64,000 bases of DNA, from contig JALHNL010000004.1 in the NCBI GenBank assembly GCA_022843545.1, positions 1 through 64,000 of the forward strand, written 5' to 3'. This stretch comes from Phycisphaerales bacterium (GTDB lineage Bacteria; Planctomycetota; Phycisphaerae; Phycisphaerales; UBA1924). Both the position numbers and the translations under genes were made by a program. Below the pieces are notes generated by a model. It did no database searches. It was not told the origin of the DNA and saw only the letters and a list, made by a program, of their open reading frames with translations. The stretch's first letter is position 1. Each line of letters begins with the position of its first letter. Below, in pieces: positions 1-64,000 of the stretch.

Positions 1-242
1 CCGAGAAGGCCACGCCCGAGATCCGCCGCCGCTGCGCCGCGCAGCTCGTCAAGGCCGCCGAGCCCCGCAAAGCGCGCCATCGCACGAGCGCCGCGCCGCC
101 ACGCCAGCCGCCGCCCCCGCCCGACCCCGTCCCCGTCACGTCCTTCACGGTGCACCCGCCCGAGTTCCTCCCGCCGCCCAAAGACACCGCCCCCGCCACC
201 GTCGCCCAGCGCGCCACCGCCGCCCTCACCACCGTGACCTAG
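1..242 (+). CDS. C-terminal part of an unknown proline-rich protein (5' truncated)
   Basis: An open frame enters from the left edge (codons in phase with base 3) and ends at a TAG at 240-242, giving about 79 residues. The first third is charged (EKATPEIRRR, then Lys/Arg-rich); the rest is rich in Pro and Ala with a run of prolines and the patch FTVHPPEFLPPP. No domain is recognisable in the visible part. Such a tail usually follows a folded domain that lies outside the window. GC-rich codon use matches the neighbours. The frame is supported only by its openness and composition. Confidence 0.5.
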   Translation, partial: EKATPEIRRRCAAQLVKAAEPRKARHRTSAAPPRQPPPPPDPVPVTSFTVHPPEFLPPPKDTAPATVAQRATAALTTVT

Positions 243-282
243 CCATCCCTCATCACTCGATGCCTGCTTCTTCTACCTCTGC

Positions 283-317
283 GATTGCCGAATGCCAGCT
301 GCCGATTGCCGGCTGCC
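283..317. repeat. Heptanucleotide array, 5 units (GATTGCC type)
   Basis: Five consecutive 7-base units: GATTGCC, GAATGCC, AGCTGCC, GATTGCC, GGCTGCC. The last four bases are nearly constant (TGCC) and the period is exactly 7. It lies between the TAG at 242 and the GTG start at 411. Other arrays with the same period but different units occur at 6165, 12706, 12753 and 15604. Confidence 0.8.
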
Positions 318-410
318 ACTCCCCGCACCGTTCGCTTCACTGCCCACCAGATCCGCCCCCGCATCTCCGGGCAAGATTCCGAATCCGCTTCAAGCGAACT
401 AACATCGCTC

Positions 411-1019
411 GTGCGTAAGCGGCTGGCCATCGCGTGCGGGCTCGTGCTGCTCGGAGTCATCCTCTCACACATCTCGGCCTGGATCTGCGTGGCGGTTCAT
501 GGACTGGATGCCCCTCGGGCCGAGGCAAGACGCGCCAGCATCGAGGCCGACGGTCGAGTGATGGAATATGGACGCGCCTTTGGATATCGATGGGGTCTGC
601 ACTCCCAGTTTGTTGCTCCCCAAGGCATGCGAAAGCCAGACGCCGAATCCACCCCCGACTGGCTCACGGCCCATTCACTGAGCGAGGGTGACGTGTACTG
701 CGCCTATGGCTGGCCCGCCGTGAGCGTCGAGCGAATAACGCGCTTCGAAGCGCTGTACTGGTTCGACCACGGGGACGAATTAGCCGCCAGTTCGAGGCTC
801 GCCCATTTCCGCATCGGCTCGATGTTCTTCCCGCTCGAACCGAGATGGACTGGGCTGATGATCAACACCGCCTTCTACGCTCTCGGTGTGCTGGGCGTGC
901 GTGCAGTCTGGCTGGCTTTCTGGGCTTGGAAGCGAAGGGGCTGCTGCCTGGCGTGCGGCTACAGCCGGGCGGGTTTGCCGATCACTTCAAGGTGCCCGGA
1001 ATGCGGCACGCAGCCCTGA
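411..1019 (+). CDS. Membrane protein with C-terminal Cys4 zinc ribbon
   Basis: A 202-residue protein of unknown function. I chose the GTG at 411 (MRKRLAIACG...), because an upstream ATG at 285 would translate the heptanucleotide array as an N-terminus. A hydrophobic segment at about residues 5-27 and another at about 145-170 (LGVLGVRAVWLAFWAW) bracket a soluble, probably extracytoplasmic region. The last 25 residues form a zinc ribbon with CLACGY and CPECG knuckles. This is one of six proteins of this type in the window, all membrane-associated and all next to unrelated genes. The ribbon probably faces the cytoplasm, because it follows a TM segment and a basic KRRG stretch. The partner and role are unknown. 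Confidence 0.75.
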   Translation: MRKRLAIACGLVLLGVILSHISAWICVAVHGLDAPRAEARRASIEADGRVMEYGRAFGYRWGLHSQFVAPQGMRKPDAESTPDWLTAHSLSEGDVYCAYGWPAVSVERITRFEALYWFDHGDELAASSRLAHFRIGSMFFPLEPRWTGLMINTAFYALGVLGVRAVWLAFWAWKRRGCCLACGYSRAGLPITSRCPECGTQP

Positions 1020-1057
1020 ACCGCGTCGAAGCGACGCCCGCAAAAGCCTCTCGCCGC

Positions 1058-1795
1058 TCACGCCCCCAGCGTGCTGGGGCGGAGCAGCTTGACATCGTTG
1101 AGCTCGCCCACCGCGTAGCGCACGGCTGTGCGCGTGAGCAGGTCGACCGCGTCGTAGAGGGGCACCGGTGTCGGCGGGGCGTCTTCCATGAGCAGCGGAG
1201 CCTCGCTGAAGGCGACGATGACCGCCTCGGCCCCGCGGGCCTTCATGCGGGCGATCACCTCGAAGAACTCGCGCCGGCTGTCCTCCATCACGTCGCCGTG
1301 GACCAGTTCGTTGAAGATCATCCCGTCGATGAGGTGCGCGTCGGCCGGCTCGGGCGCGATGACCTTCACGCCCTTGAGGCCAAGGGTGGTCTGGTAGGTC
1401 GCGCCGAACATGACCTTGCTGGTGCCGATGACGCCCACGGTCTTGCGCTGGTCCTTCACGACGGCGTCGGCCACCAGGTCGGTCATCAGCAGCCAGGGGA
1501 TGGGCGAGAGGGGCGCGGCGTAGTGAACGGCGTGCTGCATCACATTGTCGGGGGTGATGCAGAACTCAGCGCCGGCCTGGGCGACGGTGCGCGCGGAGCG
1601 CAGAAGCAACTCGCCGACGGTCTGCCAGTCGTCGGACTGCGCGGCGTGGAGGTAGCGTTCGAACGGCTCGTTGTGCAGCGTGACCGTGGGGTGCCCGGTC
1701 TCGCCCACATAGTCCTCGGCGAGACGATGGATCTGGCGGTAGCAGACCGCGGAACCCTCGGGGCTGACTGCGGCGATGCCGATGTGCTTGGGCAA
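1058..1795 (-). CDS. Aspartate/glutamate racemase-fold protein lacking the usual catalytic cysteines
   Basis: A 245-residue protein. The start is a TTG at 1795 with GGAG nine bases upstream; the frame further upstream looks non-coding. The fold is suggested by the N-terminal HIGIAAVSPEG, by NEPFERYL, by TPDNVMQH in place of the first active-site loop, and by AFSEAPLL in place of the second. Family members normally carry a cysteine in each loop (CNTAH- or CPDNT-like, and GCTE). Here these positions read Thr/Pro and Phe, so cofactor-independent racemisation by the two-cysteine mechanism is not expected. It may be a binding protein or a variant lyase/isomerase. It is divergent from hscB. Confidence 0.75.
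   Translation of the reverse strand: MPKHIGIAAVSPEGSAVCYRQIHRLAEDYVGETGHPTVTLHNEPFERYLHAAQSDDWQTVGELLLRSARTVAQAGAEFCITPDNVMQHAVHYAAPLSPIPWLLMTDLVADAVVKDQRKTVGVIGTSKVMFGATYQTTLGLKGVKVIAPEPADAHLIDGMIFNELVHGDVMEDSRREFFEVIARMKARGAEAVIVAFSEAPLLMEDAPPTPVPLYDAVDLLTRTAVRYAVGELNDVKLLRPSTLGA
1064..1079. repeat. Short palindrome overlapping the racemase 3' end
   Basis: Seven-base arms CCCCAGC and GCTGGGG around a 2-base centre (GT). It forms the last codons of the racemase-like gene. The core resembles the palindrome at 57957 (CCAGCACGCTGG) and belongs to the dispersed palindromes described in the findings. Confidence 0.5.
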
Positions 1796-1897
1796 CGGTG
1801 GGCACTCCAACCGGCGGATGGGCCGGGGGTAAGTGTATGGAAGCGGAAAGTCGGAGCGTTGCGCCGAGCGGGCGGCGGGCCGGTACGCTATCGGATC

Positions 1898-2404
1898 GTG
1901 AGCGGCGACGCATTCGACATCCTGGGGTTGCCGGCGAAGTTTGACCTGGCCGCGGCGGAGATCCAGCGCGCCTACTTGGCCCGGATCACCTCCCTGCACC
2001 CCGACGCCCGGGGAGGCGTGGAGGATCCCGAAGTGGCCAGGCTGAACGCGGCGAAGCAAACGCTGGACGATGCGGAAAGCCGCGCTTCGACGCTCCTGAC
2101 CAGACTGGGCGGCGCAAGCAAGGAGCAGGACCGCTCCTTGCCCGATGGATTCCTTATGCGGATGATGGCAGCGCGGGAGGCGCTCGACGAGGCGAAGGCC
2201 GCAGGGCGGACGGCGGAGCTGGATCGCTTCGTGGATGAGGCGGAGCGGGCACGCGAAGGGCACATCCGGGAAGTCGGTCGGCTCTTCAGCGTGGCGGCGG
2301 GGGGTGACCGCGGCGCGCTGACCGCCATCCGCCGTGAACTGAACGCCTGGCGATACATCGAACGGCTGCTGGAGCAGGTGGATGCCGGCGGGGGCGGACT
2401 ATGA
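1898..2404 (+). CDS. hscB: Fe-S cluster co-chaperone HscB (J-domain)
   Basis: 168 residues, the usual HscB length (about 170). The N-terminal J-domain (residues 4-75) has the diagnostic HPD at residues 34-36, which stimulates the ATPase of the Hsp70 partner (HscA or DnaK). The C-terminal helical domain begins at about residue 83 with FLMRMMAAREALDEA, which matches the FLMEQMELRE-type helix that binds the IscU scaffold in known HscB proteins. The GTG start at 1898 is the first in-frame start before the J-domain; no clear Shine-Dalgarno is visible. No iscU or hscA is nearby. The stop overlaps the next ATG (ATGA), so translation is coupled to the DUF21/CBS genes. Confidence 0.85.
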   Translation: MSGDAFDILGLPAKFDLAAAEIQRAYLARITSLHPDARGGVEDPEVARLNAAKQTLDDAESRASTLLTRLGGASKEQDRSLPDGFLMRMMAAREALDEAKAAGRTAELDRFVDEAERAREGHIREVGRLFSVAAGGDRGALTAIRRELNAWRYIERLLEQVDAGGGGL

Positions 2405-3744
2405 CGCTGGGGCTGTGGGCGATGGCGCTGACGCTGCCGGTGCTGCTGCTGGTGTGCGGCGCACTGTCGGCGCTGGAGACCGCGCTGTTCAGCCTGAGTT
2501 ATCACGACCGCACGCGGCTGGCGAAGACGGACCCCGGGCTGAGCCGCGTTGTGGACAGGCTCTTGGCCCGCCCGCGCGAGCTGCTGGTGAGCAACCTGCT
2601 GGTGAACATGATCTCCAGCACGCTGTTCATGGTGCTCACCACGCTTTTGGCGGCGGAACTCACCAACGTGTGGCTGCAGGTGGGCCTGGCGGCGTTGAAC
2701 TTGCTCGCGATGACGCTGATGGCGGAGGTGGTGAGCAAGATGCTGGCGGTGCGGTACCGCCTGGCGGTGTGCGCGCTGCTGGCGAGGCCGATGCTCGGGC
2801 TGTTCCTGGCGCTGGGGCCCCTGCGGGTGTTCCTGGATCGCGGGGTCATCGAGCCGATCTCGCGGCTCCTGCTCCCGCGGCGCACGCCCGAGCGGCTTTC
2901 GCTGGATGAACTGGCGTCGCTGCTTGAACTGGGCGCGAGCCAGGGGGCGATCGGCGCCGATGAGCACCGCGTGCTCCGCCAGGTCATCGGGTTCGGGTCG
3001 CTGCGGGTGCGAGACATCATGACCCCGCGGGTGGACATGGAGTGGCTCAGCACGCGGGCGACCGTGGAGGATGTTCGCACGATGGTGGCGCGGACTCGCC
3101 TCACTCGCGTGCCCGTTTGCCCCGCGCCCGCGGCGATTCCCAAGCCCGGCGCCCCCACCGGCCTCGACGCGGGCGTGGTCGGCTTCCTGAACACGAAGCG
3201 GTACCTGTCGGCCTCGCTGGATCGCCCGAGCGTGAAGTTGGAAGAGTTCATCGAGCCGGTGGTCTACATCCCCGAGACCACAACCCTCGACCGGCTGCTG
3301 GAACGCGTCCGCGGATCGGCGGTGAAGATCGCGCTGTGCGTGGATGAGCACGGGGCCGTCGTGGGCGTGGTGACCGCGCAGGACGTGGTGGGCCGGCTCG
3401 TAACCGAGGTGGGATCGGGCGGCTCCGCGACCGAGGCGAGCGGCGACGAGCGCGTAACGAGCGAAGGACCGGGGCGGTGGAGCGTGCCGGGGCGGATGGG
3501 CGTGCACGACTGGGCGCAGATGTTCGGCCTCAGGCTCGATCCGCGCGTAAGCACGGTGGCGGGCTTCGTGATGGCGCAGCTCGGGCGCCTGCCCAAGGTG
3601 GGCGACGCGGTGACGCTCGGGAACCTGAAGCTGGAGGTGTCGGCCTTGGACGGGCGGGTGGTGGATCGCGTGCTGGTGAGCCTTGATGATCGCGGCGATT
3701 CGGCGGCGGGGTTTGGTGGCGCCGGGGCGGAGGTGCGCCGGTGA
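2401..3744 (+). CDS. HlyC/CorC-type membrane protein (DUF21-CBS-CorC)
   Basis: 447 residues in the order expected for the CNNM/CorC family: an N-terminal DUF21 transmembrane domain (about 1-190, three to four hydrophobic segments), a paired CBS module (about 200-330, starting VRDIMTPRVDM), and a C-terminal CorC_HlyC domain (about 345-435, with VAGFVMAQLGRLPKVGD). Relatives are implicated in Mg2+/Co2+ efflux and sensing, with nucleotide binding at the CBS pair. The ATG overlaps the hscB stop. Its own stop overlaps the GTG of the next, paralogous gene. Transport activity is inferred from the family only. Confidence 0.85.
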   Translation: MTLGLWAMALTLPVLLLVCGALSALETALFSLSYHDRTRLAKTDPGLSRVVDRLLARPRELLVSNLLVNMISSTLFMVLTTLLAAELTNVWLQVGLAALNLLAMTLMAEVVSKMLAVRYRLAVCALLARPMLGLFLALGPLRVFLDRGVIEPISRLLLPRRTPERLSLDELASLLELGASQGAIGADEHRVLRQVIGFGSLRVRDIMTPRVDMEWLSTRATVEDVRTMVARTRLTRVPVCPAPAAIPKPGAPTGLDAGVVGFLNTKRYLSASLDRPSVKLEEFIEPVVYIPETTTLDRLLERVRGSAVKIALCVDEHGAVVGVVTAQDVVGRLVTEVGSGGSATEASGDERVTSEGPGRWSVPGRMGVHDWAQMFGLRLDPRVSTVAGFVMAQLGRLPKVGDAVTLGNLKLEVSALDGRVVDRVLVSLDDRGDSAAGFGGAGAEVRR

Positions 3745-4727
3745 TCACCTGGTCCGACGGATTCTGGACGCTCCTGGCCGTGCTGGGCACCGTGCTGTCA
3801 GCGGTGTGCGCCGGGGCGGAGATGGGGACATACTCGCTGAACCGTGTCCGCTTGAACCTTCGTGCGGCGGCGGGGCGCAGGCGATCCGTTCTGCTGAAGC
3901 GCGAGGTGGAGTCGGGACCGCGGCTTCTGGCGACGCTGCTCCTGGGATACAACCTGTTCAGCTACGTGGGCGCGCTGGGGATGACGACCTTGCTGCAGCG
4001 CGCGGGCTACAGCGAACTGGTGATCGTGCTGCTGAACATCCTGGTCATCGGGCCGGTGCTCTTCGTGACCCAGGACACCATGCCCAAGGAGGTGTTCAGA
4101 GCGGAAGCCGACCGGCTGATGCACACCATCGCCGTTCCGATCTCCATCTTCAGATTCGCTCTGACGGTGACGCTGGTGCTGCCGCTGGTGCAGGGCGTGG
4201 CGCGGGGTGTGGCGGCGCTGCTGCCGGGGACGGGCGAGGAGGAAGCGGTGGAATCGGCCCGGCAGCGGATGGCGGTGCTGCTGAAGGAGGGCGCGACGCA
4301 CGGGGCCATCTCGGCGGCGCAGGCATCGATGGTGGACCGCGCGCTGGGCCTGCGCGACGCGCAGGTGGGCGATGAAATGACCCCCTGGGCTTCGGCGCAG
4401 ACGGTGATGCTCTCCTGGGACGCGGCCCGTCTGCACGCGTTCCTGCGCGGGCGGGCGCTCTCACGCTATCCCGTCGTGGACGCGCGCGGATCGGTGGTGG
4501 GGATGGTGGAGCACCTGGACGCCTCGCTGCGGCCCGACCAGCCCGTGTCCGGGCTCATGAAGCCGATCGCGACGCTGCGAGCGGAAATGAGCGTGCGCGA
4601 CGCGCTCGTCAAGATGCGCGAAGAGGGCGCACGGTTGGCGGTGGTGATGCAGGGGACCAAGCCCGTCGGCGTGGTGACGGGCAAGGACCTGTGCGAACCG
4701 CTGACCGGCGAACTGCGGGCGTGGTGA
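3741..4727 (+). CDS. DUF21-CBS membrane protein lacking the CorC domain
   Basis: 328 residues, with a GTG start overlapping the previous stop (GTGA). It has a DUF21 transmembrane domain (about 1-175) followed by a CBS pair (about 208-325, with SRYPVVDARGSVVGMV and LAVVMQGTKPVGVV). It ends directly after the second CBS and has no CorC_HlyC domain, unlike its upstream neighbour. Two unequal paralogs made from one coupled mRNA suggest a heteromeric membrane complex in which only one subunit carries the CorC domain. This pairing of long and short forms is an inference from gene order. Confidence 0.8.
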   Translation: MITWSDGFWTLLAVLGTVLSAVCAGAEMGTYSLNRVRLNLRAAAGRRRSVLLKREVESGPRLLATLLLGYNLFSYVGALGMTTLLQRAGYSELVIVLLNILVIGPVLFVTQDTMPKEVFRAEADRLMHTIAVPISIFRFALTVTLVLPLVQGVARGVAALLPGTGEEEAVESARQRMAVLLKEGATHGAISAAQASMVDRALGLRDAQVGDEMTPWASAQTVMLSWDAARLHAFLRGRALSRYPVVDARGSVVGMVEHLDASLRPDQPVSGLMKPIATLRAEMSVRDALVKMREEGARLAVVMQGTKPVGVVTGKDLCEPLTGELRAW

Positions 4728-4813
4728 CGCGGTGGGCATATTCGCTCTCACGGCCGCGCGCCAAGCGATCAGCACGCGGTGGAGCTGGTTGAAGCATCGG
4801 CAACGGGTGCGTT

Positions 4814-6145
4814 CTACCGCTCCATCGCCACCAGGTCGTCGTACGTCTCGCGCCGGCGGATCACCTCGAAGTTCGCGCCGTCCACCATCACCTCCGCCGG
4901 CAGCGGATGGCTGTTGTAGCGAGAGGACATCGCCGCGCCGTACGCCCCGGCCGAGTACACGGTCAGCAGGTCGCCACGGGCCACCGCGGGCAAGGCGCGC
5001 TCCTTGGCCAGGAAGTCGCCGCTCTCGCACACCGGCCCCACGACATCGCAGACTTCAAGGCCGGGCAGGTCGGGCCGCTCCGCACGACGGACGGGCTCGT
5101 GCTGGGGTGAAACGCTGGCGGGCCAGATGAAGTGGAACGCGTCATACAGGCTGGGCCGGATGAGCGTGTGCATGCCCGCGTCGCACACCACAAACTTCTT
5201 GGCGCCTTCCACCTTCACGAAGAGCACGCGCGTGAGCAGCACGCCCGCGTTGGCCGCGATCGCCCGCCCGGGCTCCAGGATGATCCGAAGGCCCTTGTCC
5301 GCACGTTCCTGGAGCAAAGGCGTGATCACGCGGGCGTACTCCGCGGCGGCGGGCGCGTCGCCCGTCTGGTAGTCGGCCCCGAAGCCCCCGCCCAAATCCA
5401 GCGTGTCGATGACCACCCCGTCGTTCTTGGCCTGGTCGATGATCTCGAGCGTTCGGCGGACAGTCTCGACATACGGCGCCGTGTCCAGAATGGACGAGCC
5501 GATGTGCACATGCACGCCTGAAAGCCGTAAATGCGGGTCGTTGCCGAATCGCGCCAGCATGGCGCGGGCGTGGGCGGGCGAGACGCCGAACTTGTTCTCC
5601 GCGGCGCCGGTGGAGATGTAGTCATGCCCGCCCGCCTTGACCCCGGGGTTGACGCGGAGCGCGGCGCGCGCGCGGACGCCCATGGCCCGGGCGATGGCGG
5701 CGATGGCCATGTACTCAGGCTCGCTCTCGATGTTGAAGATCACGCCGTGGGCGGGCTCCGGTCCGTCGGCAACGCCCGCGGTCGCATCACGGCTCCACGC
5801 CAGGGCCTCGCGGATCTCGGCATCAGTCTTGCCCACGCCGGCAAAGACGACCGAGGAAGGATCAGCCCCGGCCAGCCGCGCGCGGTGGATCTCGCCCCCG
5901 GACACCACGTCCAGCCCCGCGCCCTCGCGCACCAGCGTGCGGAGAACGGCAATATTGGAACAGCACTTAACGGCGAAGCACACGCGGGCGCGAAGAGGCG
6001 CAAAGGCCTTCTGAATCTTGTGCAGGTGCATGCGCAGCGTGGCGGCGGAGTAGACGTACGTGGGCGTGCCCACCTCGACGGCCACACGGGCGAGGGGCAC
6101 GTCCTCGGCGAACAGTTCACCATCGCGGTAGTGAAAGTGGTCCAT
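4814..6145 (-). CDS. lysA: Diaminopimelate decarboxylase
   Basis: 443 residues; makes L-lysine from meso-diaminopimelate using PLP. Visible fold-type III motifs are CFAVKCCSN with the PLP lysine, HVHIGSSI, the glycine loop LDLGGGFGADY, EPGRAIAANAG, VGPVCESGD with the active-site cysteine contributed across the dimer, and YSAGAYGAAMSSRYN near the C-terminus. The ATG at 6145 begins MDHFHYRDGEL and fits the family. The longer frame upstream is the translated heptanucleotide array, which sits only 20 bases before this start. dapB, another gene of the pathway, lies elsewhere in the window at 33131. Confidence 0.95.
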   Translation of the reverse strand: MDHFHYRDGELFAEDVPLARVAVEVGTPTYVYSAATLRMHLHKIQKAFAPLRARVCFAVKCCSNIAVLRTLVREGAGLDVVSGGEIHRARLAGADPSSVVFAGVGKTDAEIREALAWSRDATAGVADGPEPAHGVIFNIESEPEYMAIAAIARAMGVRARAALRVNPGVKAGGHDYISTGAAENKFGVSPAHARAMLARFGNDPHLRLSGVHVHIGSSILDTAPYVETVRRTLEIIDQAKNDGVVIDTLDLGGGFGADYQTGDAPAAAEYARVITPLLQERADKGLRIILEPGRAIAANAGVLLTRVLFVKVEGAKKFVVCDAGMHTLIRPSLYDAFHFIWPASVSPQHEPVRRAERPDLPGLEVCDVVGPVCESGDFLAKERALPAVARGDLLTVYSAGAYGAAMSSRYNSHPLPAEVMVDGANFEVIRRRETYDDLVAMER

Positions 6146-6164
6146 GGGGGAGAGTAGAAGGGGA

Positions 6165-6201
6165 GCGTGGTGCGTGGTGCGTGGGAGAGGCGGTAGGCGG
6201 T
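6165..6201. repeat. Heptanucleotide array upstream of lysA (GCGTGGT and AGGCGGT)
   Basis: Three units GCGTGGT, GCGTGGT, GCGTGGG (6165-6185), then after two bases AGGCGGT twice (6188-6201). The period is exactly 7. It lies 20 bases upstream of the lysA start, so in the 5' leader or promoter of lysA. The GCGTGGT unit recurs at 12753-12794. Confidence 0.8.
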
Positions 6202-6297
6202 AGAAGACGGGCGAAGAGAAGAAGCCAAGTGGAGCAGAGCACCTTGGAGACGCAGTTGCTTGGGCCGAGGCATTGATGCCTGAGGCCAATAGTCGAG

Positions 6298-7635
6298 ATG
6301 AACGCACCGCCCGCCTCTGCGAGCGAGGCGGTACCCAGTACGCCACCGCGCTTACCCTCCTCCGTCATGAGCATGCCGACGACTCAGAGCGTGATCCCGG
6401 AGATGTGCGGCCTGGCGAAGTCGGCTGCGCGGGTGGTGAGCGTTTTGACCACGGCGACCAAGAACGCGGTGCTGATGGACGTGGCCGAGCGGGTCATCCG
6501 CCATCGCGGGCAGATCGCCGAGGCGAACCGGTCGGATGTGGAAGCCGCACGTCGCGCGGGCCTGGGCGACGCCAAGGTCCGCCGACTGGTGCTGGACGAC
6601 GCGGGCATCATGCAACTCGCCGAGGGCCTGCGGCAGGTGGCGGGTCTGCCCGACCCGGTGGGCCAGGTGGTGCGGGACTACCGCACCGAGTCCGGCCTGC
6701 GCGTGCGCCGCGTGCGCCGCCCCCTGGGTGTGATCTGCATGATCTACGAAGCGCGACCCGCCGTCACGCTCGACGCCTTCGCCCTGGCCTTTAAGGCCGG
6801 CAACGCGGTGGTCCTCAAGGGCGGACGCGAGGCGGCGGGAACCAGCAGCGTGCTGGCCGCGCTGGCGCACGAATCGCTGAGCTCGCACGGCGTGCCGAGG
6901 GCGGCACTGACGGTGCTGCCGCCCATCGAGCGCGATCAGTTGCCGGTGCTGCTCGCTCAGGACAAGTCCATCGATCTGGTGATCCCGCGCGGCGGCACGG
7001 AACTCATCCGCTTTGTCGCGGCCCACACGCGGATCCCGACGATCCAGCACTACCACGGCATCTGCCACATCTTCGTGGACGAGTCGGCGGACCTGGACCG
7101 CGCGATCGAGATCTGCGTGACCGCCAAGGCTGGCGCGCCGGCGACGTGCAACGCGGCGGAGTGCGTGCTGGTGCACGCGGGGATCGCGCGCGAGTTTGTG
7201 CCGCGGCTGGCGCACGCGATGCGGGCGCGGGGCGTGGAGGTTCGGGCGGAGGCACGGGCGGCGAGTTTGGCGCCGGCGGGGACGGTGACGGCGGCGAAGG
7301 ACGACGATTTCGGGCGCGAGTTCCTGGACCTCATCGTCGCGTTCAAGGTGGTCGACGGCCTGGACGACGCGATCGCGCACATCGAGCGGTTCGGCTCCAT
7401 GCACACCGAGGCGATCTTGACGCGCGACGAAGCGAACGCCGCGGAGTTCTGCCGACGCGTGCAATCCTCATGCACGCTCGTCAACGCCAGCACCCGCTTC
7501 AACGACGGGTTCCAACTGGGGCTGGGCGCGGAGATCGGGATCAGCACCACGCCGCTGCACGCGTTTGGGCCGATGGGCCTGGAGGAACTGACGATCACAC
7601 GCTTCATCGCGGAGGGGACGGGTCAGGTGAGGTAG
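6298..7635 (+). CDS. proA: Gamma-glutamyl phosphate reductase
   Basis: 445 residues; reduces gamma-glutamyl phosphate to glutamate-5-semialdehyde with NADPH in proline synthesis. The ALDH-like fold shows RRPLGVICMIYEARP, AVVLKGGREA, VIPRGG, QHYHGICHIFVD, the catalytic cysteine at residue 284 in ATCNAAE, and HTEAILT. The ATG at 6298 adds about 35 residues before the conserved part (MCGLAKSA). The ATG at 6367 is an equally reasonable start, and neither has a strong Shine-Dalgarno. It is divergent from lysA across an intergenic region holding a 7-bp repeat array. No proB is nearby. Confidence 0.93.
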   Translation: MNAPPASASEAVPSTPPRLPSSVMSMPTTQSVIPEMCGLAKSAARVVSVLTTATKNAVLMDVAERVIRHRGQIAEANRSDVEAARRAGLGDAKVRRLVLDDAGIMQLAEGLRQVAGLPDPVGQVVRDYRTESGLRVRRVRRPLGVICMIYEARPAVTLDAFALAFKAGNAVVLKGGREAAGTSSVLAALAHESLSSHGVPRAALTVLPPIERDQLPVLLAQDKSIDLVIPRGGTELIRFVAAHTRIPTIQHYHGICHIFVDESADLDRAIEICVTAKAGAPATCNAAECVLVHAGIAREFVPRLAHAMRARGVEVRAEARAASLAPAGTVTAAKDDDFGREFLDLIVAFKVVDGLDDAIAHIERFGSMHTEAILTRDEANAAEFCRRVQSSCTLVNASTRFNDGFQLGLGAEIGISTTPLHAFGPMGLEELTITRFIAEGTGQVR

Positions 7636-8452
7636 CGGCCGCGGCGGGGGCTTGGGCGTGCGGGGAGTTGGCCCCGGTTGCGAGCGGTTGAGCGGCGAGC
7701 GATTCGGCGGCGTGCGCGGATGGCGGCGGGGTGTGCGACGCGCCCTTTTTGGCGATGAGCGCGGCGTAGCCCTCGGTCCAGGAATCAAAGCGGTTGGCCA
7801 TGCCGCACTCGGGGCAGGTGACGACGGGGCCCTGCTCGCGGAGGGCGGCGAGGTCGTAGCGGCAGCGGGTGCATCGGCCAAGGGACTCCTCGACCGACTC
7901 GCGGACGAGTTTGCGGATATGGGCTCGGCGGAGGTTGGACCACGTGGCGGCGCAGGTGGAAACGGCGAGGAGCGAGAGCACGAGCATGCTCACGTCCTGG
8001 GCTCCGTGATTCGGCGGAAAGCCGAGGCGTGACGTGATGACGCGAGCGGCTGCTGGGCACAGCATTGAGATCACCAGGAAGATCGCCGGCACCATCACCA
8101 CGGCTATCGCAACGGTCATGCCCGAGACTTCGGAGTGTCGGTCGGCCATGATTCGACGAACGACGGCGTCGCGCTCATCGTGGGCGAGGTGCTCGAGAGA
8201 GGACACGCCGCGAGTGACACTGGTGTTGAATCGCTTCTTGCTCCAGTTCGCGAAGCGGGCCAGGGGCGGGAACACTCTGACGAGAGGCTGGTTGGCCCAC
8301 GCGCTCTGTTGGATGGCTACGCCCGCGAAGAAGATCGCCAGAAGCGCCGCGGCGACATACTCCGTGGCGCTGCGGGCCCAGACAATCGCGAAGAGGATCG
8401 CGATGACTGGGACGGCAAAGTCGATGACCTGCTTTGCGGCCGGGCGGGGCAT
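7604..8452 (-). CDS. Four-TM membrane protein with zinc ribbon
   Basis: 282 residues, unknown function. The start is set at the ATG at 8452 (MPRPAAKQVIDFAV); the frame upstream is not coding-like. Two hydrophobic segments at about 8-27 and 30-50 and two more at about 115-135 and 158-176 suggest four TM helices. Then comes a cytoplasmic-type zinc ribbon (CTRCRY and CPECGMANRF, about 198-225) and an Ala/Pro-rich tail of about 40 residues. The 3' end overlaps proA tail to tail by 32 bases. The ribbon and the flanking NRF resemble the protein at 12913, so these two are probably closer relatives. Confidence 0.75.
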   Translation of the reverse strand: MPRPAAKQVIDFAVPVIAILFAIVWARSATEYVAAALLAIFFAGVAIQQSAWANQPLVRVFPPLARFANWSKKRFNTSVTRGVSSLEHLAHDERDAVVRRIMADRHSEVSGMTVAIAVVMVPAIFLVISMLCPAAARVITSRLGFPPNHGAQDVSMLVLSLLAVSTCAATWSNLRRAHIRKLVRESVEESLGRCTRCRYDLAALREQGPVVTCPECGMANRFDSWTEGYAALIAKKGASHTPPPSAHAAESLAAQPLATGANSPHAQAPAAAATSPDPSPPR

Positions 8453-8547
8453 GTGTGGAACGGTATTCGCGGGCGGCGGATCGCGAAAATGGCGAAGCCG
8501 ATCTCGCGTGTCTGATGAGTTGGCCTTGGCGCGGTCGGAGCGATGGC

Positions 8548-8575
8548 CCGGGGGGCTTGCGCCCCTCGGCTCTGC
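8548..8575. repeat. Dispersed palindromic repeat, copy 1
   Basis: GGGGC, TTG, GCCCC-type hairpin followed by CGGCTCTGC. A near-identical copy lies at 9309-9336, so the two copies flank the gene at 8578-9294. Both sit in short spacers between minus-strand genes. No run of U follows, so a simple Rho-independent terminator is unlikely. Confidence 0.7.
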
Positions 8576-8577
8576 TT

Positions 8578-9294
8578 CTACCGGAACAGCCCCGGCTGGT
8601 CCTTCAACGTAATGGGCGTGCCGCACTCGGGGCACACGTCGGCGGTGCCGGCGTGGAGGTTGTGGCCGCAGTTGACGCAGGGGGCGGGGTCATGATGCGC
8701 CAAGTGGCGGCGGATGAAGGCACGTTCGTCGCCGCCGCCGGCGCTTTTCATCCAGCGAAGGCAAGTCTCCCGAAACTCCTCGGGGGTGCCGTGAGGCTGG
8801 ATGAGCTGCTGGAAGATGGTGGCGATCATCTGATTTGGCCACGCAAAGATGAGCACGCTACGGCCCAGGATCATGACTCGGGAGACCTCGCTCCACGGAG
8901 TCACCACGGGCAGCCCGCCACGCTCGGAAACGGAAATCCCCGTCGCGTCGATGCCGATGCGGAGCCGCGGGTGAGGGGACCGGAGATAAGTCCGGCGAAT
9001 GACACGCCACTCCGCCGCGCACACGGCGAGAACTCCGACCGCAAAGAAGGGCCAGGGCGACAGACCTCGAGATGAAGCCGACCAGATGGCGACCCCCAGC
9101 ATGATCGCGGCGATGACGACCAGCGTCGGCCCCAAGACCAGAACGCGAAAGCCGGCCTTCACGGCGGGGCCGAGCCTTGCATGGCGCACGGAGAACCACA
9201 GGTCCTGCCAGGGACTGTCGAGATCTTCGTCGGACCAGTCGATGACAAACTCGAAGTTCTCGGGCATGGAAGAGTCTGGGGTTGTCGGCGTCAT
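8578..9294 (-). CDS. YcxB-like membrane protein with C-terminal zinc ribbon
   Basis: 238 residues. The start is set at the ATG at 9294; an internal ATG at 9267 is possible. Two TM segments occupy about residues 45-90. A soluble part follows (GISVSERGGLPVVTPWSEVS, then RSVLIFAWPNQMIATIFQQL), which has the pattern of the YcxB-like C-terminal domain: a small strand-rich module with a conserved Trp-Ser and a final helix. The C-terminus carries a zinc ribbon (CVNCGHNL and CPECG). Function is unknown. Flanking palindromic repeat copies suggest that the gene and its spacers have been a duplication or insertion site. Confidence 0.7.
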   Translation of the reverse strand: MTPTTPDSSMPENFEFVIDWSDEDLDSPWQDLWFSVRHARLGPAVKAGFRVLVLGPTLVVIAAIMLGVAIWSASSRGLSPWPFFAVGVLAVCAAEWRVIRRTYLRSPHPRLRIGIDATGISVSERGGLPVVTPWSEVSRVMILGRSVLIFAWPNQMIATIFQQLIQPHGTPEEFRETCLRWMKSAGGGDERAFIRRHLAHHDPAPCVNCGHNLHAGTADVCPECGTPITLKDQPGLFR

Positions 9295-9308
9295 CTCATG
9301 AGACGAGA

Positions 9309-9336
9309 CCCGGGGGCTTGCGCCCCACGGCTCTGC
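9309..9336. repeat. Dispersed palindromic repeat, copy 2
   Basis: Second copy of the GGGGGCTTGCGCCCC hairpin plus CGGCTCTGC, in the spacer between the YcxB-like gene and speA. It differs from the copy at 8548 at only a couple of positions. Confidence 0.7.
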
Positions 9337-9346
9337 ACGCACGGGC

Positions 9347-11338
9347 TCACTCTTCGAGGTACGTATACCCCTCCAGCCCGTCGTCGTAGAACTTCATGAG
9401 CGACTTGCCTTCGGGCAGCGACAGCCGGCCTTGCTTGCAGGCGGCTTCGATGTCCATGCGGATGGCGCGCTTGAGGTCTTCGTGGTCGTACTGCACGTAC
9501 TTGAGGACCTCTTCGACGGTGTCACCCTCGATGACTTCCTCGATCTCCCACGAGCCGTCGGGGCTCAGCGCGAGGTGGACGGCGTGGGTGTCGCCCAGAA
9601 GGTTGTGGAGGTCGCCCAGGATCTCCTGGTACGCGCCCAGCAGGAAGACGCCCAGGTAGTACGGCTCGACGCCCGCGCACTCGCCGGGGAGGTCCTTGAC
9701 GGTGTGGAGTTCCAGCGTCTTCTTCTCCACGCGCTTGTCGACGAAGCGGTCGATCTTGCCGTCCGAGTCGCAGGTGATGTCGGCGAGGATGCCGCGGCGA
9801 GTAGGCTCTTCTTCGAGGCGGTGGATGGGGACGATGGGGAAGAGCTGGTCGATGGCCCAGGAGTCGGGCATGCTCTGGAAGAGCGAGAAGTTGCAGAAGT
9901 AGATGTCGCTGAGCAGGTCGGGCAGGTTCTCGAACTCGTTGGGCAGTTCGCCGCGCTTGCTGGCTTTCTCGAGCAGTTTGTGCCCGATGGCCCAGAACAG
10001 CCGCTCGGCGACGGCGCGCATGGGCAACGACATGTAGCCCAGCGAGAAGAGGCTCATCGCTTCGTCGCGGGCCTGCGTGGAGTCGTGGTACGCCTCCAGC
10101 AGGTTGCGATCGGTCATCGTGTTGTACGTCTCGAGCAGGTCCAGCACCGGCTGGGGCACTTCGGTCTCGGCCTTCATGGCCTCGAGGATGCTGGGCATCT
10201 CCGGATCGGCGGCGAACTGGCTCGTGCCCAGCACGTCCATGATGAGCACCGACGAGTACGCGACCATGGCGCGGCCGGACTCGGTGATGACGCGGGGGTG
10301 GGGCACCTTGGCGTCGTCGCAGACGGACTTGATGCGGTACACCACGTCGGCGGCATATTCCTGAACGGTGTAGTTGATCGACGACGACCACGCCGACTGC
10401 GACCCGTCATAGTCGATGCCCATGCCGCCGCCGATGTCGAGGGTGGTGACGCCGGCGCCGAGGCGGTGGAGTTCGCAGTAGACGTGGGTGAGTTCGTTGA
10501 CGGCGTTTTTGAGGACGCGGATGTCGTACAACTGGCTGCCCACGTGGCAGTGGACGAGGTTGAGGCAGTCGAGCATGCCGTGCTTCTTGAGGTACTCGAC
10601 GGCCTGCAGCACCTCGGACACGAACAGCCCGAACTTGGAACGCACGCCCGCCGACGACTCCCAGCGCCCCGCGCCGCGCGACGAGAGCTTCACGCGCACC
10701 CCGATCTTGGGGCGGACGCCGTACGCCTTGGCGTGCTTGACGATCAGTTCCAGTTCACTGAACTTCTCGACGACGGGGATGATGTTGCGCCCGAGCTTGG
10801 TGGCCAGGATGACGGTTTCGATGAACTCGTCGTCCTTGAAGCCGTTGCAGATGATGGGCATGCCGTTGACGCCCGGACCGCCCGCAGAAGCGGAGAGGCC
10901 CAGCACGGCGAGCAGTTCGGGCTTGGAGCCGGCCTCAAGGCCGAAGTCCAGTTCGACGGCGAGCGAAGCGATCTGCTCGCAGACGTGACGCTGCTGGTTG
11001 ACCTTGATGGGGTAGACGCAGCAGTAGCCGCCGGCGTACTGCTGCTCGGCCATCGCGTCGTTGAAGGCTTTGCGCATCTCGCGCAAGCGGTGTTCGAGGA
11101 TGTCGTTGAAGCGCAGCAGCACCGGCGTGTGGATGCCGCGGTCGCGCAGGCCCTGAACGACCTCGTGCAGGTCGATCTGGCGCGCGGGGTCCTTCGTGGG
11201 CATGATCGTGCAGTGACCCGCGGGGTTCACGCCCACGTAGCCCTTGCCCCAGTCGTGCAGGCCGTAGAGCTTGGCGGATTCCTCCACCGTCCAGCGACCA
11301 TGAAGGAAGATGTTCTTCGATGAGGAGATGGTGGCCAT
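9347..11338 (-). CDS. speA: Biosynthetic arginine decarboxylase
   Basis: 663 residues, the normal length for the SpeA family. It decarboxylates arginine to agmatine, the entry to polyamine synthesis. The PLP lysine is Lys112 in YPIKVNQQ. Other conserved parts are NGFKDDEFIE, HCHVGSQLYDI, LDIGGGMGIDYDGS, ESGRAMVAYSSVLI and the C-terminal FLLGAYQEILGDLHNLLGD. The ATG at 11338 starts at the expected N-terminus. No agmatinase or other polyamine gene is adjacent. Antisense open frames are shadows of its codon bias. Confidence 0.95.
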   Translation of the reverse strand: MATISSSKNIFLHGRWTVEESAKLYGLHDWGKGYVGVNPAGHCTIMPTKDPARQIDLHEVVQGLRDRGIHTPVLLRFNDILEHRLREMRKAFNDAMAEQQYAGGYCCVYPIKVNQQRHVCEQIASLAVELDFGLEAGSKPELLAVLGLSASAGGPGVNGMPIICNGFKDDEFIETVILATKLGRNIIPVVEKFSELELIVKHAKAYGVRPKIGVRVKLSSRGAGRWESSAGVRSKFGLFVSEVLQAVEYLKKHGMLDCLNLVHCHVGSQLYDIRVLKNAVNELTHVYCELHRLGAGVTTLDIGGGMGIDYDGSQSAWSSSINYTVQEYAADVVYRIKSVCDDAKVPHPRVITESGRAMVAYSSVLIMDVLGTSQFAADPEMPSILEAMKAETEVPQPVLDLLETYNTMTDRNLLEAYHDSTQARDEAMSLFSLGYMSLPMRAVAERLFWAIGHKLLEKASKRGELPNEFENLPDLLSDIYFCNFSLFQSMPDSWAIDQLFPIVPIHRLEEEPTRRGILADITCDSDGKIDRFVDKRVEKKTLELHTVKDLPGECAGVEPYYLGVFLLGAYQEILGDLHNLLGDTHAVHLALSPDGSWEIEEVIEGDTVEEVLKYVQYDHEDLKRAIRMDIEAACKQGRLSLPEGKSLMKFYDDGLEGYTYLEE

Positions 11339-11589
11339 CGACGCTGACGGGTCCTGTCACGAATGTCGGCCTTGGCGTCGGCGGGATCGTGTCCGCGACA
11401 GGGCCAAGGCCGGTGCGGCAGCGCGAGGTCGGCGAGTGCGCATTTCGCCGGCGCGCTGCGTGAGAGAAACGATATCGCCTTTCGACGGCGGAGCAAGCGC
11501 GGATTTGAGAAATGCGCTTCGCGTTACCCATTGGCGGCCGGGAGACTCCTAGCGGGCGAATCCGAACCGCTCGACCGTGAAAGGCCCCC
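11339..11589. other. Divergent intergenic region speA / OYE
   Basis: A 251-base region between two divergent genes that must hold both promoters. Nothing specific was recognised; no heptanucleotide array, no long hairpin and no small ORF with a clear Shine-Dalgarno. Confidence 0.5.
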
Positions 11590-12699
11590 ATGCCCGATCT
11601 GTTCACCCCGATGCACCTGGGCGACATCGCCATCCCCAACCGCGTGCTCATGGCCCCGCTCACGCGGTGCCGGGCGGGGGCCGGCTTCGCCCCCACCGCT
11701 CTGAACGCGCAGTACTACGCCCAGCGTGCCGGGTCGGGGCTGCTGATCAGCGAGGCCACCTGCATCGAGCCCCGGGCCCACGGATACCCCAGCGTCCCAG
11801 GCATCCACACGCCCCAGCAGGTCGCCGGTTGGCGGCTCGTCACCGACGCCGTCCACGCCGCCGGCGGCCGGATCGTCTGCCAACTCTGGCACGTCGGGCG
11901 CGTCTCGCACTCGGCCTACCAGCCCGGCGGGGCCCCCACCGTGAGCAGCGCGGCGGTGGCGAAGGCGTCGGCGGTGCGGCTGCCCGACGGGTCGCGGGTC
12001 CCGGCCGACGCGCCGCGGGCCCTGACCTCGCGGGAGGTGTGGGAGGTGATCGAGCACTACCGACAGGCTGCGCGGCTGGCGAAGGAGGCGGGCTTCGACG
12101 GCGTCGAGATGCACGGGGCCAACAGTTACCTCCCCGAGCAGTTCCTCCGCGACGGGCTGAACACGCGGACGGACGAATGGGGCGGCACTCTGGAGAACCG
12201 GGCGCGGTTCCATCTCGAGGCCGTCAAGGCCTGCGTCGACGTCTGGGGGCCCGGGCGAGTGGGCGTCCGGCTTTCACCCTCGGGCGCCTACGCGGACCTG
12301 ACCGAGTCCAACCCCCGTGGCACCTACGGCTACTTGGTGCAGCGCCTGGACGACATGGGCCTGGCGTACCTGCACATCATGGAAGCCTGGGTGGGCGACG
12401 AGGCCAAGACGCGCCGCGAACTGCCCTGGTGGGAGCCGATCCCGGTGTCGTACTTCCGCGGGCTGGCGAAGCGGACGCCGATCATCGTGAACTCGGGGTT
12501 CACATTCGAGAAGGCGACGGCGTATCTGCGCGAGGGGTGGGCGGATGCGGTGGCGTTCGGAAGGCTGTACATCGCCAACCCGGACCTGGCGGAACGCTTC
12601 AAACGGGGCGGGGCAGGGGCGGCGCTGAACACGCCGGATGAGAGCACGTTTTACACGCCGGGGGAGCGGGGGTACACGGACTATGCGGGGATGGAGTAG
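11590..12699 (+). CDS. Old Yellow Enzyme family alkene reductase
   Basis: 369 residues; an FMN-dependent ene-reductase of the NemA/OYE type that uses NADPH to reduce activated C=C bonds, nitrate esters or electrophiles. It starts LFTPMHLGDIAIPNRVLMAPLTR, the typical barrel start. The substrate-binding pair is HGAN (His-x-x-Asn). It is followed by YLPEQFLRDGLN, TDEWGG and NRARF, the family signature. The C-terminal phosphate-binding part has VAFGRLYIANPDL, and the end HxFYTP...GYTDY is typical. The ATG at 11590 needs no adjustment. The natural substrate cannot be read from context. Confidence 0.92.
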   Translation: MPDLFTPMHLGDIAIPNRVLMAPLTRCRAGAGFAPTALNAQYYAQRAGSGLLISEATCIEPRAHGYPSVPGIHTPQQVAGWRLVTDAVHAAGGRIVCQLWHVGRVSHSAYQPGGAPTVSSAAVAKASAVRLPDGSRVPADAPRALTSREVWEVIEHYRQAARLAKEAGFDGVEMHGANSYLPEQFLRDGLNTRTDEWGGTLENRARFHLEAVKACVDVWGPGRVGVRLSPSGAYADLTESNPRGTYGYLVQRLDDMGLAYLHIMEAWVGDEAKTRRELPWWEPIPVSYFRGLAKRTPIIVNSGFTFEKATAYLREGWADAVAFGRLYIANPDLAERFKRGGAGAALNTPDESTFYTPGERGYTDYAGME

Positions 12700-12705
12700 A
12701 GGGAG

Positions 12706-12733
12706 CGCGAATCGCGAATCGCGAGTGGCGAAT
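12706..12733. repeat. Heptanucleotide array, 4 units (CGCGAAT type)
   Basis: CGCGAAT, CGCGAAT, CGCGAGT, GGCGAAT in tandem, starting six bases after the OYE stop. It is separated by about 20 bases from a second array of different unit. Confidence 0.8.
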
Positions 12734-12752
12734 CGGGATGAGGGGAATAGGG

Positions 12753-12794
12753 GCTTGGTGCTTGGTGCGTAGTGCGTGGTGCGTGGTGCGTGGT
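12753..12794. repeat. Heptanucleotide array, 6 units (GCTTGGT/GCGTGGT type)
   Basis: GCTTGGT x2, GCGTAGT, GCGTGGT x3, in exact 7-base register. The GCGTGGT unit is shared with the array upstream of lysA (6165). It lies in the convergent spacer between the OYE gene and the zinc-ribbon gene ending at 12913. Confidence 0.85.
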
Positions 12795-12912
12795 GGAAGA
12801 GGGAAAGACAGAGAAGCGCTTGGGTTAGGCGGGGTGATTGACCGGGGCTTGGCGTTGATGGGGTGGCGCGGGACTGGCTGTCCCTTGACAGACACGTGGA
12901 TGGGGCCCGAGT

Positions 12913-13728
12913 TCACGAACGATCGCTTGCGCGCCGGGCTTCGTCAGCGGGACCTGGGTCCGGGGTGGTCGGCAGGGGCGGCTGGCCCATCGCCTCGACC
13001 ATCGCCGCGTGCGGCTTGCTGCCGGGCCAGAAGCGGTTGAGGTCGCCGCATTCGGGGCAGGTGACGGCGTTGTTGACCAGGGGGATGCCGGCGAGGGGGT
13101 ATTGGCAGCCGCCGCAGCGGGGGAGACCATGCCCCTCGCGCAAGCTGATGAGGCGGCGTCGCCAGTCGAGGGTGTTCACTTGTGTCACCAGTGCGAACAA
13201 GAGGCCCAAGGCGATGACCGACAGGAGCACGGTGGTCAACGTGGACAGAACGAGCTCAGAGGCTCGCACGCCCGGGATGGCGACGAGTTCGGCGCTGATG
13301 GCCTGGCCGCCCCATCTGGAGGCCTTGAGTGCGAACGAAAGACCGAAGCAGATCAAGATCGAGTGAAGGAACTGAAACACCCGGGAGGGCGGCAGTCGGC
13401 GATCAACCGTGCGAGCCAGACGCCAACGTCGCGCGTCGGACCAATTCTCAAACTCGGCGAGCCCTCGCGTGACGCGCCGCGCATGCCAAGCCTTGAAGGC
13501 CTGCACGGCGGGCTTGGTGAGCCACAATGAGAGCGCCCTCAGCCAGTGGGGTGCATCCTGCTTGTAGCCGGCGGACAGGAACGCCCCCCCAAGGATGAGC
13601 GCCACGAGAAACGCGGCCGCGGGGCCCACGAAGTACGCGACCAGCGGCACCAGCGCGAAACCGCAAAGGGCAATCCCAGGGGGCACCGCCCACGACCCGC
13701 CCTTCGGCTTGGCGCGCTCGCCCCCCAC
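12913..13728 (-). CDS. Membrane protein with zinc ribbon
   Basis: 271 residues, with a GTG start at 13728 immediately after the TGA of the upstream esterase (no gap), so probably co-translated with it. Hydrophobic segments lie at about 14-50 (probably two helices), about 118-135 and about 160-185. A zinc ribbon follows at about 200-228 (CGGCQYPL and CPECGDLNRFW), then a Pro-rich tail. The middle part (FENWSDARRWRLARTVDRR) resembles the corresponding stretch of the protein at 7604 (FANWSKKRFNT, DERDAVVRRIM), so the two appear to be paralogs beyond the ribbon. Function is unknown. Confidence 0.75.
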   Translation of the reverse strand: MGGERAKPKGGSWAVPPGIALCGFALVPLVAYFVGPAAAFLVALILGGAFLSAGYKQDAPHWLRALSLWLTKPAVQAFKAWHARRVTRGLAEFENWSDARRWRLARTVDRRLPPSRVFQFLHSILICFGLSFALKASRWGGQAISAELVAIPGVRASELVLSTLTTVLLSVIALGLLFALVTQVNTLDWRRRLISLREGHGLPRCGGCQYPLAGIPLVNNAVTCPECGDLNRFWPGSKPHAAMVEAMGQPPLPTTPDPGPADEARRASDRS

Positions 13729-15102
13729 TCACTTCCCCTTGGCGGGGAACAGGAACTTCAGGGCGGCTTCGGCGCGGGCGGCCCAGGCGGCTTCGGTGTG
13801 CTCGGCGTCGGTGTTGTTGGCGTCGACGGTGGCGCCGGCGGCCTTGAGGCGCTCGGCGAAGTCGGCGGCGTGGGCGAGGTAGGACTGGTTGGACTCGCGC
13901 GAGGCTTCGTCCTTGCCGGCTTCCATGGTGCCCATGCCGAAGTAGACGCGGGCGGGCCAGCGGGCGACGGACTCGAAGTGCTTGAGGGTGACGGCGGACT
14001 TGCCCAGGCCGCTCATGCTCTCCAGGTAGAGCTTGCCGAACTTGTCGGGGTGCCTCGCGCCGGCCTCGGCGGCGATGAGCGCGCCGAGGGAGGAGCCGCC
14101 GATGGCGGTGTTCTCGGGGCCGGTCTTGACGCGGAAGGCGCGCTCCACGCGCGGCATGACCACGCCGGTGAGCCAGCGGACGTAATCATCGCCCCGCGGC
14201 GACGCGCCCTGAACGATCTCGAAGGGCGAGTACTCGCTGGCCCGCGCCGCGCCCTGGTGCGGGATGCCGACGATGATCAGCGGCTCGATCGCGCCGCTCT
14301 TGATGAGGCGGTCGGCGGCTTCGTCAAGCCCCCACTCGGCGGGGACGTTGGGCAGCTTCATGAACAGGTTCTGCCCGTCCTGCATGTACAGCACCGGGTA
14401 GGTCTTGCCCTTGTTCTCCGGCGCGTCATAGCCCGGGGGCAGATACACCAGCAGGTCGCGCTGGCCGTTGTCCGCGACGATGCCGCCCCCGGGAACCTGC
14501 AGCCGGCGGATGGTGCTGTCGCTCTTGACTTCGTAGTAGGGGTTGAGGTCGGGGCGCTGGGCGCTGGTGGGGCGCTGGTCGCCCCACTTGGGGACCTCAA
14601 ACTCGAAGACGGGGCGCTCGTCGGGGCCCAACTTGGACTTGTCGATGGGCGGCAGCGAGCGGTTGTTGATGACCTTGAGTTCCGTGTCGAGCTCTTCAAG
14701 GTCCCACGAACCGCGCGTGAACTTGAACGCGATCGGAGTGTCCGGGCGCCCCTTGGGGATCACGATCTGCCAGCGGCCGTCGCTGCGGGGCTCGAGCTGC
14801 TGGGTGCGGTCGCTGGGGTCCCAGCCGTTCCACGAGGAGGCCAGATGGATCGGCGACTGCGTGGAGGCCAGGCCCGTGAGGTCCTTGACGATGAGCGTGA
14901 AGCCCTGCGGGAGATACTCGGGGCGGATCATGGTGGAGGGAGAAGCCGGCGCGGGCTCCGCGACGCGCGAGTTCGAGGCCAGCGCGAGGCGGGCGAACTG
15001 GTCGCGGCTCTTGCGGGCGGCATCGCGGTCGATCATGAACCACAAGCCGGAGACGATCGCGATGGGGGCCATGAGCCAACCGGTGAGGACGAACTTATTC
15101 AT
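13729..15102 (-). CDS. Membrane-anchored esterase of the feruloyl-esterase/Esterase D type
   Basis: 457 residues. The ATG at 15102 gives an N-terminal signal anchor (residues 4-24, VLTGWLMAPIAIVSGLWF), so it probably acts in the periplasm. An N-terminal strand-rich domain with SSWNGWDPSDRT (about 89-100) resembles a glycogen-binding/CBM48-like fold. The alpha/beta-hydrolase (PF00756-like) begins at about residue 195 with LLVYLPPGYD and LYMQDGQNLF. The nucleophile is Ser338 in GGSSLG, with the likely catalytic His in DAEHTEAAW. This matches the enterochelin/feruloyl esterase class; the true substrate is unknown. It is directly followed by the zinc-ribbon gene. Confidence 0.8.
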   Translation of the reverse strand: MNKFVLTGWLMAPIAIVSGLWFMIDRDAARKSRDQFARLALASNSRVAEPAPASPSTMIRPEYLPQGFTLIVKDLTGLASTQSPIHLASSWNGWDPSDRTQQLEPRSDGRWQIVIPKGRPDTPIAFKFTRGSWDLEELDTELKVINNRSLPPIDKSKLGPDERPVFEFEVPKWGDQRPTSAQRPDLNPYYEVKSDSTIRRLQVPGGGIVADNGQRDLLVYLPPGYDAPENKGKTYPVLYMQDGQNLFMKLPNVPAEWGLDEAADRLIKSGAIEPLIIVGIPHQGAARASEYSPFEIVQGASPRGDDYVRWLTGVVMPRVERAFRVKTGPENTAIGGSSLGALIAAEAGARHPDKFGKLYLESMSGLGKSAVTLKHFESVARWPARVYFGMGTMEAGKDEASRESNQSYLAHAADFAERLKAAGATVDANNTDAEHTEAAWAARAEAALKFLFPAKGK

Positions 15103-15305
15103 GGCCAAAGTGTATCCGCCGCGACGAGCAGGATGGCCCGTTCGGGGGGTGAACATGTTCCGAATCTGACGGACGGGCAAACCACGAAAGCCGTAGCCCT
15201 TGGCGCGACGGGTGGGCGGGGGTGTTGGCGAAATCCATTCTAGAAGCGAGGCCCGGGGCACTTTCGGCAAGCGCAACGGGCCGGAACAGGGGCGGGGGAT
15301 CAACC

Positions 15306-15593
15306 ATGTTTGACGCCTTCAACAAGACGTACGCCTGGATGTCCGAGGTGCTGGGCGGCAACGCCAACACGAACCTAGTGCTCATGGGGTTCGTCGCCAT
15401 CGGGCTGGGATGGCTCGTGCTGCGCGCCGTAAGGACCGGCGCGGCGATCGGCGCCGCGGCCCGCGCCACCGCCGGCAACGGCAGCGACCCGACGCTGCTG
15501 CTGGCCCTCCGCCAGGCCGAGGCCCGCATCAAGCAGTTGGAGGACGAGATCGACCAGTTGTCGCGTCAGCGGACGTATGGGCGAGCGGGGTGA
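15306..15593 (+). CDS. Small membrane protein with C-terminal coiled coil
   Basis: 95 residues, starting at the ATG at 15306 behind a G-rich Shine-Dalgarno-like stretch (GGGG about 8 bases upstream). One TM segment spans about residues 21-42 (NLVLMGFVAIGLGWLVLRAV). It is followed by an Ala/Gly linker and a heptad-like helix (LLLALRQAEARIKQLEDEID). It is probably a single-pass protein with a cytoplasmic oligomerising tail. No family was recognised. Confidence 0.65.
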   Translation: MFDAFNKTYAWMSEVLGGNANTNLVLMGFVAIGLGWLVLRAVRTGAAIGAAARATAGNGSDPTLLLALRQAEARIKQLEDEIDQLSRQRTYGRAG

Positions 15594-15603
15594 GGGGAAG
15601 AAG

Positions 15604-15638
15604 GCACTGGGCATCAGGCACCGGGCACTGGGAACTGG
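15604..15638. repeat. Heptanucleotide array, 5 units (GCACTGG type)
   Basis: GCACTGG, GCATCAG, GCACCGG, GCACTGG, GAACTGG in 7-base register, ten bases after the stop of the small membrane protein. A second short array with an 8-base period (GTCACCGC, GTCAACGC, GTCAACTC) follows at 15654-15677. Both lie in the convergent spacer with trmD. Confidence 0.8.
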
Positions 15639-15701
15639 TGGCCCAGCCACCTCGTCACCGCGTCAACGCGTCAACTCGGCACCCGAACTCCCTCATACCA
15701 A

Positions 15702-16451
15702 TCACCGCCCGCGCTTCCGCGTGCGCTCCAGCCGCTGCTGCAAACGCCAGCGCTCGATCGCCTGGTGGTCGCCGCTGAGCAGCACCTCCGGCACGCTCCG
15801 CCCCATCCACTCGCGCGGCTTGGTGTAGTGCGGGCAATCCAGCAGACGCGTGCCCTCAGGCACTTCGATGCGGTCGCGCTTGGGCGTCTGCGGCCCGCCG
15901 CGGAAGCTCTCCGCGACCGAGAAGCTGTCCTGCTGGGCGGACTGCTCATCGCCCAGCGCGCCGGGCAGAAGACGGATCACCGCGTCCATGAGCACCAGCG
16001 CCGCCAGTTCCCCGCCCGAGAGCACGAAGTCGCCCAGGCTGATCTCCTGCGGCTGCAGCACGTCGATGGCGCGCTGGTCGATGCCCTCGTAGTGCCCGCA
16101 GATCAGCAGCAGGCGGGGCTGGCGCGCCAGGTCCTCGGCCATCGCCTGCGTAAACGTGTCGCCCGTGGGCGTCAGGAACACCCGCCGCGCGGGGCGCGGG
16201 TCCCGGGCCTCCACCGCCATCACGGCGTCGTACACCGGCTGGGCCATCATCACCATTCCCGGCCCGCCGCCAAACGGGCGGTCGTCGGTCTTCTGGTGCT
16301 TGTCGGTGGTAAAGGCGCGGATGTCGGTCGCATGCCACTCAGCAAGCCCGGCCTGGCGGGCCCGCCGCGGGATGCTGGTGCCCAGCACCGCCCCGGGCGC
16401 ATCGGCGAACATTTCGGGGAAGGTCGTCAGGATGTCAAAGCGGAGGGGCAC
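15702..16451 (-). CDS. trmD: tRNA (guanine37-N1)-methyltransferase
   Basis: 249 residues, the normal TrmD length. It methylates G37 next to the anticodon with SAM, preventing +1 frameshifts. The SPOUT-fold motifs are GGGPGMVMM, LLICGHYEGIDQRA and EISLGDFVLSGGELAA, which form the deep trefoil knot that binds SAM, followed by RLLPGALGDEQS and the C-terminal domain (YTKPREWMG, PEVLLSGDH). The start ATG is at 16451. It stands alone rather than in the usual rpsP-rimM-trmD-rplS operon; scpA lies upstream on the same strand. Confidence 0.95.
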   Translation of the reverse strand: MPLRFDILTTFPEMFADAPGAVLGTSIPRRARQAGLAEWHATDIRAFTTDKHQKTDDRPFGGGPGMVMMAQPVYDAVMAVEARDPRPARRVFLTPTGDTFTQAMAEDLARQPRLLLICGHYEGIDQRAIDVLQPQEISLGDFVLSGGELAALVLMDAVIRLLPGALGDEQSAQQDSFSVAESFRGGPQTPKRDRIEVPEGTRLLDCPHYTKPREWMGRSVPEVLLSGDHQAIERWRLQQRLERTRKRGR

Positions 16452-16498
16452 GGGGGATTATTCGGGGTTCGCCGACGCTGTGCGCACGCACGAACCCC

Positions 16499-17320
16499 TC
16501 ACACCACCGCCGCCTCCGGCGCGAGTTGCTCGCTCTCCTCGCGCAGGGCGATCTTGATCGGCCCGCGGTCCTGCTGCGTCGCCCGCAGCTTGCCGTAGCG
16601 GATCAGTTCGAGCATCGCCAGGAACAGACCGATGCACTCCGAGCGTGAGCGGCCGCGGAAAATCTCTGTGAAGTACATGGCACGGTCCGACCCACCGTCG
16701 CGCTTCAGGCGCGTGAGCAGGTCTTCAGCGTGAACCTGGATGGGCGTCTCGTCATCCAGCACGCGGTGTTCGCCAACTCGCGCGAAGTCCACCGTTTCGA
16801 TGATCTTCGTGAACGCCGCGACCAGGTCCAGCAGCGTGAGGTCCTCGAGCTCGACGGCCTCGTTCTCATCCGCGGGCGGCGCGGGGGCGGCGGCGGCATA
16901 CGCCGGGGCCGCCGCGAACCGCTTCTCCCACTGCTGCTGCCGCGACTCCAGCGCCATCGCCGCGTCGCGGTACTTCTTGTACTCCATGAGTTGACGGACC
17001 AGTTCGGCCCGCGGGTCGGCGGCGGGCTCGGGCGCCCGCCCATCCTCGCCCGCTCCATCACCCTCGTCGCGGCGCTGCGCCGGCATCAGCATCCGCGACT
17101 TGATCTCCATCAGCGTCGCGGCCATCACCAGGAACTCGCCCGCCGTCTCCACATCCAGCGCGGCGACCCCGCCGGCACCCTCCAGGAAGGCCAGGTACTG
17201 GTGCGTGATTTGCCCGACCGGGATGTCGTGAAGGTCCACCTCGCTCTTGCGGATGAGGTAGAGCAGCAGGTCCAGGGGGCCCTCAAAGGCGTCGAGGCGG
17301 ACCTGATATTCGGGGATCAT
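16499..17320 (-). CDS. scpA: Segregation and condensation protein A (kleisin)
   Basis: 273 residues. The ATG at 17320 has a perfect AGGAGG six bases upstream, which settles the start. ScpA is the kleisin that bridges SMC heads with ScpB in chromosome condensation. The N-terminus (YQVRLDAFEGPLDLLLYLIRKSEVDLHDIPVGQIT) matches the SMC-neck binding helix region of the family. The C-terminal winged-helix part is ALREESEQL-adjacent (MYFTEIFRGRSRSECIGLF). A charged linker in the middle (about 95-170) is Ala/Pro-rich and longer than usual. scpB is not in the window. Confidence 0.92.
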   Translation of the reverse strand: MIPEYQVRLDAFEGPLDLLLYLIRKSEVDLHDIPVGQITHQYLAFLEGAGGVAALDVETAGEFLVMAATLMEIKSRMLMPAQRRDEGDGAGEDGRAPEPAADPRAELVRQLMEYKKYRDAAMALESRQQQWEKRFAAAPAYAAAAPAPPADENEAVELEDLTLLDLVAAFTKIIETVDFARVGEHRVLDDETPIQVHAEDLLTRLKRDGGSDRAMYFTEIFRGRSRSECIGLFLAMLELIRYGKLRATQQDRGPIKIALREESEQLAPEAAVV

Positions 17321-17341
17321 GCGCGGCCTCCTGCCCTTTCT

Positions 17342-17370
17342 GGGTACCCCGGCTCTCCGAGCCGGCTCCT
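17342..17370. repeat. Short palindrome upstream of scpA
   Basis: CCGGCTC, TCC, GAGCCGG: 7-base arms and a 3-base loop, in the spacer between scpA and kdsD. It has the same layout as the palindrome at 27037 (CCCGGCAC, TCC, GTGCCGGG), with the same TCC loop. Confidence 0.55.
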
Positions 17371-17456
17371 CTTCGTCCTTCACCCGCCCGCAACCCACCC
17401 CCGCGGCCACAGGATAACCCCCACCGCGATATCATGCCAACCCGGAAGCCCACGCT

Positions 17457-18509
17457 TTGCCGACACCCCATCCCCCATCGCTGCCGTCAGACCCGTCCCG
17501 GTCCAGCATCCGCGCCGAGGAAGCCGCCTTGGCCCGTCGAGTGCTGCTGGCGGAGTCTTCCGCCGTGGGGCAGGTCGCCCAGCATCTGGGGCCCGAGTTC
17601 CACCGGGCGGTGGACCTGATCTGCGACGCCGAGCGCGCGGGCGGCAACGTGCTGGTGGCGGGCCTGGGCAAGTCCGGGCTGATCGGGGCCAAGATCTCGG
17701 CGACCCTCACCAGCCTGGGCATCTCCTCCCACTTCGTCCACCCCACCGAAGCGGCCCACGGCGATCTGGGCAATTTCCGCAACCGCGACGTGTGCCTGGC
17801 TCTGTCGTACAGCGGCGAGACCGACGAGGTGATCGCCCTGGCCGCGACCCTGAAGCAGGACGGGATCCCGGTCATCAGCATCACCTCAGGGGCGGGGGCC
17901 GAGCCCAGCGGGCTGGCCCGCGTCTCGACCGTGGCCCTCGCCATCGGCGAGGTGGAACACGAGCACCGCCTCTCGCCCGCGCCGACGGTCTCCACCACCG
18001 CGACGCTGGCCCTGGGCGACGCGCTGGCGCTGTGCGCCGCGGCCCGTCTGCGAGTCACGCACGACGATTTCGCGAGGCGCCACCCCGGGGGCGCGCTGGG
18101 AGGGCGAATGAAGCTGATCACCGACGCGCTGCGCTTCGTCGTGGGCAAGACCCTGCACCCGGTGCCCATGAACGTCACCGTAGCCCAGGCGCTACGGCTC
18201 TCCGAGGTTGATGGGCGACGCCCCGGGGCCATCCTGGTCGTGGACGCAAACGGTCGCCTGGCGGGGCTCTTCACCGACGGCGACCTGCGCCGCCTGGTCC
18301 TCAAGGACCCCGCGAACATCAACGAGCCCATCACCAAGTACATGACCGCCAACCCCCAGACGCTGCCCGATACCGCCCGGGTGGAGGACGCCGAGCGCGT
18401 CTTCCGCGAACACCGCCGCGACGAGATCCCGATCGTGGACGGAAACGGCAAGCCGGTGGGCCTGCTCGACGTGCAGGACCTGATCGCGCTGCGGGTGGTG
18501 AAGGAGTGA
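17457..18509 (+). CDS. kdsD: Arabinose-5-phosphate isomerase (SIS + CBS)
   Basis: 350 residues from a TTG at 17457, the first plausible start before the conserved part; a downstream start would cut little more than the Pro-rich leader. It converts ribulose-5-P to arabinose-5-P, the first step of KDO synthesis. The SIS domain (about 45-185) has GLGKSGLIGAK and SYSGETDEV, followed by the family motif RRHPGGALG. A CBS pair (about 215-345) is the usual second half. The stop overlaps the GTG of kdsC (GTGA), so it is the first gene of a three-gene KDO/LPS operon. Confidence 0.92.
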   Translation: MPTPHPPSLPSDPSRSSIRAEEAALARRVLLAESSAVGQVAQHLGPEFHRAVDLICDAERAGGNVLVAGLGKSGLIGAKISATLTSLGISSHFVHPTEAAHGDLGNFRNRDVCLALSYSGETDEVIALAATLKQDGIPVISITSGAGAEPSGLARVSTVALAIGEVEHEHRLSPAPTVSTTATLALGDALALCAAARLRVTHDDFARRHPGGALGGRMKLITDALRFVVGKTLHPVPMNVTVAQALRLSEVDGRRPGAILVVDANGRLAGLFTDGDLRRLVLKDPANINEPITKYMTANPQTLPDTARVEDAERVFREHRRDEIPIVDGNGKPVGLLDVQDLIALRVVKE

Positions 18510-19021
18510 GCGCCCCCCCCACCATCCAGCTGCTGGCACTCGACGTCGACGGCGTGCTGACCGACGGGTCCATCCTTCTGGACGCCGATGGGCGCGAAAT
18601 CAAGCGGTACTACGCGGCGGACGGCGTGGCTCTGCGGACATGGACGCGGCTGGGTCTTCAGGCGGCGGTCATCACGGGTCGCACCAGCACGTCGCTGCTG
18701 CACCGCCTGGCGGAACTGGGCGTTCCTCATGTGATCCAAGGGTCGAAAGACAAGGCCGAATCGCTGCGCAAACTCACCGCGGCCACCGGCGTTCAGCCCG
18801 CGAACATGGCCTTCCTCGGCGACGACTGGCCCGACCTGCCGGTGCTGCGTCGGGTGGGCTATCCGATGGCGGTAGCCGACGCCGCCGAACAGGTGAAAGC
18901 CCTGGCGCGGTTTGTCACCCCCCGGCGAGGCGGCCGCGGCGCGGTGCGCGACGCGGTTGAGCACCTGCTTTCCCATTTGGGCCTGATGGAGCGGGCCCTG
19001 TCGCTGTACGATCAGCCCTGA
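18506..19021 (+). CDS. kdsC: 3-deoxy-D-manno-octulosonate 8-phosphate phosphatase
   Basis: 171 residues, a HAD phosphatase without a cap domain. It releases KDO from KDO-8-P. The catalytic aspartates are in DVDGVLTDG (Asp13, Asp15); next come the threonine-type motif ITGRTS, the lysine in QGSKDKAESL, and GDDWPDLPV near the C-terminus, all in KdsC order. The GTG start overlaps kdsD, and the stop shares one base with the next ATG (TGATG). The operon context (kdsD before, LptC-like after) supports the assignment over other small HAD enzymes. Confidence 0.93.
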   Translation: MSAPPTIQLLALDVDGVLTDGSILLDADGREIKRYYAADGVALRTWTRLGLQAAVITGRTSTSLLHRLAELGVPHVIQGSKDKAESLRKLTAATGVQPANMAFLGDDWPDLPVLRRVGYPMAVADAAEQVKALARFVTPRRGGRGAVRDAVEHLLSHLGLMERALSLYDQP

Positions 19022-22000
19022 TGCCCAAGGGAAGATCCAAGCCGATCAATCTCCGCCGCACCGGGCTGGTCGTGGCCGTGGGTGTCGGTCTGATCTGCGT
19101 GGGGCTCACGCTGTTCATGCTGGCGCGTCGGGGGGGCACGTCGGGCGGGGGCGCCAGCGTCGGTCCGATCTCCGACGTAAAGCGTCCGGCGGACGTGGCC
19201 CGGCTGGGCGAAAACCTGACCAGCGTGGGCAAGGCGACCATCCAGTACGTGGACCGTCGCGACCCTTCCCGCGTCGCGGGCACCATCCAGTGGACGGCGC
19301 TGGAGCCCCTGCCCAACAACCGCGCCACGGTCAGCGAGCCTCGCGCCTCGATCTTCATGAAGGACGGACGCACGATCGTCGTCGCGTCGCCCAAGGCCCG
19401 GCTGTTCACCCCGCCCGGAAGCCAGCAGCCCGAGTCCGGGTTCTTCGAAGGCGGCGTGCTGGTCGCCCTCTTCTCGCCCAGAAGCGACGGCTCGGTGAAC
19501 ACCGCCGAGGACGCGCCGGTGATGCTCTTCCACGCGGCCTCGCTCTCGTTTGACATCGCCCTGGGCGAACTGTCCAGCGGCGAGAACTTCGTGGTGAGCA
19601 CGCGCAACATGGAAGTGCGCGGGCGGGCCTTCCGCGTGCTGTTCAACCAGGTGGCCGAGCGCATCGAGAGGCTGGATATCGAGAAGATCGAACTGGCCCG
19701 CGTGGCTCCGGGCGTGCGCGGACCGGACGACGAGCCGCGCTCGTCCAGCGCGGACGCCAACGCGACGGCGAAGGACAAGGCCCCTTCCCTCTTCAACCCC
19801 GATGGCACCGTGGCGGTCGCCCAGAACGCGACCGTGACGCTCTACCAGATCCTCGCCCAGGGTGACGTGACCCTCAAGCAGCGCGGCCGCTCGCTCAAGG
19901 CCGACACCCTCAGCGTCTGGACGCGGCTGATCGACAACGCTCTGCCGCCCGGGGCGATCCCCAGCGATGATGAGCCGCAGCGCGGGCTGCCCGGGGCGCC
20001 GCAGACCGCTGAAAGGGCCAAGCCCCCCCAGCCTCCCGCGCCGCCGCTGGTGAAGGGCATGCCCGAAGCGACGCTCGCCGCGCCGCCCGTGCTCTGCCCC
20101 ATCACCGATGACGACATCACCATCGCGTGGACCGGACCGCTGCAGATGATCCCGCTGGCGGCGCCCCCGCCCGAACTGGACAAGGACTTCGTGTTCGCCC
20201 GCTTCGCCTCGCCGAGATCGGGGCAGGTCTCCCTCGCCGACACCGCCTTGAACTTCACCGGCGGGTCCCCCTCGCTCGACGTCGCGGCGACGCGGCGTGA
20301 AGTCGTCCTCAGCGGAACCGCGCCGGCTGATGTTCGGCTCTCGCTGGGCGACCGCGGCTCGCTGTCCGCCGCCCACACCGCCCTGAACCTCGCCGAGGGG
20401 CTGGTGTTCGTGCGCGGGGCGGGCAAACTCGCGACGGCCAAGGGCGACCCGCGGACCATCGAGTGGACCGACCAGGCGAACTTCGCCTTCGCCAAGAGCG
20501 ACGGGCGCACCACCGACCGCCTGGACTGGGCCAACTTCTCCGGCAAGGTGTCGGCCTCGCAGAAGGATGCCAAACTCGAGGCCGACGGGCTGCTCGCCAG
20601 GTTCGCCGCCGCGCGGGGCACGGGCGAGCCGGTGCTCTCCGAGGTGCGCGCCCAGCGGGCCGTCGCCTCCAGCGGATCGCGTCAGTCGCTGCAGGGCGAT
20701 GAACTGCTCGTGCGCTTCGGCGAACCCATCGGCGGCGACGTCTCGCCCGAGTCGGTGCAGGCCACGGGGCGCGTGTACGGCCGCTCCAGCGACAATCACC
20801 TCTACAGCGATGCGCTGCTGGTGGAACTGGACCGCGAGCCCACGGGCGAACCCGCGGTGCGCAAGGCCTATGCCGACGGGAACGTCTCCTTCGAGCGCGG
20901 ACGCGAGCCCGACGGGCAGCGCCCGCTGGTGGTGAACACCGATCGCCTCACCGTCACCATGCCCGAAGAGCGGATCGAACTCGTCGGCCCGCTCACCAGC
21001 GTCACCTCGGGCGGGGCCACCGTCACCGGTTCGCAGATGGCCATCGAGGGCTCCCGGCGTGAGCTGTTCGTCCACGGCCCCGGGCTCTTCACCCTGCGCC
21101 GCAAGCTCGACAGCGGCGGCTTCGCCCCGCGCCCCATGCTCACCAGCGCGTGGGACTCCTCCATGCGAGTCAACGATCTGGGCGGCATCGCCGAACTCAT
21201 CGGCAACGCCCGCGCGGTCGCCACGCCCAAGAACGACGAGATCGACTGGCTGAACTCCGAGAGGCTGATCATCGGGTTCACCCCCGGAGCCGGCAACGCA
21301 CCCGCCGGCGCCCCCACCGTGGCCAACCGTCCCGACCCCGTGGCGATGACCCTGGGCGCGGGCACGCCCGACAGCGGCGACCGCCGCCTGCTGCGGATGG
21401 AGGCCATCGGCGCCAGCGTGGAGCAGGGCCAGGGCGCGCGGGCTTCGGTGGAGTCGCGGCAGTTCGCGCTCGACCGCGACGCCTCGGGCGCCGTGACACG
21501 AACCCTGCGCCGCCACCTCTACCTCGAGGGTGACCGCATCCTCGCCGGAGCCGATCAGGGCACGCTCAACGTGCCGGGCGTGGGCCGGCTGCTCATCGAT
21601 CAGCGCGAGCCCGAACGCACCGAACAGGAAATCGCGGCCCCCACCCGCGCGGGGCAGGACGGGCTCATCGACGTGTCGCGCGGCAAGACCGGCACCAGCC
21701 TCTTTGACTGGACCGGCTCGCTCATGCTCAACCGCTCCACCAACCTGCTGAGCATCAGCGACTCCGTCAGGCTCATCCATCGCCGCGGGCCCACCGACCC
21801 GATCATCACGCTGCAGTGCCAGACCATCAACGGCGAACTCCGCGACGCCGCCGGCGCGAGCGGCGATGCCGGCCAGGACCCCATGCTGCGGCCCGCCGAA
21901 CTCCGCGCCGCGCAGGCCTTCGGCAACGTCTTTGTGCAGAGCGACGACGGCAAGCAGATGACCGCCGAGCAGCTTGCGTTTGACGTCGACCGCCAGGTTT

Positions 22001-22146
22001 TGGAAGCCTCGGGCGGGTCCGAAAGCCGCGTGTCGTTCATGGACCCGACCAAGTCAGCCCCTGTTCTGGCCCAGCGGCTGCTGTGGTTCCTCCGCGAGGG
22101 GCGGGTGGAAGTGATCCAGCCCTCCGCGGTCATCATCCCGCGGTGA
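19021..22146 (+). CDS. Giant LptC/LptA-like membrane-anchored protein
   Basis: 1041 residues. An N-terminal TM anchor (about 14-34) precedes a long, strand-rich extracytoplasmic region. LptC is normally about 190 residues with one TM, and LptA is a separate periplasmic protein. Here OstA/LptA-like strand patterns recur: AQGDVTLKQRGRSLKAD (about 280-295), GRVYGRSSDNHLYSDALLVE (about 583-600) followed by GNVSFERGRE, and GNVFVQSDDGKQMTAEQL near the C-terminus. The gene overlaps kdsC by one base, so it belongs to the KDO operon, where lptC normally follows. I infer a single polypeptide that covers the LptC anchor and part of the LPS bridge. Confidence 0.65.
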   Translation: MPKGRSKPINLRRTGLVVAVGVGLICVGLTLFMLARRGGTSGGGASVGPISDVKRPADVARLGENLTSVGKATIQYVDRRDPSRVAGTIQWTALEPLPNNRATVSEPRASIFMKDGRTIVVASPKARLFTPPGSQQPESGFFEGGVLVALFSPRSDGSVNTAEDAPVMLFHAASLSFDIALGELSSGENFVVSTRNMEVRGRAFRVLFNQVAERIERLDIEKIELARVAPGVRGPDDEPRSSSADANATAKDKAPSLFNPDGTVAVAQNATVTLYQILAQGDVTLKQRGRSLKADTLSVWTRLIDNALPPGAIPSDDEPQRGLPGAPQTAERAKPPQPPAPPLVKGMPEATLAAPPVLCPITDDDITIAWTGPLQMIPLAAPPPELDKDFVFARFASPRSGQVSLADTALNFTGGSPSLDVAATRREVVLSGTAPADVRLSLGDRGSLSAAHTALNLAEGLVFVRGAGKLATAKGDPRTIEWTDQANFAFAKSDGRTTDRLDWANFSGKVSASQKDAKLEADGLLARFAAARGTGEPVLSEVRAQRAVASSGSRQSLQGDELLVRFGEPIGGDVSPESVQATGRVYGRSSDNHLYSDALLVELDREPTGEPAVRKAYADGNVSFERGREPDGQRPLVVNTDRLTVTMPEERIELVGPLTSVTSGGATVTGSQMAIEGSRRELFVHGPGLFTLRRKLDSGGFAPRPMLTSAWDSSMRVNDLGGIAELIGNARAVATPKNDEIDWLNSERLIIGFTPGAGNAPAGAPTVANRPDPVAMTLGAGTPDSGDRRLLRMEAIGASVEQGQGARASVESRQFALDRDASGAVTRTLRRHLYLEGDRILAGADQGTLNVPGVGRLLIDQREPERTEQEIAAPTRAGQDGLIDVSRGKTGTSLFDWTGSLMLNRSTNLLSISDSVRLIHRRGPTDPIITLQCQTINGELRDAAGASGDAGQDPMLRPAELRAAQAFGNVFVQSDDGKQMTAEQLAFDVDRQVLEASGGSESRVSFMDPTKSAPVLAQRLLWFLREGRVEVIQPSAVIIPR

Positions 22147-22215
22147 GTGGTGTGCGCCGTTGGCCCCCGGCGGTGCAAGCGGGGGAGCCGGCGACCAAGG
22201 CGTATCATCCTCCTC

Positions 22216-22713
22216 ATGCCGCAGCACGCGGACGCCAACCAGCGATTCACCGAAATCCTCCGCCACGCCGGGCTGCGGGTGACCGAAGTCCGCCTCAGCG
22301 TGCTCGCGGTCCTCTCCAAGGGCCAGGCGGCGGGACACGCGCTGCTGGCGGCCGACGTGGCCGCGGCCCTGCCGCACGCCGACCGCGTGACGGTCTACCG
22401 CACGCTCAGCACGTTCGTGGACGCGGGGATCGCCCACCGCGTGGACCCGGGCGACCGCGTCTTCCGCTTCGGGCTCACCGATCACGCCCACTGCGACGGC
22501 GACGATCACGACCACGAGCACCCGCACCTGGTGTGCGACGCGTGCGGGGTGGTGCAGTGCCTTGACGACGCGGTCGTCACCATCCAGCCCCGGCGCGGGG
22601 CCGCGGGAACGTGGCGGCAGATCCGTCAGCAACAGGTGACCCTCCACGGGACCTGCCAGTCCTGCCAGTCTCCCGACGCGCGCCGCGCGAGCGGGGCCGG
22701 CTCCCGCGGATAA
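22216..22713 (+). CDS. Fur-family metal-responsive repressor
   Basis: 165 residues from the ATG at 22216. The winged helix is FTEILRHAGLRVTEVRLSVL and HADRVTVYRTLSTFVDAGI, the typical Fur recognition helix. A His-rich metal site follows (DHAHCDGDDHDHEHPH), then the structural zinc pair CDACG and a second C-x-x-C near the end (CQSCQS). Four cysteines and the His-rich loop fit Fur or Zur; the sequence does not separate these. It starts about 70 bases after the LptC/LptA-like gene on the same strand and may be read through from the KDO operon. Confidence 0.88.
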   Translation: MPQHADANQRFTEILRHAGLRVTEVRLSVLAVLSKGQAAGHALLAADVAAALPHADRVTVYRTLSTFVDAGIAHRVDPGDRVFRFGLTDHAHCDGDDHDHEHPHLVCDACGVVQCLDDAVVTIQPRRGAAGTWRQIRQQQVTLHGTCQSCQSPDARRASGAGSRG

Positions 22714-22721
22714 CCTGACCC

Positions 22722-23357
22722 ATGCCCCCGCGCCGCAAACCCGCCAAAGCGCGCCCGACCGCCCGCAAGCGTCGCCCAGCCGCGGAGCCCGTCGCCCCGG
22801 ACTACGCCGCGATCCCCGCGTCCCGCTCCCTCGGCCTGCGCGAGCTGTTTTGGAACAACGTGGTGCGCGAGATGCTCACCAACCTCTCGATGCTGTCGAT
22901 GAGGCTGGAGTCCGAGTCCAAGCGCCCCGGGGCCGACTTGAAGGCCATCCGCGCCGAGGCCCAGGTCTTCGACGGGCGAATGGCCGTGCTCACCCGGCGC
23001 GGGCAGCGCGTGCCCATCGCGCGGGTCTTGCCCGTGTTCGCCTGCGGGGTCACCGGCACGCCCGAGAACCGCGCGCTCTCGGTGGCCGTGGAGTGCACGG
23101 TGTTCGAGATTGTCACCCCCAGCGGCGAAGTTTGGACCATGCCCGTCTCGGAAGTGCGAGCCGTCCACGCGCTCACCGAGCAGTTGCTCCGCCAGATCGA
23201 GCGCGAAGAACAGGCCGGGCAGAGCAGGCCCAAACCGTTCGGGTTTGCGGCGTTTACCAGCCTGGCCGCCCCGCGGGCCCGCCGCGGTCGGGACAACACC
23301 CGGGGCGGCACCAGCACCGATGCAGGGGGTCCCGCCTCCCGCAAGTCCAGCCCATGA
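22722..23357 (+). CDS. Conserved-looking protein of unknown function
   Basis: 211 residues. It has a very basic N-terminal 30 residues (RRKPAKARPTARKRR), then a helix-rich part (LRELFWNNVVREMLTNLSML) and a strand-rich core (VPIARVLPVFACGVTGTPENRALSVAVECTVFEI), and ends in a long helix (VHALTEQLLRQIEREEQ) and a Ser/Gly/Arg tail. The basic start may contact nucleic acid, but nothing recognisable supports that. It begins eight bases after the Fur-like gene and is likely co-transcribed. Confidence 0.6.
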   Translation: MPPRRKPAKARPTARKRRPAAEPVAPDYAAIPASRSLGLRELFWNNVVREMLTNLSMLSMRLESESKRPGADLKAIRAEAQVFDGRMAVLTRRGQRVPIARVLPVFACGVTGTPENRALSVAVECTVFEIVTPSGEVWTMPVSEVRAVHALTEQLLRQIEREEQAGQSRPKPFGFAAFTSLAAPRARRGRDNTRGGTSTDAGGPASRKSSP

Positions 23358-23428
23358 TTCCGGATACCTCGGGCCGGGGCCCAACATCCTAAACCCGCGG
23401 CCGTGCGAACAGGCCGCAGGGGAAGCCC

Positions 23429-24211
23429 ATGAGCACGCCGCGATTCCTGATCGCCATCCCGATCTACAACGAGCAGAAGTACATCCAGCGTGTGCTGTCG
23501 GCTGTGCTTGAGCATGCCCCCGACGTGCTCGTCATCGACGATGGCTCCACCGATCACACCCCTGACCTCCTCCGCAAGTTCCCCGTCGAGGTCATCCGCC
23601 ACGCGACCAATCACGGCTACGGGCGCTCGCTGCGCGACGCCTTCGGTTACGCCGCCTGCGCGGGCTTTGACTGGGTGATCACGATGGACTGCGACGAGCA
23701 GCACGAGCCCGCGTCCATCCCCCGCTTCATCGAGATGGCGGGCGAAGACGGGTTCGCCCGCTGGGACATCGTCAGCGGCTCGCGCTACATCTCCTCCATG
23801 GACGAGACGACCACGCCCCCCGCCGACAGGCGCGCGATCAACGTCCAGATGACCGAGGAGATTAACACCCGCCTGGGCCTCAATCTCACCGACTCATTCT
23901 GCGGGTTCAAGGCTCACCGCGTCAGTGCGATGAAGCGCCTCCGCCTCAGCGAGGACGGCTACGCCTTCCCCATGCAGTTCTGGGTCCAGAGCGTCGCCGC
24001 GGGCCTGCGCACGGGCGAACTGCCCGTGAAGTTGATCTACAAGGACCTCAACCGCTCCTTCGGGGCCGATCTGGATGACCCCACCGTCCGGCTCGCCCAC
24101 TACCGCGACGTGCTCCACGCCGAGATCGTGCGCTGCGCCGCTCGCCTGCCCGAGTCCGCGGCCGCCGGCCTGGTTCAACTCGCCCCGCGCGCCGCGCGGC
24201 TGGTGGGCTGA
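23429..24211 (+). CDS. Family 2 glycosyltransferase (DPM1-like)
   Basis: 260 residues, with an AGGGGAA-type Shine-Dalgarno just upstream of the ATG. The GT-A fold is seen in AIPIYNEQKYI, VIDDGSTDHT, NHGYGRSLRDAF and the metal-binding MDCDEQHEP (DxD-like). Then come SGSRYI and the acceptor region DSFCGFKAHR. The set resembles dolichyl/polyprenyl-phosphate mannosyltransferases. It has no C-terminal TM segments, so it is probably a soluble or peripheral enzyme on the inner face of the membrane. The acceptor is unknown. Confidence 0.88.
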   Translation: MSTPRFLIAIPIYNEQKYIQRVLSAVLEHAPDVLVIDDGSTDHTPDLLRKFPVEVIRHATNHGYGRSLRDAFGYAACAGFDWVITMDCDEQHEPASIPRFIEMAGEDGFARWDIVSGSRYISSMDETTTPPADRRAINVQMTEEINTRLGLNLTDSFCGFKAHRVSAMKRLRLSEDGYAFPMQFWVQSVAAGLRTGELPVKLIYKDLNRSFGADLDDPTVRLAHYRDVLHAEIVRCAARLPESAAAGLVQLAPRAARLVG

Positions 24212-24229
24212 TCGCGTCTACCGTCAACC

Positions 24230-25618
24230 GTGCCGCCACCTTCCCCCCCCACCGCGCCCGCCGCTGCACCGCGGCTCCTGCCCGACCCGGCGCGGTGGCC
24301 CCGAGCACCCCGGGAAGTGCCGACCGAGGCTCACCGTCGCTTCCGCCAGCAACTGGGGCTCCCCACCGACCGCCCCGTCGTGCTCAGCGGCCACCAGGTG
24401 ACGCTGTGGCACGCGGGCATTCTGGCCAAGGTCTTCGCCGCCCGTGCGTGGGCCCGGCGGATGGGCGGCGCGGCAGCGTGGGTGGCGCTGGATCATGATC
24501 CGGAGGACTTCTCCACGCTCCGCGTGCCCGTGCGCGAGGCCGGCGGACCGCTGGCTGCTCGCGTGATCCCCCTCGCGCCCAAGGCACTCGCCAACAACCT
24601 CGAAGCCGGCATCCCGCCGATGCACCTGCCCACGTTCGAGCCCTCACGCTCGGCCGCGCCCTCACTCGCCCTGCCCGAGCTGGAATCACGCCTCGCGCAA
24701 ATCCGCGACGCGCTGGAGCGCGCCCGATCCGCCTCGACCAGCGCGGCCGAGCAGGTGACCCGCGCCACGCACGACCTGTGTCCCGGCGGCCTGCCGACGA
24801 CGGTCTTCTCCTCCCGTCTGGCGGACACGGACTTCTTCGCCTCGCTGGTGTCGAAGATGCGCGAAGACCCCCGCGCATGCCACGAGTGCTACAACGCCGC
24901 GCTCGCCGCCGCGCCCGAGGCCCGGCTCACCCCGCTTGGCGCGCCGGGCGGAAGGCTTGAACTGCCCCTGTGGACGTTCGAGTCCGCCACGGGCGTTCGC
25001 CGCCGGGTGTACGCCGACATGCTGCAGCCCGGGGCGAGAATCCGCCTCGCGCCGCGGGCTCTGCTGCTCTCGGGCGTGCTGCGCCTGGGCGCGTGCGACG
25101 TGTTCATCCACGGCCTGGGCGGCGGCGCGACCGACGAGCCCGGCGCGGGCGGGTATGACCGCGCCACCGAAGCGTGGCTGCAGGCCTGGCTGGGCGAGCC
25201 GCTCGCCCCCGCCGTCGCCGCAAGCGCCACGCTCCACCTGCCCCTGGCCGACGGGCCCGAGATCACGCCGGCGCAAGCGGCGCAGGCGTCCTGGCGTGCG
25301 CACGCCACGCCCCACTCGCCCGCGATGGTGGGCGATGCCGACCGGGCGCGGCGCAAGACCGAACTGATCGCCCAAATCGCGGCGGCGCCGCGCCGTTCGC
25401 CCCAGCGGCGCGAGACCTTTCTGGCCCTTCAGGCTCTCCTATCTGAGCATCGCGCGTCCCATTCCGCGGAGGTCGGCGCCGCGCGTCAGGCCGCCGCCTT
25501 GGCGCGCCGCGGGCTGGCCGAACGCGGCGTGGCCTTCGATCGCACCTGGGCCTTCCCGCTTCACGCGCCCGAAGCGCTCGAGGATCTGAGGTCACGCATC
25601 GAAGCGGCCCTCACTTAG
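24230..25618 (+). CDS. Conserved protein with remote BshC-like N-terminus
   Basis: 462 residues, GTG start at 24230. The N-terminal part has VLSGHQVTLWHAGILAKVFAA and AAWVALDHDPEDF, which recall the GQQ-G-L-GP-L-T-K and FWLA-EDHD motifs of the bacillithiol ligase BshC. The active-site spacing is only roughly kept. Further on, RALLLSGVLRLGACDVFIHGLGGG and EPGAGGYDRATE form a second conserved block not typical of BshC. A helical, Arg-rich C-terminus follows. The rest of the bacillithiol pathway is not visible here. It is probably a lineage-specific family; ligase activity is a hypothesis. It converges with, and overlaps by 8 bases, the GT87 gene. Confidence 0.6.
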   Translation: MPPPSPPTAPAAAPRLLPDPARWPRAPREVPTEAHRRFRQQLGLPTDRPVVLSGHQVTLWHAGILAKVFAARAWARRMGGAAAWVALDHDPEDFSTLRVPVREAGGPLAARVIPLAPKALANNLEAGIPPMHLPTFEPSRSAAPSLALPELESRLAQIRDALERARSASTSAAEQVTRATHDLCPGGLPTTVFSSRLADTDFFASLVSKMREDPRACHECYNAALAAAPEARLTPLGAPGGRLELPLWTFESATGVRRRVYADMLQPGARIRLAPRALLLSGVLRLGACDVFIHGLGGGATDEPGAGGYDRATEAWLQAWLGEPLAPAVAASATLHLPLADGPEITPAQAAQASWRAHATPHSPAMVGDADRARRKTELIAQIAAAPRRSPQRRETFLALQALLSEHRASHSAEVGAARQAAALARRGLAERGVAFDRTWAFPLHAPEALEDLRSRIEAALT

Positions 25619-26990
25619 CCAGCTCGCGCCGCAGCGTCCGCGCGCCGACCATCCACAGCACCATCGCGGCCATCATCGCCATCCCCAGATACTTCCACTC
25701 CTCCACCCAGGGCAGCTTGGGCACCAGCGTGCCCGCGAGGTACGCGCCCCACGGCCACACGAGCGAGGGCGAAAGCGAGGTCTCGCCCCGTGCCCGCATC
25801 GCGCGGTCCATCAGCGCCGCCGCCACCACCGCATGCAGCACGTAATAGTGCGACTGGCAGATGGGCAGCAGGAACAGGTTCACCATCACCAGCAAACCCA
25901 GCAGCAGCGGCGTGTCGCGCCGCGCCTCGCGCTTCCACAGCCCGCCCGCCCACATCGTCGCCAGCACCATCGCCCCGCCGATGCCCAGGTGCACCAGCTT
26001 CATCCAGAACGGAAAGTCCATCGGTCGCTCGCCCGCCGGCGTGAGCAGATAGACCGTCCGGAAGATCACGCCCAGCGGCGTCTGGTTGTCGGACTTGAGC
26101 GTGCCCAGCAGTTCCTTGTCGCGTGTGGTGTCCTCACCCAGTCCAACCGCCGGAAGCACCAGCGCGTGGACCCACTGGTCGTGGTAAGCCAGCGTCTTGG
26201 ACCAGCCGATGGCGACGCCCGGGATGACAAACCCCAGCACGCCCAGCCCCGCCGCCGCGCCCAGCAGCCACCGCCAGTCCCGTCTCCACAGCGGGTAGAG
26301 CAGCAGAAACGCGGGCATGAACTTCAGCACGATCGCCCCCGCCAGCCAAACGCCGGCCCAGAACGACCGCCCCCGCACCGCGCACAGCACCATCCCCGCC
26401 AGCATCATGAGCAGCAGCGTGTTCACCTGCCCGCGCGTGACGGTCACGACCACCGCCGGCGCGGTGAACGCCAGCGGCCACAGCCGCAGGGCCCACCACC
26501 GGCGCGAGAAGGCCGCCGATGGTCGATCGCCGGTGGACTCCTCCACCGCCCGCGCCAGCCAGTGCAACCCCACGCACAGCGCGCCGACCGTCACCAGATA
26601 CCAGATCACCACCGCGACGGGGTAAGGCAGCGTCCCCGGCGGATCCGGCTCGCCCGCGTCGGCCCACGAGGGGTACTCCCGAGTCGGGCCCAGCCTCGGC
26701 GGCGTCGGCGGTGGTGGCGGCTGCCCCAGCGGCTGCATGAGCACCGCGAGGAGCACCGGGTAGTGGTAGTGCCACTCGTTGGTGTCATGCACCGTGTAGA
26801 CGTTGCGGTCCGTGCGGATCGCCCACGCGGCGCGGAAGAACACATCCGCGTCCGTGCGGCGCTGGGTCAGGAACGCCGAACGCTGCAGCGTGAGCGCCCC
26901 CACCCCCACGACCACCAGGAGCATGGACCACACCAGCGCGCGCTCAACGCGGGTCAATCGATGCGGGGCGGGATGGGCCGAAAGGGGCAC
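25611..26990 (-). CDS. GT87/DUF2029-type membrane glycosyltransferase
   Basis: 459 residues with about ten TM segments. After the first TM, a periplasmic loop has DADVFFRAAWAIRTDRNVYTVHD and HYHYPVLLAVLMQPLG, the pattern of polyprenyl-phosphate-mannose-dependent mannosyltransferases (Asp near the loop start, Y-P-P later). The middle has a Pro-rich loop (PPPPPTPPRLG). Such enzymes add a hexose from a lipid-linked donor on the periplasmic face. The acceptor is unknown. The start at 26990 is an ATG directly before the first TM. Confidence 0.8.
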   Translation of the reverse strand: MPLSAHPAPHRLTRVERALVWSMLLVVVGVGALTLQRSAFLTQRRTDADVFFRAAWAIRTDRNVYTVHDTNEWHYHYPVLLAVLMQPLGQPPPPPTPPRLGPTREYPSWADAGEPDPPGTLPYPVAVVIWYLVTVGALCVGLHWLARAVEESTGDRPSAAFSRRWWALRLWPLAFTAPAVVVTVTRGQVNTLLLMMLAGMVLCAVRGRSFWAGVWLAGAIVLKFMPAFLLLYPLWRRDWRWLLGAAAGLGVLGFVIPGVAIGWSKTLAYHDQWVHALVLPAVGLGEDTTRDKELLGTLKSDNQTPLGVIFRTVYLLTPAGERPMDFPFWMKLVHLGIGGAMVLATMWAGGLWKREARRDTPLLLGLLVMVNLFLLPICQSHYYVLHAVVAAALMDRAMRARGETSLSPSLVWPWGAYLAGTLVPKLPWVEEWKYLGMAMMAAMVLWMVGARTLRRELAK

Positions 26991-27036
26991 GAGGTGAGAT
27001 TAGCCGATCCTGGGAAGCCCGACACTCTTGGGTGGC

Positions 27037-27055
27037 CCGGCACTCCGTGCCGGGC
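27037..27055. repeat. Short palindrome between two minus-strand genes
   Basis: CCCGGCAC, TCC, GTGCCGGG: 8-base arms and a 3-base loop. It lies in the spacer between the GT87 gene and the gene at 27064. Related by layout to 17342, and by its GGCACNCCGTGCC-type core to 46105-46125. Confidence 0.6.
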
Positions 27056-27063
27056 TTTCCCCT

Positions 27064-27654
27064 CTACCCCAGCCACGCCCGCAGGTCGCTCGCCGCCGCG
27101 TCCTCGCTCGCCGGGATCGTCCGCACCACCCGCAGCACGCCGATGCGGGTGCGGATGTCGATGCCCCGTGGGTCGACTCCAACCGCGAGCGGCTCGTGGA
27201 CCTCGACCAAAAGGGAAGCGGCGGCCGCGCGCCCAAGCGCCGCGCGATCCGCGTTCAGCGCCCTCACCAGCCGCGATTCAGCCTCCGCCAGCGGGTTGGC
27301 CAGTTCCAGGTCCCCCGCCTCGCCCACACGCCCCGCGTGTTTGCACGACACCACCGTCAGCACCGCCATCACGCCCGAGGGCGGGCCGTGATAGGCCATC
27401 CAGCGGTCAAACCACCGCCCGTCGGCGCCCTCGTCGGCGGGTGCGGTCTCGCACAGCACCTGCAGCCCGCGGTCGTCGTCTTCGGGGACGCACAGAGTCA
27501 GGTCGCCCGGCTCGAGCAGCGTGCGCGGCAAAGGCATGAAGAGCCGGCCCGCCCGCCCGTCGATCACGAAGTTCTGCCTGGGCAGCGCCACGCCCCTCGC
27601 GAGCACGTCGCCGCGCCGAAAAGCCCACATCACATCCGCAGCGCTCAGGTCCAT
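27064..27654 (-). CDS. Conserved-looking protein of unknown function
   Basis: 196 residues from the ATG at 27654. No TM or signal peptide is visible. The N-terminal half is strand-rich (FVIDGRAGRLFMPLPRTLL, LTLCVPEDDDRGLQVLCET). It contains GPPSGVMAVLTVVSCKHAGRV and later LLVEVHEPLAVGVDPRGIDI. The alternating strand pattern resembles flavin-reductase or PPOX split barrels, but no diagnostic motif is present and I do not assign it. It is followed at 22 bases by the lipoprotein gene on the same strand. Confidence 0.55.
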   Translation of the reverse strand: MDLSAADVMWAFRRGDVLARGVALPRQNFVIDGRAGRLFMPLPRTLLEPGDLTLCVPEDDDRGLQVLCETAPADEGADGRWFDRWMAYHGPPSGVMAVLTVVSCKHAGRVGEAGDLELANPLAEAESRLVRALNADRAALGRAAAASLLVEVHEPLAVGVDPRGIDIRTRIGVLRVVRTIPASEDAAASDLRAWLG

Positions 27655-27676
27655 CGACGGATGTTACCCGGCGCGA

Positions 27677-28141
27677 TCAGCGGGCGTGCCAGTACCAGCG
27701 CCGTTCATACCAGTACCGCCCCGCGTTGGACCCGTCGGGATCAAGGTACAGATACTGGTTGGCCTCGCTGGGCAGGTACAGGTACCGCCGGTCGTTCAGG
27801 CTCGGCGCCGGCGGCTCGGGCCACTGGCTCGTCGCGAGCATCGGGCCCGGTCGCGAAGCCGACAAGTCGGCGTCGCGCCGCGAAGCCTCGGGCAACTCGG
27901 CCAGCCAATCGCCGGGCAACTGCTGCTCGACCTGGGGTGTCTGGAAGACCGCGGCGTTGCCGGGTCCGCCGCGCCACACCGGCGAGTTGGCCCGGTTGAT
28001 GATCGGGGTGCGGGGGCCGTCGAGTGCGGCGGAGGGCTGGGCGCACCCGCCCAGTGACGACACGATGATCGCGCCCAGAGCGAGGGTCAGGGGCGTGCAG
28101 GCGGGTCGGCGGCGGGTAAACACGGGTATGTTCCGAACCAT
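27677..28141 (-). CDS. Putative lipoprotein
   Basis: 154 residues from the ATG at 28141 (MVRNIPVF). A signal peptide with hydrophobic core TLALGAIIVSSLGGC ends in a lipobox LGGC, so the mature protein should be lipidated at that Cys. The mature part is low in secondary structure and has DRRYLYLPSEANQYLYLDPDGS and a Trp/Tyr-rich end (GRYWYERRWYWHAR). Tyr-rich tails like this may contact polysaccharide or membrane. No known domain. Confidence 0.65.
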   Translation of the reverse strand: MVRNIPVFTRRRPACTPLTLALGAIIVSSLGGCAQPSAALDGPRTPIINRANSPVWRGGPGNAAVFQTPQVEQQLPGDWLAELPEASRRDADLSASRPGPMLATSQWPEPPAPSLNDRRYLYLPSEANQYLYLDPDGSNAGRYWYERRWYWHAR

Positions 28142-28316
28142 GAGGGAAAGAACGTCAATCGGCGTGCCAACACCTGGCAGCCGGCGCATCCCTGCGTGGC
28201 GGGCATCCGTGCGTTGTTTTCTCGGACCGTGGCCCGATGCGGAAGAACGTTGAGCGGGCGTGTGTGTTCCGGGCGACACAGACCAACCCTGCGGCCCAGC
28301 GTATGTCCGCGGTAAG

Positions 28317-28390
28317 TACCCGGGGTGCGATTCGAACGCACGACCTGTTCTTTAGGAAAGAACTGCTCTATCCAGCTGAGCTACCCGGGC
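28317..28390 (-). tRNA. tRNA-Arg (anticodon CCU)
   Basis: A 74-base cloverleaf on the minus strand. The acceptor arm is GCCCGGG with CCCGGGT (six Watson-Crick pairs and a G-U at the end). The D arm is GCTC/GAGC. The anticodon stem is GTTCT/AGAAC with loop TTCCTAA (anticodon CCT). The variable loop is 5 bases and the T arm GTGCG/CGCAC has loop TTCGAAT. The discriminator is A and the 3' CCA is not encoded. It reads AGG codons. Confidence 0.95.
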
Positions 28391-28446
28391 ACGCCCACAG
28401 TTTACGCTCGCCGGGGACGGCGGTTGGCACCCCCCCCCGAGGGCCC

Positions 28447-29337
28447 CTACCGCCCCACAACCCCGCGCCACCACCACCGCAGCCGGGCCTTGGGCGGGAT
28501 GGGCAGCGATCGGGCCTTCATCTCTTGCACCAGATCGTTCCAGATCGCCGGGTCAGAGCCGAACTTGGCGTAGCGCGCCGCCCGCCACGCCGCGGCCTCG
28601 CTCCAGTGGTGCGCGTCGCGCGGGTCAAAGTGCTTCCGCATGATCCGCAGGAAGTCCTGCGTGCCGCGGTGGATGTGCTTGCGCCCCGAGAGGTTCCCGC
28701 CGTCGGCCCGCTCGTGGTAGTCCACCGTCAGCGCGCTCGACACCGCGATCCGCCCGTGATCCGCCGCGCGACGCGCAAACTCGCGGTCCTGTCCGTGCCT
28801 GATCTCCGGGTCAAATCGCAGCCCCGCCTCGATCACCCTCCTCGGCACGACCATCCCCGAAGTCGCGAACATCAGGATCGGACGGAACCTGAACACATCG
28901 CCCGGCGTGGTGACAAAGCCTCGGTCGCCCTCCCCGAGCCACTCGGGCGGGGGCACCCGCGTCAGCGTCGAGCCGTCGGGCAGGTGGCTGACCCGCCCGG
29001 CGATGGTGAGCGCCGCGCCGGTGGCCCCGGCGAGCTCAACGGCCCGGGCGATCTCGGGCCGAAGCGCGTCGTCGGCGTCAAGAAACACGACCAGGTCGGC
29101 GCGCGACACGTCCAGACCGCGGTTGCGGGCCGTGCTCACCCCGCCGTTGGGCTTCTCTTCGATGTGCAGGCGGCGCTCTCCCGCGAACCCGTCCAAAGCG
29201 GACCGGGCCGGGGGCGACGAGCCGTCGTCGACCACGATGACACGCGCCACGAAAGGCAGCGCCAGCGCCGAGGCGACCGCCCGCGCGAGGGTGGCGTGGT
29301 CGTTGAAGGTCGGGATGACCACCTCCACGCTGGGCAT
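28447..29337 (-). CDS. Family 2 glycosyltransferase
   Basis: 296 residues from the ATG at 29337. The GT-A motifs are VEVVIPTFNDHATL, VVDDGSSPPARSAL, GGVSTARNRGLD, VFLDADDALRP (metal-binding DADD) and later GQDREFARRAADHG. The C-terminus is Trp/Arg-rich (LRWWWRGVVGR) and may bind the membrane. It is divergent from the methyltransferase at 29384. The two may act in the same surface-polysaccharide step. Acceptor and donor are unknown. Confidence 0.85.
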   Translation of the reverse strand: MPSVEVVIPTFNDHATLARAVASALALPFVARVIVVDDGSSPPARSALDGFAGERRLHIEEKPNGGVSTARNRGLDVSRADLVVFLDADDALRPEIARAVELAGATGAALTIAGRVSHLPDGSTLTRVPPPEWLGEGDRGFVTTPGDVFRFRPILMFATSGMVVPRRVIEAGLRFDPEIRHGQDREFARRAADHGRIAVSSALTVDYHERADGGNLSGRKHIHRGTQDFLRIMRKHFDPRDAHHWSEAAAWRAARYAKFGSDPAIWNDLVQEMKARSLPIPPKARLRWWWRGVVGR

Positions 29338-29383
29338 GCGGCGGGACGATAGGATCGGTCGCCCGCAGGCTCAGCGGGCCGAC

Positions 29384-30121
29384 ATGCCCACACCCACCGA
29401 CTACACCCGAGAGTACTTCAGCACGCGCGACGACAACGCGTCGAAGTCGGCGTCCGTGATCGTGCCCATGCTCATGGACCTGGTCTCACCCCGCAGCGTG
29501 GTGGACATCGGGTGCGGCCTGGGCGCGTGGTTGGCCACGTTCGAGGCGGCGGGCGTCAAGGACTACCAGGGGCTGGATGGCCCCTACGTGAACACCGCGC
29601 AGTTGCGGATCCCGCGCGAGCGATTCCTTCCCGCTCAGTTGCCCAAGGGCATGGACCTGGGAAGAACGTTCGATCTCGCCCTGTGCCTGGAAGTGGCGGA
29701 GCATCTGCCCGCCAGCGCGGCCGGCGAACTCGTGGACGCGCTGACCGCCCTCGCCCCGGTGGTGGCGTTCAGCGCGGCCATCCCGCTTCAGGGCGGAACC
29801 GGGCACGTCAACGAGCAGTGGCCCACGTACTGGGCGGACCTGTTCATGCGCCGCGGCTACCTGGCGGTGGACGCCCTGCGCCCGCGCATCTGGGGCGACG
29901 AGCGCGTCGCCTGGTGGTACAGGCAGAACGCCCTGGTTTTCGCGAGCACCGCCGCGATGGAGGCCCACGAGCACCTCCTCAAGTGGCGCGCCCGCACCAG
30001 CGACGCCATGCTGTCCCTGGTCCACCCCGAGCTGCTCGAAAAGCGCAACCGCAAGCCCATGCGCCCGCTGCCCGCGTTGGCGGTGATGGGCGCCTGGCTG
30101 CGCGCGGTCACGCGCCGCTAA
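29384..30121 (+). CDS. SAM-dependent methyltransferase (class I)
   Basis: 245 residues. The ATG at 29384 starts just after the divergent GT2 gene; the longer frame upstream is antisense to that gene. SAM binding is marked by SVVDIGCGLGAWLATF (motif I), followed by LALCLEVAEHLPA (motif II/post I). The rest has FSAAIPLQGGTGHVNEQWPTYWADLF, typical of methyltransferases found in polysaccharide clusters. A C-terminal helix follows. The substrate may be a glycan or small molecule. Confidence 0.8.
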   Translation: MPTPTDYTREYFSTRDDNASKSASVIVPMLMDLVSPRSVVDIGCGLGAWLATFEAAGVKDYQGLDGPYVNTAQLRIPRERFLPAQLPKGMDLGRTFDLALCLEVAEHLPASAAGELVDALTALAPVVAFSAAIPLQGGTGHVNEQWPTYWADLFMRRGYLAVDALRPRIWGDERVAWWYRQNALVFASTAAMEAHEHLLKWRARTSDAMLSLVHPELLEKRNRKPMRPLPALAVMGAWLRAVTRR

Positions 30122-30135
30122 ATCCGCCGCGCCGC

Positions 30136-31428
30136 TTACTTGCTCCGCGGATCCTCGACCCGGGCCACGAAGAACCACACGCCCGTCGCCTCATCGCGGA
30201 TGATCATCAGGAACGGACGATCCGCCTTGAACTCGACCGGGTCGGGCTCGGGCATCGGCATGGCGCTCGTCGGCGCCATCACCACCGCCGTCGCCGCCGC
30301 CGCCTCCGTGCCTTCCTCGTCCACGATCATCTTCGCCGCGTGCAGCACGTCGGCGATCATCAGCGCCGTCGGGCTGATCAGCGGGAACTCCGCGTTATCG
30401 GTGAACGCCCGCTGCACACCCAGTGACTTGAGCTGCCCGGCCACCGAGGCCTTGCCCTCGATCGTGAACTTGGGCATCGACACGTTCACACGCACACTCT
30501 GCACCTTGCCCAGGATCGCGTCCAGCGACTCGGCGCCCTCCGCCGTGCCCAGCGCCGCGACCAGCGGCTTCAAGCCCTCCACCTCGCGCGGCAGGATCAA
30601 CACGGCAGACGCCCCGCCCGCATAGGGCATCACAAGCGTCTGCACCTCGACCCGGTTGTCGGGCGAAGCCACCACGCCCTGCGCATACCTGAACCGCTCG
30701 ACCTGCCGCATCATCTCCGCATCAACGGTCTCGCCGTTGTAGAGCGAGAACGGCTCGGTCTTCGTCGCACGCTTCGAGAACTGCTCGCCCCAGCGACCGC
30801 GGAAGTAGATCGTGTTCGTGATCACCAGCCCCTCGCTCACGATGTTGTCGCGCGTGATGATGCTGGGGATGAGCCCTCGGGTCTGCTCCTTGACCCAGTT
30901 GTTGACCACGGCGGCGGCCTCGTCGGGCTTGGTGTGATCCAGCCGCCCAAGGCCCGCCAGGTGATAGTTCTTGAGCAGCGTCAGGTACTGGTCGTTCACG
31001 TTCAGATCGCGCGACGCCCACAGACGGTTGGCCGTGCTGAACGTGTACGCCAAGTCCCCCCACTGCTTGGCCTGATGCTCCATCTGCCGCCGAGCCAGGG
31101 TCCACGCCGCGTCGCCTCGCGGCGACGGCACGTCGCCCAGGCCCAGCAAGGCGTCCATCTCCTGCGCCGTCTGCCCCGTCGCCCCGGCACGCGTCATCGT
31201 GAGCGCGACGCTGAGGCTGTAGGGCGAGAACACCGCGTTCTTGCCCGCCTCGCTGATCGCCAGAAGCCGAAGCGCGAATCGGTTGCTCCCCTTCACCACC
31301 GCCGTGACGTGCTCGGGCCCGGCCTGAACATCAGTGTCTGACACGGGCACATCCTCGGGTTTGGGGGAGAAAGCCAGCAGCCCGCCCGCGGCGAGCATCA
31401 CGCTCACGATCCTCAGTGCATTGCGCAT
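30136..31428 (-). CDS. Secreted serpin (predicted inhibitory)
   Basis: 430 residues. An N-terminal signal peptide (MRNALRIVSVMLAAGGLLAF) exports it. The fold follows closely: NAVFSPYSLSVALTMTRAGA, TANRLWASRDL, VNNWVKEQTRGLIPSII, TNTIYFRGRW, ASAVLILPRE, VSMPKFTIEGKASV and DRPFLMIIRDEATG. The reactive-loop hinge (residues 370-380, DEEGTEAAAAT) has the small residues needed for insertion into the beta-sheet. Counting 17 from the first hinge Glu places P1-P1' at Thr387-Ser388, so a trypsin-like target is not obvious. It probably protects against proteases in the periplasm or outside the cell. Confidence 0.9.
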   Translation of the reverse strand: MRNALRIVSVMLAAGGLLAFSPKPEDVPVSDTDVQAGPEHVTAVVKGSNRFALRLLAISEAGKNAVFSPYSLSVALTMTRAGATGQTAQEMDALLGLGDVPSPRGDAAWTLARRQMEHQAKQWGDLAYTFSTANRLWASRDLNVNDQYLTLLKNYHLAGLGRLDHTKPDEAAAVVNNWVKEQTRGLIPSIITRDNIVSEGLVITNTIYFRGRWGEQFSKRATKTEPFSLYNGETVDAEMMRQVERFRYAQGVVASPDNRVEVQTLVMPYAGGASAVLILPREVEGLKPLVAALGTAEGAESLDAILGKVQSVRVNVSMPKFTIEGKASVAGQLKSLGVQRAFTDNAEFPLISPTALMIADVLHAAKMIVDEEGTEAAAATAVVMAPTSAMPMPEPDPVEFKADRPFLMIIRDEATGVWFFVARVEDPRSK

Positions 31429-31544
31429 CCGTCCACTCCTTGCAGCACGACCAGTCTACCGGCTCATGGCCCTCCACGGCCCACACGTGTTAAACCCCCA
31501 AGTCGAGCGATGGTTCCCGCGCGGACGCCTCGATACGCTCCGAC

Positions 31545-32039
31545 ATGGCCATCGACACCAAACGAGTACCTGATCGACGCAAACTGCGGTTCGAGTCCAT
31601 CGCCGAACTGCGGGCCGAGATCGACCGCGTATTCAAGGCCGACGAGACCGGGCGCCTCAAGCGGCTGGGCAACTGGACAGCGGGGCAGAACCTGTTCCAC
31701 ATCGCCGCCTGGATCAACTACGCCTACGACGGCTTCCCCGCGGAGATCAGGCGCCCGCCGTGGGCCATGCGGGTGTTGCTCAAGATGCTGAAGGGGCGGA
31801 TGCTCTCGCGCGGCCTGCCCGTGGGCTTTCGCCTTCCGGGCGTGGCCGCGGGAACCTTGGGAATCGACGACGTCCCCACTCACGAAGGACACCGCCTCCT
31901 GACCGCCGCCCTCAACCGCCTGGAGAAGCAGCCCCCCTCGCTGCCAAGCCCGGCCCTGGGCCCATTGACCCATCAGGAGTGGATAGCCCTCCACCTTCGC
32001 CATGCCGAACTGCATCTGGGGTTCTTGATGCCGGTGTGA
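31545..32039 (+). CDS. DUF1569 protein (DinB-like fold)
   Basis: 164 residues. It has RLGNWTAGQNLFHIAAWINYAYDGFP, the DUF1569 signature with the conserved His of the DinB/YfiT-like four-helix bundle, and ends HLRHAELHLGFLMP with a second His pair that could complete a metal site. Function is unknown; relatives with this fold bind a divalent metal. A second DinB-type gene lies tail to tail 15 bases away, so two distant members of the same fold are adjacent. Confidence 0.8.
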   Translation: MAIDTKRVPDRRKLRFESIAELRAEIDRVFKADETGRLKRLGNWTAGQNLFHIAAWINYAYDGFPAEIRRPPWAMRVLLKMLKGRMLSRGLPVGFRLPGVAAGTLGIDDVPTHEGHRLLTAALNRLEKQPPSLPSPALGPLTHQEWIALHLRHAELHLGFLMPV

Positions 32040-32054
32040 CCTGGCCGGCCTCAC

Positions 32055-32552
32055 TCACACCGGCCGACGGCAACCCATCATGAAGTCCAGTTCCGGAGCG
32101 GGCCGCCCTAAACGTCGCAGAATGTTCACCGCCTGGGCGCGGTGGTGCGTGGAATGCACCACCCCTTGCAGCAACATCTCCCGCAGCGTGGCCCGGTAGA
32201 GGCTCCCCTTGCTGTCGCGGTACACCTGCTCCCGGTCAAGTTCCCCCGGCGAAAGGGGCGCCAGGAATTCGTCGCGGGCGTTGCGGACCGCCTTGAACCG
32301 CGCAGCGATCTGGTCTGGTGTCAACTTGGCCTTCTCGTCGCCCCAGGGAGTCTCAGACACCCCCTTCCAGCGCGAAAGCCAGACCTCCTCGCCCACCAGG
32401 ATGTGCATGAGCGTTCGGCGCAACGAGCCCGGGCCGATGTCAAAGGGCTGGTCGAGCCCCTGGTCATCCAGCGCGCGGGCCCCGGCGAGCAATTGGTCGT
32501 TGGCCGAGTCGCCGTAGCCCAGCATCCGCTGCAAGAGTCCGATCTCGGTCAT
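32055..32552 (-). CDS. DinB family protein
   Basis: 165 residues from the ATG at 32552. A helical bundle with the metal-binding pattern: HILVGEEVWLSRW (His), and HSTHHRAQAVNILRRLG with the H-x-x-x-H of DinB/DUF664-type thiol transferases. It ends DFMMGCRRP. The enzyme class includes bacillithiol/mycothiol-dependent S-transferases, but the thiol partner is unknown. The protein at 24230 with remote BshC similarity is the only other possible hint of such a thiol here. Confidence 0.8.
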   Translation of the reverse strand: MTEIGLLQRMLGYGDSANDQLLAGARALDDQGLDQPFDIGPGSLRRTLMHILVGEEVWLSRWKGVSETPWGDEKAKLTPDQIAARFKAVRNARDEFLAPLSPGELDREQVYRDSKGSLYRATLREMLLQGVVHSTHHRAQAVNILRRLGRPAPELDFMMGCRRPV

Positions 32553-32640
32553 GCGACGAGTGTAACGGGTGGGCGGTACAGCGGACCCGCGTGGCGGGGG
32601 GCTTCGGGGCGGCACACCTAGGTAGGCGGTGCGGTGGGGA

Positions 32641-32680
32641 CGAAAAAGAAAGCAGGGCCGAGCGTTAGCCCGGCCCTGCA
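32641..32680 (-). terminator. Rho-independent terminator for the polylysine-peptide transcript
   Basis: On the minus strand, arms GCAGGGCCG and CGGCCCTGC (9 pairs, 10-base loop) are followed by TTTCTTTTTC. It lies 185 bases downstream of the tiny gene at 32865-32927 and about 90 bases upstream of dinB (32552), so it separates the two transcripts. Confidence 0.85.
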
Positions 32681-32864
32681 TGCTTTTCGCCCGCGGGGTC
32701 GCGACCGCAGGGTGCGTCCACACACGGGCAAAGTTCGTCGTCGGAACACCCGCGGGCCGGGAGGTCAGCACGTAGCCGGCCTCGAACCGATGCGGGTGAA
32801 GGTCCCGGGCCGCCGACGGGGCGCCCCTGTCAAGCAGGGGCCCGCGCCGCCGACGCCCGCCGAC
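32681..32864 (-). ncRNA. Possible structured 3' UTR or small RNA downstream of the tiny peptide gene
   Basis: A GC-rich 184-base stretch between the 20-codon gene and its terminator. It holds a strong hairpin (CCCCTG, CTTGA, CAGGGG on the minus strand near 32826-32842) and no convincing coding frame. With the 63-base gene, the transcript would be about 250-300 bases, of which most is non-coding. It may be a 3'-derived RNA; this is an inference from layout only. Confidence 0.3.
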
Positions 32865-32927
32865 TCACTTACGGGCCTTCTTCTTGGTGCCCTTCTTCTT
32901 GCCCTTCTTCTTGGCTTTCTTCGCCAT
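32865..32927 (-). CDS. 20-residue polylysine peptide
   Basis: ATG to TGA, 20 residues: 12 Lys, 1 Arg, 3 Ala, 2 Gly, 1 Thr and the start Met, arranged as AKK/KKG-type repeats with no acidic or hydrophobic residue. GAGGAG sits seven bases upstream of the ATG, one of the best Shine-Dalgarno sequences in the window. Directly before it is a 7-base inverted repeat, and a canonical terminator follows downstream. It looks like a free-standing version of a histone-H1/Hc1-like basic tail and could bind DNA, RNA or the ribosome. AAG/AAA codons in a GC-rich genome argue for selection on the lysines. Confidence 0.7.
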   Translation of the reverse strand: MAKKAKKKGKKKGTKKKARK

Positions 32928-32937
32928 GGTTCACTCC

Positions 32938-32953
32938 TCGGACATTTGTCCGA
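32938..32953. promoter_or_regulatory. Inverted repeat directly upstream of the polylysine-peptide Shine-Dalgarno
   Basis: TCGGACA, TT, TGTCCGA: a perfect 7-base inverted repeat with a 2-base spacer. It could be an operator in DNA or a hairpin next to the Shine-Dalgarno in the mRNA. Candidate promoter hexamers lie further upstream (TATGTT/GATAGC on the minus strand) but are not convincing. Confidence 0.5.
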
Positions 32954-33130
32954 ACGGTCGTGCATGTGGTCGAGCGTTACGCAGCGCGCGACCCATGCAG
33001 GTTGTGTGCTATCGGAAACATACCACAAGGTTCTTGAGTCGTGCGCGCCGCGCAGTGGTGGAAGACCTGTCGCCGAGCATGCTCTTCGCTCGCGCCGCGC
33101 TCGTTGATCGCGCGCCGATAAAGTCGTGAC

Positions 33131-33931
33131 ATGACCGCCGCAACATCATCGACACACACGCTCATCGTTCATGGCGGCGCGGGCAAGCTCGGCTCGCGCA
33201 TCATCGCACTGTCGCGAACGCGCCGCGATCTTGCCGCGATCTTCGCCGTTGTGCGCCCAAACTCCGCACCACCCGCGAACACCGATCCCAGCGCGCACGC
33301 GCGGTTTGTGCTCGTTCAAGACATCGCTCCACCCGCGACGCACCCCGTGGTCATCATCGACGTCACCAGCGACGAAGGCACGCAACGGGCCATCGAGATC
33401 ACTCGCGAAATATCTGAAAAAAAATTCCGCGCCGCCCTCCTGGTGTGCACAACCGGGCTTTCGGACCGCACCCTCACCGACCTCAAGGCGCTCGCCACGC
33501 GCCACGCCGTCATGCACACGGCCAACACCTCGCTCGGCGTGGCGGCGGTTTGCGCCGCGGCGACGCTCCTCGCACGCTCGCTTGGGCCTGAGTATCGCCC
33601 CGCGATCATCGAAGCGCACCATGATCAGAAGAAGGACGCCCCTTCGGGCACCGCCAAGCGCCTCGCGACCGCGCTTTCAGCGGGCGGAACGCCCGTTCCC
33701 GGCGAGAACATCTTCGCCATCCGCGCCGGCGATGTGATCGGCGAGCACACCATCCGCCTCACGGGACCCGGAGAAGTCATCGAACTCACCCACCGCGCCA
33801 CCACGCGCGATCTCTTCGCCCGCGGCGCGCTCGCCCTCTCCTCCTGGCTCGCGACGCTCCCGCCCGGCTGGTACTCGATGGACCAGTTCATCGCGGCGCG
33901 AAGCGAAACGTCGTCAGCCGCCGGCCGGTAA
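33131..33931 (+). CDS. dapB: 4-hydroxy-tetrahydrodipicolinate reductase
   Basis: 266 residues; NAD(P)H-dependent reduction in the diaminopimelate/lysine pathway. The N-terminal Rossmann motif is a variant (VHGGAGKLGSRI). The catalytic and substrate motif is EAHHDQKKDAPSGTAK, with the His pair and the K-DAPSGTA loop of DapB. GEHTIRLTGPGEVIELTHRA follows as in the family. A run of eight A at 33417-33424 (codons GAA AAA AAA) is unusual for this genome and could allow polymerase slippage. lysA of the same pathway is at 4814. Confidence 0.92.
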   Translation: MTAATSSTHTLIVHGGAGKLGSRIIALSRTRRDLAAIFAVVRPNSAPPANTDPSAHARFVLVQDIAPPATHPVVIIDVTSDEGTQRAIEITREISEKKFRAALLVCTTGLSDRTLTDLKALATRHAVMHTANTSLGVAAVCAAATLLARSLGPEYRPAIIEAHHDQKKDAPSGTAKRLATALSAGGTPVPGENIFAIRAGDVIGEHTIRLTGPGEVIELTHRATTRDLFARGALALSSWLATLPPGWYSMDQFIAARSETSSAAGR

Positions 33932-33955
33932 ACCCACCGCTTCTCCCGCCCCCAC

Positions 33956-34489
33956 TCACCCGCCCGCGCTCACGACCGCCGGCTCGCCGGGCGCTCGGCG
34001 CCGCACCGACGCGGCCTCGATCTCGAAGATCGAGCCCAGGCTCGACGCGTTGACCGTGTTGTACATCGCGGTGGCGTCCGCGTCGCTCACCTCCACCGGA
34101 ACGCGCGCCCGCACCACGCCCTGCGCCGGGTTGTACCAGAACTCCGCCACCGAGGCGTCCACCGCGAGCCGAACGCGCGGATGCCGCAGGTCAGCCTCCG
34201 CCGCGGTCGCGATCTCGATCCACGGACGCTCGCCCGCCAAGAGGAAGTTCCGCGGGACCGGCTGCTCGAACCACGCGGGCTCGATCGTCACCGGCCAGCC
34301 GCGAGCGTTCAGCGTCGCCACCCCCGCCGCCGCATGAACCTTGATCGTCTGCTCGATCCGGTGGATCGCCGCCACGGTGTCGTCGATGTTCCGCTGCTCT
34401 TCCTGCCGCCGGCGCGCCACCATGACCAGCACGCCCACCAGCGCGGCGATGAGGATGAGCGTCGCGATGTTCGCCAACCACCGGGCCAC
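33956..34489 (-). CDS. Single-pass membrane protein of unknown function
   Basis: 177 residues. A TM segment at residues 5-26 (LANIATLILIAALVGVLVMVA) is followed by a heptad-like helix (RRRQEEQRNIDDTVAAIHRIEQTI). The soluble part holds GWPVTIEPAWFEQPVPRNFLL and AEFWYNPAQGVVRARVP. One N-terminal helix continuing from the TM, then strands, is the shape of pseudopilins. There is no prepilin peptidase site (no GF/M-x4-E before the TM), so I do not call it a pilin. Confidence 0.6.
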   Translation of the reverse strand: MARWLANIATLILIAALVGVLVMVARRRQEEQRNIDDTVAAIHRIEQTIKVHAAAGVATLNARGWPVTIEPAWFEQPVPRNFLLAGERPWIEIATAAEADLRHPRVRLAVDASVAEFWYNPAQGVVRARVPVEVSDADATAMYNTVNASSLGSIFEIEAASVRRRAPGEPAVVSAGG

Positions 34490-34691
34490 CGGGCTCTCCC
34501 GACTGAGTCACGCTCCGAACACGGACCTCGGGAGCGCCCGCCCCCGCTTCGCCCAAGATCGGATCGGCGGATCATCGGGGCTACCCCCCGGGCCAATAAC
34601 CGCGGGCGGACGGGCCGCCTGTAACGCCTGTAACGCCCACACCCACACCCGGATCAGCCCCAAGCCCCGGACCGCTACACTCGCCACCGCC

Positions 34692-35939
34692 ATGCTGCAC
34701 ACCTCCACGCTCGCTTGCGGGATGCCCCTGATCATCGAGCAGATCCCCGGGGTGCGATCCGTCGGACTGCACTGGCTCGTGCCCGCCGGCGCGGCCACCG
34801 ACCCCGCCGAACGTCAGGGTCTGGCGCCCATCCTCGCCGAGATGCTCATGCGCGGCGCGGGCGATCTGGACTCCCGCGCTCAGGCCGATGCCATGGATGC
34901 CCTGGGCCTCGCCCGCGACGTGGACGTGGGCACCTCCTTCCTCCGGCTCTCAGCCACCCTGATCGGCGACAAGATCGAGCAGGCTCTGCCCCTTCTCACC
35001 GACATGGTGCTCCGCCCGCGACTGGACGCCTCCGCCCTCGAACCCTCGCGCGAACTGTGCGTGCAGTCGCTCGAAGGGCTCAGCGACCACCCCGAGGAGC
35101 GCGCCGCCCTCACCCTCCGCGCCCGCCACCTCCCCGATCCGCTCGGGCGCAGCGGCCTGGGCACCGCCGAGGGCCTGGCCGCGGTGACGCTCGCGGACGT
35201 GCGCGAACACTGGCAAAAGCAGGCCCGCCCGCGCGGGTCAATCCTCGCGATCGCCGGCGCGGTTGACCCCGCCGCCATCCGCGCCCTGCTCGACCGTCTG
35301 CTGGCGGGCTGGACGGGCGAGTCGCCCACGCTCACCTGGGCCGGCGGAACCCCCCACCGCGGCACGCATCACCACGAGCAGGACCAGAGCAACCAGGTCC
35401 ACATCTACGCCGCTCACGACGCCCCCGCCGAGGCCCACCCCGATTCGGCGCTTGAGCGTGTGCTGCTGGGCGTGCTCTCGGGCGGCCCGTCGGCCCGTCT
35501 GTTCACCGAAGTGCGCGAGCGGCGCGGTCTGTGCTACTCCGTCAGCGCGTCGTTCGCGCCCGACAAGCACTTCGGCCGCGTGGTCGCGTACGTCGGCACC
35601 ACCCCCGAGAAGGCCCAGCAGTCTCTCGATGTTCTCTGCGCCGAACTCAAGCGCGCCACCGCCCTGGGCGAAGGCGAAGTCACCCGCGAGGAGTTCGACC
35701 GCGCCGTGGTGGGCGTCAAGTCCGCGCTGGTCTTCTCCGGCGAGTCCACCTCCGCCCGCGCCGCCGCGCTCGCCAGCGACCAGCACCGCCTGGGCCGCCC
35801 CCGCAGCCTGGCCGACATCGCCCGCGCCATCGACGCCGTCACCTTCGACGGGCTGCGGGCCTACGCCAAGCGCCGCCAGCCCGGGCCACTCACCTCCGTG
35901 GCGCTGGGCCCCGCGCCACTGGCCCGCCCGGCGTGGTGA
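34692..35939 (+). CDS. M16-family protein lacking the zinc site
   Basis: 415 residues from the ATG at 34692. The two-lobe M16 fold is clear (VLLGVLSGGPSARLFTEVRERRGLCYSVSASF in the second lobe). The position of the zinc-binding H-x-x-E-H reads P-I-L-A-E (GLAPILAEMLMRGAG), so both histidines and the glutamate are lost. Inactive M16 subunits normally pair with an active one to form the peptidase clam-shell; no active partner is nearby. It may act as a scaffold or pair with a distant subunit. It is followed by mnmA on the same strand after 32 bases. Confidence 0.85.
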   Translation: MLHTSTLACGMPLIIEQIPGVRSVGLHWLVPAGAATDPAERQGLAPILAEMLMRGAGDLDSRAQADAMDALGLARDVDVGTSFLRLSATLIGDKIEQALPLLTDMVLRPRLDASALEPSRELCVQSLEGLSDHPEERAALTLRARHLPDPLGRSGLGTAEGLAAVTLADVREHWQKQARPRGSILAIAGAVDPAAIRALLDRLLAGWTGESPTLTWAGGTPHRGTHHHEQDQSNQVHIYAAHDAPAEAHPDSALERVLLGVLSGGPSARLFTEVRERRGLCYSVSASFAPDKHFGRVVAYVGTTPEKAQQSLDVLCAELKRATALGEGEVTREEFDRAVVGVKSALVFSGESTSARAAALASDQHRLGRPRSLADIARAIDAVTFDGLRAYAKRRQPGPLTSVALGPAPLARPAW

Positions 35940-35971
35940 GCCGCCCGCGGCCCGCTTCCTTAGCATTGCCC

Positions 35972-37147
35972 ATGTCCGCGCGTCCGAAGGTGCTGCTCGC
36001 GATGTCCGGCGGGGTTGACTCCTCCGTCTCCGCGGTCCTGCTGCGCGCCCAGGGCTACGACGTGGTGGGCGTCTTCATGCGGCTGGGCTCGCCCGGCGAC
36101 ACGCTCGACGAAATGACCCCCGTCGACGACGAGCCGTCATGCGACCCGCGCCGAGTCAAGCTCGGGCACCAGGGCTGCTGCTCCGTCAGCGACGCCGCCG
36201 ACGCCCGGCTGGTGGCGGCTCAACTGGGCATCCCCTTCTACGTCGTCAACTTCAAGAAGGACTTCGGGCGGATCATGGACTACTTCACCCGGGAGTACCT
36301 GGACGGACGCACGCCCAACCCCTGCGTGCGCTGCAACGACTGGCTCAAGTTCGGCAAACTGCACGAGTACGCCGGGCAGATCGGCGCCGCCTTCGTCGCC
36401 AGCGGGCACTACGCCCGTGTTGACCAGAGCCGTCTCCTCCGCGGTCTCGACCACGCCAAGGACCAGTCCTACGTGCTCTTCGGCGTGCCGCGCGACCGCC
36501 TCGCGACCATGCTCCTGCCCATCGGCGGGCTCCACAAGAGCGAGGTCCGCAGGATCGCCGAGCAGCACGCCCTGCCGGTCTTCAACAAGCCCGACAGCCA
36601 GGAGATCTGCTTCGTTCCCGACAACGACTATGCGAAGTTCGTCGAGCGCCACGCCCCCGCGGGCGAGGCGCCCGCCGCCACAGGGCGGATCCTCGATCCC
36701 GCGGGCAATGACGTGGGCGAACACCCCGGGCAGCACCACTTCACCATCGGTCAGCGCCGCCGCGTGGGCGTCGCGCTGGGCTACCCGGTGTTCGTGGTGG
36801 GCAAGGACCCGCAAGCCAACACCATCACCGTCGGCCCGCGCGACCTGCTGCTCGCCAAGGGCTGCACCGCCGGCGAGGCGAACTGGCTGATCGATGAACA
36901 CGACCTGGTCGCCCGCCCCGTGCTCGCGAAGTTCCGCTACAACTCAGGCGCCGTGCCCGCCACCGTGACGCTCGCCGCGCCGGCGACGGGCGCTCACACC
37001 CACTCCGGGCGGACCGGTCGATTCGATGTGGTGTTCGACGAGCCCCAGGAAGCCGTCACCCCCGGCCAGGCCATCGTGATCTACGACCGCGCCGAGCCCG
37101 ACCACGTTCTGGGCGGCGGCTGGATCGAATCCACGCGGAAGGACTGA
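35972..37147 (+). CDS. mnmA: tRNA-specific 2-thiouridylase
   Basis: 391 residues from the ATG at 35972. Thiolates U34 of Lys, Glu and Gln tRNAs. The PP-loop ATP site is AMSGGVDSSVS. The catalytic cysteines are the first in NPCVRCN and the second in the DSQEICFVPD loop; the family motifs LDGRTPNPC, KDQSYVLFGVPR and HFTIGQRR are present. A longer Cys-containing stretch (CDPRRVKLGHQGCCSVSDA) before DARLVAAQLGIPFYVV is seen in several lineages. The C-terminal beta-barrel is complete. Confidence 0.95.
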   Translation: MSARPKVLLAMSGGVDSSVSAVLLRAQGYDVVGVFMRLGSPGDTLDEMTPVDDEPSCDPRRVKLGHQGCCSVSDAADARLVAAQLGIPFYVVNFKKDFGRIMDYFTREYLDGRTPNPCVRCNDWLKFGKLHEYAGQIGAAFVASGHYARVDQSRLLRGLDHAKDQSYVLFGVPRDRLATMLLPIGGLHKSEVRRIAEQHALPVFNKPDSQEICFVPDNDYAKFVERHAPAGEAPAATGRILDPAGNDVGEHPGQHHFTIGQRRRVGVALGYPVFVVGKDPQANTITVGPRDLLLAKGCTAGEANWLIDEHDLVARPVLAKFRYNSGAVPATVTLAAPATGAHTHSGRTGRFDVVFDEPQEAVTPGQAIVIYDRAEPDHVLGGGWIESTRKD

Positions 37148-37156
37148 GCCGTCCGG

Positions 37157-37873
37157 TCACGCCCCGCGGCGTGCATCGCGATGCCGCCGGGCCGCCTCGA
37201 TCAACCCCGCGAAGATCCCCGCGCCCGTCGCCGGGTCGTCGGTGCGCTCAGGGTGCCACTGCACACCCAGGTAGAACGGCCGCGCCGGGTCCGCGATGGC
37301 TTCGATCACGCCGTCATCGCTGCGGGCCACGATCGCCAAAAACCCTGCGGAAACCAGCCCCTGGTGGTGGTTGCTCGTGACGAGGCCTTGCTTCACACCC
37401 AGCCGGCGTGACAGTTCCGCATCCACGATCTCGACGGGGTGCCGGGCGTCACGACGATGGCGATCGGCCTCGGGCAGCGTGTCGGCCAGATGCTGGTTGA
37501 TCTCGCCCCCCGCGTGCAGCCCCATGAGCTGCATGCCCAGGCACACGCCCAGCACGGGCGTCTCGCGCCGGGGCCGCAGCGCGTCCAGCAGCGCGAGTTC
37601 ATACGCCTGCCGCATCGGCGACATCTGCGAGGACTCGGGGTGGTTCTTCCGCCCCCAGTGCGTCATGTCCGGGTCCGCCCCCCCCACCGTCACGATCGCG
37701 TCGCACAGGTCCAGATGACGCGGAGCGTCCTCCGCGATCGGCGGCAAAAGCACCGGCACGCCCCCCGCCCTGCGAACAGCCTCAACGTACGTCATCGCGA
37801 CATACACCATGGGCTTGCCGCCCTTGGTTTCGCCCGTATCGCAGGAGATGCCCACCAGCGGTCCATCGCGCAT
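37157..37873 (-). CDS. Class-I glutamine amidotransferase-like hydrolase (peptidase C26, PuuD-like)
   Basis: 238 residues; a member of the gamma-glutamyl-GABA hydrolase family. It has the nucleophile in VLGVCLGMQLMGLHAGG, the partner His-Glu in GVQWHPERTDD, and the N-terminal PLVGISCDTGE with VLLPPIAED and TVGGADPDMTHWGR. It hydrolyses a gamma-glutamyl amide; the actual substrate is unknown and no putrescine-utilisation genes are adjacent. It is directly followed upstream in transcription by the zinc-ribbon gene at 37898, 24 bases away on the same strand. Confidence 0.85.
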   Translation of the reverse strand: MRDGPLVGISCDTGETKGGKPMVYVAMTYVEAVRRAGGVPVLLPPIAEDAPRHLDLCDAIVTVGGADPDMTHWGRKNHPESSQMSPMRQAYELALLDALRPRRETPVLGVCLGMQLMGLHAGGEINQHLADTLPEADRHRRDARHPVEIVDAELSRRLGVKQGLVTSNHHQGLVSAGFLAIVARSDDGVIEAIADPARPFYLGVQWHPERTDDPATGAGIFAGLIEAARRHRDARRGA

Positions 37874-37897
37874 GCCGCAGTGTACCCGCCGGCACGC

Positions 37898-38602
37898 CTA
37901 TCGCGCCACGCCGCACGCCGGGCACCGCGCCCCCGCCGGCACGCCCTTCAGGCTGCTGCCGCACGCGGAGCAGATGCGACGCTGGCTCGCGGCGGGCGCC
38001 TGCCCCGCCGCCGCAACCTTGCGCGATCTCAGCGACATGAACACGAACCAGATCCCGCCGTACAGCGCGGTGTTCGCCGCCAGCCCTTCCCACATGGGGG
38101 CCCAGGTGAGCCGGAACGGTCCGACGTACACAAACCCGTAGCTCCGCACGCGCGGTCGGGTGCGCAAGGCCACACCGCCCGGCGCAACCGCCGACGGCGC
38201 GAACGACTGCCGCTGCCACCCCCACGTGCACCGCCACGGAAAGCCCTGCTCCACGATCAGAACCTGCACCCGCGGGTCGGTGGGCGCCATCGGCGGCGGC
38301 AGACCGGCCTGCGCCAGCGCCGTGCTGCCGGCGGTCCGCGGGTCCAGGTAGGTCGCGGCCCGTGCCGCGGTGACCATGTCTTCGATGCTCGCTTGCGCCC
38401 CCGCCACGCCCGGCGCGCCCTCCCACGTGTAGCTCGTCAGATCAGGCTCAAGTTCCCGCGTGAACTGCCCGCCCAGACCCGCCGCCACGCCCGACTCGGG
38501 AGCGGGCAGCACGCCGCTGCGCGATGTCCAGCGCATCACCCGCGGAACCAGGAGCGTGGTGAGCACGCCCAGCAGGATGGCCAGCACAAGGCGGGCGATC
38601 AT
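37898..38602 (-). CDS. Membrane protein with C-terminal zinc ribbon
   Basis: 234 residues from the ATG at 38602; an ATG at 38653 would add 17. TM1 lies at about 2-20 (IARLVLAILLGVLTTLL) and TM2 at about 178-198 (ALYGGIWFVFMSL). The region between is presumably outside the cytoplasm and has Trp-rich patches (FPWRCTWGWQRQSF). The cytoplasmic C-terminus has the zinc ribbon CSACGSSLKGV and CPACG. The layout (TM, large loop, TM, ribbon) is the same as at 411 and 53309, so those three form one structural subgroup. Confidence 0.75.
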   Translation of the reverse strand: MIARLVLAILLGVLTTLLVPRVMRWTSRSGVLPAPESGVAAGLGGQFTRELEPDLTSYTWEGAPGVAGAQASIEDMVTAARAATYLDPRTAGSTALAQAGLPPPMAPTDPRVQVLIVEQGFPWRCTWGWQRQSFAPSAVAPGGVALRTRPRVRSYGFVYVGPFRLTWAPMWEGLAANTALYGGIWFVFMSLRSRKVAAAGQAPAASQRRICSACGSSLKGVPAGARCPACGVAR

Positions 38603-38673
38603 GCCCAAGCGTATGAACCCCGCCGTCGCCGGCTGCATCCAACCCGCGTTCACTCACCGTCCCGCGTCCCGCC

Positions 38674-39357
38674 ATGAACGCCGCTCCTTCAACCCGACGC
38701 CTGACCCTGGAGTGCGTGGTCGTCTTCGGCGCCCTGCCCGCCCTGGCCTGGGCCGCGCCGCGGCTGCTCAACTCCGCCCAGGCGGGGCTGGGCATGTGGA
38801 CCTTCCCGGCCATCTGGGCGCTGGGGCTATGGGCTCTACGGGTGCTGCTTCGCGACCCCGCCTTTGACCGGCGTGAACTCTGGCACTGGCGTGGCGCGCT
38901 CGAGCACTGGCGACCCATGGCGCTCCGATTCGTCCTCGCCGCGGCGGCGCTGGCCGGTCTGACCTACGCCCTCTTCCCCGACCTGTTCTTCCGGTTTCCG
39001 ACTCAGGCGCCTGAGCGGTGGGCCGTGGTGATGGTGGGCTACCCGCTCCTGAGCGTCTACCTCCAGGAAGTGGCCTTCCGGTCCGCGTTCATGCACCGAT
39101 ACCGCCCGATCCTGGGCTCGGGATCCGCCATGCTGGTCGTCTCCAGCCTCGCCTTCGGGTGGGCCCACATCCTGATGGACTCCTGGCTGGCGGTGGGCCT
39201 CTCCGTCATCGGCGGCTGGCTCTACGCCACCACCTACCAGCGCTCGCGCTCGCTGGCGCTGGTCAGCATCGAGCACGCGCTCTACGGGTGCTGGATCTTC
39301 ACCGTCGGCGTGGGCTACTTCTTCTGGGGCGGACGCCCCGCCGAAATGATGGGCTAG
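38674..39357 (+). CDS. CPBP-family intramembrane protease-like protein
   Basis: 227 residues and about six TM segments. The CPBP/Abi signature appears as LQEVAFRSAFMHRY (motif 1, normally EExxxR; here the first Glu is Gln), SSLAFGWAHI (motif 2, His) and SIEHALYGCWIF (motif 3, His). The Gln at the first Glu position may weaken or alter the metal-dependent protease site; the other residues are kept. It is divergent from the zinc-ribbon gene at 37898. Target unknown. Confidence 0.8.
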   Translation: MNAAPSTRRLTLECVVVFGALPALAWAAPRLLNSAQAGLGMWTFPAIWALGLWALRVLLRDPAFDRRELWHWRGALEHWRPMALRFVLAAAALAGLTYALFPDLFFRFPTQAPERWAVVMVGYPLLSVYLQEVAFRSAFMHRYRPILGSGSAMLVVSSLAFGWAHILMDSWLAVGLSVIGGWLYATTYQRSRSLALVSIEHALYGCWIFTVGVGYFFWGGRPAEMMG

Positions 39358-39404
39358 CCCACCGCCCCCGCCACGCGCCCGCACCGCGCGGTTACACTCC
39401 GCCC

Positions 39405-40601
39405 GTGACCGCCGAATCCCCCAGCGCCCCAACCATCTTGTCGGCCTCACCTGTCAAAACCCTCGGGTGGGCGATGTACCTGGCCTGCTCCTGGACGTGG
39501 TGCATCGGGATGTTTCTCCCCGTGCTGCTCATCCGTGACTACGGCTGGCTTGGGTTCGTCGTCTTCGCCGTGCCCAACGTGGTCGGCGCCGCCGCGTTGG
39601 GGTGGGTGCTCACCCGCCACGCCGCCGAGCGGATCGCGTATCGCCATGTCGCGGCCATCCGCGCCTTCAGCGCCTGCACCGTCGCGTTCCAGGTCATGTT
39701 CCTCGTCTGGCTGGTCAAGATCGACTTCGTCCCGTTCCCCGCGCTGCTGCTCTTCCTGGGCGTCTTCGCGGCGCTGCTGATGGCCCCCAGTTACCGCGTC
39801 GGCGACGGGCTCATCGCCACGAGTCTGCTGCTCGCCTCGCTGGCGGTGCTCTTCTGGCAGTACTTCTCCGGCGGGCTGTCCAAACTGCCCAGCGACCCCG
39901 CCCACGACCCCGCCCACGTCTGGTTCCTGCTGCCCGTCTGCACCCTGGGCTTCCTGCTCTGCCCCTACCTCGACCCCACCTTCCTCAAAGCCCGGCGCAT
40001 GCTCGACGACCGCCGCGGCAAACTGGCCTTCACCCTCGGGTTCTTCGGGCCGTTCGCGATCATGATCTCCGGCACCGCGCTCTACGCCGGCTGGTGGATG
40101 AACACCAAGGAGTTCGCCCCGCCCCGGATGGCCGGCATCCTCGCCCCCATCCTGATCACCCTCCACGTCATCCCCCACCTCGCCTTCGTCATCGGCACAC
40201 AGTGCAAAGAAGGCATCCACATCGGCCGCGTTCAGCAGCCCACCCTCCCCTTCGTCTACGCCATCCTGCTGGGGCTGAACCTGGCGCTGATCCCCTCCGA
40301 CCTGCAGATCCCCGGGCTGAAATCCATGCCCATCTTCGAGGTCATCTACCGCCTGTTCCTCGGCGCGTACGGGCTGGTCTTCCCCGCGTATGTCTGGCTG
40401 TGCATGGTCCCCACGCGCGACGGGCACAGCGGCCCGCGCCGCGACAAGATCATCGTGTTCACCGCCGCCACCCTGGCCGCCTGCCCCTTCTTCGCCCTGG
40501 GCTTCCTCTTCCACCAGGCCCAGTGGCTGCCCGTGGGCGTGGGCATCGTCATCCTCGCCCGACTCGCTATCCGCTCCCAGCCCGCACTCCGTCCCCAATG
40601 A
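39405..40601 (+). CDS. Polytopic membrane protein of unknown function
   Basis: 398 residues, GTG start at 39405. About ten hydrophobic segments. The N-terminal part (AMYLACSWTWCIGMFLPVLL, then GWLGFVVFAVPNVVGA) resembles the first helices of solute/sodium symporters by composition only. A cytoplasmic patch (CPYLDPTFLKARRMLDDRRG) and HVIPHLAFVIGTQCKEGIH contain conserved-looking charged residues. I do not assign a transport substrate. It converges with the flagellin gene at 40672. Confidence 0.6.
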   Translation: MTAESPSAPTILSASPVKTLGWAMYLACSWTWCIGMFLPVLLIRDYGWLGFVVFAVPNVVGAAALGWVLTRHAAERIAYRHVAAIRAFSACTVAFQVMFLVWLVKIDFVPFPALLLFLGVFAALLMAPSYRVGDGLIATSLLLASLAVLFWQYFSGGLSKLPSDPAHDPAHVWFLLPVCTLGFLLCPYLDPTFLKARRMLDDRRGKLAFTLGFFGPFAIMISGTALYAGWWMNTKEFAPPRMAGILAPILITLHVIPHLAFVIGTQCKEGIHIGRVQQPTLPFVYAILLGLNLALIPSDLQIPGLKSMPIFEVIYRLFLGAYGLVFPAYVWLCMVPTRDGHSGPRRDKIIVFTAATLAACPFFALGFLFHQAQWLPVGVGIVILARLAIRSQPALRPQ

Positions 40602-40604
40602 CAA

Positions 40605-40637
40605 TCCCGCCCGAGCGTTTGTGGCGCCCGGGCGGGA
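40605..40637 (-). terminator. Hairpin downstream of fliC1
   Basis: TCCCGCCCG and CGGGCGGGA arms extended by three more pairs over one mismatch, with a short loop. It is about 35 bases beyond the fliC1 stop on the minus strand. The following minus-strand bases (ATTGTCATTGG) make only a weak U tract, so it could also be a processing or attenuating structure between convergent genes. Confidence 0.5.
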
Positions 40638-40671
40638 GGTGCAGGGTTACGGATTGATCAGGCCTTCGGGC

Positions 40672-42213
40672 TTACTGCCGGAGAAGGGCCAGGGCCGACT
40701 GAGGCTGGCTGTTCGCCAGACCCAGCGAGTTGCCCGCCGCCTGCTGCAGGATCTGGCTGCGGGTCAGTTCGGCGGTCTCGACGGCGAAGTCGGCGTCGCG
40801 GATGACGGACTCGGCGGCCGAGGAGTTCTCGAGGCTGACGCCCAGGTTGCGGATCGTGGCGCCCACGGTGTTCCGCTGGAACGCGCCCAGCCGACCGCGA
40901 AGAGCCGAGACCTGGCGGATGGCCTCTTCGACGACCTTCTGACCCTTGACGAGGTCGCCATCGACCACGTTGTAGGTGCGGCCGTTGCCCAGGGCGCCGA
41001 GGAACCCGACCTCGCTGTTGCCCAGCTTGCGGGTGCTCACGTCCTGGATGCCCAGCGCGACCTTGCCCGCGATGTCCACCCGGGTGGCGAGCTGGAACTC
41101 AGCCCCGCCGCCGGTGATCGTGAAGGCGTTCACCACGCCGCGGGTGATCGCGTTGTTCTCGTTGAAGTTGATCTCCACATCGAGGAAGTCGGTGTTGATC
41201 CGGGCGGTCTTGCCCTTGGTCGTCGCCGACACGCCGTTGATCGTCGCCACCAGGTTCTGGCCCAGGTCGCGGATGCCGTTGGAGGCGTTGGGATCGCTGA
41301 ACAGCGTCCGGTCCGGGGCCGCCGTCGACGGACGGCGGAAGTTGTCGGTGATGGGCTGATAGATGCCGGCGTTGGCGACGGCGGTGTTGAGCCCCGCATC
41401 GTTCACGACCTTCACGGACACGAACGAGTCGGTCCCGTAGTTGGTCGAGCGGAGGTACACGCCGTTGGTGCCGGCGCCCGAGGAGTAGGCCGAGGCGACC
41501 ACGCCGGTCACGTCGCTGTAGGTGTTGATCGCCGCGACGATCTGCGCGGTGGTGGTGCCCGAGGCGAAGGAGAGTTCACGCGTGCCCAGCGCGCCGCCCA
41601 CCTCGACGGTGAACAGGCCCGAGTTGGTGCCCAGGTCCAGCCCGCCGCCGGTGGACAGGTACAGCGCGCCGCGCTGCGCCGAGGTCGTGATCACCGCCTG
41701 CACGTCGATCGTCCCGCCGCGCTGGAGCTTGGCCCCGTTCACGCGGAAGTCGGCGACGGCGGCCGAGACCGACCGCGACGTGAAGTCGAAGTTGCCGTTG
41801 AGGATCTTGACGCCCTGGAAGTTCGTGGACTCCGCCAGGCGGTCGATGGTCTGGAGGATCGAGTCGATCTGCAGCTGGTTGGCCTGCTTCTCCTCGACGC
41901 TCACGCCGCCGCTGTTGGCCGTCGCGGTCACCAGGCCGCGCAGGTCGATGAGCAGGTTGCTCAGCTCCTGCAGCCCGCCCTCGGCGATGTTGACCAGCTG
42001 GTCGGTGCGCTCCGCGTTGGAGATGGCGGCCGACAGCGCCGACTTCTCGGAGCGGAGATTCTCGCTGGCGATCAAGCCCGCGGGGTCGTCCTTGCCGCGG
42101 TTGATCCGCAGGCCGGTCGACAAACGCTCGAGTGTCGTGTTCAGCGAGCGCGTGTTCTGTGAAAGGTTGCGCTGGGCGATGAGCGACGCCGGGTTGGTGT
42201 TGATACGAGCCAT
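40672..42213 (-). CDS. fliC: Flagellin 1
   Basis: 513 residues. The N-terminal D0/D1 helix is RINTNPASLIAQRNLSQN and LERLSTGLRINRGKDDPAGL, and the C-terminal D1/D0 helix ends NSLGLANSQPQSALALLRQ. The centre has flagellin_IN-type modules (AQIVAAINTYSDVTGV). It is a close paralog of the flagellin at 42652, with most N- and C-terminal positions identical, and a more distant one of that at 44508. Its leader carries a conserved upstream element, a GGA-loop hairpin and a GGAGG Shine-Dalgarno directly before the ATG. Filament subunit, secreted by the type III flagellar apparatus. Confidence 0.95.
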   Translation of the reverse strand: MARINTNPASLIAQRNLSQNTRSLNTTLERLSTGLRINRGKDDPAGLIASENLRSEKSALSAAISNAERTDQLVNIAEGGLQELSNLLIDLRGLVTATANSGGVSVEEKQANQLQIDSILQTIDRLAESTNFQGVKILNGNFDFTSRSVSAAVADFRVNGAKLQRGGTIDVQAVITTSAQRGALYLSTGGGLDLGTNSGLFTVEVGGALGTRELSFASGTTTAQIVAAINTYSDVTGVVASAYSSGAGTNGVYLRSTNYGTDSFVSVKVVNDAGLNTAVANAGIYQPITDNFRRPSTAAPDRTLFSDPNASNGIRDLGQNLVATINGVSATTKGKTARINTDFLDVEINFNENNAITRGVVNAFTITGGGAEFQLATRVDIAGKVALGIQDVSTRKLGNSEVGFLGALGNGRTYNVVDGDLVKGQKVVEEAIRQVSALRGRLGAFQRNTVGATIRNLGVSLENSSAAESVIRDADFAVETAELTRSQILQQAAGNSLGLANSQPQSALALLRQ

Positions 42214-42318
42214 GAGGTCCTCCGTGCACCTTCAATGAGTCTGACCCGCACGCCCCTGCTTGTCGGCGTGCCCCGTGAAGGAACGGTTCCGCAACGAGCG
42301 GTCCCGCGGCGGGTGGTT

Positions 42319-42340
42319 CCCGGTGCATCCCTGCACCGGG
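42319..42340 (-). promoter_or_regulatory. Candidate CsrA-binding hairpin in the fliC1 leader
   Basis: Minus strand: arms CCCGGTGCA and TGCACCGGG (nine perfect pairs) around the tetraloop GGGA. The core GTGCAGGGATGC matches the CsrA consensus RUACARGGAUGU at 10 of 12 positions. The two differences are a compensated pair (A-U to G-C) at the base of the consensus stem. It lies 106-127 bases upstream of the start codon. Confidence 0.7.
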
Positions 42341-42433
42341 TCACACGCCCTATATCCATCACGACCGATAGGTGCATCGGAGCCCGTGACGGGTGGGTTG
42401 AGCGTGTCGTCTCTGAGTTGTGTGAGATTTGCC

Positions 42434-42444
42434 GGAATAAACGG
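42434..42444 (-). promoter_or_regulatory. Conserved CCGTTTATWCC element upstream of fliC1
   Basis: CCGTTTATTCC on the minus strand, with its distal edge 231 bases upstream of the ATG. The same 11-mer with one change occurs 233 bases upstream of the fliC2 ATG. The first eight bases resemble the GCCGATAA -10 of flagellar sigma28 promoters. A matching -35 is not evident. Confidence 0.5.
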
Positions 42445-42573
42445 ACCAGGGCTCCCAGACCACGCTACAGCCGTTGCCGCAGCCACCACCCGGCCGATCG
42501 CGCCACCCGATCCCGCCCGCAAATACAACACAGACAACGGTTTACGTCCGAGTTGCACACCTACCCACCGGGC

Positions 42574-42610
42574 CAAAAATGAAAGACGCCCCGGCCTGAG
42601 CCGGGGCGTC
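42574..42610 (-). terminator. Rho-independent terminator of fliC2
   Basis: Minus strand: 11-pair perfect stem (GACGCCCCGGC with GCCGGGGCGTC, loop 4) followed by TTTCATTTTTGG. It sits about 40 bases after the stop of flagellin 2 and closes that transcript before the fliC1 promoter. Confidence 0.9.
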
Positions 42611-42651
42611 TGGAGGATTCAAGATCAGGCTTTACCCTAGACTACCCGGGA

Positions 42652-44187
42652 TTAACCCCGGAGAAGGGCCAGAGCCGACTGCGGCTGGCTGTTCGCCAGG
42701 CCCAGCGAGTTCTGAGCCGCCTGGCTCAGGATCTGACCGCGGGTCAGCGAGGCCGTCTCGTTGGCGAAGTCGGCGTCGCGGATCACGGACTCGGCGGCGG
42801 CGGAGTTCTCGAAGCTCACGCCGAGGTTGCGGATGGTCGCACCCACGGTGTTCTTCTGGAACGCGCCCAGGCGCCCACGGAGCGAGGAGATCTGCTTGAT
42901 CGACTCGTCAACCACCTTCTGGGCCTTGGTCAGGTCGCCGTCAACCACGTTGAACGAGCGGCCGTTGCCCAGGGCGCTGAGGAACCCGACCTCGCTGTTG
43001 CCCAGCTTGCGGGCCGAGACGTCCTGGATGCCGATCGCCACCTTGCCGCCGATGTCCACGCGGGAGGCCAGCTGGAACTCCGCGCCGCCGCCGGTGATGG
43101 TGAAGGCGTTGCGCACGCCGGTGGCCTGGGCCTCGGCGGTGCGGAAGTTGACCTCGACATCGAGGAAGTCGGTGTTGATGCGGGCGGTCTTGCCCTTGGT
43201 CGTCGCCTGGATGCCGTTGATGGTGGCGGCCAGGTTCTGGCCCGCGTCACGAACGCCGTTGGCGGCCGTGGTGCTGTTGAACAGCGCGGCGCCGGCGGTG
43301 TTGGGACGGTTGGAGTTGGTGCCCAGCACGTTGTAGACGCCGGCCTGGGCCACGGCGGTGTTGATGCCCGCGGCCTTGACGACCTTCACCGAGGTGAAGG
43401 CGTCGCTGCCGAACTCGCGGCTCTTGAGGAACACGCCGTTGGTGCCGGCGCCCGAGGAGTAGGCCGAGGCCGTCACGCCGGTCACGTCGCTGTAGGTGTT
43501 GATCGCGGCGACGATCTGGGCGGTGGTGGTGCCCGAGGCGAAGGAGAGTTCGCGGCTGCCCAGGGAGCCGGCCACCTCGATGGTGAACAGGCCCGAGTTG
43601 GTGCCCAGGTCCAGCGCGCCGCCGGTCGACAGGTACAGCGAGCCCTGCTGAGCGGAGGTCGTGATGATGGCCTGAACGGCGATCTGACCGCCCTTGGCGA
43701 TCTTGGCGCTGTTGACGCGGAAGTCGGTCACCGCGGCCGAGACGCTGCGGGTCTGGAAGTCAAAGTTGCCGTTGAGCAGCTTGACGCCCTGGAAGTTCGT
43801 CGAGTCGGCGAGGCGGTCGATGGTCTGCAGGATCGAGTCGATCTGCAGCTGGTTCGCGTTCTTCTCCTCAACCGACAGACCGGCGTTGTTCGCCGTGCCG
43901 GTCACGAGGCTGCGGAGGTCGGTGAGCAGGTTGCTGAGCTCCTGCAGACCGCCCTCGGCGATGTTCACGATCTGGTCGGAACGCTCGGCGTTGCCGATCG
44001 CGGCGTTGAGCGCCGACTTCTCGGAGCGGAGGTTCTCGCTGGCGATCAGGCCCGCGGGATCGTCCTTGCCGCGGTTGATCCGCAGGCCGGTCGACAGACG
44101 CTCGAGCGTCGTGTTCAGGCCTTTGTTGTTGACTCCGAGGTTGCGCTGCGCGATGAGAGAGACGGGATTGGTGTTGATACGACTCAT
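42652..44187 (-). CDS. fliC: Flagellin 2
   Basis: 511 residues. The D0/D1 ends are almost the same as in flagellin 1 (RINTNPVSLIAQRNL, LERLSTGLRINRGKDDPAGL, and a C-terminus SQPQSALALLRG), with a more variable centre. ACGGAGGATCTC precedes the ATG. Its own terminator follows at 42574. With flagellin 1 this is a recent tandem duplication; differences concentrate in the surface-exposed centre, which would change the filament exterior. Confidence 0.95.
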   Translation of the reverse strand: MSRINTNPVSLIAQRNLGVNNKGLNTTLERLSTGLRINRGKDDPAGLIASENLRSEKSALNAAIGNAERSDQIVNIAEGGLQELSNLLTDLRSLVTGTANNAGLSVEEKNANQLQIDSILQTIDRLADSTNFQGVKLLNGNFDFQTRSVSAAVTDFRVNSAKIAKGGQIAVQAIITTSAQQGSLYLSTGGALDLGTNSGLFTIEVAGSLGSRELSFASGTTTAQIVAAINTYSDVTGVTASAYSSGAGTNGVFLKSREFGSDAFTSVKVVKAAGINTAVAQAGVYNVLGTNSNRPNTAGAALFNSTTAANGVRDAGQNLAATINGIQATTKGKTARINTDFLDVEVNFRTAEAQATGVRNAFTITGGGAEFQLASRVDIGGKVAIGIQDVSARKLGNSEVGFLSALGNGRSFNVVDGDLTKAQKVVDESIKQISSLRGRLGAFQKNTVGATIRNLGVSFENSAAAESVIRDADFANETASLTRGQILSQAAQNSLGLANSQPQSALALLRG

Positions 44188-44291
44188 GAGATCCTCCGTG
44201 CACGCGCCGCATGCGGCGACGCACGCCCCGACGGGGCAGATGTCGGATGAACGCCGGAACCACGACGCCCGGGTTCACCCTCTCGGCCCGC

Positions 44292-44307
44292 CCGGCATCC
44301 GTACCGG
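44292..44307 (-). promoter_or_regulatory. Candidate CsrA-binding hairpin in the fliC2 leader
   Basis: Minus strand: arms CCGGTA and TGCCGG (six pairs, one G-U) around the loop CGGA. GGTAC before GGATG is close to the CsrA consensus but lacks the central AR. It is 105-120 bases upstream of the ATG, the same distance as the fliC1 hairpin, although the surrounding leader sequences have diverged. Confidence 0.6.
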
Positions 44308-44409
44308 TCGGGGTGCGCGGTCCCACGATGGGGCCGTGACACGGGGTTGGCATCGGTGACACCCCGGGGTCCGGTGAGCGCGCACGGAGGCTTGCACGCA
44401 CCGAGAGGG

Positions 44410-44420
44410 GGTATAAACGG
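44410..44420 (-). promoter_or_regulatory. Conserved CCGTTTATWCC element upstream of fliC2
   Basis: CCGTTTATACC on the minus strand, preceded by GTG (GCCGTTTA resembles a sigma28 -10). Its distal edge is 233 bases upstream of the ATG, against 231 for fliC1. Confidence 0.5.
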
Positions 44421-44507
44421 CACACGCCGCACGGCCCGTTTGGGTGAGCCGCGCGGCGCGTCCTGTAACCTGTGGATTTCCGGAAATGCCCTAGACCGAG
44501 AACACGC

Positions 44508-46055
44508 TTACTGCCGCAGCAGGGACAGCACGTTCTGCGACTGCTGGTTGGCCAGCTGCAGCGCGCTCGTCGCGGCGCTGGACAGGATCTGCGACCGCGA
44601 CAGGGCGGAGGTCTCGAAGGCGAAGTCCGCGTCGCGGATCACGCTCTGCGACGCCGAGAGGTTCTCGATCGCGGTGCTCACCGCCCGCTGGTTGGTCTCC
44701 AGCGTGTTGCGTTCAAGGGCGCCCAGCCGCCCGCGAAGAACCGAGATCTCATCGATCGAAGACTGGATGATCCTCGAGGCGTCGGCGAAGTTGCGCGAGT
44801 TGAGGTCGTTGTCCCCGCCCGAGCGGACCGAGTCCAGGAACGCCAGGGCCCCGTTCACCAGCGTTCCGCCCAGCCGGGACGCCGCGATGGAAGGCAGGCT
44901 CAGGAACACCTGCTGCGACGAGTTGATGTCGCCGCCGAGCTGGTAGAGCGCGCCGCCCCCGGTGATGTTGAAGGTCGTGTTTGACCCGTTGGTGGTGGCG
45001 AATGTCGCGTCCAGCAGCAGGTCCAGCGAGAGCGTGTTGGAGTTGGTCAGCGAGATGTTCAGCCCGCGCCCGGTGCCCAGCGCGCCGTTCACGATCGCGA
45101 ACACGTCGCGACCCTCGTCCCGGTTGGCGGGGATCAGCGTGCCCGCCGTCACCAGCGCGGGGATGGCCGCCGCGGCCGGCACCGACTGCCCGTCGGCCAG
45201 GCGGTACGTCTGGAAGAAGCCGCCGCCCGAGGGTCCGCCCAGCCGCTTCACCGACACGAACTCCTGCGAGCCGTAACCGATGGACGAGAAGACGACGCCC
45301 GATGCGGCGTTGCCGTTGTTCAGCGAGGCCGAGATCCCGGTCACGTCCTTGAACTGGTTGATACCCGCGACCACCGCAGCGAAGGGCTGGCCCGACAGAA
45401 TCTCGATCACCTGCACGCCCTTAGGCCCGGCGATCTCGAGGGTGACCGACGACTGAATGACGCCGTTGCCCAGGGGCGTGGCGTAGTCACCGCGCAGATA
45501 GAGCCGCCCGGTCTGGGCGGAGGCCACCGTCTGCACGTCCACCTGCAGGCTCGACTTGCCCGTCAGGTTGACGCTCGGGATCGACGCCTTGGCGATCGCG
45601 GAGGGGTCCAGCCCGCTCACCACGTAGTCAAGCGACCCGTTGAGCAGCTTGAGCCCGCCGAAGGAGGCCGAGTTGCTGATGCGGGTGATGGACTCGATGG
45701 CCGAGTCGATCTGGAGCTGGTTGGCGGCGCGTTCCTCGTTGGAGGTCGCGCCGGTGTTGGCCGCTTCGACCACCAGGGCCTTGATCGAGTTGAGCAGGTC
45801 GTTGACCTCGGCGAGGCTGGCCTCCGCGGTCGAGATGACCGAGCTGGCCCGCTCCGAGTTCTTGATCGCCTGCTGAAGCCCGTTGATCTCGTTGCCCAAT
45901 CGGTTGGACACGATGATGCCGGCCGGGTCGTCCTTGCCGCGGTTGATCCGCAGCCCGGTGGACAGGCGTTCAAGCCGCAGACCCAGGTCCTGTTCGGCGC
46001 GCCCGAGGTTGGCGCGGGCGATCAGGGCGGGGACGTTTGAATTGATGCGGGACAT
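44508..46055 (-). CDS. fliC: Flagellin 3 (divergent)
   Basis: 515 residues from the ATG at 46055 (MSRINSNVPALIARANL). The D0/D1 core is conserved (LERLSTGLRINRGKDDPAGI, NLSASQSVIRDADFA, C-terminus NVLSLLRQ), but it is clearly more distant from flagellins 1 and 2. It is directly downstream of csrA (87-base spacer). Its Shine-Dalgarno lies inside the loop of a perfect hairpin, and a sigma54-like sequence lies about 55 bases upstream of the ATG. It may be a minor or proximal filament subunit. Confidence 0.93.
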   Translation of the reverse strand: MSRINSNVPALIARANLGRAEQDLGLRLERLSTGLRINRGKDDPAGIIVSNRLGNEINGLQQAIKNSERASSVISTAEASLAEVNDLLNSIKALVVEAANTGATSNEERAANQLQIDSAIESITRISNSASFGGLKLLNGSLDYVVSGLDPSAIAKASIPSVNLTGKSSLQVDVQTVASAQTGRLYLRGDYATPLGNGVIQSSVTLEIAGPKGVQVIEILSGQPFAAVVAGINQFKDVTGISASLNNGNAASGVVFSSIGYGSQEFVSVKRLGGPSGGGFFQTYRLADGQSVPAAAAIPALVTAGTLIPANRDEGRDVFAIVNGALGTGRGLNISLTNSNTLSLDLLLDATFATTNGSNTTFNITGGGALYQLGGDINSSQQVFLSLPSIAASRLGGTLVNGALAFLDSVRSGGDNDLNSRNFADASRIIQSSIDEISVLRGRLGALERNTLETNQRAVSTAIENLSASQSVIRDADFAFETSALSRSQILSSAATSALQLANQQSQNVLSLLRQ

Positions 46056-46056
46056 G

Positions 46057-46074
46057 GCAATCCTCCGTGATTGC
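46057..46074 (-). promoter_or_regulatory. Shine-Dalgarno hairpin of fliC3 (candidate CsrA site)
   Basis: Minus strand: GCAATC, ACGGAG, GATTGC: six perfect pairs closing a hexaloop that contains GGA and most of the Shine-Dalgarno, two bases before the ATG. GGA in a hexaloop over the ribosome site is the standard arrangement for repression by CsrA. Confidence 0.75.
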
Positions 46075-46107
46075 GTCCGAGATCGGAAGAGGCGAACGCG
46101 GGGTGCC

Positions 46108-46123
46108 AGCACATTCCGTGCCA
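46108..46123 (-). promoter_or_regulatory. Possible sigma54 promoter for fliC3
   Basis: Minus strand TGGCACGGAATGTGCT: matches TGGCACG-N4-TTGCW at all but one position, with the GG-N10-GC spacing. The -12 GC would place the transcript start near 46097, about 42 bases before the ATG and upstream of the Shine-Dalgarno hairpin. Caution: the neighbouring GTGCCAGC repeat resembles the dispersed palindrome family at 27037. Confidence 0.4.
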
Positions 46124-46141
46124 GCCGTGAATGACCTTGGC

Positions 46142-46549
46142 TTACTGCGCGGGGCGAGGGGCCGGCGGGATGCCGGTGCGGACCGACGGGGTCGGCCCCC
46201 CGGGGGGTAGAGAGGTGGGCGGGGCTGCCGGCGGGGTCGCGTGCGACCCGTTCAGGCTCAGGCTCGGGCCGGGGGTCGCCAGACGAGCGGCCTTGGCGAT
46301 CGGGCCCGTCGGGGTCCGCACGGGCGACTGCCCCACCGCGGTGCGGAGGGTCTGCAGGTCGCCCGCGACGGCGGCGGCCCGCATGTTCTCCGCCTTGATC
46401 GCGTCGTACACCTCCTTGCGGTGCACGGCGATCTTGGTCGGAGCGGTGATCCCGAGGCGGACCTTGTCGCCCCGGATATCCACGACGGTGATGGCGATTT
46501 CGTCGCCGATCATGATGGTTTCGTCGCGCTGGCGAGAGAGCACAAGCAT
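46142..46549 (-). CDS. csrA: Carbon storage regulator CsrA with long C-terminal tail
   Basis: 135 residues. The first 61 align with CsrA without gaps: [29 protein letters not shown] and [10 protein letters not shown]. The RNA-contact residues Leu4, Arg31, Val42 and Arg44 are all kept. CsrA is normally 60-75 residues. Here a further 70 residues follow, rich in Pro, Thr and Gly ([13 protein letters not shown]). It lies between fliW and fliC3. The mRNA leader has GGAAGGATG before the ATG and CAAGGATG further up, so autoregulation is plausible. It should repress flagellin translation. Confidence 0.95.
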
Positions 46550-46626
46550 GCTCGCATCCTTCCTTGGATTGCGCGTCTAGGGTCGGTCAACAGGGTTCTC
46601 TCGCCGGGCGCGACGGTTCGCGCGAT

Positions 46627-46634
46627 CATCCTTG
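46627..46634 (-). promoter_or_regulatory. CAAGGATG motif in the csrA leader (possible self-binding site)
   Basis: The 8-base core of the CsrA consensus on the minus strand, 78-85 bases upstream of the csrA ATG. A second GGA, GGAAGGATG, overlaps the Shine-Dalgarno. No strong local stem was seen around it. Confidence 0.35.
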
Positions 46635-46709
46635 CCGGCGGTCAAACCCGGGAACGGAAGAGGCAAAGAGCGAGCGTCAGGGCGGTGCGCCCGGACGGGA
46701 AATCCGATG

Positions 46710-47156
46710 TCAGGCCGTCATGGCCGGCGCGCCCTGGGCAAGCTTCATGAGCGTGTGCCGGGTCGTCCAGCGCTTCTCGGCGAGCACGAACTGCTCGCCC
46801 GTCTTGCTGAGCGTGTTCACCACCAGCGGGCCCTGGAGGTTGCCGGTGATCGAGTGGTCCACCTTGTTGCAGATGACCAGCACCTGGGCGTCGTCCAGGG
46901 TGTTCAGGCCCAGCTCGGTCATCTGCTCGGGGCGGATGGGCACCGAATACTCGGGCACGAACATCGCCGGGTCGGTCACGATGAAGGCCAGGCCCGGCTC
47001 ATCCAGCGACTGCAGCCAGAAAAACGCCGAGTCGTCCGCCGGCTGAAGCAGGCAGAACCGGGTGCAGTGGCTGAAGCCCAGCAACCCCTTGGGGAAGGTG
47101 ATCAGGCGGTCGTCCGCGATCTGCACCGTACCGAACCGAGTCGTCCGCACGTCCAT
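46710..47156 (-). CDS. fliW: Flagellar assembly factor FliW
   Basis: 148 residues, the usual length. Motifs: TTRFGTVQIADDRLITFPKGLLGF, FFWLQSLDEPGLAFIVTDP, and LNTLDDAQVLVICNKVDHSITGNLQGPLVVN, all in FliW order. FliW binds CsrA and relieves repression; free flagellin competes for FliW. In this window it lies directly upstream of csrA on the same strand (160-base spacer), so the three partners are encoded together. Confidence 0.95.
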   Translation of the reverse strand: MDVRTTRFGTVQIADDRLITFPKGLLGFSHCTRFCLLQPADDSAFFWLQSLDEPGLAFIVTDPAMFVPEYSVPIRPEQMTELGLNTLDDAQVLVICNKVDHSITGNLQGPLVVNTLSKTGEQFVLAEKRWTTRHTLMKLAQGAPAMTA

Positions 47157-47307
47157 GTGTGCGCTCTCCGAGAGGCCCTAGCCGCCCCGGGCGTTGTTCC
47201 CGGGGCCAGTCCATCCGGCGATCCACGCCGGGCGACATCCTGTCACCCCCGCCCGGGCCGACGTTGAGCGGGGTCTGGTGAACCGAAGTTGTCCCGCGAG
47301 AGAGGCG

Positions 47308-49395
47308 TTAGGTGAGGAAGTCGAGCAAAGTGCGGGTCGAGGCGATCTGTCCTGAGGCTCTCAATGACGCTTCCAACTGGGTCTGAAGAAGGTTGAAGCG
47401 GCTGATGGCCTCGTAGTAATCCACGTCTTCCAGTTGGGTCCTGAGCTGTTCGTCGAGGGTGTTCTGCTCCGTCAACTGGTCCTTGAGCTGGTCCACGCGC
47501 TGGGAGGCCGAGCCGGTCAGCGCCTGGGCGACGGACAGACGGTCCGCCGCCTTCTGAATCTGTCCTCCCGCAAAAGCGATGCCAGCGTTGTCGTTGGTCC
47601 GCAGGGCCGCCGCCAGGTCGATGAGGTGGGTGAAGAGGTTGTCCACCCGGATAGCTGCTCGATCTTGCGCGATCAAGGTTGCGCTGAGTGGGTCCCACGA
47701 ACCGGAACTCAGACCCAGGTCGTCGGCGGCATCGGAGTTGTTCCGCTTCTGCACCGCGATCGCCCCGCCCGGGATGGTCTGCGTGAGCGCGATGCCGTTG
47801 GGCCCGTCGGTGAGCTGGGCGATGAACTGCCCCGCCGCGAGGGCGGGGGCCGAGCCGTTGATGGGCGGCTGGCCGATGGCGGTGTTGAACTGGTCGTTGA
47901 TCCGCTGGATGACCGTCTGGACGTTGGTCATGTCCTGGGGGCGAAGGTCCACGTCAAAGGCCTGCCCATTGCCCAAGGTGATGCGGAAGTCCACGTCGCG
48001 GGCGGGGTCGGGCAGGCCGGTGGTGGGGTTGGTGGCCCCGTTGACGATCCGCACCCCGCGCCCGTCGTTGAACTCCGACATCAGCGTGGACCAGTCCAGC
48101 GTGCGGATGCCCAGTTGCGAGGCGGTCAGGCCGTTGCCGGTGGTTTCCTCGATGGAGAGCGACGGCCCCGAGATCTCGTTCAGGATGTCCAGGCTCCGCC
48201 CCGACTCGCCGATCTGCACCCGCACGCCCAGGTTGGCCGACTCCAGCAGGCTGCGGATGTCGTCGATGGTGTCGGCGGTCGAGAGGTCGATGTCGCGGAT
48301 CACCGTGCCCGACGCCGGCCCCGCCGACGAGAAGCCCTGCGTGAGCTTCACGCGGATGGTGCCCAGCGGCAGGGTGAGCGCGGGGATGTCGGCCAGCCGT
48401 GTGCTCATCCGCAGCATCGGGTCCAGCCCTGCGCCGAGGGTGGTGCCGGTGGCGAAGCTGATCCCCGTCAGGCCCAGGTCGGCCGCGGTGATCCCGTTGG
48501 CGGTTTCGCCGAAGGTGAGCGTCGCGCCCGCGGCCATGTCAAAGGACAGGCTCGGACCCGAAACGCCCACGCCGCCCGGCCCCAGCACCGTGACGGAGTT
48601 GGTGGTCTCGTACGCGCGCACGGCGGTGGTGATGCGGTTGGCGATGTCGCTGAGGCTGGTTGAGCCGGCCAGGTCGACGTTGACGGGCGCGCCCCCGCCC
48701 ACCGAAAAGGTGATCGTGCCCAGCGCCACGCCCTGCCCGCGCGCGCCGCGGAGGTCCCCCACCGGCGTGGTGAGCATCAGGCTTGGGTTCAAAGGCACAG
48801 TGGAGCGCAGCCGGGCGGAGGTCTCGCCGATGGCGTTGTTGCCGCCGGTGGTGATGCGGATGGAGTCGCCCGAGCCCAGATCGGTGATCATCCCCTGCCC
48901 GCGCGACCTGAACCGCACGCCACCGAGGAAGTCCTCCACGGGCTGGGTGGTTGGCGTGTCGCCCCCGAAGACGTACAGCCCCGCAACCGAGCGGTTGGCG
49001 ATGTTCTTGAGGTTGGCCAGCATCGCGTCCACCACCACGGCCTGCTGCTGGCGGGTGGCGGGGTCGCTGGTCAGCCCGATCTGGGAGATCGCGATGGTCT
49101 GGGCCTCGCGGACCAGATCGGTCGTGTCGGTCAGGGCGGTGTCGAGCGTGCCCAGCACCAGTGAGGCGTGGTCGAGGTTCAGCGAGCGCTGGGCGCCCAG
49201 ACCCAGGCGGTCCTTGATCGACGCGATCATCGCCGCCGCCACCGGGTCGTCGCTGGGGCGGTTGATCCGCTTGCCGCTGGAGATCTGCTGCTGCACCCCG
49301 AACAGGTCGAGGTTGTTGCGCGTGATGTTGCTCAGGATGAGCTGGCTGGAGAGCAGCGTGGGCACGCGGCTGAAGTTGGCGGGGAGAACGGCCAT
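47308..49395 (-). CDS. flgL: Hook-filament junction protein FlgL, enlarged
   Basis: 695 residues, more than twice the usual FlgL (about 300). The N-terminus (SSQLILSNITRNNLDLFGVQQQISSGKRINRPSDDPVAAAMI) is the flagellin-like helix of FlgL. The C-terminus (LKDQLTEQNTLDEQLRTQLEDVDYYEAISRFNLLQTQLEASLRAS) fits too. Between them lie several flagellin_IN/hook-type modules (ITAADLGLTGIS, LTASQLGIRTLDW) that make up the extra mass. It starts two bases after the flgK stop. It joins the hook-filament with FlgK. Confidence 0.9.
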   Translation of the reverse strand: MAVLPANFSRVPTLLSSQLILSNITRNNLDLFGVQQQISSGKRINRPSDDPVAAAMIASIKDRLGLGAQRSLNLDHASLVLGTLDTALTDTTDLVREAQTIAISQIGLTSDPATRQQQAVVVDAMLANLKNIANRSVAGLYVFGGDTPTTQPVEDFLGGVRFRSRGQGMITDLGSGDSIRITTGGNNAIGETSARLRSTVPLNPSLMLTTPVGDLRGARGQGVALGTITFSVGGGAPVNVDLAGSTSLSDIANRITTAVRAYETTNSVTVLGPGGVGVSGPSLSFDMAAGATLTFGETANGITAADLGLTGISFATGTTLGAGLDPMLRMSTRLADIPALTLPLGTIRVKLTQGFSSAGPASGTVIRDIDLSTADTIDDIRSLLESANLGVRVQIGESGRSLDILNEISGPSLSIEETTGNGLTASQLGIRTLDWSTLMSEFNDGRGVRIVNGATNPTTGLPDPARDVDFRITLGNGQAFDVDLRPQDMTNVQTVIQRINDQFNTAIGQPPINGSAPALAAGQFIAQLTDGPNGIALTQTIPGGAIAVQKRNNSDAADDLGLSSGSWDPLSATLIAQDRAAIRVDNLFTHLIDLAAALRTNDNAGIAFAGGQIQKAADRLSVAQALTGSASQRVDQLKDQLTEQNTLDEQLRTQLEDVDYYEAISRFNLLQTQLEASLRASGQIASTRTLLDFLT

Positions 49396-49397
49396 GG

Positions 49398-51152
49398 TTA
49401 CACCAACTGCAAGAGGGTCTGGGTCAGGTCGTTCACGACGGACAGGTACCGTGCGCCGGCCTGGTACTGGCGCTGGAAGTTGATCAGGTTGATCGACTCC
49501 TCATCGATCGACACGCCGCTGGCCGCCTCGCGCTGGGCCTCCAGCCCCTCGCGCACCAGCGTCGCGGCGTCCGCGTTCACCCTCGCCCCGCCCGCGCGGG
49601 TGGCCACGCTCTGCACCGCCGAGTCCCAGAAGCCGCCCAGGGTCTGCAGGCCCAGGTCGCTGAGCGTGGCGGAGCGCAGCCCCGTGATGGCCAGCGCGGT
49701 GCCGTTGTCCGAGGGGTTGCCGTTGATCGCGCTGCCCACCGCCAGCAGGCCGGGGCTGGATTCCAGTTCCGCCCGCACGCCGATGTCCGCGGCGTTCTTG
49801 CCCGTGAAGTACGTGTTCATCCCCAGCACCGCCAGCACACCGGAGGTGTCGCTCTCAAACGACATCGTGTAGCCCGGGGCCGCGTCGATCTTCAGCCGCC
49901 CGTCGCCGGTGATGGAGGCGGTGACGTTGGGCACCGAAGCGTTGATCGCGTCGCGGAGCGACTCCAGCGAGGTGTCGTTGGTGAAGCCGGGCTGCAGCGC
50001 GGCGTCCAGCCCGTCGGCGTCGATGGGGATGGTGACCAGTTCGCTCGCGCCCGTCTGGGTGTTCTTCACGCGGATGGAGACCTGCCCGCTCTGCACCTTG
50101 AAGGGCAGTTCCGCGAAGGTCTGGTTGGTCGGGTCGTTGAAGGCCAGCGCGTAGTCGGTGCTGCGGACGGGCGTGGCCCCGGTCACGCTCGTCAGCGGCG
50201 ACTGCGTCCCGCCCTGGCTGTGCAGACGGTTCACTTGGAAGATGAGCTGGCCGGCGAAGCGGTCCAGCGTGTCGAGCGTCGCGTCCACCGCCTCGCCTCG
50301 ATTGTTCAGCAGCGCGCCCACGCGCCCGGAGCGGATCGTGAGCTCCTCGGGGCGGACCGCGGTGGTCACCGCCAGGCGGATGTCGTCGCCGATCGCCTCG
50401 CTCTTGAGCTGCAGCCCGCGCGACTGGCCCGAGAGCACCACGGGCGTGGAGCCCACCAGCACGTCCACCGCGCCCGAGGGCTGCGGGATGGTCGTGATGT
50501 CCATGAACTTGGCGACCTCGGTGAGGAGCTGGTCGCGCCGGTCGCGCAGGGCGTTGGCCCCGCTGCTGCCCGAGCCCTGCCCGTTCTCCGCGCTGACGAT
50601 CTGCGCGTTGAGACCCGCCACCTGCGAGAGCAGGTCGTTGGCCCGGTTCACGCTCGTGGCGAGGTCCGAATCGATCTGCGTGCGCGTCTGCACGAGGTTC
50701 TGGCGCAGCGTCCGCAGCGAGCCCACCAGTTGCTTGCCCTGCTGCACCACCAGGGCCCGCGCGCCGGGCTCGCCCGGGGTGTTGGCCAGGCGCGACCAGG
50801 AGTCGAAGAACTTGCTGAGCTGGTTGTTGATCGACGAGTCCGACAGCGAGTTGACCAGTTGCTCCAGCCCGCCCATCAGGCTCTGATCGGTGGCCGCGTA
50901 GGCCTCGCCCGAGAGCCCGCCCATGATCCGCTGCTGCAGCGCCTCGTCCACCATCCGCCGGACCGAGGCCACCTCCACCCCGCGGCCCACGAAGTACCGC
51001 CCCCACTGCTGATCGGAGAGCGCGGCCAGGTCCACCACCTGGCGCGAGTATCCGGGCGTGGCCGCGTTGGCGATGTTGTTGCCCACGACCTGCGTCGCCA
51101 GGCTGCTGGCCGAGAGGGCGCTGCGTCCGACTTGGAGTGCCGACCAGAGCAT
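49398..51152 (-). CDS. flgK: Hook-associated protein FlgK
   Basis: 584 residues from the ATG at 51152, with GGAG seven bases upstream. N-terminal GRSALSASSLATQVVGNNIANAATPGYSRQVVD is the rod/hook signature. The middle matches FlgK (SSINNQLSKFFDSWSRLANTPGEPGARALVVQQGKQL, LRDRRDQLLTEVAKFMDI) and the C-terminal helix is INLINFQRQYQAGARYLSVVNDLTQTLLQL. It follows flgN by 21 bases and is followed by flgL after two. Confidence 0.95.
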   Translation of the reverse strand: MLWSALQVGRSALSASSLATQVVGNNIANAATPGYSRQVVDLAALSDQQWGRYFVGRGVEVASVRRMVDEALQQRIMGGLSGEAYAATDQSLMGGLEQLVNSLSDSSINNQLSKFFDSWSRLANTPGEPGARALVVQQGKQLVGSLRTLRQNLVQTRTQIDSDLATSVNRANDLLSQVAGLNAQIVSAENGQGSGSSGANALRDRRDQLLTEVAKFMDITTIPQPSGAVDVLVGSTPVVLSGQSRGLQLKSEAIGDDIRLAVTTAVRPEELTIRSGRVGALLNNRGEAVDATLDTLDRFAGQLIFQVNRLHSQGGTQSPLTSVTGATPVRSTDYALAFNDPTNQTFAELPFKVQSGQVSIRVKNTQTGASELVTIPIDADGLDAALQPGFTNDTSLESLRDAINASVPNVTASITGDGRLKIDAAPGYTMSFESDTSGVLAVLGMNTYFTGKNAADIGVRAELESSPGLLAVGSAINGNPSDNGTALAITGLRSATLSDLGLQTLGGFWDSAVQSVATRAGGARVNADAATLVREGLEAQREAASGVSIDEESINLINFQRQYQAGARYLSVVNDLTQTLLQLV

Positions 51153-51173
51153 GGACCAACTCCAGCAAGAGGA

Positions 51174-51671
51174 TTACGAACGCACGTCCAGACCGCTGAC
51201 CACCGCGCCGCTCGAGATCGCCAGCGCGGGCCGCCCCGGGCGGTCGTAGGTCCCCGCGTGCGACAGTTTGCGGGCCACCTGCTGCATCAGCCCCTGCATG
51301 TGCCCCATCAGCGACTCCGACGCCCGCGCGACCACGCGCTGCGCCTCCAGCACGCTCTGCAGCACCGCCTTCAGCCGCTCCGCCAGCGCCAGCACGCGCT
51401 CGCGCGGGCCGGGGGGCAGCCTCATGGCCAGGGCCGACAACGGCGTCTGCGCCGCCCGCGGGCCCAGCGCCGCCGCCACCAGCCGCGCACGCCGAGATTC
51501 CAGGTCGATGATCCGCCGGCCCAGCGTCTGCTGGTCCTCGATCGCCCGGCGCAGGGCGGGCAGGTCGGCGCGGCGCAGCGCGTCGGCGTGCCGGCGCGAG
51601 TGCGCGAGCATCTGCTCGTGGTGCGCCAGCAGGTCGGTCAGCAACGCTTCCAGTTCCTGAGCGGCGATCAC
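51174..51671 (-). CDS. flgN: FlgN-like flagellar chaperone
   Basis: 165 residues, all-helical, Arg- and Leu-rich. GTG start overlapping the previous stop (GTGA). The pattern (LEALLTDLLAHHEQMLAHSRRHADALRRADLPALRRAI, LESRRARLV) fits the FlgN family, which guards FlgK and FlgL before export. Its place directly before flgK is the standard one and is the main support; the primary sequence of FlgN is poorly conserved. Confidence 0.75.
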   Translation of the reverse strand: MIAAQELEALLTDLLAHHEQMLAHSRRHADALRRADLPALRRAIEDQQTLGRRIIDLESRRARLVAAALGPRAAQTPLSALAMRLPPGPRERVLALAERLKAVLQSVLEAQRVVARASESLMGHMQGLMQQVARKLSHAGTYDRPGRPALAISSGAVVSGLDVRS

Positions 51672-52066
51672 GCGGTCACCGCCTTCCCGCTCTTCTCGAT
51701 CAGCGTGCGCTCGATCCGGTCCACGATCGCCCAGTCCGCCCGCCGGACCATCGCCTGCGCCACCTGCGCGTCGGCCAGCGAGCCCATCATCTTCTCGCCC
51801 TGGCCCGGCCCGAAGGGCGCGGGCGTGCGGTTGGCGTCGCGCAGTTGCTTGAGGATCGGCTGCACCAGCGCCACCGCCACGAACTGCTGGGCCGCCTCGC
51901 GCGGGCTGGCTTTGTCGCCCGCGGCCTGCCCGCGCTGGGCGATGCCCAGCGCCGAGGCGAAGTCCTGCTGTCTCCCCTGCAACCGATCAAGCACGCCCGC
52001 GCTCTGGCGCAGACTCGCCCGCTCGATGCCACCGCTTCCCGAGATGTAGCCCAAGGCGTCGTTCAT
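51668..52066 (-). CDS. flgJ: Rod-binding protein (FlgJ N-terminal domain only)
   Basis: 132 residues with the FlgJ-type rod-binding helix pair: SPREAAQQFVAVALVQPILKQLRD, GPGQGEKMMGSLADAQVAQAMVRR. The C-terminal muramidase of enteric FlgJ is absent, as in many phyla, so another enzyme must open the peptidoglycan. It starts 3 bases after the flgI stop and overlaps flgN. Confidence 0.8.
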   Translation of the reverse strand: MNDALGYISGSGGIERASLRQSAGVLDRLQGRQQDFASALGIAQRGQAAGDKASPREAAQQFVAVALVQPILKQLRDANRTPAPFGPGQGEKMMGSLADAQVAQAMVRRADWAIVDRIERTLIEKSGKAVTA

Positions 52067-52069
52067 GCG

Positions 52070-53260
52070 TCACTCCACCACGAGTTCGGCGTGCAGCCTT
52101 CCGGTGCGATGGATCTCGTACAGGATGTTGATCTGGTCCTGGATGGGCACGTCAAGCTGGCGGAACGCCTGGATCAGGTCCTGAATCCGGGCCCGCTCGC
52201 TCGCTCGCGACGTCGTCTGCACCGCCGTCCACTTGTCCACCTGCGTCACCGGCGTGGCCGGGCTGGGCGTGGGCGGCGGGTTCACGGTGGTGATCACCAG
52301 GTCGCGGTGCGCGATCGCCACCGCCGAGAGTTCAACGTTGCCCGTCACGATGATCGACCCCGTCCGCGAGTTCACCACCACCTGCGCGGGCAGCCGCAGC
52401 AGGCTGGGTGAGAACGTCGCCGACATCACCTTGGCGATGAACTTGGTGGGCGAACCCCTCTCCGCCGGCGGGATCGTGACCCGCACCAGCGTGTCGTCCA
52501 TCGCGCGGGCCAGTTCCGCGTACGCCCCGCCCGAGTCGCCCTGCGCCAGTTGCTCCGCTTCGTCGGGCACGGGCATCAGCGCGTTGATCGTGTCCGCCAA
52601 CTGGTCCGCCACCGTGTGATGGCGGAAGGGCTTCTTGAGCACCAGATCAAAGCGATCCGAGATCGTCGGCATGGTGATGGGCGTGATGATCCGCGCGCCC
52701 GACCGGACGACCCCCGCCGTGGTGATCGAGTTGTCCTCGAGTTCGATCGGCCCTGAGGCCATCGCGTACACGCCCTGACCGGGCAAGGGGCCCTGCAGGG
52801 GCGACAGGAACAGCCGCCCGCCAGCCAGAGAGGTGGCGGTGTGCGACACCGTCACATGCACGTCCAGTTCGTCGTTGGGCCGCGCCCCGCTGGCGGGCAC
52901 CGTCACTTCGATGAAGACCAGCGCCGCCGCCTTGGACTTGGCCAGTTCCTTCAGGTCGGGCAGGGGGTTGCCGTTGGCTTCGTAGATCTTGGCCAGCGGG
53001 CGGGCCAGGGCCAGCTCGGCCCCCGAGTCGCCCGTGCCCTTCAGACCGGTCACGATCCCCACGCCCCGCAAGACCGACTTGCCCCGCCCCTCGATCGACG
53101 CGATCTCGGCCACGCTGATCACGTCGCCCGCGGAGGTCATGGACTCTTCACCCGCGGGCGCCGGCTGACCCGGGCCTCCGCCCAAGCCCCCGACCTGGCC
53201 CGCGCAGACTCCGCAGGCGCACAGCGCAAACAATGCGGCCAAACCTGCGCGATGGAGCAT
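52070..53260 (-). CDS. flgI: Flagellar P-ring protein FlgI
   Basis: 396 residues. I prefer the ATG at 53260 (MLHRAGLAALFALCACG), with AAGG eight bases upstream, over that at 53275, because a sigma54-like site would place the transcript start at about 53275. A signal peptide follows. Family motifs: IASIEGRGKSVLRGVGIVTGLKGTGDSG, VTVPASGARPNDELDVHVTV, ALVFIEV, and the C-terminal IQDLIQAFRQLDVPIQDQINILYEIHRTGRLHAELVVE-type end. P-ring implies a peptidoglycan layer to be crossed. First gene of the flagellar series. Confidence 0.93.
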   Translation of the reverse strand: MLHRAGLAALFALCACGVCAGQVGGLGGGPGQPAPAGEESMTSAGDVISVAEIASIEGRGKSVLRGVGIVTGLKGTGDSGAELALARPLAKIYEANGNPLPDLKELAKSKAAALVFIEVTVPASGARPNDELDVHVTVSHTATSLAGGRLFLSPLQGPLPGQGVYAMASGPIELEDNSITTAGVVRSGARIITPITMPTISDRFDLVLKKPFRHHTVADQLADTINALMPVPDEAEQLAQGDSGGAYAELARAMDDTLVRVTIPPAERGSPTKFIAKVMSATFSPSLLRLPAQVVVNSRTGSIIVTGNVELSAVAIAHRDLVITTVNPPPTPSPATPVTQVDKWTAVQTTSRASERARIQDLIQAFRQLDVPIQDQINILYEIHRTGRLHAELVVE

Positions 53261-53286
53261 CCTGCTCGCCTTCATGCGAGGGCAAG

Positions 53287-53302
53287 AGCGAAGGACGTGC
53301 CA
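53287..53302 (-). promoter_or_regulatory. Possible sigma54 promoter for the flgI series
   Basis: Minus strand TGGCACGTCCTTCGCT: one mismatch to TGGCACG-N4-TTGCW and exact GG-N10-GC spacing. The start would fall at about 53275. It lies in the short spacer after the zinc-ribbon gene. Confidence 0.5.
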
Positions 53303-53308
53303 GCCCGT

Positions 53309-53797
53309 TCACCCCGGGGTTGACCCGCACTCGGGGCACCTCGTCCCGGCGGGCAGCCCCTTGAGGCTGTACCCGCACCGCACGCACCCGGACCGCAGAG
53401 CCCGCCGGCGCGCCGCAGCCCCCCAGACCCACAGCGTGCATCCACCCAGAAAGAGCAGAGGCGCCAGCGGCCAAAGCGAGAACTTCGCTTTGGCACCCCA
53501 CGTGACGCCCGTGCTTCCCCACGCCCACCACGTCCACTGCGCCCCCGGCTGCTGAGGCCGCAGGGTCCACGCGGGCGGGTCGCGGTAGTCCTGTTCGCCC
53601 GCCCCCGCCCAGTGAAGGTAAAGCGTGCCGTCGCCGATGTCGGCCAGCCAGCGCGAAGAGCGATACCCGCCCCACCACCAGATGCTCAGCACCATCACCC
53701 CGCCCCAGACCACACCGAACACGAGGAGGGCGAGGCCAAGCCTTCGCCTCCACTGGCCGCGAATGCGCGCTCGGATTGGCGAAGTCGCCCCGGTCAA
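53309..53797 (-). CDS. Membrane protein with C-terminal zinc ribbon
   Basis: 162 residues from a TTG at 53797 that overlaps the upstream stop (TTGA), so translation is coupled to the gene at 53794. TM1 is about 20-40 (LGLALLVFGVVWGGVMVLSIWW), TM2 about 108-130 (WPLAPLLFLGGCTLWVWGAA), and then the ribbon CVRCGYSLKGL and CPECG. Trp-rich loop between the TMs (WTWWAWGSTGVTWG). Smallest of the six ribbon proteins here; same layout as those at 411 and 37898. Confidence 0.75.
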   Translation of the reverse strand: MTGATSPIRARIRGQWRRRLGLALLVFGVVWGGVMVLSIWWWGGYRSSRWLADIGDGTLYLHWAGAGEQDYRDPPAWTLRPQQPGAQWTWWAWGSTGVTWGAKAKFSLWPLAPLLFLGGCTLWVWGAAARRRALRSGCVRCGYSLKGLPAGTRCPECGSTPG

Positions 53798-55050
53798 TCC
53801 GATTCCCCCGGGTCATACCCCATCTCGCGCACATACCCCTTCACCCACACCGCCGGCACGATCCGCCGGACATGCGTCACGGTGTTGTTCTCACCCACCA
53901 CCACCCGCAGGGTCTCGGGTGCGCCGGGGATGTCCAGGTCGTAATCCAGGGCGTGCCGCTGCAGAACGTGGCAGTACACCTGGGCATCGGGTCCGCCGAC
54001 CAATTCGTTCAGGCGTTCGATCGTGATGCCTTCAACCACTCGCGCCGCGTTCGCCACACGCTGGGCGAAGGTGACTGTGCTGGGCAGCGGATTCTGGTGG
54101 TCGGGGACCCGCCCATATTCGGCCTTCAACCAGCGCTTCAGCTCAAGCACAGGGCCGCGCCGCGGGACCTCACCCAGCCGCCGCAGAGCGAGGTGCACGC
54201 CCGAGCGATACTGATCCCAGTCTCCCTTGCCACGCTCCATCTGTCTGAGCAGCGGGATCGAGCCCGCCAGCCGCTGGCAGCCGGCGATGTGAACCGCGGC
54301 CGCAAGGCGAGATCGCCCCGCCCAATCACTGGGAGAAGGGGGCCGCTTCACCGACCGCTGCAGCATGTCCATCGCCCACGCCGCCTCGGCGCGGACGGCC
54401 TGTTCCTGAAGCCGAGGGCTATCAGCCAGCGTGCCGGTCCGCGCGTCGATCAAGAACCGCCGCTGCCACATCGTCCTCACCAGGAAGTAGGCACGCGGCT
54501 CGCCCGCGTCGTCGGTCGCCTCGATGAACGCCCACGCCGAGTAGTAATCCCACATCGGGCCCGCCGTGGTCTCCGACACCCAGCGTTCACGCTCCTCCGG
54601 CGAGAACGAGCCCAGAATCGGCGAGGAGCCCAGCGTCCGGCCCTGGGTATCGAGCATCACCACCTGGTCGTCCGCGGTGCGGATCGCGACTTGCCCGCTG
54701 TTGTGGACGAACGCTCCGATCGGCGAGCCCTCCGTCGTCCACTCGTCAGGCATCCCCTTCGACCGCGCCTTGGGCTGCTCGCGCTTCCAGATCACCGCGT
54801 TCGTATCCGCTTGGTACAACGTGTAAACAAAGTTGCTCGCGAACGCCCGCCTCATCGGCCCCGCGCTGTTGTCCGGGCTCTTCGCCTCCAGCCGCAAACG
54901 ACCGTCGGGCGAGAAAGCGGTGATGTCCGAGTAGTACCGGTCGGTTGCCCAGGCCCGCAGGGGCACAAACGCCGCCAGCAGAAGTACCACAACCAGCAGC
55001 CATCCCAGCAGCACGCCGCGCCGATCCGAATCGCCGCCATGTGAGCTCAT
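53794..55050 (-). CDS. Membrane-anchored protein of unknown function
   Basis: 418 residues. One N-terminal TM (residues 13-32, VLLGWLLVVVLLLAAFVPL) and a large extracytoplasmic part. The first half is strand-rich with a beta-propeller-like repeat (TAFSPDGRLRLEAKSPD, VVMLDTQGRTLG); the second is helical (AVHIAGCQRLAGSIPLLRQMERG, GVHLALRRLGEVP), as in HEAT-like arrays. No enzyme motif. Coupled to the downstream zinc-ribbon gene. Confidence 0.6.
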   Translation of the reverse strand: MSSHGGDSDRRGVLLGWLLVVVLLLAAFVPLRAWATDRYYSDITAFSPDGRLRLEAKSPDNSAGPMRRAFASNFVYTLYQADTNAVIWKREQPKARSKGMPDEWTTEGSPIGAFVHNSGQVAIRTADDQVVMLDTQGRTLGSSPILGSFSPEERERWVSETTAGPMWDYYSAWAFIEATDDAGEPRAYFLVRTMWQRRFLIDARTGTLADSPRLQEQAVRAEAAWAMDMLQRSVKRPPSPSDWAGRSRLAAAVHIAGCQRLAGSIPLLRQMERGKGDWDQYRSGVHLALRRLGEVPRRGPVLELKRWLKAEYGRVPDHQNPLPSTVTFAQRVANAARVVEGITIERLNELVGGPDAQVYCHVLQRHALDYDLDIPGAPETLRVVVGENNTVTHVRRIVPAVWVKGYVREMGYDPGESD

Positions 55051-55129
55051 TTCGCCAGTCTACCCAAAGCCTCCACCCAGGCCTTCATGGGTCGGCCAAC
55101 ACCCACTCACCACCCGGCTAGGCTCCGCC

Positions 55130-55759
55130 ATGATCCGGCCGTTCGCGTGGGCTTTAATGATCCTGGGTGCGCTCGGAACCGCCGGCTACGCCATCGTCGC
55201 CTACACCGGCTGGCCCGCCGGCGCAACAGTGCACCCCGAGATGCGACGGGTCTACGCCATCTATCCCTACCTCATCTACCCGCACGTATTCGGCTCCGCC
55301 ATCGCCCTCGCCGTGGGGCCCCTTCAACTCTCCACCCGCTTCCGCCGGCGGTGGCCCAAGGCCCATCGCGTCCTGGGGCGCGTGTATCTGGGCGCAGGCG
55401 TTCTGGTCGGCGGAGTCGCCGGACTCGTCCTGGCCTTCCACTCCTTTGGCGGCTGGATCGCCCACCTGGGCTTCGCCGTCCTGGCAGTCCTATGGCTGCT
55501 CTCCGGTGCCCTGGCTCTCCGCTTCGCCCTTCAGCGACGCTTTGACCTCCACCGTCGCTGGATGATCCTGAACTTCAGCCTCACCCTCGCCGCCGTCACC
55601 CTCCGCATCCAGTTGGGCCTGGCCGCCGCCGCCGGCTGGCCTTTCGAGGCCTTCTACCCCTGGCTCGCCTGGACCTCGTGGGTGCCCAATCTGCTCCTGG
55701 CCTGGGTGTTCACCCGCCCCCGGGCCACCGGCCCGCCCGGTCCACCGCCCTCCCGATAA
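55130..55759 (+). CDS. DUF2306 membrane protein
   Basis: 209 residues with about six TM segments. The DUF2306 features are visible: YPHVFGSAIALAVGPLQLS, then RRRWPKAHRVLGRVYLGAG, and later LHRRWMILNFSLTLAAVTLRI with the conserved His-Arg. Function unknown; the conserved histidines could bind haem or metal. It is followed by the acyl-CoA dehydrogenase on the same strand after about 100 bases. Confidence 0.75.
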   Translation: MIRPFAWALMILGALGTAGYAIVAYTGWPAGATVHPEMRRVYAIYPYLIYPHVFGSAIALAVGPLQLSTRFRRRWPKAHRVLGRVYLGAGVLVGGVAGLVLAFHSFGGWIAHLGFAVLAVLWLLSGALALRFALQRRFDLHRRWMILNFSLTLAAVTLRIQLGLAAAAGWPFEAFYPWLAWTSWVPNLLLAWVFTRPRATGPPGPPPSR

Positions 55760-55857
55760 CGGGCAATAATGCCTCAGACCCTGTTTCCCACGTCGGATCA
55801 CCCGCCGTGTCCGAAGTGTCATCTACACACCTTAAGGGTGTACGAGGAGCCCGCACC

Positions 55858-57855
55858 ATGGCCGATCTCAAGAACCTCAAGGGCATCAGCGCCGCCGACC
55901 GCAAGCTCATCGAGGAGGCCGAGGAATGGCTGGGTGCCGAGCCGACGAAGATGGGCCCGGTGAAGAACCTGTTCTGGGGCAACGTGAAGGAAGACTTCTA
56001 CTTCCCCTACCCCGTTCAGGACCCGCGCGAGCAGGCCGAGTGCGACCAGTTGCTCGCCAAGCTTGAGGACTACCTCAAGAACGAGCACCCCGCGGTGCAG
56101 ATCGACCAGGAGCAGGAGATCCCCCGCCCCGTCATCGACCGCCTCTTCGGGCTGGGCGTGCTGGGCATGACCATCCCCAAGGAGTTCGGCGGTCTGGGGA
56201 TGGGCATCACGTCCTACAACCGCGTGCTTGAACTCATCGGCAAGTACGACGGCTCCACCGCCGTGCTCGTCTCGGCCCACCAGTCGATCGGCTGCAAGGC
56301 CGTCATGCTGTACGGCAACACGGAGCAGAAGGCCAAGTGGCTGCCCCACCTGGCGAAGGACTGGGTCAGCGCGTTCTGCCTCAGCGAGCCCAACGTGGGG
56401 TGCGACGCGGGCGGGTGCGAGACCTACTTCGAGCGCGACGGCGACGACTACGTGGTCTACGGCGAGAAGAAGTGGGCCACGTCGGGCGCGATCAGCGGGC
56501 TGTTCACGGTCATGGCGCGCGAGAAGCGGGCCGACGGCAAGGGCAAGATCAGCGCCCTGGTCATGCACCCGTGGATGAACGGCGTCGAGATCTACCAGAA
56601 GAACCGCAGCAAGTGCGGCATCCGCGGCACGTGGCAGGCCCGCATCCGCTTCCACGGCGTGCGCGTGCCCAAGGCCCACCTGCTGGGGCAGGAAGGGCGC
56701 GGTCTGCAGATCGCGCTCTCGTGCCTGAACTACGGCCGCTGCACGCTCAGCGCGGGCATGCTGGGCGGGGCCCGGCGCGCCACCGAGCAGGCCACCAAGT
56801 GGGCCCAAACGCGCTTCCAGTTCCAGGCGCCCCTGGCGAAGAACGAGCTCGTCCGCCACCGCATCGCCCGCATGGCCGCGTATACGTACGCGATGGACGC
56901 GGTGCTCTACATGACCACCGGCATGCTCGACCGCAAGGACGAGGACATCCAGGTCGAGACCGCGCTGTGCAAGGTCTTCTGCTCCGAGTGGGGCTGGCGC
57001 GCCGTCAACGACGCGCTGCAGATCATGGGCGGCGAGTCCTACATGACCGAGAACGAGATCGAGCGCATCTTCCGCGACTCGCGCATCAACCTCATCGTCG
57101 AGGGCGCCAACGAGGTCATGCAGTCGTACATCTTCGGCTACGGCGGCAAGCAGCTGGCCGAGCGCCTCCTGGGCATCAAGCAGGCCCTCATGCGCGACGA
57201 GGACGAGGGCTTCGGGTCGTTCGTCGGCAAGGCCCTCAAGAACTCGCTGCGCCCCAAGATCATGTCCGCCGCCATCCCCACCGGCACCGAGGTCTTCCTG
57301 GGCATCCGGCGCAAGGCCACCCGCCTCACCCGCGCCCTGCCCGAGCTGGCGACCTACGGCGAGCGGCTCTCGCGTCTGGCCACCGAGATGACGTACCAGT
57401 TCAAGGCGATGAGCAAGAAGTGGGACGCGAAGATCCTGGAGCGCCAGTTGATCCAGGCCCGCCTGGCCGACGTGGCGATCATCCTCCATGCCTGGGCCTG
57501 CACGCTCGCCAAGCTCGACGCCGACATGCGGTCGCACGCGGGCAACGGCGCGGGCGACGCGGAGTTCCAGCGCGACAAGGCCGCCGCGATCCACTTCTTC
57601 GACCTCGCCGAGGTGGAGATCGGGCAGCGGATCCGCGAGTTGTACGTCAACGCGGACGAGACGATGCTCTCCGCCGCCGACGCCGCGCTGGCCTACAGCG
57701 CGTCGCAGAGCGCCGAGAACTTCATCATCCCCGAGAAGACCCCCACCGACCTGCGCGGCAAGGGCCGCAAGCCCACCCAGGTGGGCATCAAGCAGTTCCC
57801 CGGCACGGCCTGGCAGGGCGCGCCGCTGGACAGCGACGTGGGCGCGGCGCGGTAA
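55858..57855 (+). CDS. Acyl-CoA dehydrogenase (long-chain type)
   Basis: 665 residues from the ATG at 55858, with GAGGAG eight bases upstream. FAD-dependent alpha,beta-oxidation of acyl-CoA. The fold is clear: LGMTIPKEFGGLGMG, AFCLSEPNVGCDAGG, KKWATSGA, GIRGTWQARIRFHGVRVPKAHLLG, QIMGGESYMTENEIERIFRDSRINLIVEGANEVM, with the catalytic Glu in VEGANE. It is longer than the usual 380-residue form, with an extended C-terminal helical domain (about 440-640) as in VLCAD/FadE-type enzymes. The electron acceptor and the rest of beta-oxidation are not in the window. Confidence 0.92.
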   Translation: MADLKNLKGISAADRKLIEEAEEWLGAEPTKMGPVKNLFWGNVKEDFYFPYPVQDPREQAECDQLLAKLEDYLKNEHPAVQIDQEQEIPRPVIDRLFGLGVLGMTIPKEFGGLGMGITSYNRVLELIGKYDGSTAVLVSAHQSIGCKAVMLYGNTEQKAKWLPHLAKDWVSAFCLSEPNVGCDAGGCETYFERDGDDYVVYGEKKWATSGAISGLFTVMAREKRADGKGKISALVMHPWMNGVEIYQKNRSKCGIRGTWQARIRFHGVRVPKAHLLGQEGRGLQIALSCLNYGRCTLSAGMLGGARRATEQATKWAQTRFQFQAPLAKNELVRHRIARMAAYTYAMDAVLYMTTGMLDRKDEDIQVETALCKVFCSEWGWRAVNDALQIMGGESYMTENEIERIFRDSRINLIVEGANEVMQSYIFGYGGKQLAERLLGIKQALMRDEDEGFGSFVGKALKNSLRPKIMSAAIPTGTEVFLGIRRKATRLTRALPELATYGERLSRLATEMTYQFKAMSKKWDAKILERQLIQARLADVAIILHAWACTLAKLDADMRSHAGNGAGDAEFQRDKAAAIHFFDLAEVEIGQRIRELYVNADETMLSAADAALAYSASQSAENFIIPEKTPTDLRGKGRKPTQVGIKQFPGTAWQGAPLDSDVGAAR

Positions 57856-57912
57856 AGGCCAGCCTCACCAGAACGACCGTGGCGGGCACGGCGCAGGTTC
57901 ACTCTGTGGTGG

Positions 57913-57931
57913 CACAGACGTCGCGTCTGTG
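57913..57931. repeat. Short palindrome (CACAGACG arms)
   Basis: CACAGACG, TCG, CGTCTGTG: 8-base arms, 3-base loop, in the convergent spacer between the acyl-CoA dehydrogenase and the AI-2E permease. Confidence 0.6.
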
Positions 57932-57956
57932 TCAGCATGCCGCCCACATTCTGAAG

Positions 57957-57974
57957 CCGCCAGCACGCTGGCGG
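57957..57974. repeat. Short palindrome (CCGCCAG arms)
   Basis: CCGCCAG, CACG, CTGGCGG: 7-base arms, 4-base loop, 25 bases after the previous one and ending two bases before the AI-2E permease stop. The core is like that at 1064. Confidence 0.6.
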
Positions 57975-57975
57975 G

Positions 57976-59454
57976 CTACACCGTCGTGGGCGGGCCGTCG
58001 CTCAGCGACGTCGGGGTCGCCGAACCCTTGAACGGCAGCGGGTCGGACGCGCGCCCCTCGCCCCACATCCTGAACCGAGGCCACACCACTTCCTTCAGCA
58101 GGATCTTGATGCACGCGCCCAGCGGGATCGCCAGAAGCAGCCCGTAGAACCCGCCCAGGATACCGCCGGCCATCGAGGAGAACAGGATCGTCGGCGTGTC
58201 CATGTTGGTGGTCTTGCCTTGGATGGTCGGGGAGAGGATGTAGTCATCCACCAACTGCCCGCCCAAGTACACGATCACGGGGCCGGCCAGCGCCCACCAC
58301 CAGTTGCCCTGCCAGCCCGTGCCCGCGGGGTCCAGGAGCATCAGCACCGCGGTGATGGGCACGCTCAGCGAGGCCGCGTACGGGATCAGGTGCAGGAAGC
58401 CGAAGACCGGCCCCAGGATCAGCGGCGTGGGCGCGCCGACCAGCAGCAGCGCCAGCGTGTAGTACACCGTCATGATCGCACAGATGGTGAGCCGCCCGCG
58501 GATGAACCCGGCGATCACCGCGTCCATCTTCTGGAGCAGGTGGATGACGCCCAGCCTTCGCCGCTCGGGGATCAGGCTCTCCCAGAACGACAGGAACCGG
58601 CCGTAGCCCACGCAGATGAAGAAGAAAAAGAAGGCCGTGAGGAACGCGCCGAAGAGGAAGAAGCCGATCGAGCCCAAGAGGTTGAACAGGAAGCTCACGG
58701 CGCTGGCGCCCGTCGCCAAAGCCTCGCGCGACAGCGCGGTGGCGTTGGACTGCACCCACCGCCCCACACGCCGCACCGCCTTGTAGATCATCACCCCCGT
58801 CGTGTCGCCCGCGTCGAAGACCAGCAGGTCGGGCTTGGCTTCCGCCGGCGGGGCGGCGATCCCCGTCCCCGGCGCGGGGGGCGAGGGCGGCGGGGTCAAC
58901 GCGGTCTGGTCCGTGGCCCGCTCCGCCTCCTGCTTCCGCTGCGCCTCCTCGAACTCGCGCTTGTACTGCATGAGTTTGTCGTGCAGCCACAGCCAGCGCG
59001 GGCCGGGCAACTGGGCCTTGAGTTCCTGATCTTCCGGGCGGTCCAGCGACTTGATCAGCACCTGCACGTTCGTCGCCTGTTCCTGCGCGAACGTCACGCC
59101 CTGGTACAGCCCGTAGCCCAGCCCGAAGACCAGCGGCACCACGATCGCCACCGCCGCCAGGATGATGATCAAGAGCGCCGCCCCCTCGCGGCTGAACACC
59201 CGTCCGCGCCCGCCCGTCGTCAGCCACCGCACCAGCGGCTCAAACAGGTACGCCAGCGCCATCGCCACCAGCAGCGGCACCGTCACCACGCTCAGCAGGT
59301 AGCCCAGGTACACCAGCCCGAAGACCGCGGCGATCACCAGCCCGTCGCGGACCGGCTGGATCTCCCACAGGTGGCGGGCCCACCAGTCGCGCCCCGAGGG
59401 ACGCTCCGGCGGCGGGGTCTGAACGTGCTCTGGCGCGCCGACATCGCTTGGCAT
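57976..59454 (-). CDS. AI-2E family permease
   Basis: 492 residues, seven to eight TM segments, the usual AI-2 exporter/PerM-like topology: VRDGLVIAAVFGLVYLGYLL near the start and the paired C-terminal helices IPYAASLSVPITAVLMLL and GGQLVDDYILSPTIQGKTT (the conserved family block). A Pro/Thr-rich, charged loop of about 60 residues (QRKQEAERATDQTALTPPPS) in the middle is larger than usual. Substrate unknown; members export quorum signals or Na+. Ends in an amphipathic tail. Confidence 0.88.
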   Translation of the reverse strand: MPSDVGAPEHVQTPPPERPSGRDWWARHLWEIQPVRDGLVIAAVFGLVYLGYLLSVVTVPLLVAMALAYLFEPLVRWLTTGGRGRVFSREGAALLIIILAAVAIVVPLVFGLGYGLYQGVTFAQEQATNVQVLIKSLDRPEDQELKAQLPGPRWLWLHDKLMQYKREFEEAQRKQEAERATDQTALTPPPSPPAPGTGIAAPPAEAKPDLLVFDAGDTTGVMIYKAVRRVGRWVQSNATALSREALATGASAVSFLFNLLGSIGFFLFGAFLTAFFFFFICVGYGRFLSFWESLIPERRRLGVIHLLQKMDAVIAGFIRGRLTICAIMTVYYTLALLLVGAPTPLILGPVFGFLHLIPYAASLSVPITAVLMLLDPAGTGWQGNWWWALAGPVIVYLGGQLVDDYILSPTIQGKTTNMDTPTILFSSMAGGILGGFYGLLLAIPLGACIKILLKEVVWPRFRMWGEGRASDPLPFKGSATPTSLSDGPPTTV

Positions 59455-59507
59455 GGGCCCAGTCTATCGGATCGTCGCACGTTCGGGTGGATGAACCGGG
59501 GCCGACC

Positions 59508-59912
59508 TCAGCCCGCGACGCCCGCGGGGGCGAAGGCCTCTTCGAAGTCATAGACCTCGATGAAGTCCTCGAAGCGGTCGCGGTCGCTGGCCCGCATCTC
59601 TTCGCGGTCGATGAGCGCATACACGATCACGCCGAAGTCCTCGGTCCCGCGCAGGCCCCACCGGCGCATCACGGTGCCGGCCAGTTGCCCGTAGCGGTCG
59701 AGGGCGAACTTCCGCAGCCCGTGGCACAGTTGCTGCCCGGTGATGTGACGCGAGCGCGACTCATCCCCCGACGCGGCCTCGCCATGAACCGCCCGCACCG
59801 AGTACGAAAGCCCTTCGCGCACGAAATCAAACGCGTTCTCGGGCAACTGCGCCGCGCGGGCGCGGATGGCGGTCCAGTCTGGTGTGCTGCGGCGTTCCAA
59901 GGCGGGGCTCAT
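59508..59912 (-). CDS. Minf_1886-type conserved protein
   Basis: 134 residues from the ATG at 59912. LPENAFDFVREGLSYSVR, RHITGQQLCHGLRKFALDRYG, and GLRGTEDFGVIVYALIDREEMRASDRDRFEDFIEVYDFEEAF match the Minf_1886 family, found mainly in Planctomycetes and Verrucomicrobia. Soluble, no known activity. It supports the taxonomic reading of the window. Confidence 0.8.
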   Translation of the reverse strand: MSPALERRSTPDWTAIRARAAQLPENAFDFVREGLSYSVRAVHGEAASGDESRSRHITGQQLCHGLRKFALDRYGQLAGTVMRRWGLRGTEDFGVIVYALIDREEMRASDRDRFEDFIEVYDFEEAFAPAGVAG

Positions 59913-59971
59913 GCTCCCAAGGGTGCGGACAGAAGGGTACACACCCGCGCCGCGCCGGGGAAGGCCGCTCT

Positions 59972-60586
59972 TTACGCCCGAGGTCCGCTCACCAGCGGGT
60001 GACCCGCCCACACGAACCGCAGCCGACGCCGGGCCCAGCGCGGGCCCGCCGAGTCCACACCGATCCGGGCGGTGCGGGCGACCCGTGCGGGGAAGTGCTC
60101 CCCCCGTTCGACCCCCAGGCGCGGATCGGTGGTGAGGTCCACCGAGGACAAGGTGCGGTCAAGCCCCAGCGCCTGGCACAGCCGCCCCGGCCCGCGGCAC
60201 AGGTCCCGGTCCGGCGTCGCCCCGCCGCGAAGCGCCCTCATCCGGTCCAGCCCCTCCACCGGCTCGATCGCGCGGATCAGCACGGCGTGCGGCACGCCTT
60301 CTGCGGCGCAGACCACGTTCATGCAGTGGTGCATGCCGTAGGTGAAGTAGACGTAGGACAACCCCGGGGGCCCGTACATGGCCTCGTTGCGCGGCGAGCG
60401 GTGCAGGTTCTTCGCGTGCGAGGCCTGATCCTCGGGGGCGATGTAGGCCTCGACCTCGATGATCCGCCCCGCCAGAATCCGCCCGTCGGGCATGACGCGC
60501 ACCAGAACATGCCCGAGCAGGTCGGGGGCCAAGTCGTCGGCCCGGCGGGCGAAGAACTCGCGGTCAAGGCGGGAAGCGCGGGGCAC
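59972..60586 (-). CDS. mpg: DNA-3-methyladenine glycosylase (AAG/MPG type)
   Basis: 204 residues, the normal length. Base-excision repair of alkylated or deaminated purines. The motifs are LDREFFARRADDLAPDLLG, IIEVEAYIAPEDQASHA (catalytic Glu in EVEAY), MYGPPGLSYVYFTYGMHHCMNVV and GPGRLCQALGLD, which are those of the monomeric AAG fold, not of the Tag/AlkA helix-hairpin-helix enzymes. The ATG is at 60586, 6 bases from the end of ccsA. Confidence 0.93.
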   Translation of the reverse strand: MPRASRLDREFFARRADDLAPDLLGHVLVRVMPDGRILAGRIIEVEAYIAPEDQASHAKNLHRSPRNEAMYGPPGLSYVYFTYGMHHCMNVVCAAEGVPHAVLIRAIEPVEGLDRMRALRGGATPDRDLCRGPGRLCQALGLDRTLSSVDLTTDPRLGVERGEHFPARVARTARIGVDSAGPRWARRRLRFVWAGHPLVSGPRA

Positions 60587-60592
60587 GGCGGA

Positions 60593-62383
60593 TCAGGCGT
60601 AGGAGTGCAGGCCCGCGAGCAGGAGGTTCACCCCGAAGTAGCACCACAGCATGAGGATGAAGCCCACGATGCTGAGCCACGCGGTGAGGAGGGCCTTGTT
60701 CTTCACGCCCGCGGCGCGGATGTGAACAACCACGAGGTAGATGATCCAGGTGACGGCGGCCCAGGTCTCCTTGGGGTCCCAGGCCCACCAGCGGCCCCAG
60801 GAGTGATCCGCCCACCACGCGCCCAGCAGGATGCCCACGCCCAGCGTCCAGAACGCCAACTGGAGGATCGTCATCTGGGCCTTGTCCAGGTCATGGAGCA
60901 GACGCTGGCGGGCGGTCATCGCGGCGGGGTCGTCGGTGGCGGTCTCGGCGGGGGCACTCGCGCCCAGCGCCCCGGCGGCGAGCGCGACGGAGGCCCCGGC
61001 GCTCTTGCCGAAGTAATGCGCGCCCAGGTAGAACAGGCTGCAGATCATGCCCAGGCTGATGAGCCCGTAGCTGAAGAGCACCGTCGTCACGTGGTACTTC
61101 AGCAGCACGCTGGTGTTCAGAATCGCCGCCTCGCGCCCGATGTCCTTGCCCGGGATGCCCGTCTGCGTGGCGACCACCAGGATCATGAAGCCCACCGCGG
61201 CGGTGGCGGCGCCGAAGAGCCACTGGCGCTTGGCCGCGGCCAGCGCCAGCCCCACGATCGCCGCGAAGAGCGAGACGCCGGTCATGGACTCGAACTGGTT
61301 CTGGATCGCGAACCGTTCGGCGATGTAGCAGCGGGCGGCGAAGCCCACCGCGTGCAGCAGCACGGCGCTGAGCAGCAGCGTCAGGCCCGTCCACTTCAGC
61401 CAGGCGCGCTGCGTGCCGAAGGCCAGCAGCATCGCCACCAGCGCGCCCGCGTACAGCCACATGCCCCAGTCAAAGGGCTGGGCGCGGTTGTATAGCGCTT
61501 CGAGGTTTCGGCGAGTGGTGGGGTAGGTCTCGCTGTTGATGGTGGGCAGAATGCGGGCCAGTTCTTGCGCCGCGCTGTTCACGCTCGCCGCGTCACCGGC
61601 TCGCCACGCCGAACCCAGAGCCAGCGCCGCCTTGCGGGCCGGGTGGTCAGGGGGCAGGGTGGTGAGGGCCGACCAGGGCTTCTCGTGATCGCCCGAGGAG
61701 ACCATGAGCAGGTTGCCCGCGCTCGAGAGGTACAGGTCCAGGGCCTCGCGCGTCTCGCCGATGGTCTTCTGAACCTGGGGCGACATTTCGCGGGCCATCA
61801 TCTCGGAGCTCGCGGCGTCGAGCGTGCCCACGATGCCCAGCGGAGCCAAGCGCCCCAGTTTGCGCCAGCGCTCCCGCGCCGCGGTCTGGTCCTCGCCCTT
61901 GCCCACGATCCGCTCGATGAGGATGTCGCGGAAGGGCAGGTAGGTCACGCCGATGAGCGGCTTATCCTCGTAGTACGTGGGGTCGATGATGATGTCGAGG
62001 TAGGTGAAGAGCGGGTCGTAGGTCATCTTGGCGGGCAGCGCGCCCGACCCGCCCTCGGGGGCCAGGTCAAAGTAGTTCCGCCGACCGGCGATCTCGTTCA
62101 CCGACTCGCGGGCCAGCGAATCGAGAATCTTGATTCGTCCGTTGTGGTACAGCGACAGGTCGCGCAGCGGGGTCAGGTCCACGTTCTGCGCAAACACCCA
62201 CTTCTCCGCGATGTCCATCACCTTCGACCCGCGCGGGGGCGGGCTGCCGAAGGGGTTCTCCACCCCGCGGGCCGAGAGCATCGCGGTCTGCGGATGGCTA
62301 TTGCCCGCCGGCTGGGCCAGCGCCAGCGAAGGGGCAAACACGAACAGGGCGATCAGGATCGGGATCATGCGGAGCGGGTTCAT
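60593..62383 (-). CDS. ccsA: Cytochrome c maturation protein CcsA with N-terminal extension
   Basis: 596 residues from the ATG at 62383, with AGGAG seven bases upstream; its ATG overlaps the previous stop (ATGA). System II haem handling: the tryptophan-rich WWD motif DHSWGRWWAWDPKETWA near the C-terminus and eight TM segments. A signal peptide and a 300-residue extracytoplasmic N-terminus (HNGRIKILDSLARESVNEIAG) precede the first TM of the core, similar to the extended CcsA of Bacteroidetes. It pairs with the ResB-like gene upstream. Confidence 0.88.
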   Translation of the reverse strand: MNPLRMIPILIALFVFAPSLALAQPAGNSHPQTAMLSARGVENPFGSPPPRGSKVMDIAEKWVFAQNVDLTPLRDLSLYHNGRIKILDSLARESVNEIAGRRNYFDLAPEGGSGALPAKMTYDPLFTYLDIIIDPTYYEDKPLIGVTYLPFRDILIERIVGKGEDQTAARERWRKLGRLAPLGIVGTLDAASSEMMAREMSPQVQKTIGETREALDLYLSSAGNLLMVSSGDHEKPWSALTTLPPDHPARKAALALGSAWRAGDAASVNSAAQELARILPTINSETYPTTRRNLEALYNRAQPFDWGMWLYAGALVAMLLAFGTQRAWLKWTGLTLLLSAVLLHAVGFAARCYIAERFAIQNQFESMTGVSLFAAIVGLALAAAKRQWLFGAATAAVGFMILVVATQTGIPGKDIGREAAILNTSVLLKYHVTTVLFSYGLISLGMICSLFYLGAHYFGKSAGASVALAAGALGASAPAETATDDPAAMTARQRLLHDLDKAQMTILQLAFWTLGVGILLGAWWADHSWGRWWAWDPKETWAAVTWIIYLVVVHIRAAGVKNKALLTAWLSIVGFILMLWCYFGVNLLLAGLHSYA

Positions 62384-64000
62384 GCGGAGGCTCCTGCGGA
62401 AGGACGGTCTGGTGACCGGATGGACTTCTTGAGCTTGCCCGGCGGCGTATAGGTGCCCGCGGCGAGCTGCGCCTGGATCTTGGCCTTGCGCCGGCGGAGG
62501 ATCAGCGGCTTGACGTAGAACGCCCACGGGATGCCCACGCTCATCATGATCGCGCCGCCCGCGATGACGTAGATGCCCGGATTGTTGCCCACACCCAGCC
62601 GCGTGAAGCGGGCCGCCGGACGCTTGATCAGCCCCGCCTTGGCCGCCTCCACACCCTGGTTCCACCCGTCGGCGTCCCAGCCGGCCTGGCTGAACTTGAA
62701 CCGCGTGGGGCCCAGGCGGTCGGCGAGCCAGCGCTTGGCGTTCTCCAGCCACGACCGGCTGTCGCTCCAGGTGAAGGGCGAGATCAGCAGCGGGTCGTTC
62801 AGGCTGGTGTGGGCCAGCACGCTCACGCGCGACATCTCACGACCCGACGCGTCGCGCTCGATCTTGTCCACGCGCACGTCGGACCTGAAGTCGCGTGGCT
62901 GCGTGCTGTGGGGGTACGGGATCATCTCAAAGTCCAGCAGAGTCAGTTCCAGCCCCGGCAGCGCGTGACGCAGCCGTCCGAAGGTGACGTCCACGATCCG
63001 CCCGTCCGGGACGAAGAACGAGGCGATGTCGAACTGCCGGCTGGGCTCAAACTCGGAGAAGGGCACCCACCGCGTCTGCGACCACACCACTTCGCCCTGC
63101 TCGCTCACCTGCTCGACCCGCACCGCCGCCATGGCCTTGCGGTGGGTGCCGGTCTGGTCGCGCCGGTCGATGGTGGGCACGATGAACGGGGCGAGCGTCT
63201 TGCGCGCCGCGGGGAACCGCTCGGCCAGCTTCAGCACCAGCACCTCGGGGTCCCCGACCGGGATGGTCGAGCCGTTGCGCAGGTTGGAGAGCGCCACCGG
63301 ATCGCGCCCGGGCAGGCGGACAATGGCCCGCACGGGCGGGTTGTCCGCCTCGGTCGCGCCCTGCGTCTGCTCGTCGATGAAGACCGTCACGATCGACGTG
63401 TCCAGGTGCGTGAGCCCCACCAGCGGCGTGGGCGGCGTGCGATTGGGGCGCCCGTCGGGACGGGCCACCAGCCCGATGTCCTGGTCCAGTTCCGGGTACC
63501 GGGCGAAGAGGAAGCGGTCAAACGGCTTGAGCGGCTCGGCCGCGCCCGGCGGGATGTACCCCTCGGGCGGCGTGACCCGCACCACCACCTCGGTGCTGGT
63601 GGCGTTCTCGTAGCCCGGCGTGACGATGGGCAGCGAGGGCGCGGGGCTGATGGACCGCACCTCGAACGACCACGCCGGGTCGCCCAGGGCCAGCTTGCTG
63701 CCCGGCGCGATGGGGAACCACTTGCTGGCGCGCTGCCCGGGGATGGAGACGTGCAGGGCGTTGAGCGTTTCGCTCGCGGGCGTGGGCGAGCGGAGCAGGT
63801 CCCACCTCTCCTGAGGCATGTCGCGCGAGAGCCTCACGACGAACAGCCCGTCAAAGAGCGCATCAGCGGCGTCGGCCGGGCTGGCCCCGCCCAGGAACAA
63901 CCGCGGAAGGTCGCGGCGCTGAAGCGTGCCATCGGGGGCTCGGCGCAGGGCCTGGGCGGTGATCAGCCGGGCCGGTCCCGAAGCCTCGCCCGGGGAGCCC
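62380..64000 (-). CDS. resB: ResB/Ccs1-like cytochrome c maturation protein (5' truncated)
   Basis: At least 540 residues; the frame stays open to the window edge, so the N-terminus lies outside. The visible part is a large extracytoplasmic strand-rich domain with LGDPAWSFEVRSISP and VTPPEGYIPPG, a Trp-rich patch (SRSWLENAKRWLADRLG), and a final TM (NNPGIYVIAGGAIMMSVGIPWAFYV) followed by basic residues, matching the C-terminus of ResB. Translational coupling to ccsA (ATGA) supports the System II pair that delivers haem to apocytochromes c. Confidence 0.75.
   Translation of the reverse strand, partial: GSPGEASGPARLITAQALRRAPDGTLQRRDLPRLFLGGASPADAADALFDGLFVVRLSRDMPQERWDLLRSPTPASETLNALHVSIPGQRASKWFPIAPGSKLALGDPAWSFEVRSISPAPSLPIVTPGYENATSTEVVVRVTPPEGYIPPGAAEPLKPFDRFLFARYPELDQDIGLVARPDGRPNRTPPTPLVGLTHLDTSIVTVFIDEQTQGATEADNPPVRAIVRLPGRDPVALSNLRNGSTIPVGDPEVLVLKLAERFPAARKTLAPFIVPTIDRRDQTGTHRKAMAAVRVEQVSEQGEVVWSQTRWVPFSEFEPSRQFDIASFFVPDGRIVDVTFGRLRHALPGLELTLLDFEMIPYPHSTQPRDFRSDVRVDKIERDASGREMSRVSVLAHTSLNDPLLISPFTWSDSRSWLENAKRWLADRLGPTRFKFSQAGWDADGWNQGVEAAKAGLIKRPAARFTRLGVGNNPGIYVIAGGAIMMSVGIPWAFYVKPLILRRRKAKIQAQLAAGTYTPPGKLKKSIRSPDRPSAGASA

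Follow-up and report, generated by a model that had tools for sequence, protein, structure and literature searches.

In the Phycisphaerales genome studied here, intergenic tandem arrays of 7- and 8-nt units point their G-rich strand outward from the nearest gene boundary, which lies ~10-15 bp away, in 60 of 70 ordinary arrays. This outward polarity is the strongest regularity of the arrays and was absent from the sequence-only reading of the window (the whole 64,000-nucleotide stretch of DNA that was analysed). The genome containing the window, a draft assembly of 149 contigs totaling 3.42 Mb, is ~93% complete, and the named neighbors of its TrmD among GTDB genomes are Phycisphaerales MAGs.

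The five sites originally picked out in the window all carry lag-7 repeats and all are intergenic, but they are of unequal quality: two are degenerate, two moderate and one strong. Together with a neighboring octamer array and the adjoining genes, they are as follows.

283..317, minus strand: degenerate heptamer array, G-rich strand units GGCAATC / GGCAGCC / GGCATTC
4814-6145, minus strand: lysA, the gene adjoining the 6165..6203 array
6165..6203, plus strand: moderate heptamer array, GCGTGGT x2.9 (6165-6184), then AGGCGGT x2.3 (6188-6203)
6373-7635: proA-like gene, aldehyde dehydrogenase family
11590-12699: FMN oxidoreductase gene (Pfam Oxidored_FMN)
12706..12735, plus strand: moderate heptamer array of CGCGAAT, outward, with leader AGGGAG
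12753..12795, plus strand: strong heptamer array, GCTTGGT x2, GCGTAGT, GCGTGGT x3
12913-13728: gene for an unnamed membrane-type protein
15603..15638, plus strand: degenerate heptamer array (75% matches), GGCACTG / GGCATCA / GGCACCG / GGAACTG
15648..15675, minus strand: octamer array, G-rich strand GTTGACGC / GGTGACGA, outward from trmD
15702-16451, minus strand: trmD (Pfam tRNA_m1G_MT)

The array at 6165..6203 begins 19 bp upstream of the lysA start codon and directs its G-rich strand away from that gene, with a purine-rich leader, GGGGGAGAGTAGAAGGGGA, between the two. The CGCGAAT array begins 6 bp beyond the stop codon of the FMN oxidoreductase gene and shares its intergenic region and strand with the strong array at 12753..12795. 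The array at 15603..15638 is likewise outward, 9-10 bp beyond the stop codon of an ORF at 15306-15593, and stands head-to-head with the octamer array, which lies 26 bp beyond the 3' end of trmD. One exception to the rule is the 283..317 array (labeled by TRF as a 14-mer, TGCCGAATGCCAGC), which is 41 bp from the 3' end of a gene ending at 242 and ~94 bp from a gene with a weak coding score starting at 411. The crowding of arrays into the first 16 kb, previously seen as a feature of the window, is mere sampling, as over the whole genome 7- and 8-mer arrays together average about one per 23 kb. No Rfam family matches within the window, and a known RNA family was rejected as the identity of the arrays on that ground.

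The spectrum of periods was obtained from 1.63 Mb, or 48%, of the window's own genome, with genes called by a simple in-house hexamer model (the first 1.25 Mb is 89% coding) and arrays scored by lag-p self-matches (+1/-2, score at least 14). Intergenic arrays number zero at each of periods 4, 5 and 6, then 44 at period 7, 20 at 8, 5 at 9, 1 at 10, none at 11 and one each at 12 and 13, whereas dinucleotide shuffles of the intergenic sequence give none at periods of at least 5 and 0.1 at period 4. Thus, the anticipated genome-wide excess of period 7 over 6 and 8 is present (44 versus 0 and 20; 0 in shuffles). The strictly constant 7-base period proposed in the sequence-only reading is not, since 8-mers form a second class of 20 intergenic arrays, one of them at 15648-15675. 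Of the suggestion that 7 bases are copied at a time, what stands is a process acting on ~7 bases, in line with the spectrum, and what falls is the constancy of the period. The spectrum has the appearance of a threshold at 7, with counts declining beyond it. Period-7 arrays are confined to intergenic DNA (44 intergenic versus 2 coding in the 1.63 Mb), whereas most arrays whose period is a multiple of 3 lie in coding sequence. Relatives yield one array at period 6, 15 at 7, 12 at 8 and one at 9, and the few arrays found in other phyla (none at period 6, four at 7, two at 8) follow the same shape as the own genome.

Two contigs of a relative, G360:C38 and G360:C155 (L281, L289), end inside heptamer arrays, and contig G335:C284 starts inside one, and short-read draft assemblies thus probably understate the number of arrays. 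A long perfect hexamer array, (GTTGCG)n of ~22 copies, is found in Acinetobacter sp. HY1485 (L184:19338-19468).

To measure polarity, each array was oriented by its G-rich strand and its distances to the genes on both sides were taken. The heptamers of the own genome have a median of 15 bp to the gene on the 5' side versus 115 bp to that on the other side (38/46 outward, P=9e-6), and the octamers 11 versus 119 bp (22/24, P=4e-5). The same geometry is seen in 30 other Phycisphaerales genomes (9 versus 106 bp, 29 of 31 arrays outward, P=5e-7) and in a congener pair of genus g81 (24 versus 97 bp, 15/15). Boundary-adjacent arrays from other phyla are a small sample, with all four outward (two from Pyrinomonadaceae, one each from Neisseriaceae and Akkermansiaceae). 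The near-homopolymeric poly-C/G heptamer arrays, represented in the own genome by L004, L008, L029 and L052, are a separate class, outward in 3 of 9.

The rule is seen at 3' ends, where the G-rich strand is sense, and at 5' ends, where it is antisense; 5' ends taken alone are weaker in the own genome (14/19 heptamers, P=0.06). Arrays are also more frequent at 3' ends (36 of 733 boundaries) than at 5' ends (13 of 913), and ~95% of 3' boundaries are array-free. Per kb of possible starts, array density is 0.85 for outward-near positions, 0.07 for inward-near and 0.10 far from genes, so that outward arrays are truly over-represented near genes. Inward arrays near genes are about as dense as the far background, and purifying selection against them was rejected on that ground. 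Rather than being scattered over the intergenic region, the arrays are pressed to the boundary (anchoring z ~5). Where two share an intergenic region, they are head-to-head in 10 cases, tail-to-tail in none and in the same direction in three. In none of the 10 head-to-head pairs do the two arrays share a unit, which argues against a conserved stem, and a hairpin function of the pairs was rejected accordingly.

Polarity of the 7-mers increases with array strength, from 69% to 77% to 86%, and weak 8-mers have none, so selection on expanded arrays may contribute. No purity gradient marking a growing end was found along the arrays, and directional growth could not be read from them on that basis.

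Between boundary and array lies a leader that is 70-77% purine, compared with ~50% at array-free 3' ends. Array-free 3' ends have neither G nor purine skew and 5' ends have a slight skew; a compositional bias of gene ends was thus rejected as the source of polarity. At 3'-end arrays, the sense RNA is rich in G and in purines and folds more weakly than at other 3' ends (minimum free energy -20.2 versus -24.8 kcal/mol, P=7e-5). U-runs in the sense RNA occur at 3% of array-bearing 3' ends versus 8% of array-free ones. With less stable RNA and rare U-runs, the arrays were rejected as intrinsic terminators.

The units had been described as free and mutually unrelated, and a census of the own genome (score at least 12) overturns this: 56 heptamer arrays fall into 22 unit classes, and three units, GCGTGGT (11), GTGCTGA (8) and AGTGATC (8), account for 27 of the 56. 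A GTG core is common to most units of this genome. Each genome has a small vocabulary, a 'dialect' common to the congeners examined. The triple GCGTGGT array was found only in the own genome among 61 genomes, and GTGCTGA arrays in the own genome and three other genera of the family, as well as at one acidobacterial locus. A relative, G012, carries ACTGGGG and AATCCCC. Among the matches listed for the pattern AGTGNNN x3 + AGTG, which is matched in 99 of 400 Phycisphaerales genomes and 65 of 163 genera, congeners have units in common (AGTGATG in g151, AGTGGTC in g52). The AGTG core of this pattern is fixed by design and a reversed control also matches many of those genomes, so the search demonstrates the spread of arrays and gives AGTG no privilege. 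Matches of this type vary from 97 to 0 within genus g78 (G216, G245, G351), a range that makes this genus well suited to studies of array gain and loss. Units also switch in phase, as from GTGCTGA to GTGCGTG at L025:274-347. In genome G009, a long, strongly decayed AT-rich heptamer array of the AAATCTG family follows a GTGCTGA array in phase (L090:1-177).

Turnover was compared in genus g81, in which G335 and G360 are ~91% identical and G225 is ~81-85% identical. Copy number differs by whole units at orthologous loci of these relatives: ~1.5 versus 19 and 1 versus 9.5 octamers, and at one site 8.7 versus 3.7 heptamers. At the L298 site, an array of 11 units is matched in the sister by an imperfect two-unit seed directly at the stop codon and in G225 by nothing, whereas at L285 eight units face an empty site in the sister between otherwise conserved flanks. 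The expectation that homologous arrays would keep their period and change their unit was half borne out, as the period is kept but the unit usually is too. Several g81 loci (L280, L283, L287, L288, L290, L292, L293, L297) carry a composite of (AAGTCACG)n, a AAGAGAATACTCC-like linker and (GTGAGTC)n, and some copies continue with a conserved block and (CTTCGCCA)n. The common non-repetitive linkers of this dispersed composite indicate that copying of whole elements also occurs. In the own genome, the flanks of same-unit arrays are unrelated except for the purine-rich leader.

The enzymes searched for in the own genome narrow the possible makers. MutS is present, and loss of mismatch repair was rejected as the cause. 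Ku has no match in the ~93% complete genome and is found in 4 of 32 array-rich versus 2 of 31 array-poor genomes, on which an origin by NHEJ was rejected. Y1_Tnp has 0 matches in the own genome and G360, and RVT_1 has 0 in the own genome and several array-rich genomes; a Y1/RAYT transposase (a REP/RAYT-type element) and a reverse transcriptase or telomerase-like maker were rejected on these grounds. Within the 93% completeness, then, Ku end-joining, RAYT and reverse transcriptase appear unneeded here.

We tentatively propose that the arrays are fast-turnover repeats produced when replication or repair slips by at least 7 nt, an event favored where untranslated purine-rich transcripts exit genes. 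Beside a gene boundary, the new strand would jump back by at least 7 nt; shorter jumps would be blocked, probably by the grip of the polymerase on the last 6-7 bp, and jumps of greater length would quickly become rarer. Slippage would be favored, or its products retained, where RNA polymerase exits the gene and ribosomes no longer cover the transcript, that is, beyond the stop codon or, in antisense, beyond the start codon. There, the purine-rich and weakly structured transcript may form an R-loop that exposes the G-rich non-template strand, which would account for the outward orientation of this strand beyond a purine-rich leader. Existing arrays may in turn template new ones by short-homology strand switching, and this would give both the genome-specific vocabulary and the in-phase unit switches. 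The slippage proposal draws support from the step between periods 6 and 7, the polarity, the leader, the weak RNA structure, the changes by whole units and the excess of 3' over 5' ends. Counted against it is the situation at 5' ends, where the main transcript heads into the gene and carries the C-rich sequence; outward antisense transcription is thus required for the rule to apply there. Also counted against it are the missing purity gradient and the unpolarised weak 8-mers, which leave room for selection, and the copying of whole elements in g81.

Selection is central to the rather doubtful alternative that outward G-rich arrays are functional elements, acting as insulators or as 3'- or 5'-end elements that limit read-through or protect mRNA ends. 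The outward excess near boundaries does go beyond tolerance, polarity grows with array strength, and the geometry recurs across phyla (PMC4692102, PMC4679880 and our own survey of other phyla). However, arrays present in one species are absent or seed-like at the orthologous site in another, period and units vary between neighboring genes, and ~95% of 3' boundaries do without an array. Nor do the less structured sense RNA and its rare U-runs fit intrinsic terminators, and Xanthomonas arrays have no functional class bias (PMC4692102). It is unlikely that the arrays are ordinary slippage microsatellites under no special rule, with location and strand incidental. Such a reading accommodates the whole-unit copy-number differences at orthologous sites, the heptamer excess known from other bacteria (PMC4692102) and the lack of a dedicated enzyme in the Ku, Y1_Tnp and RVT_1 searches, but it is already in difficulty: it predicts neither the outward polarity (60/70; 29/31; 15/15) nor the boundary anchoring (z ~5), the 10 head-to-head versus 0 tail-to-tail pairs or the common vocabulary, and at array-free 3' ends there is neither a G nor a purine skew by which seeds could be biased.

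The g81 composite, present at several loci and in some with a common downstream block, would suit dispersed mobile or copied intergenic elements that spread beside genes by recombination or an unknown transposition route. We hold this to be quite improbable for the arrays as a whole, given that the flanks of same-unit arrays in the own genome are unrelated save for the purine-rich leader, that Y1_Tnp is unmatched there and in G360, and that sites vary by whole units or short seeds rather than by element-sized insertions with target duplications. Very improbable is a telomere-like healing, in which a terminal or templated polymerase would add G-rich 7-8 nt repeats to broken ends, extending them outward, and subsequent fusion of the ends would leave head-to-head arrays. 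It would account for the outward G-rich strand, the 7-8 nt unit, the genome-specific units and pairs that are head-to-head and never tail-to-tail, yet reverse transcriptase and Ku are unmatched in the own genome and several array-rich genomes. Moreover, L285 is an insertion into conserved flanks, L298 is growth of a two-unit seed, and the arrays hug the gene boundary instead of being scattered across the intergenic region.

These findings bear on a bacterial heptamer excess that has been noted for years without explanation. A size threshold combined with a strand-and-boundary rule that is independent of the unit and free of G-quadruplexes turns it into a testable question on gene ends, one that concerns the geometry of polymerase slippage, R-loops and untranslated transcription. 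It also cautions against a case-by-case reading of such repeats as G-quadruplex switches or translation signals.

Intergenic heptanucleotide arrays with fixed units are familiar as the STRR of heterocystous cyanobacteria, and to our knowledge none of the main units here is an STRR heptamer. The heptamers of heterocystous cyanobacteria are also mentioned in a study of Xanthomonas GGGNATC and Nostoc GGGGA(C/T)T repeats, which are dispersed, mostly intergenic and of period 7, with heterogeneous units around a core (PMC4692102). According to this source, which cites Mrazek 2007, a period excess and its likely origin in slippage have been published for other bacteria. Proximity to ORFs with a polarity, and convergent pairs, are likewise already published for Xanthomonas, where arrays average 28 nt to the 5' ORF and 160 nt to the downstream ORF, 70-75 inverted pairs are convergent and repeats vary between close species (PMC4692102). 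The arrays here share with Xanthomonas and Nostoc the period, the intergenic and dispersed location and the proximity of an ORF on the 5' side of the G-rich strand, and with Xanthomonas the convergent pairs; the units of G012, ACTGGGG and AATCCCC, are Nostoc units of PMC4692102. The GGG-bearing units of those genera fold as G-quadruplexes, the key property for the authors (PMC4692102). In contrast, our main units (AGTGATC, GTGCTGA, GCGTGGT) contain no GGG, which means that outward geometry does not need a G-quadruplex, and there is here an octamer class of equal polarity.

Direct repeats of TAACTGA occur in marine Beggiatoaceae, Cyanobacteria and Bacteroidetes (PMC4679880). In Beggiatoaceae and F. 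litoralis the sets are mostly forward and just upstream of start codons, one F. litoralis set is reversed just after a stop codon, a Microcystis sample is of mixed orientation, and most differences between Cyanothece strains are indels in steps of 7 nt (PMC4679880). Outward geometry is common to these repeats and ours, including the reversed F. litoralis set, but there one unit per genome is found mainly at 5' ends and here several units mainly at 3' ends. Chloroflexus aurantiacus has satellites derived from the heptamer GATAGRA (PMC6749651), which resemble our arrays as a genome-specific dispersed heptamer family; their unit is unrelated and gene polarity is unreported there. Among the non-subscription papers searched, we found none that joins these heptamer families into one rule. 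The repeats of Xanthomonas, Nostoc and Beggiatoaceae seem to obey the outward rule found for our arrays, which suggests a directed DNA stutter at gene boundaries. Conceivably, such a directed process lays 7-8 nt repeats with the G-rich strand outward at gene boundaries in many bacterial phyla; the Xanthomonas, Nostoc, Beggiatoaceae and Phycisphaerales families would then be its products, and the 7-nt limit would reflect the replication or transcription machinery.
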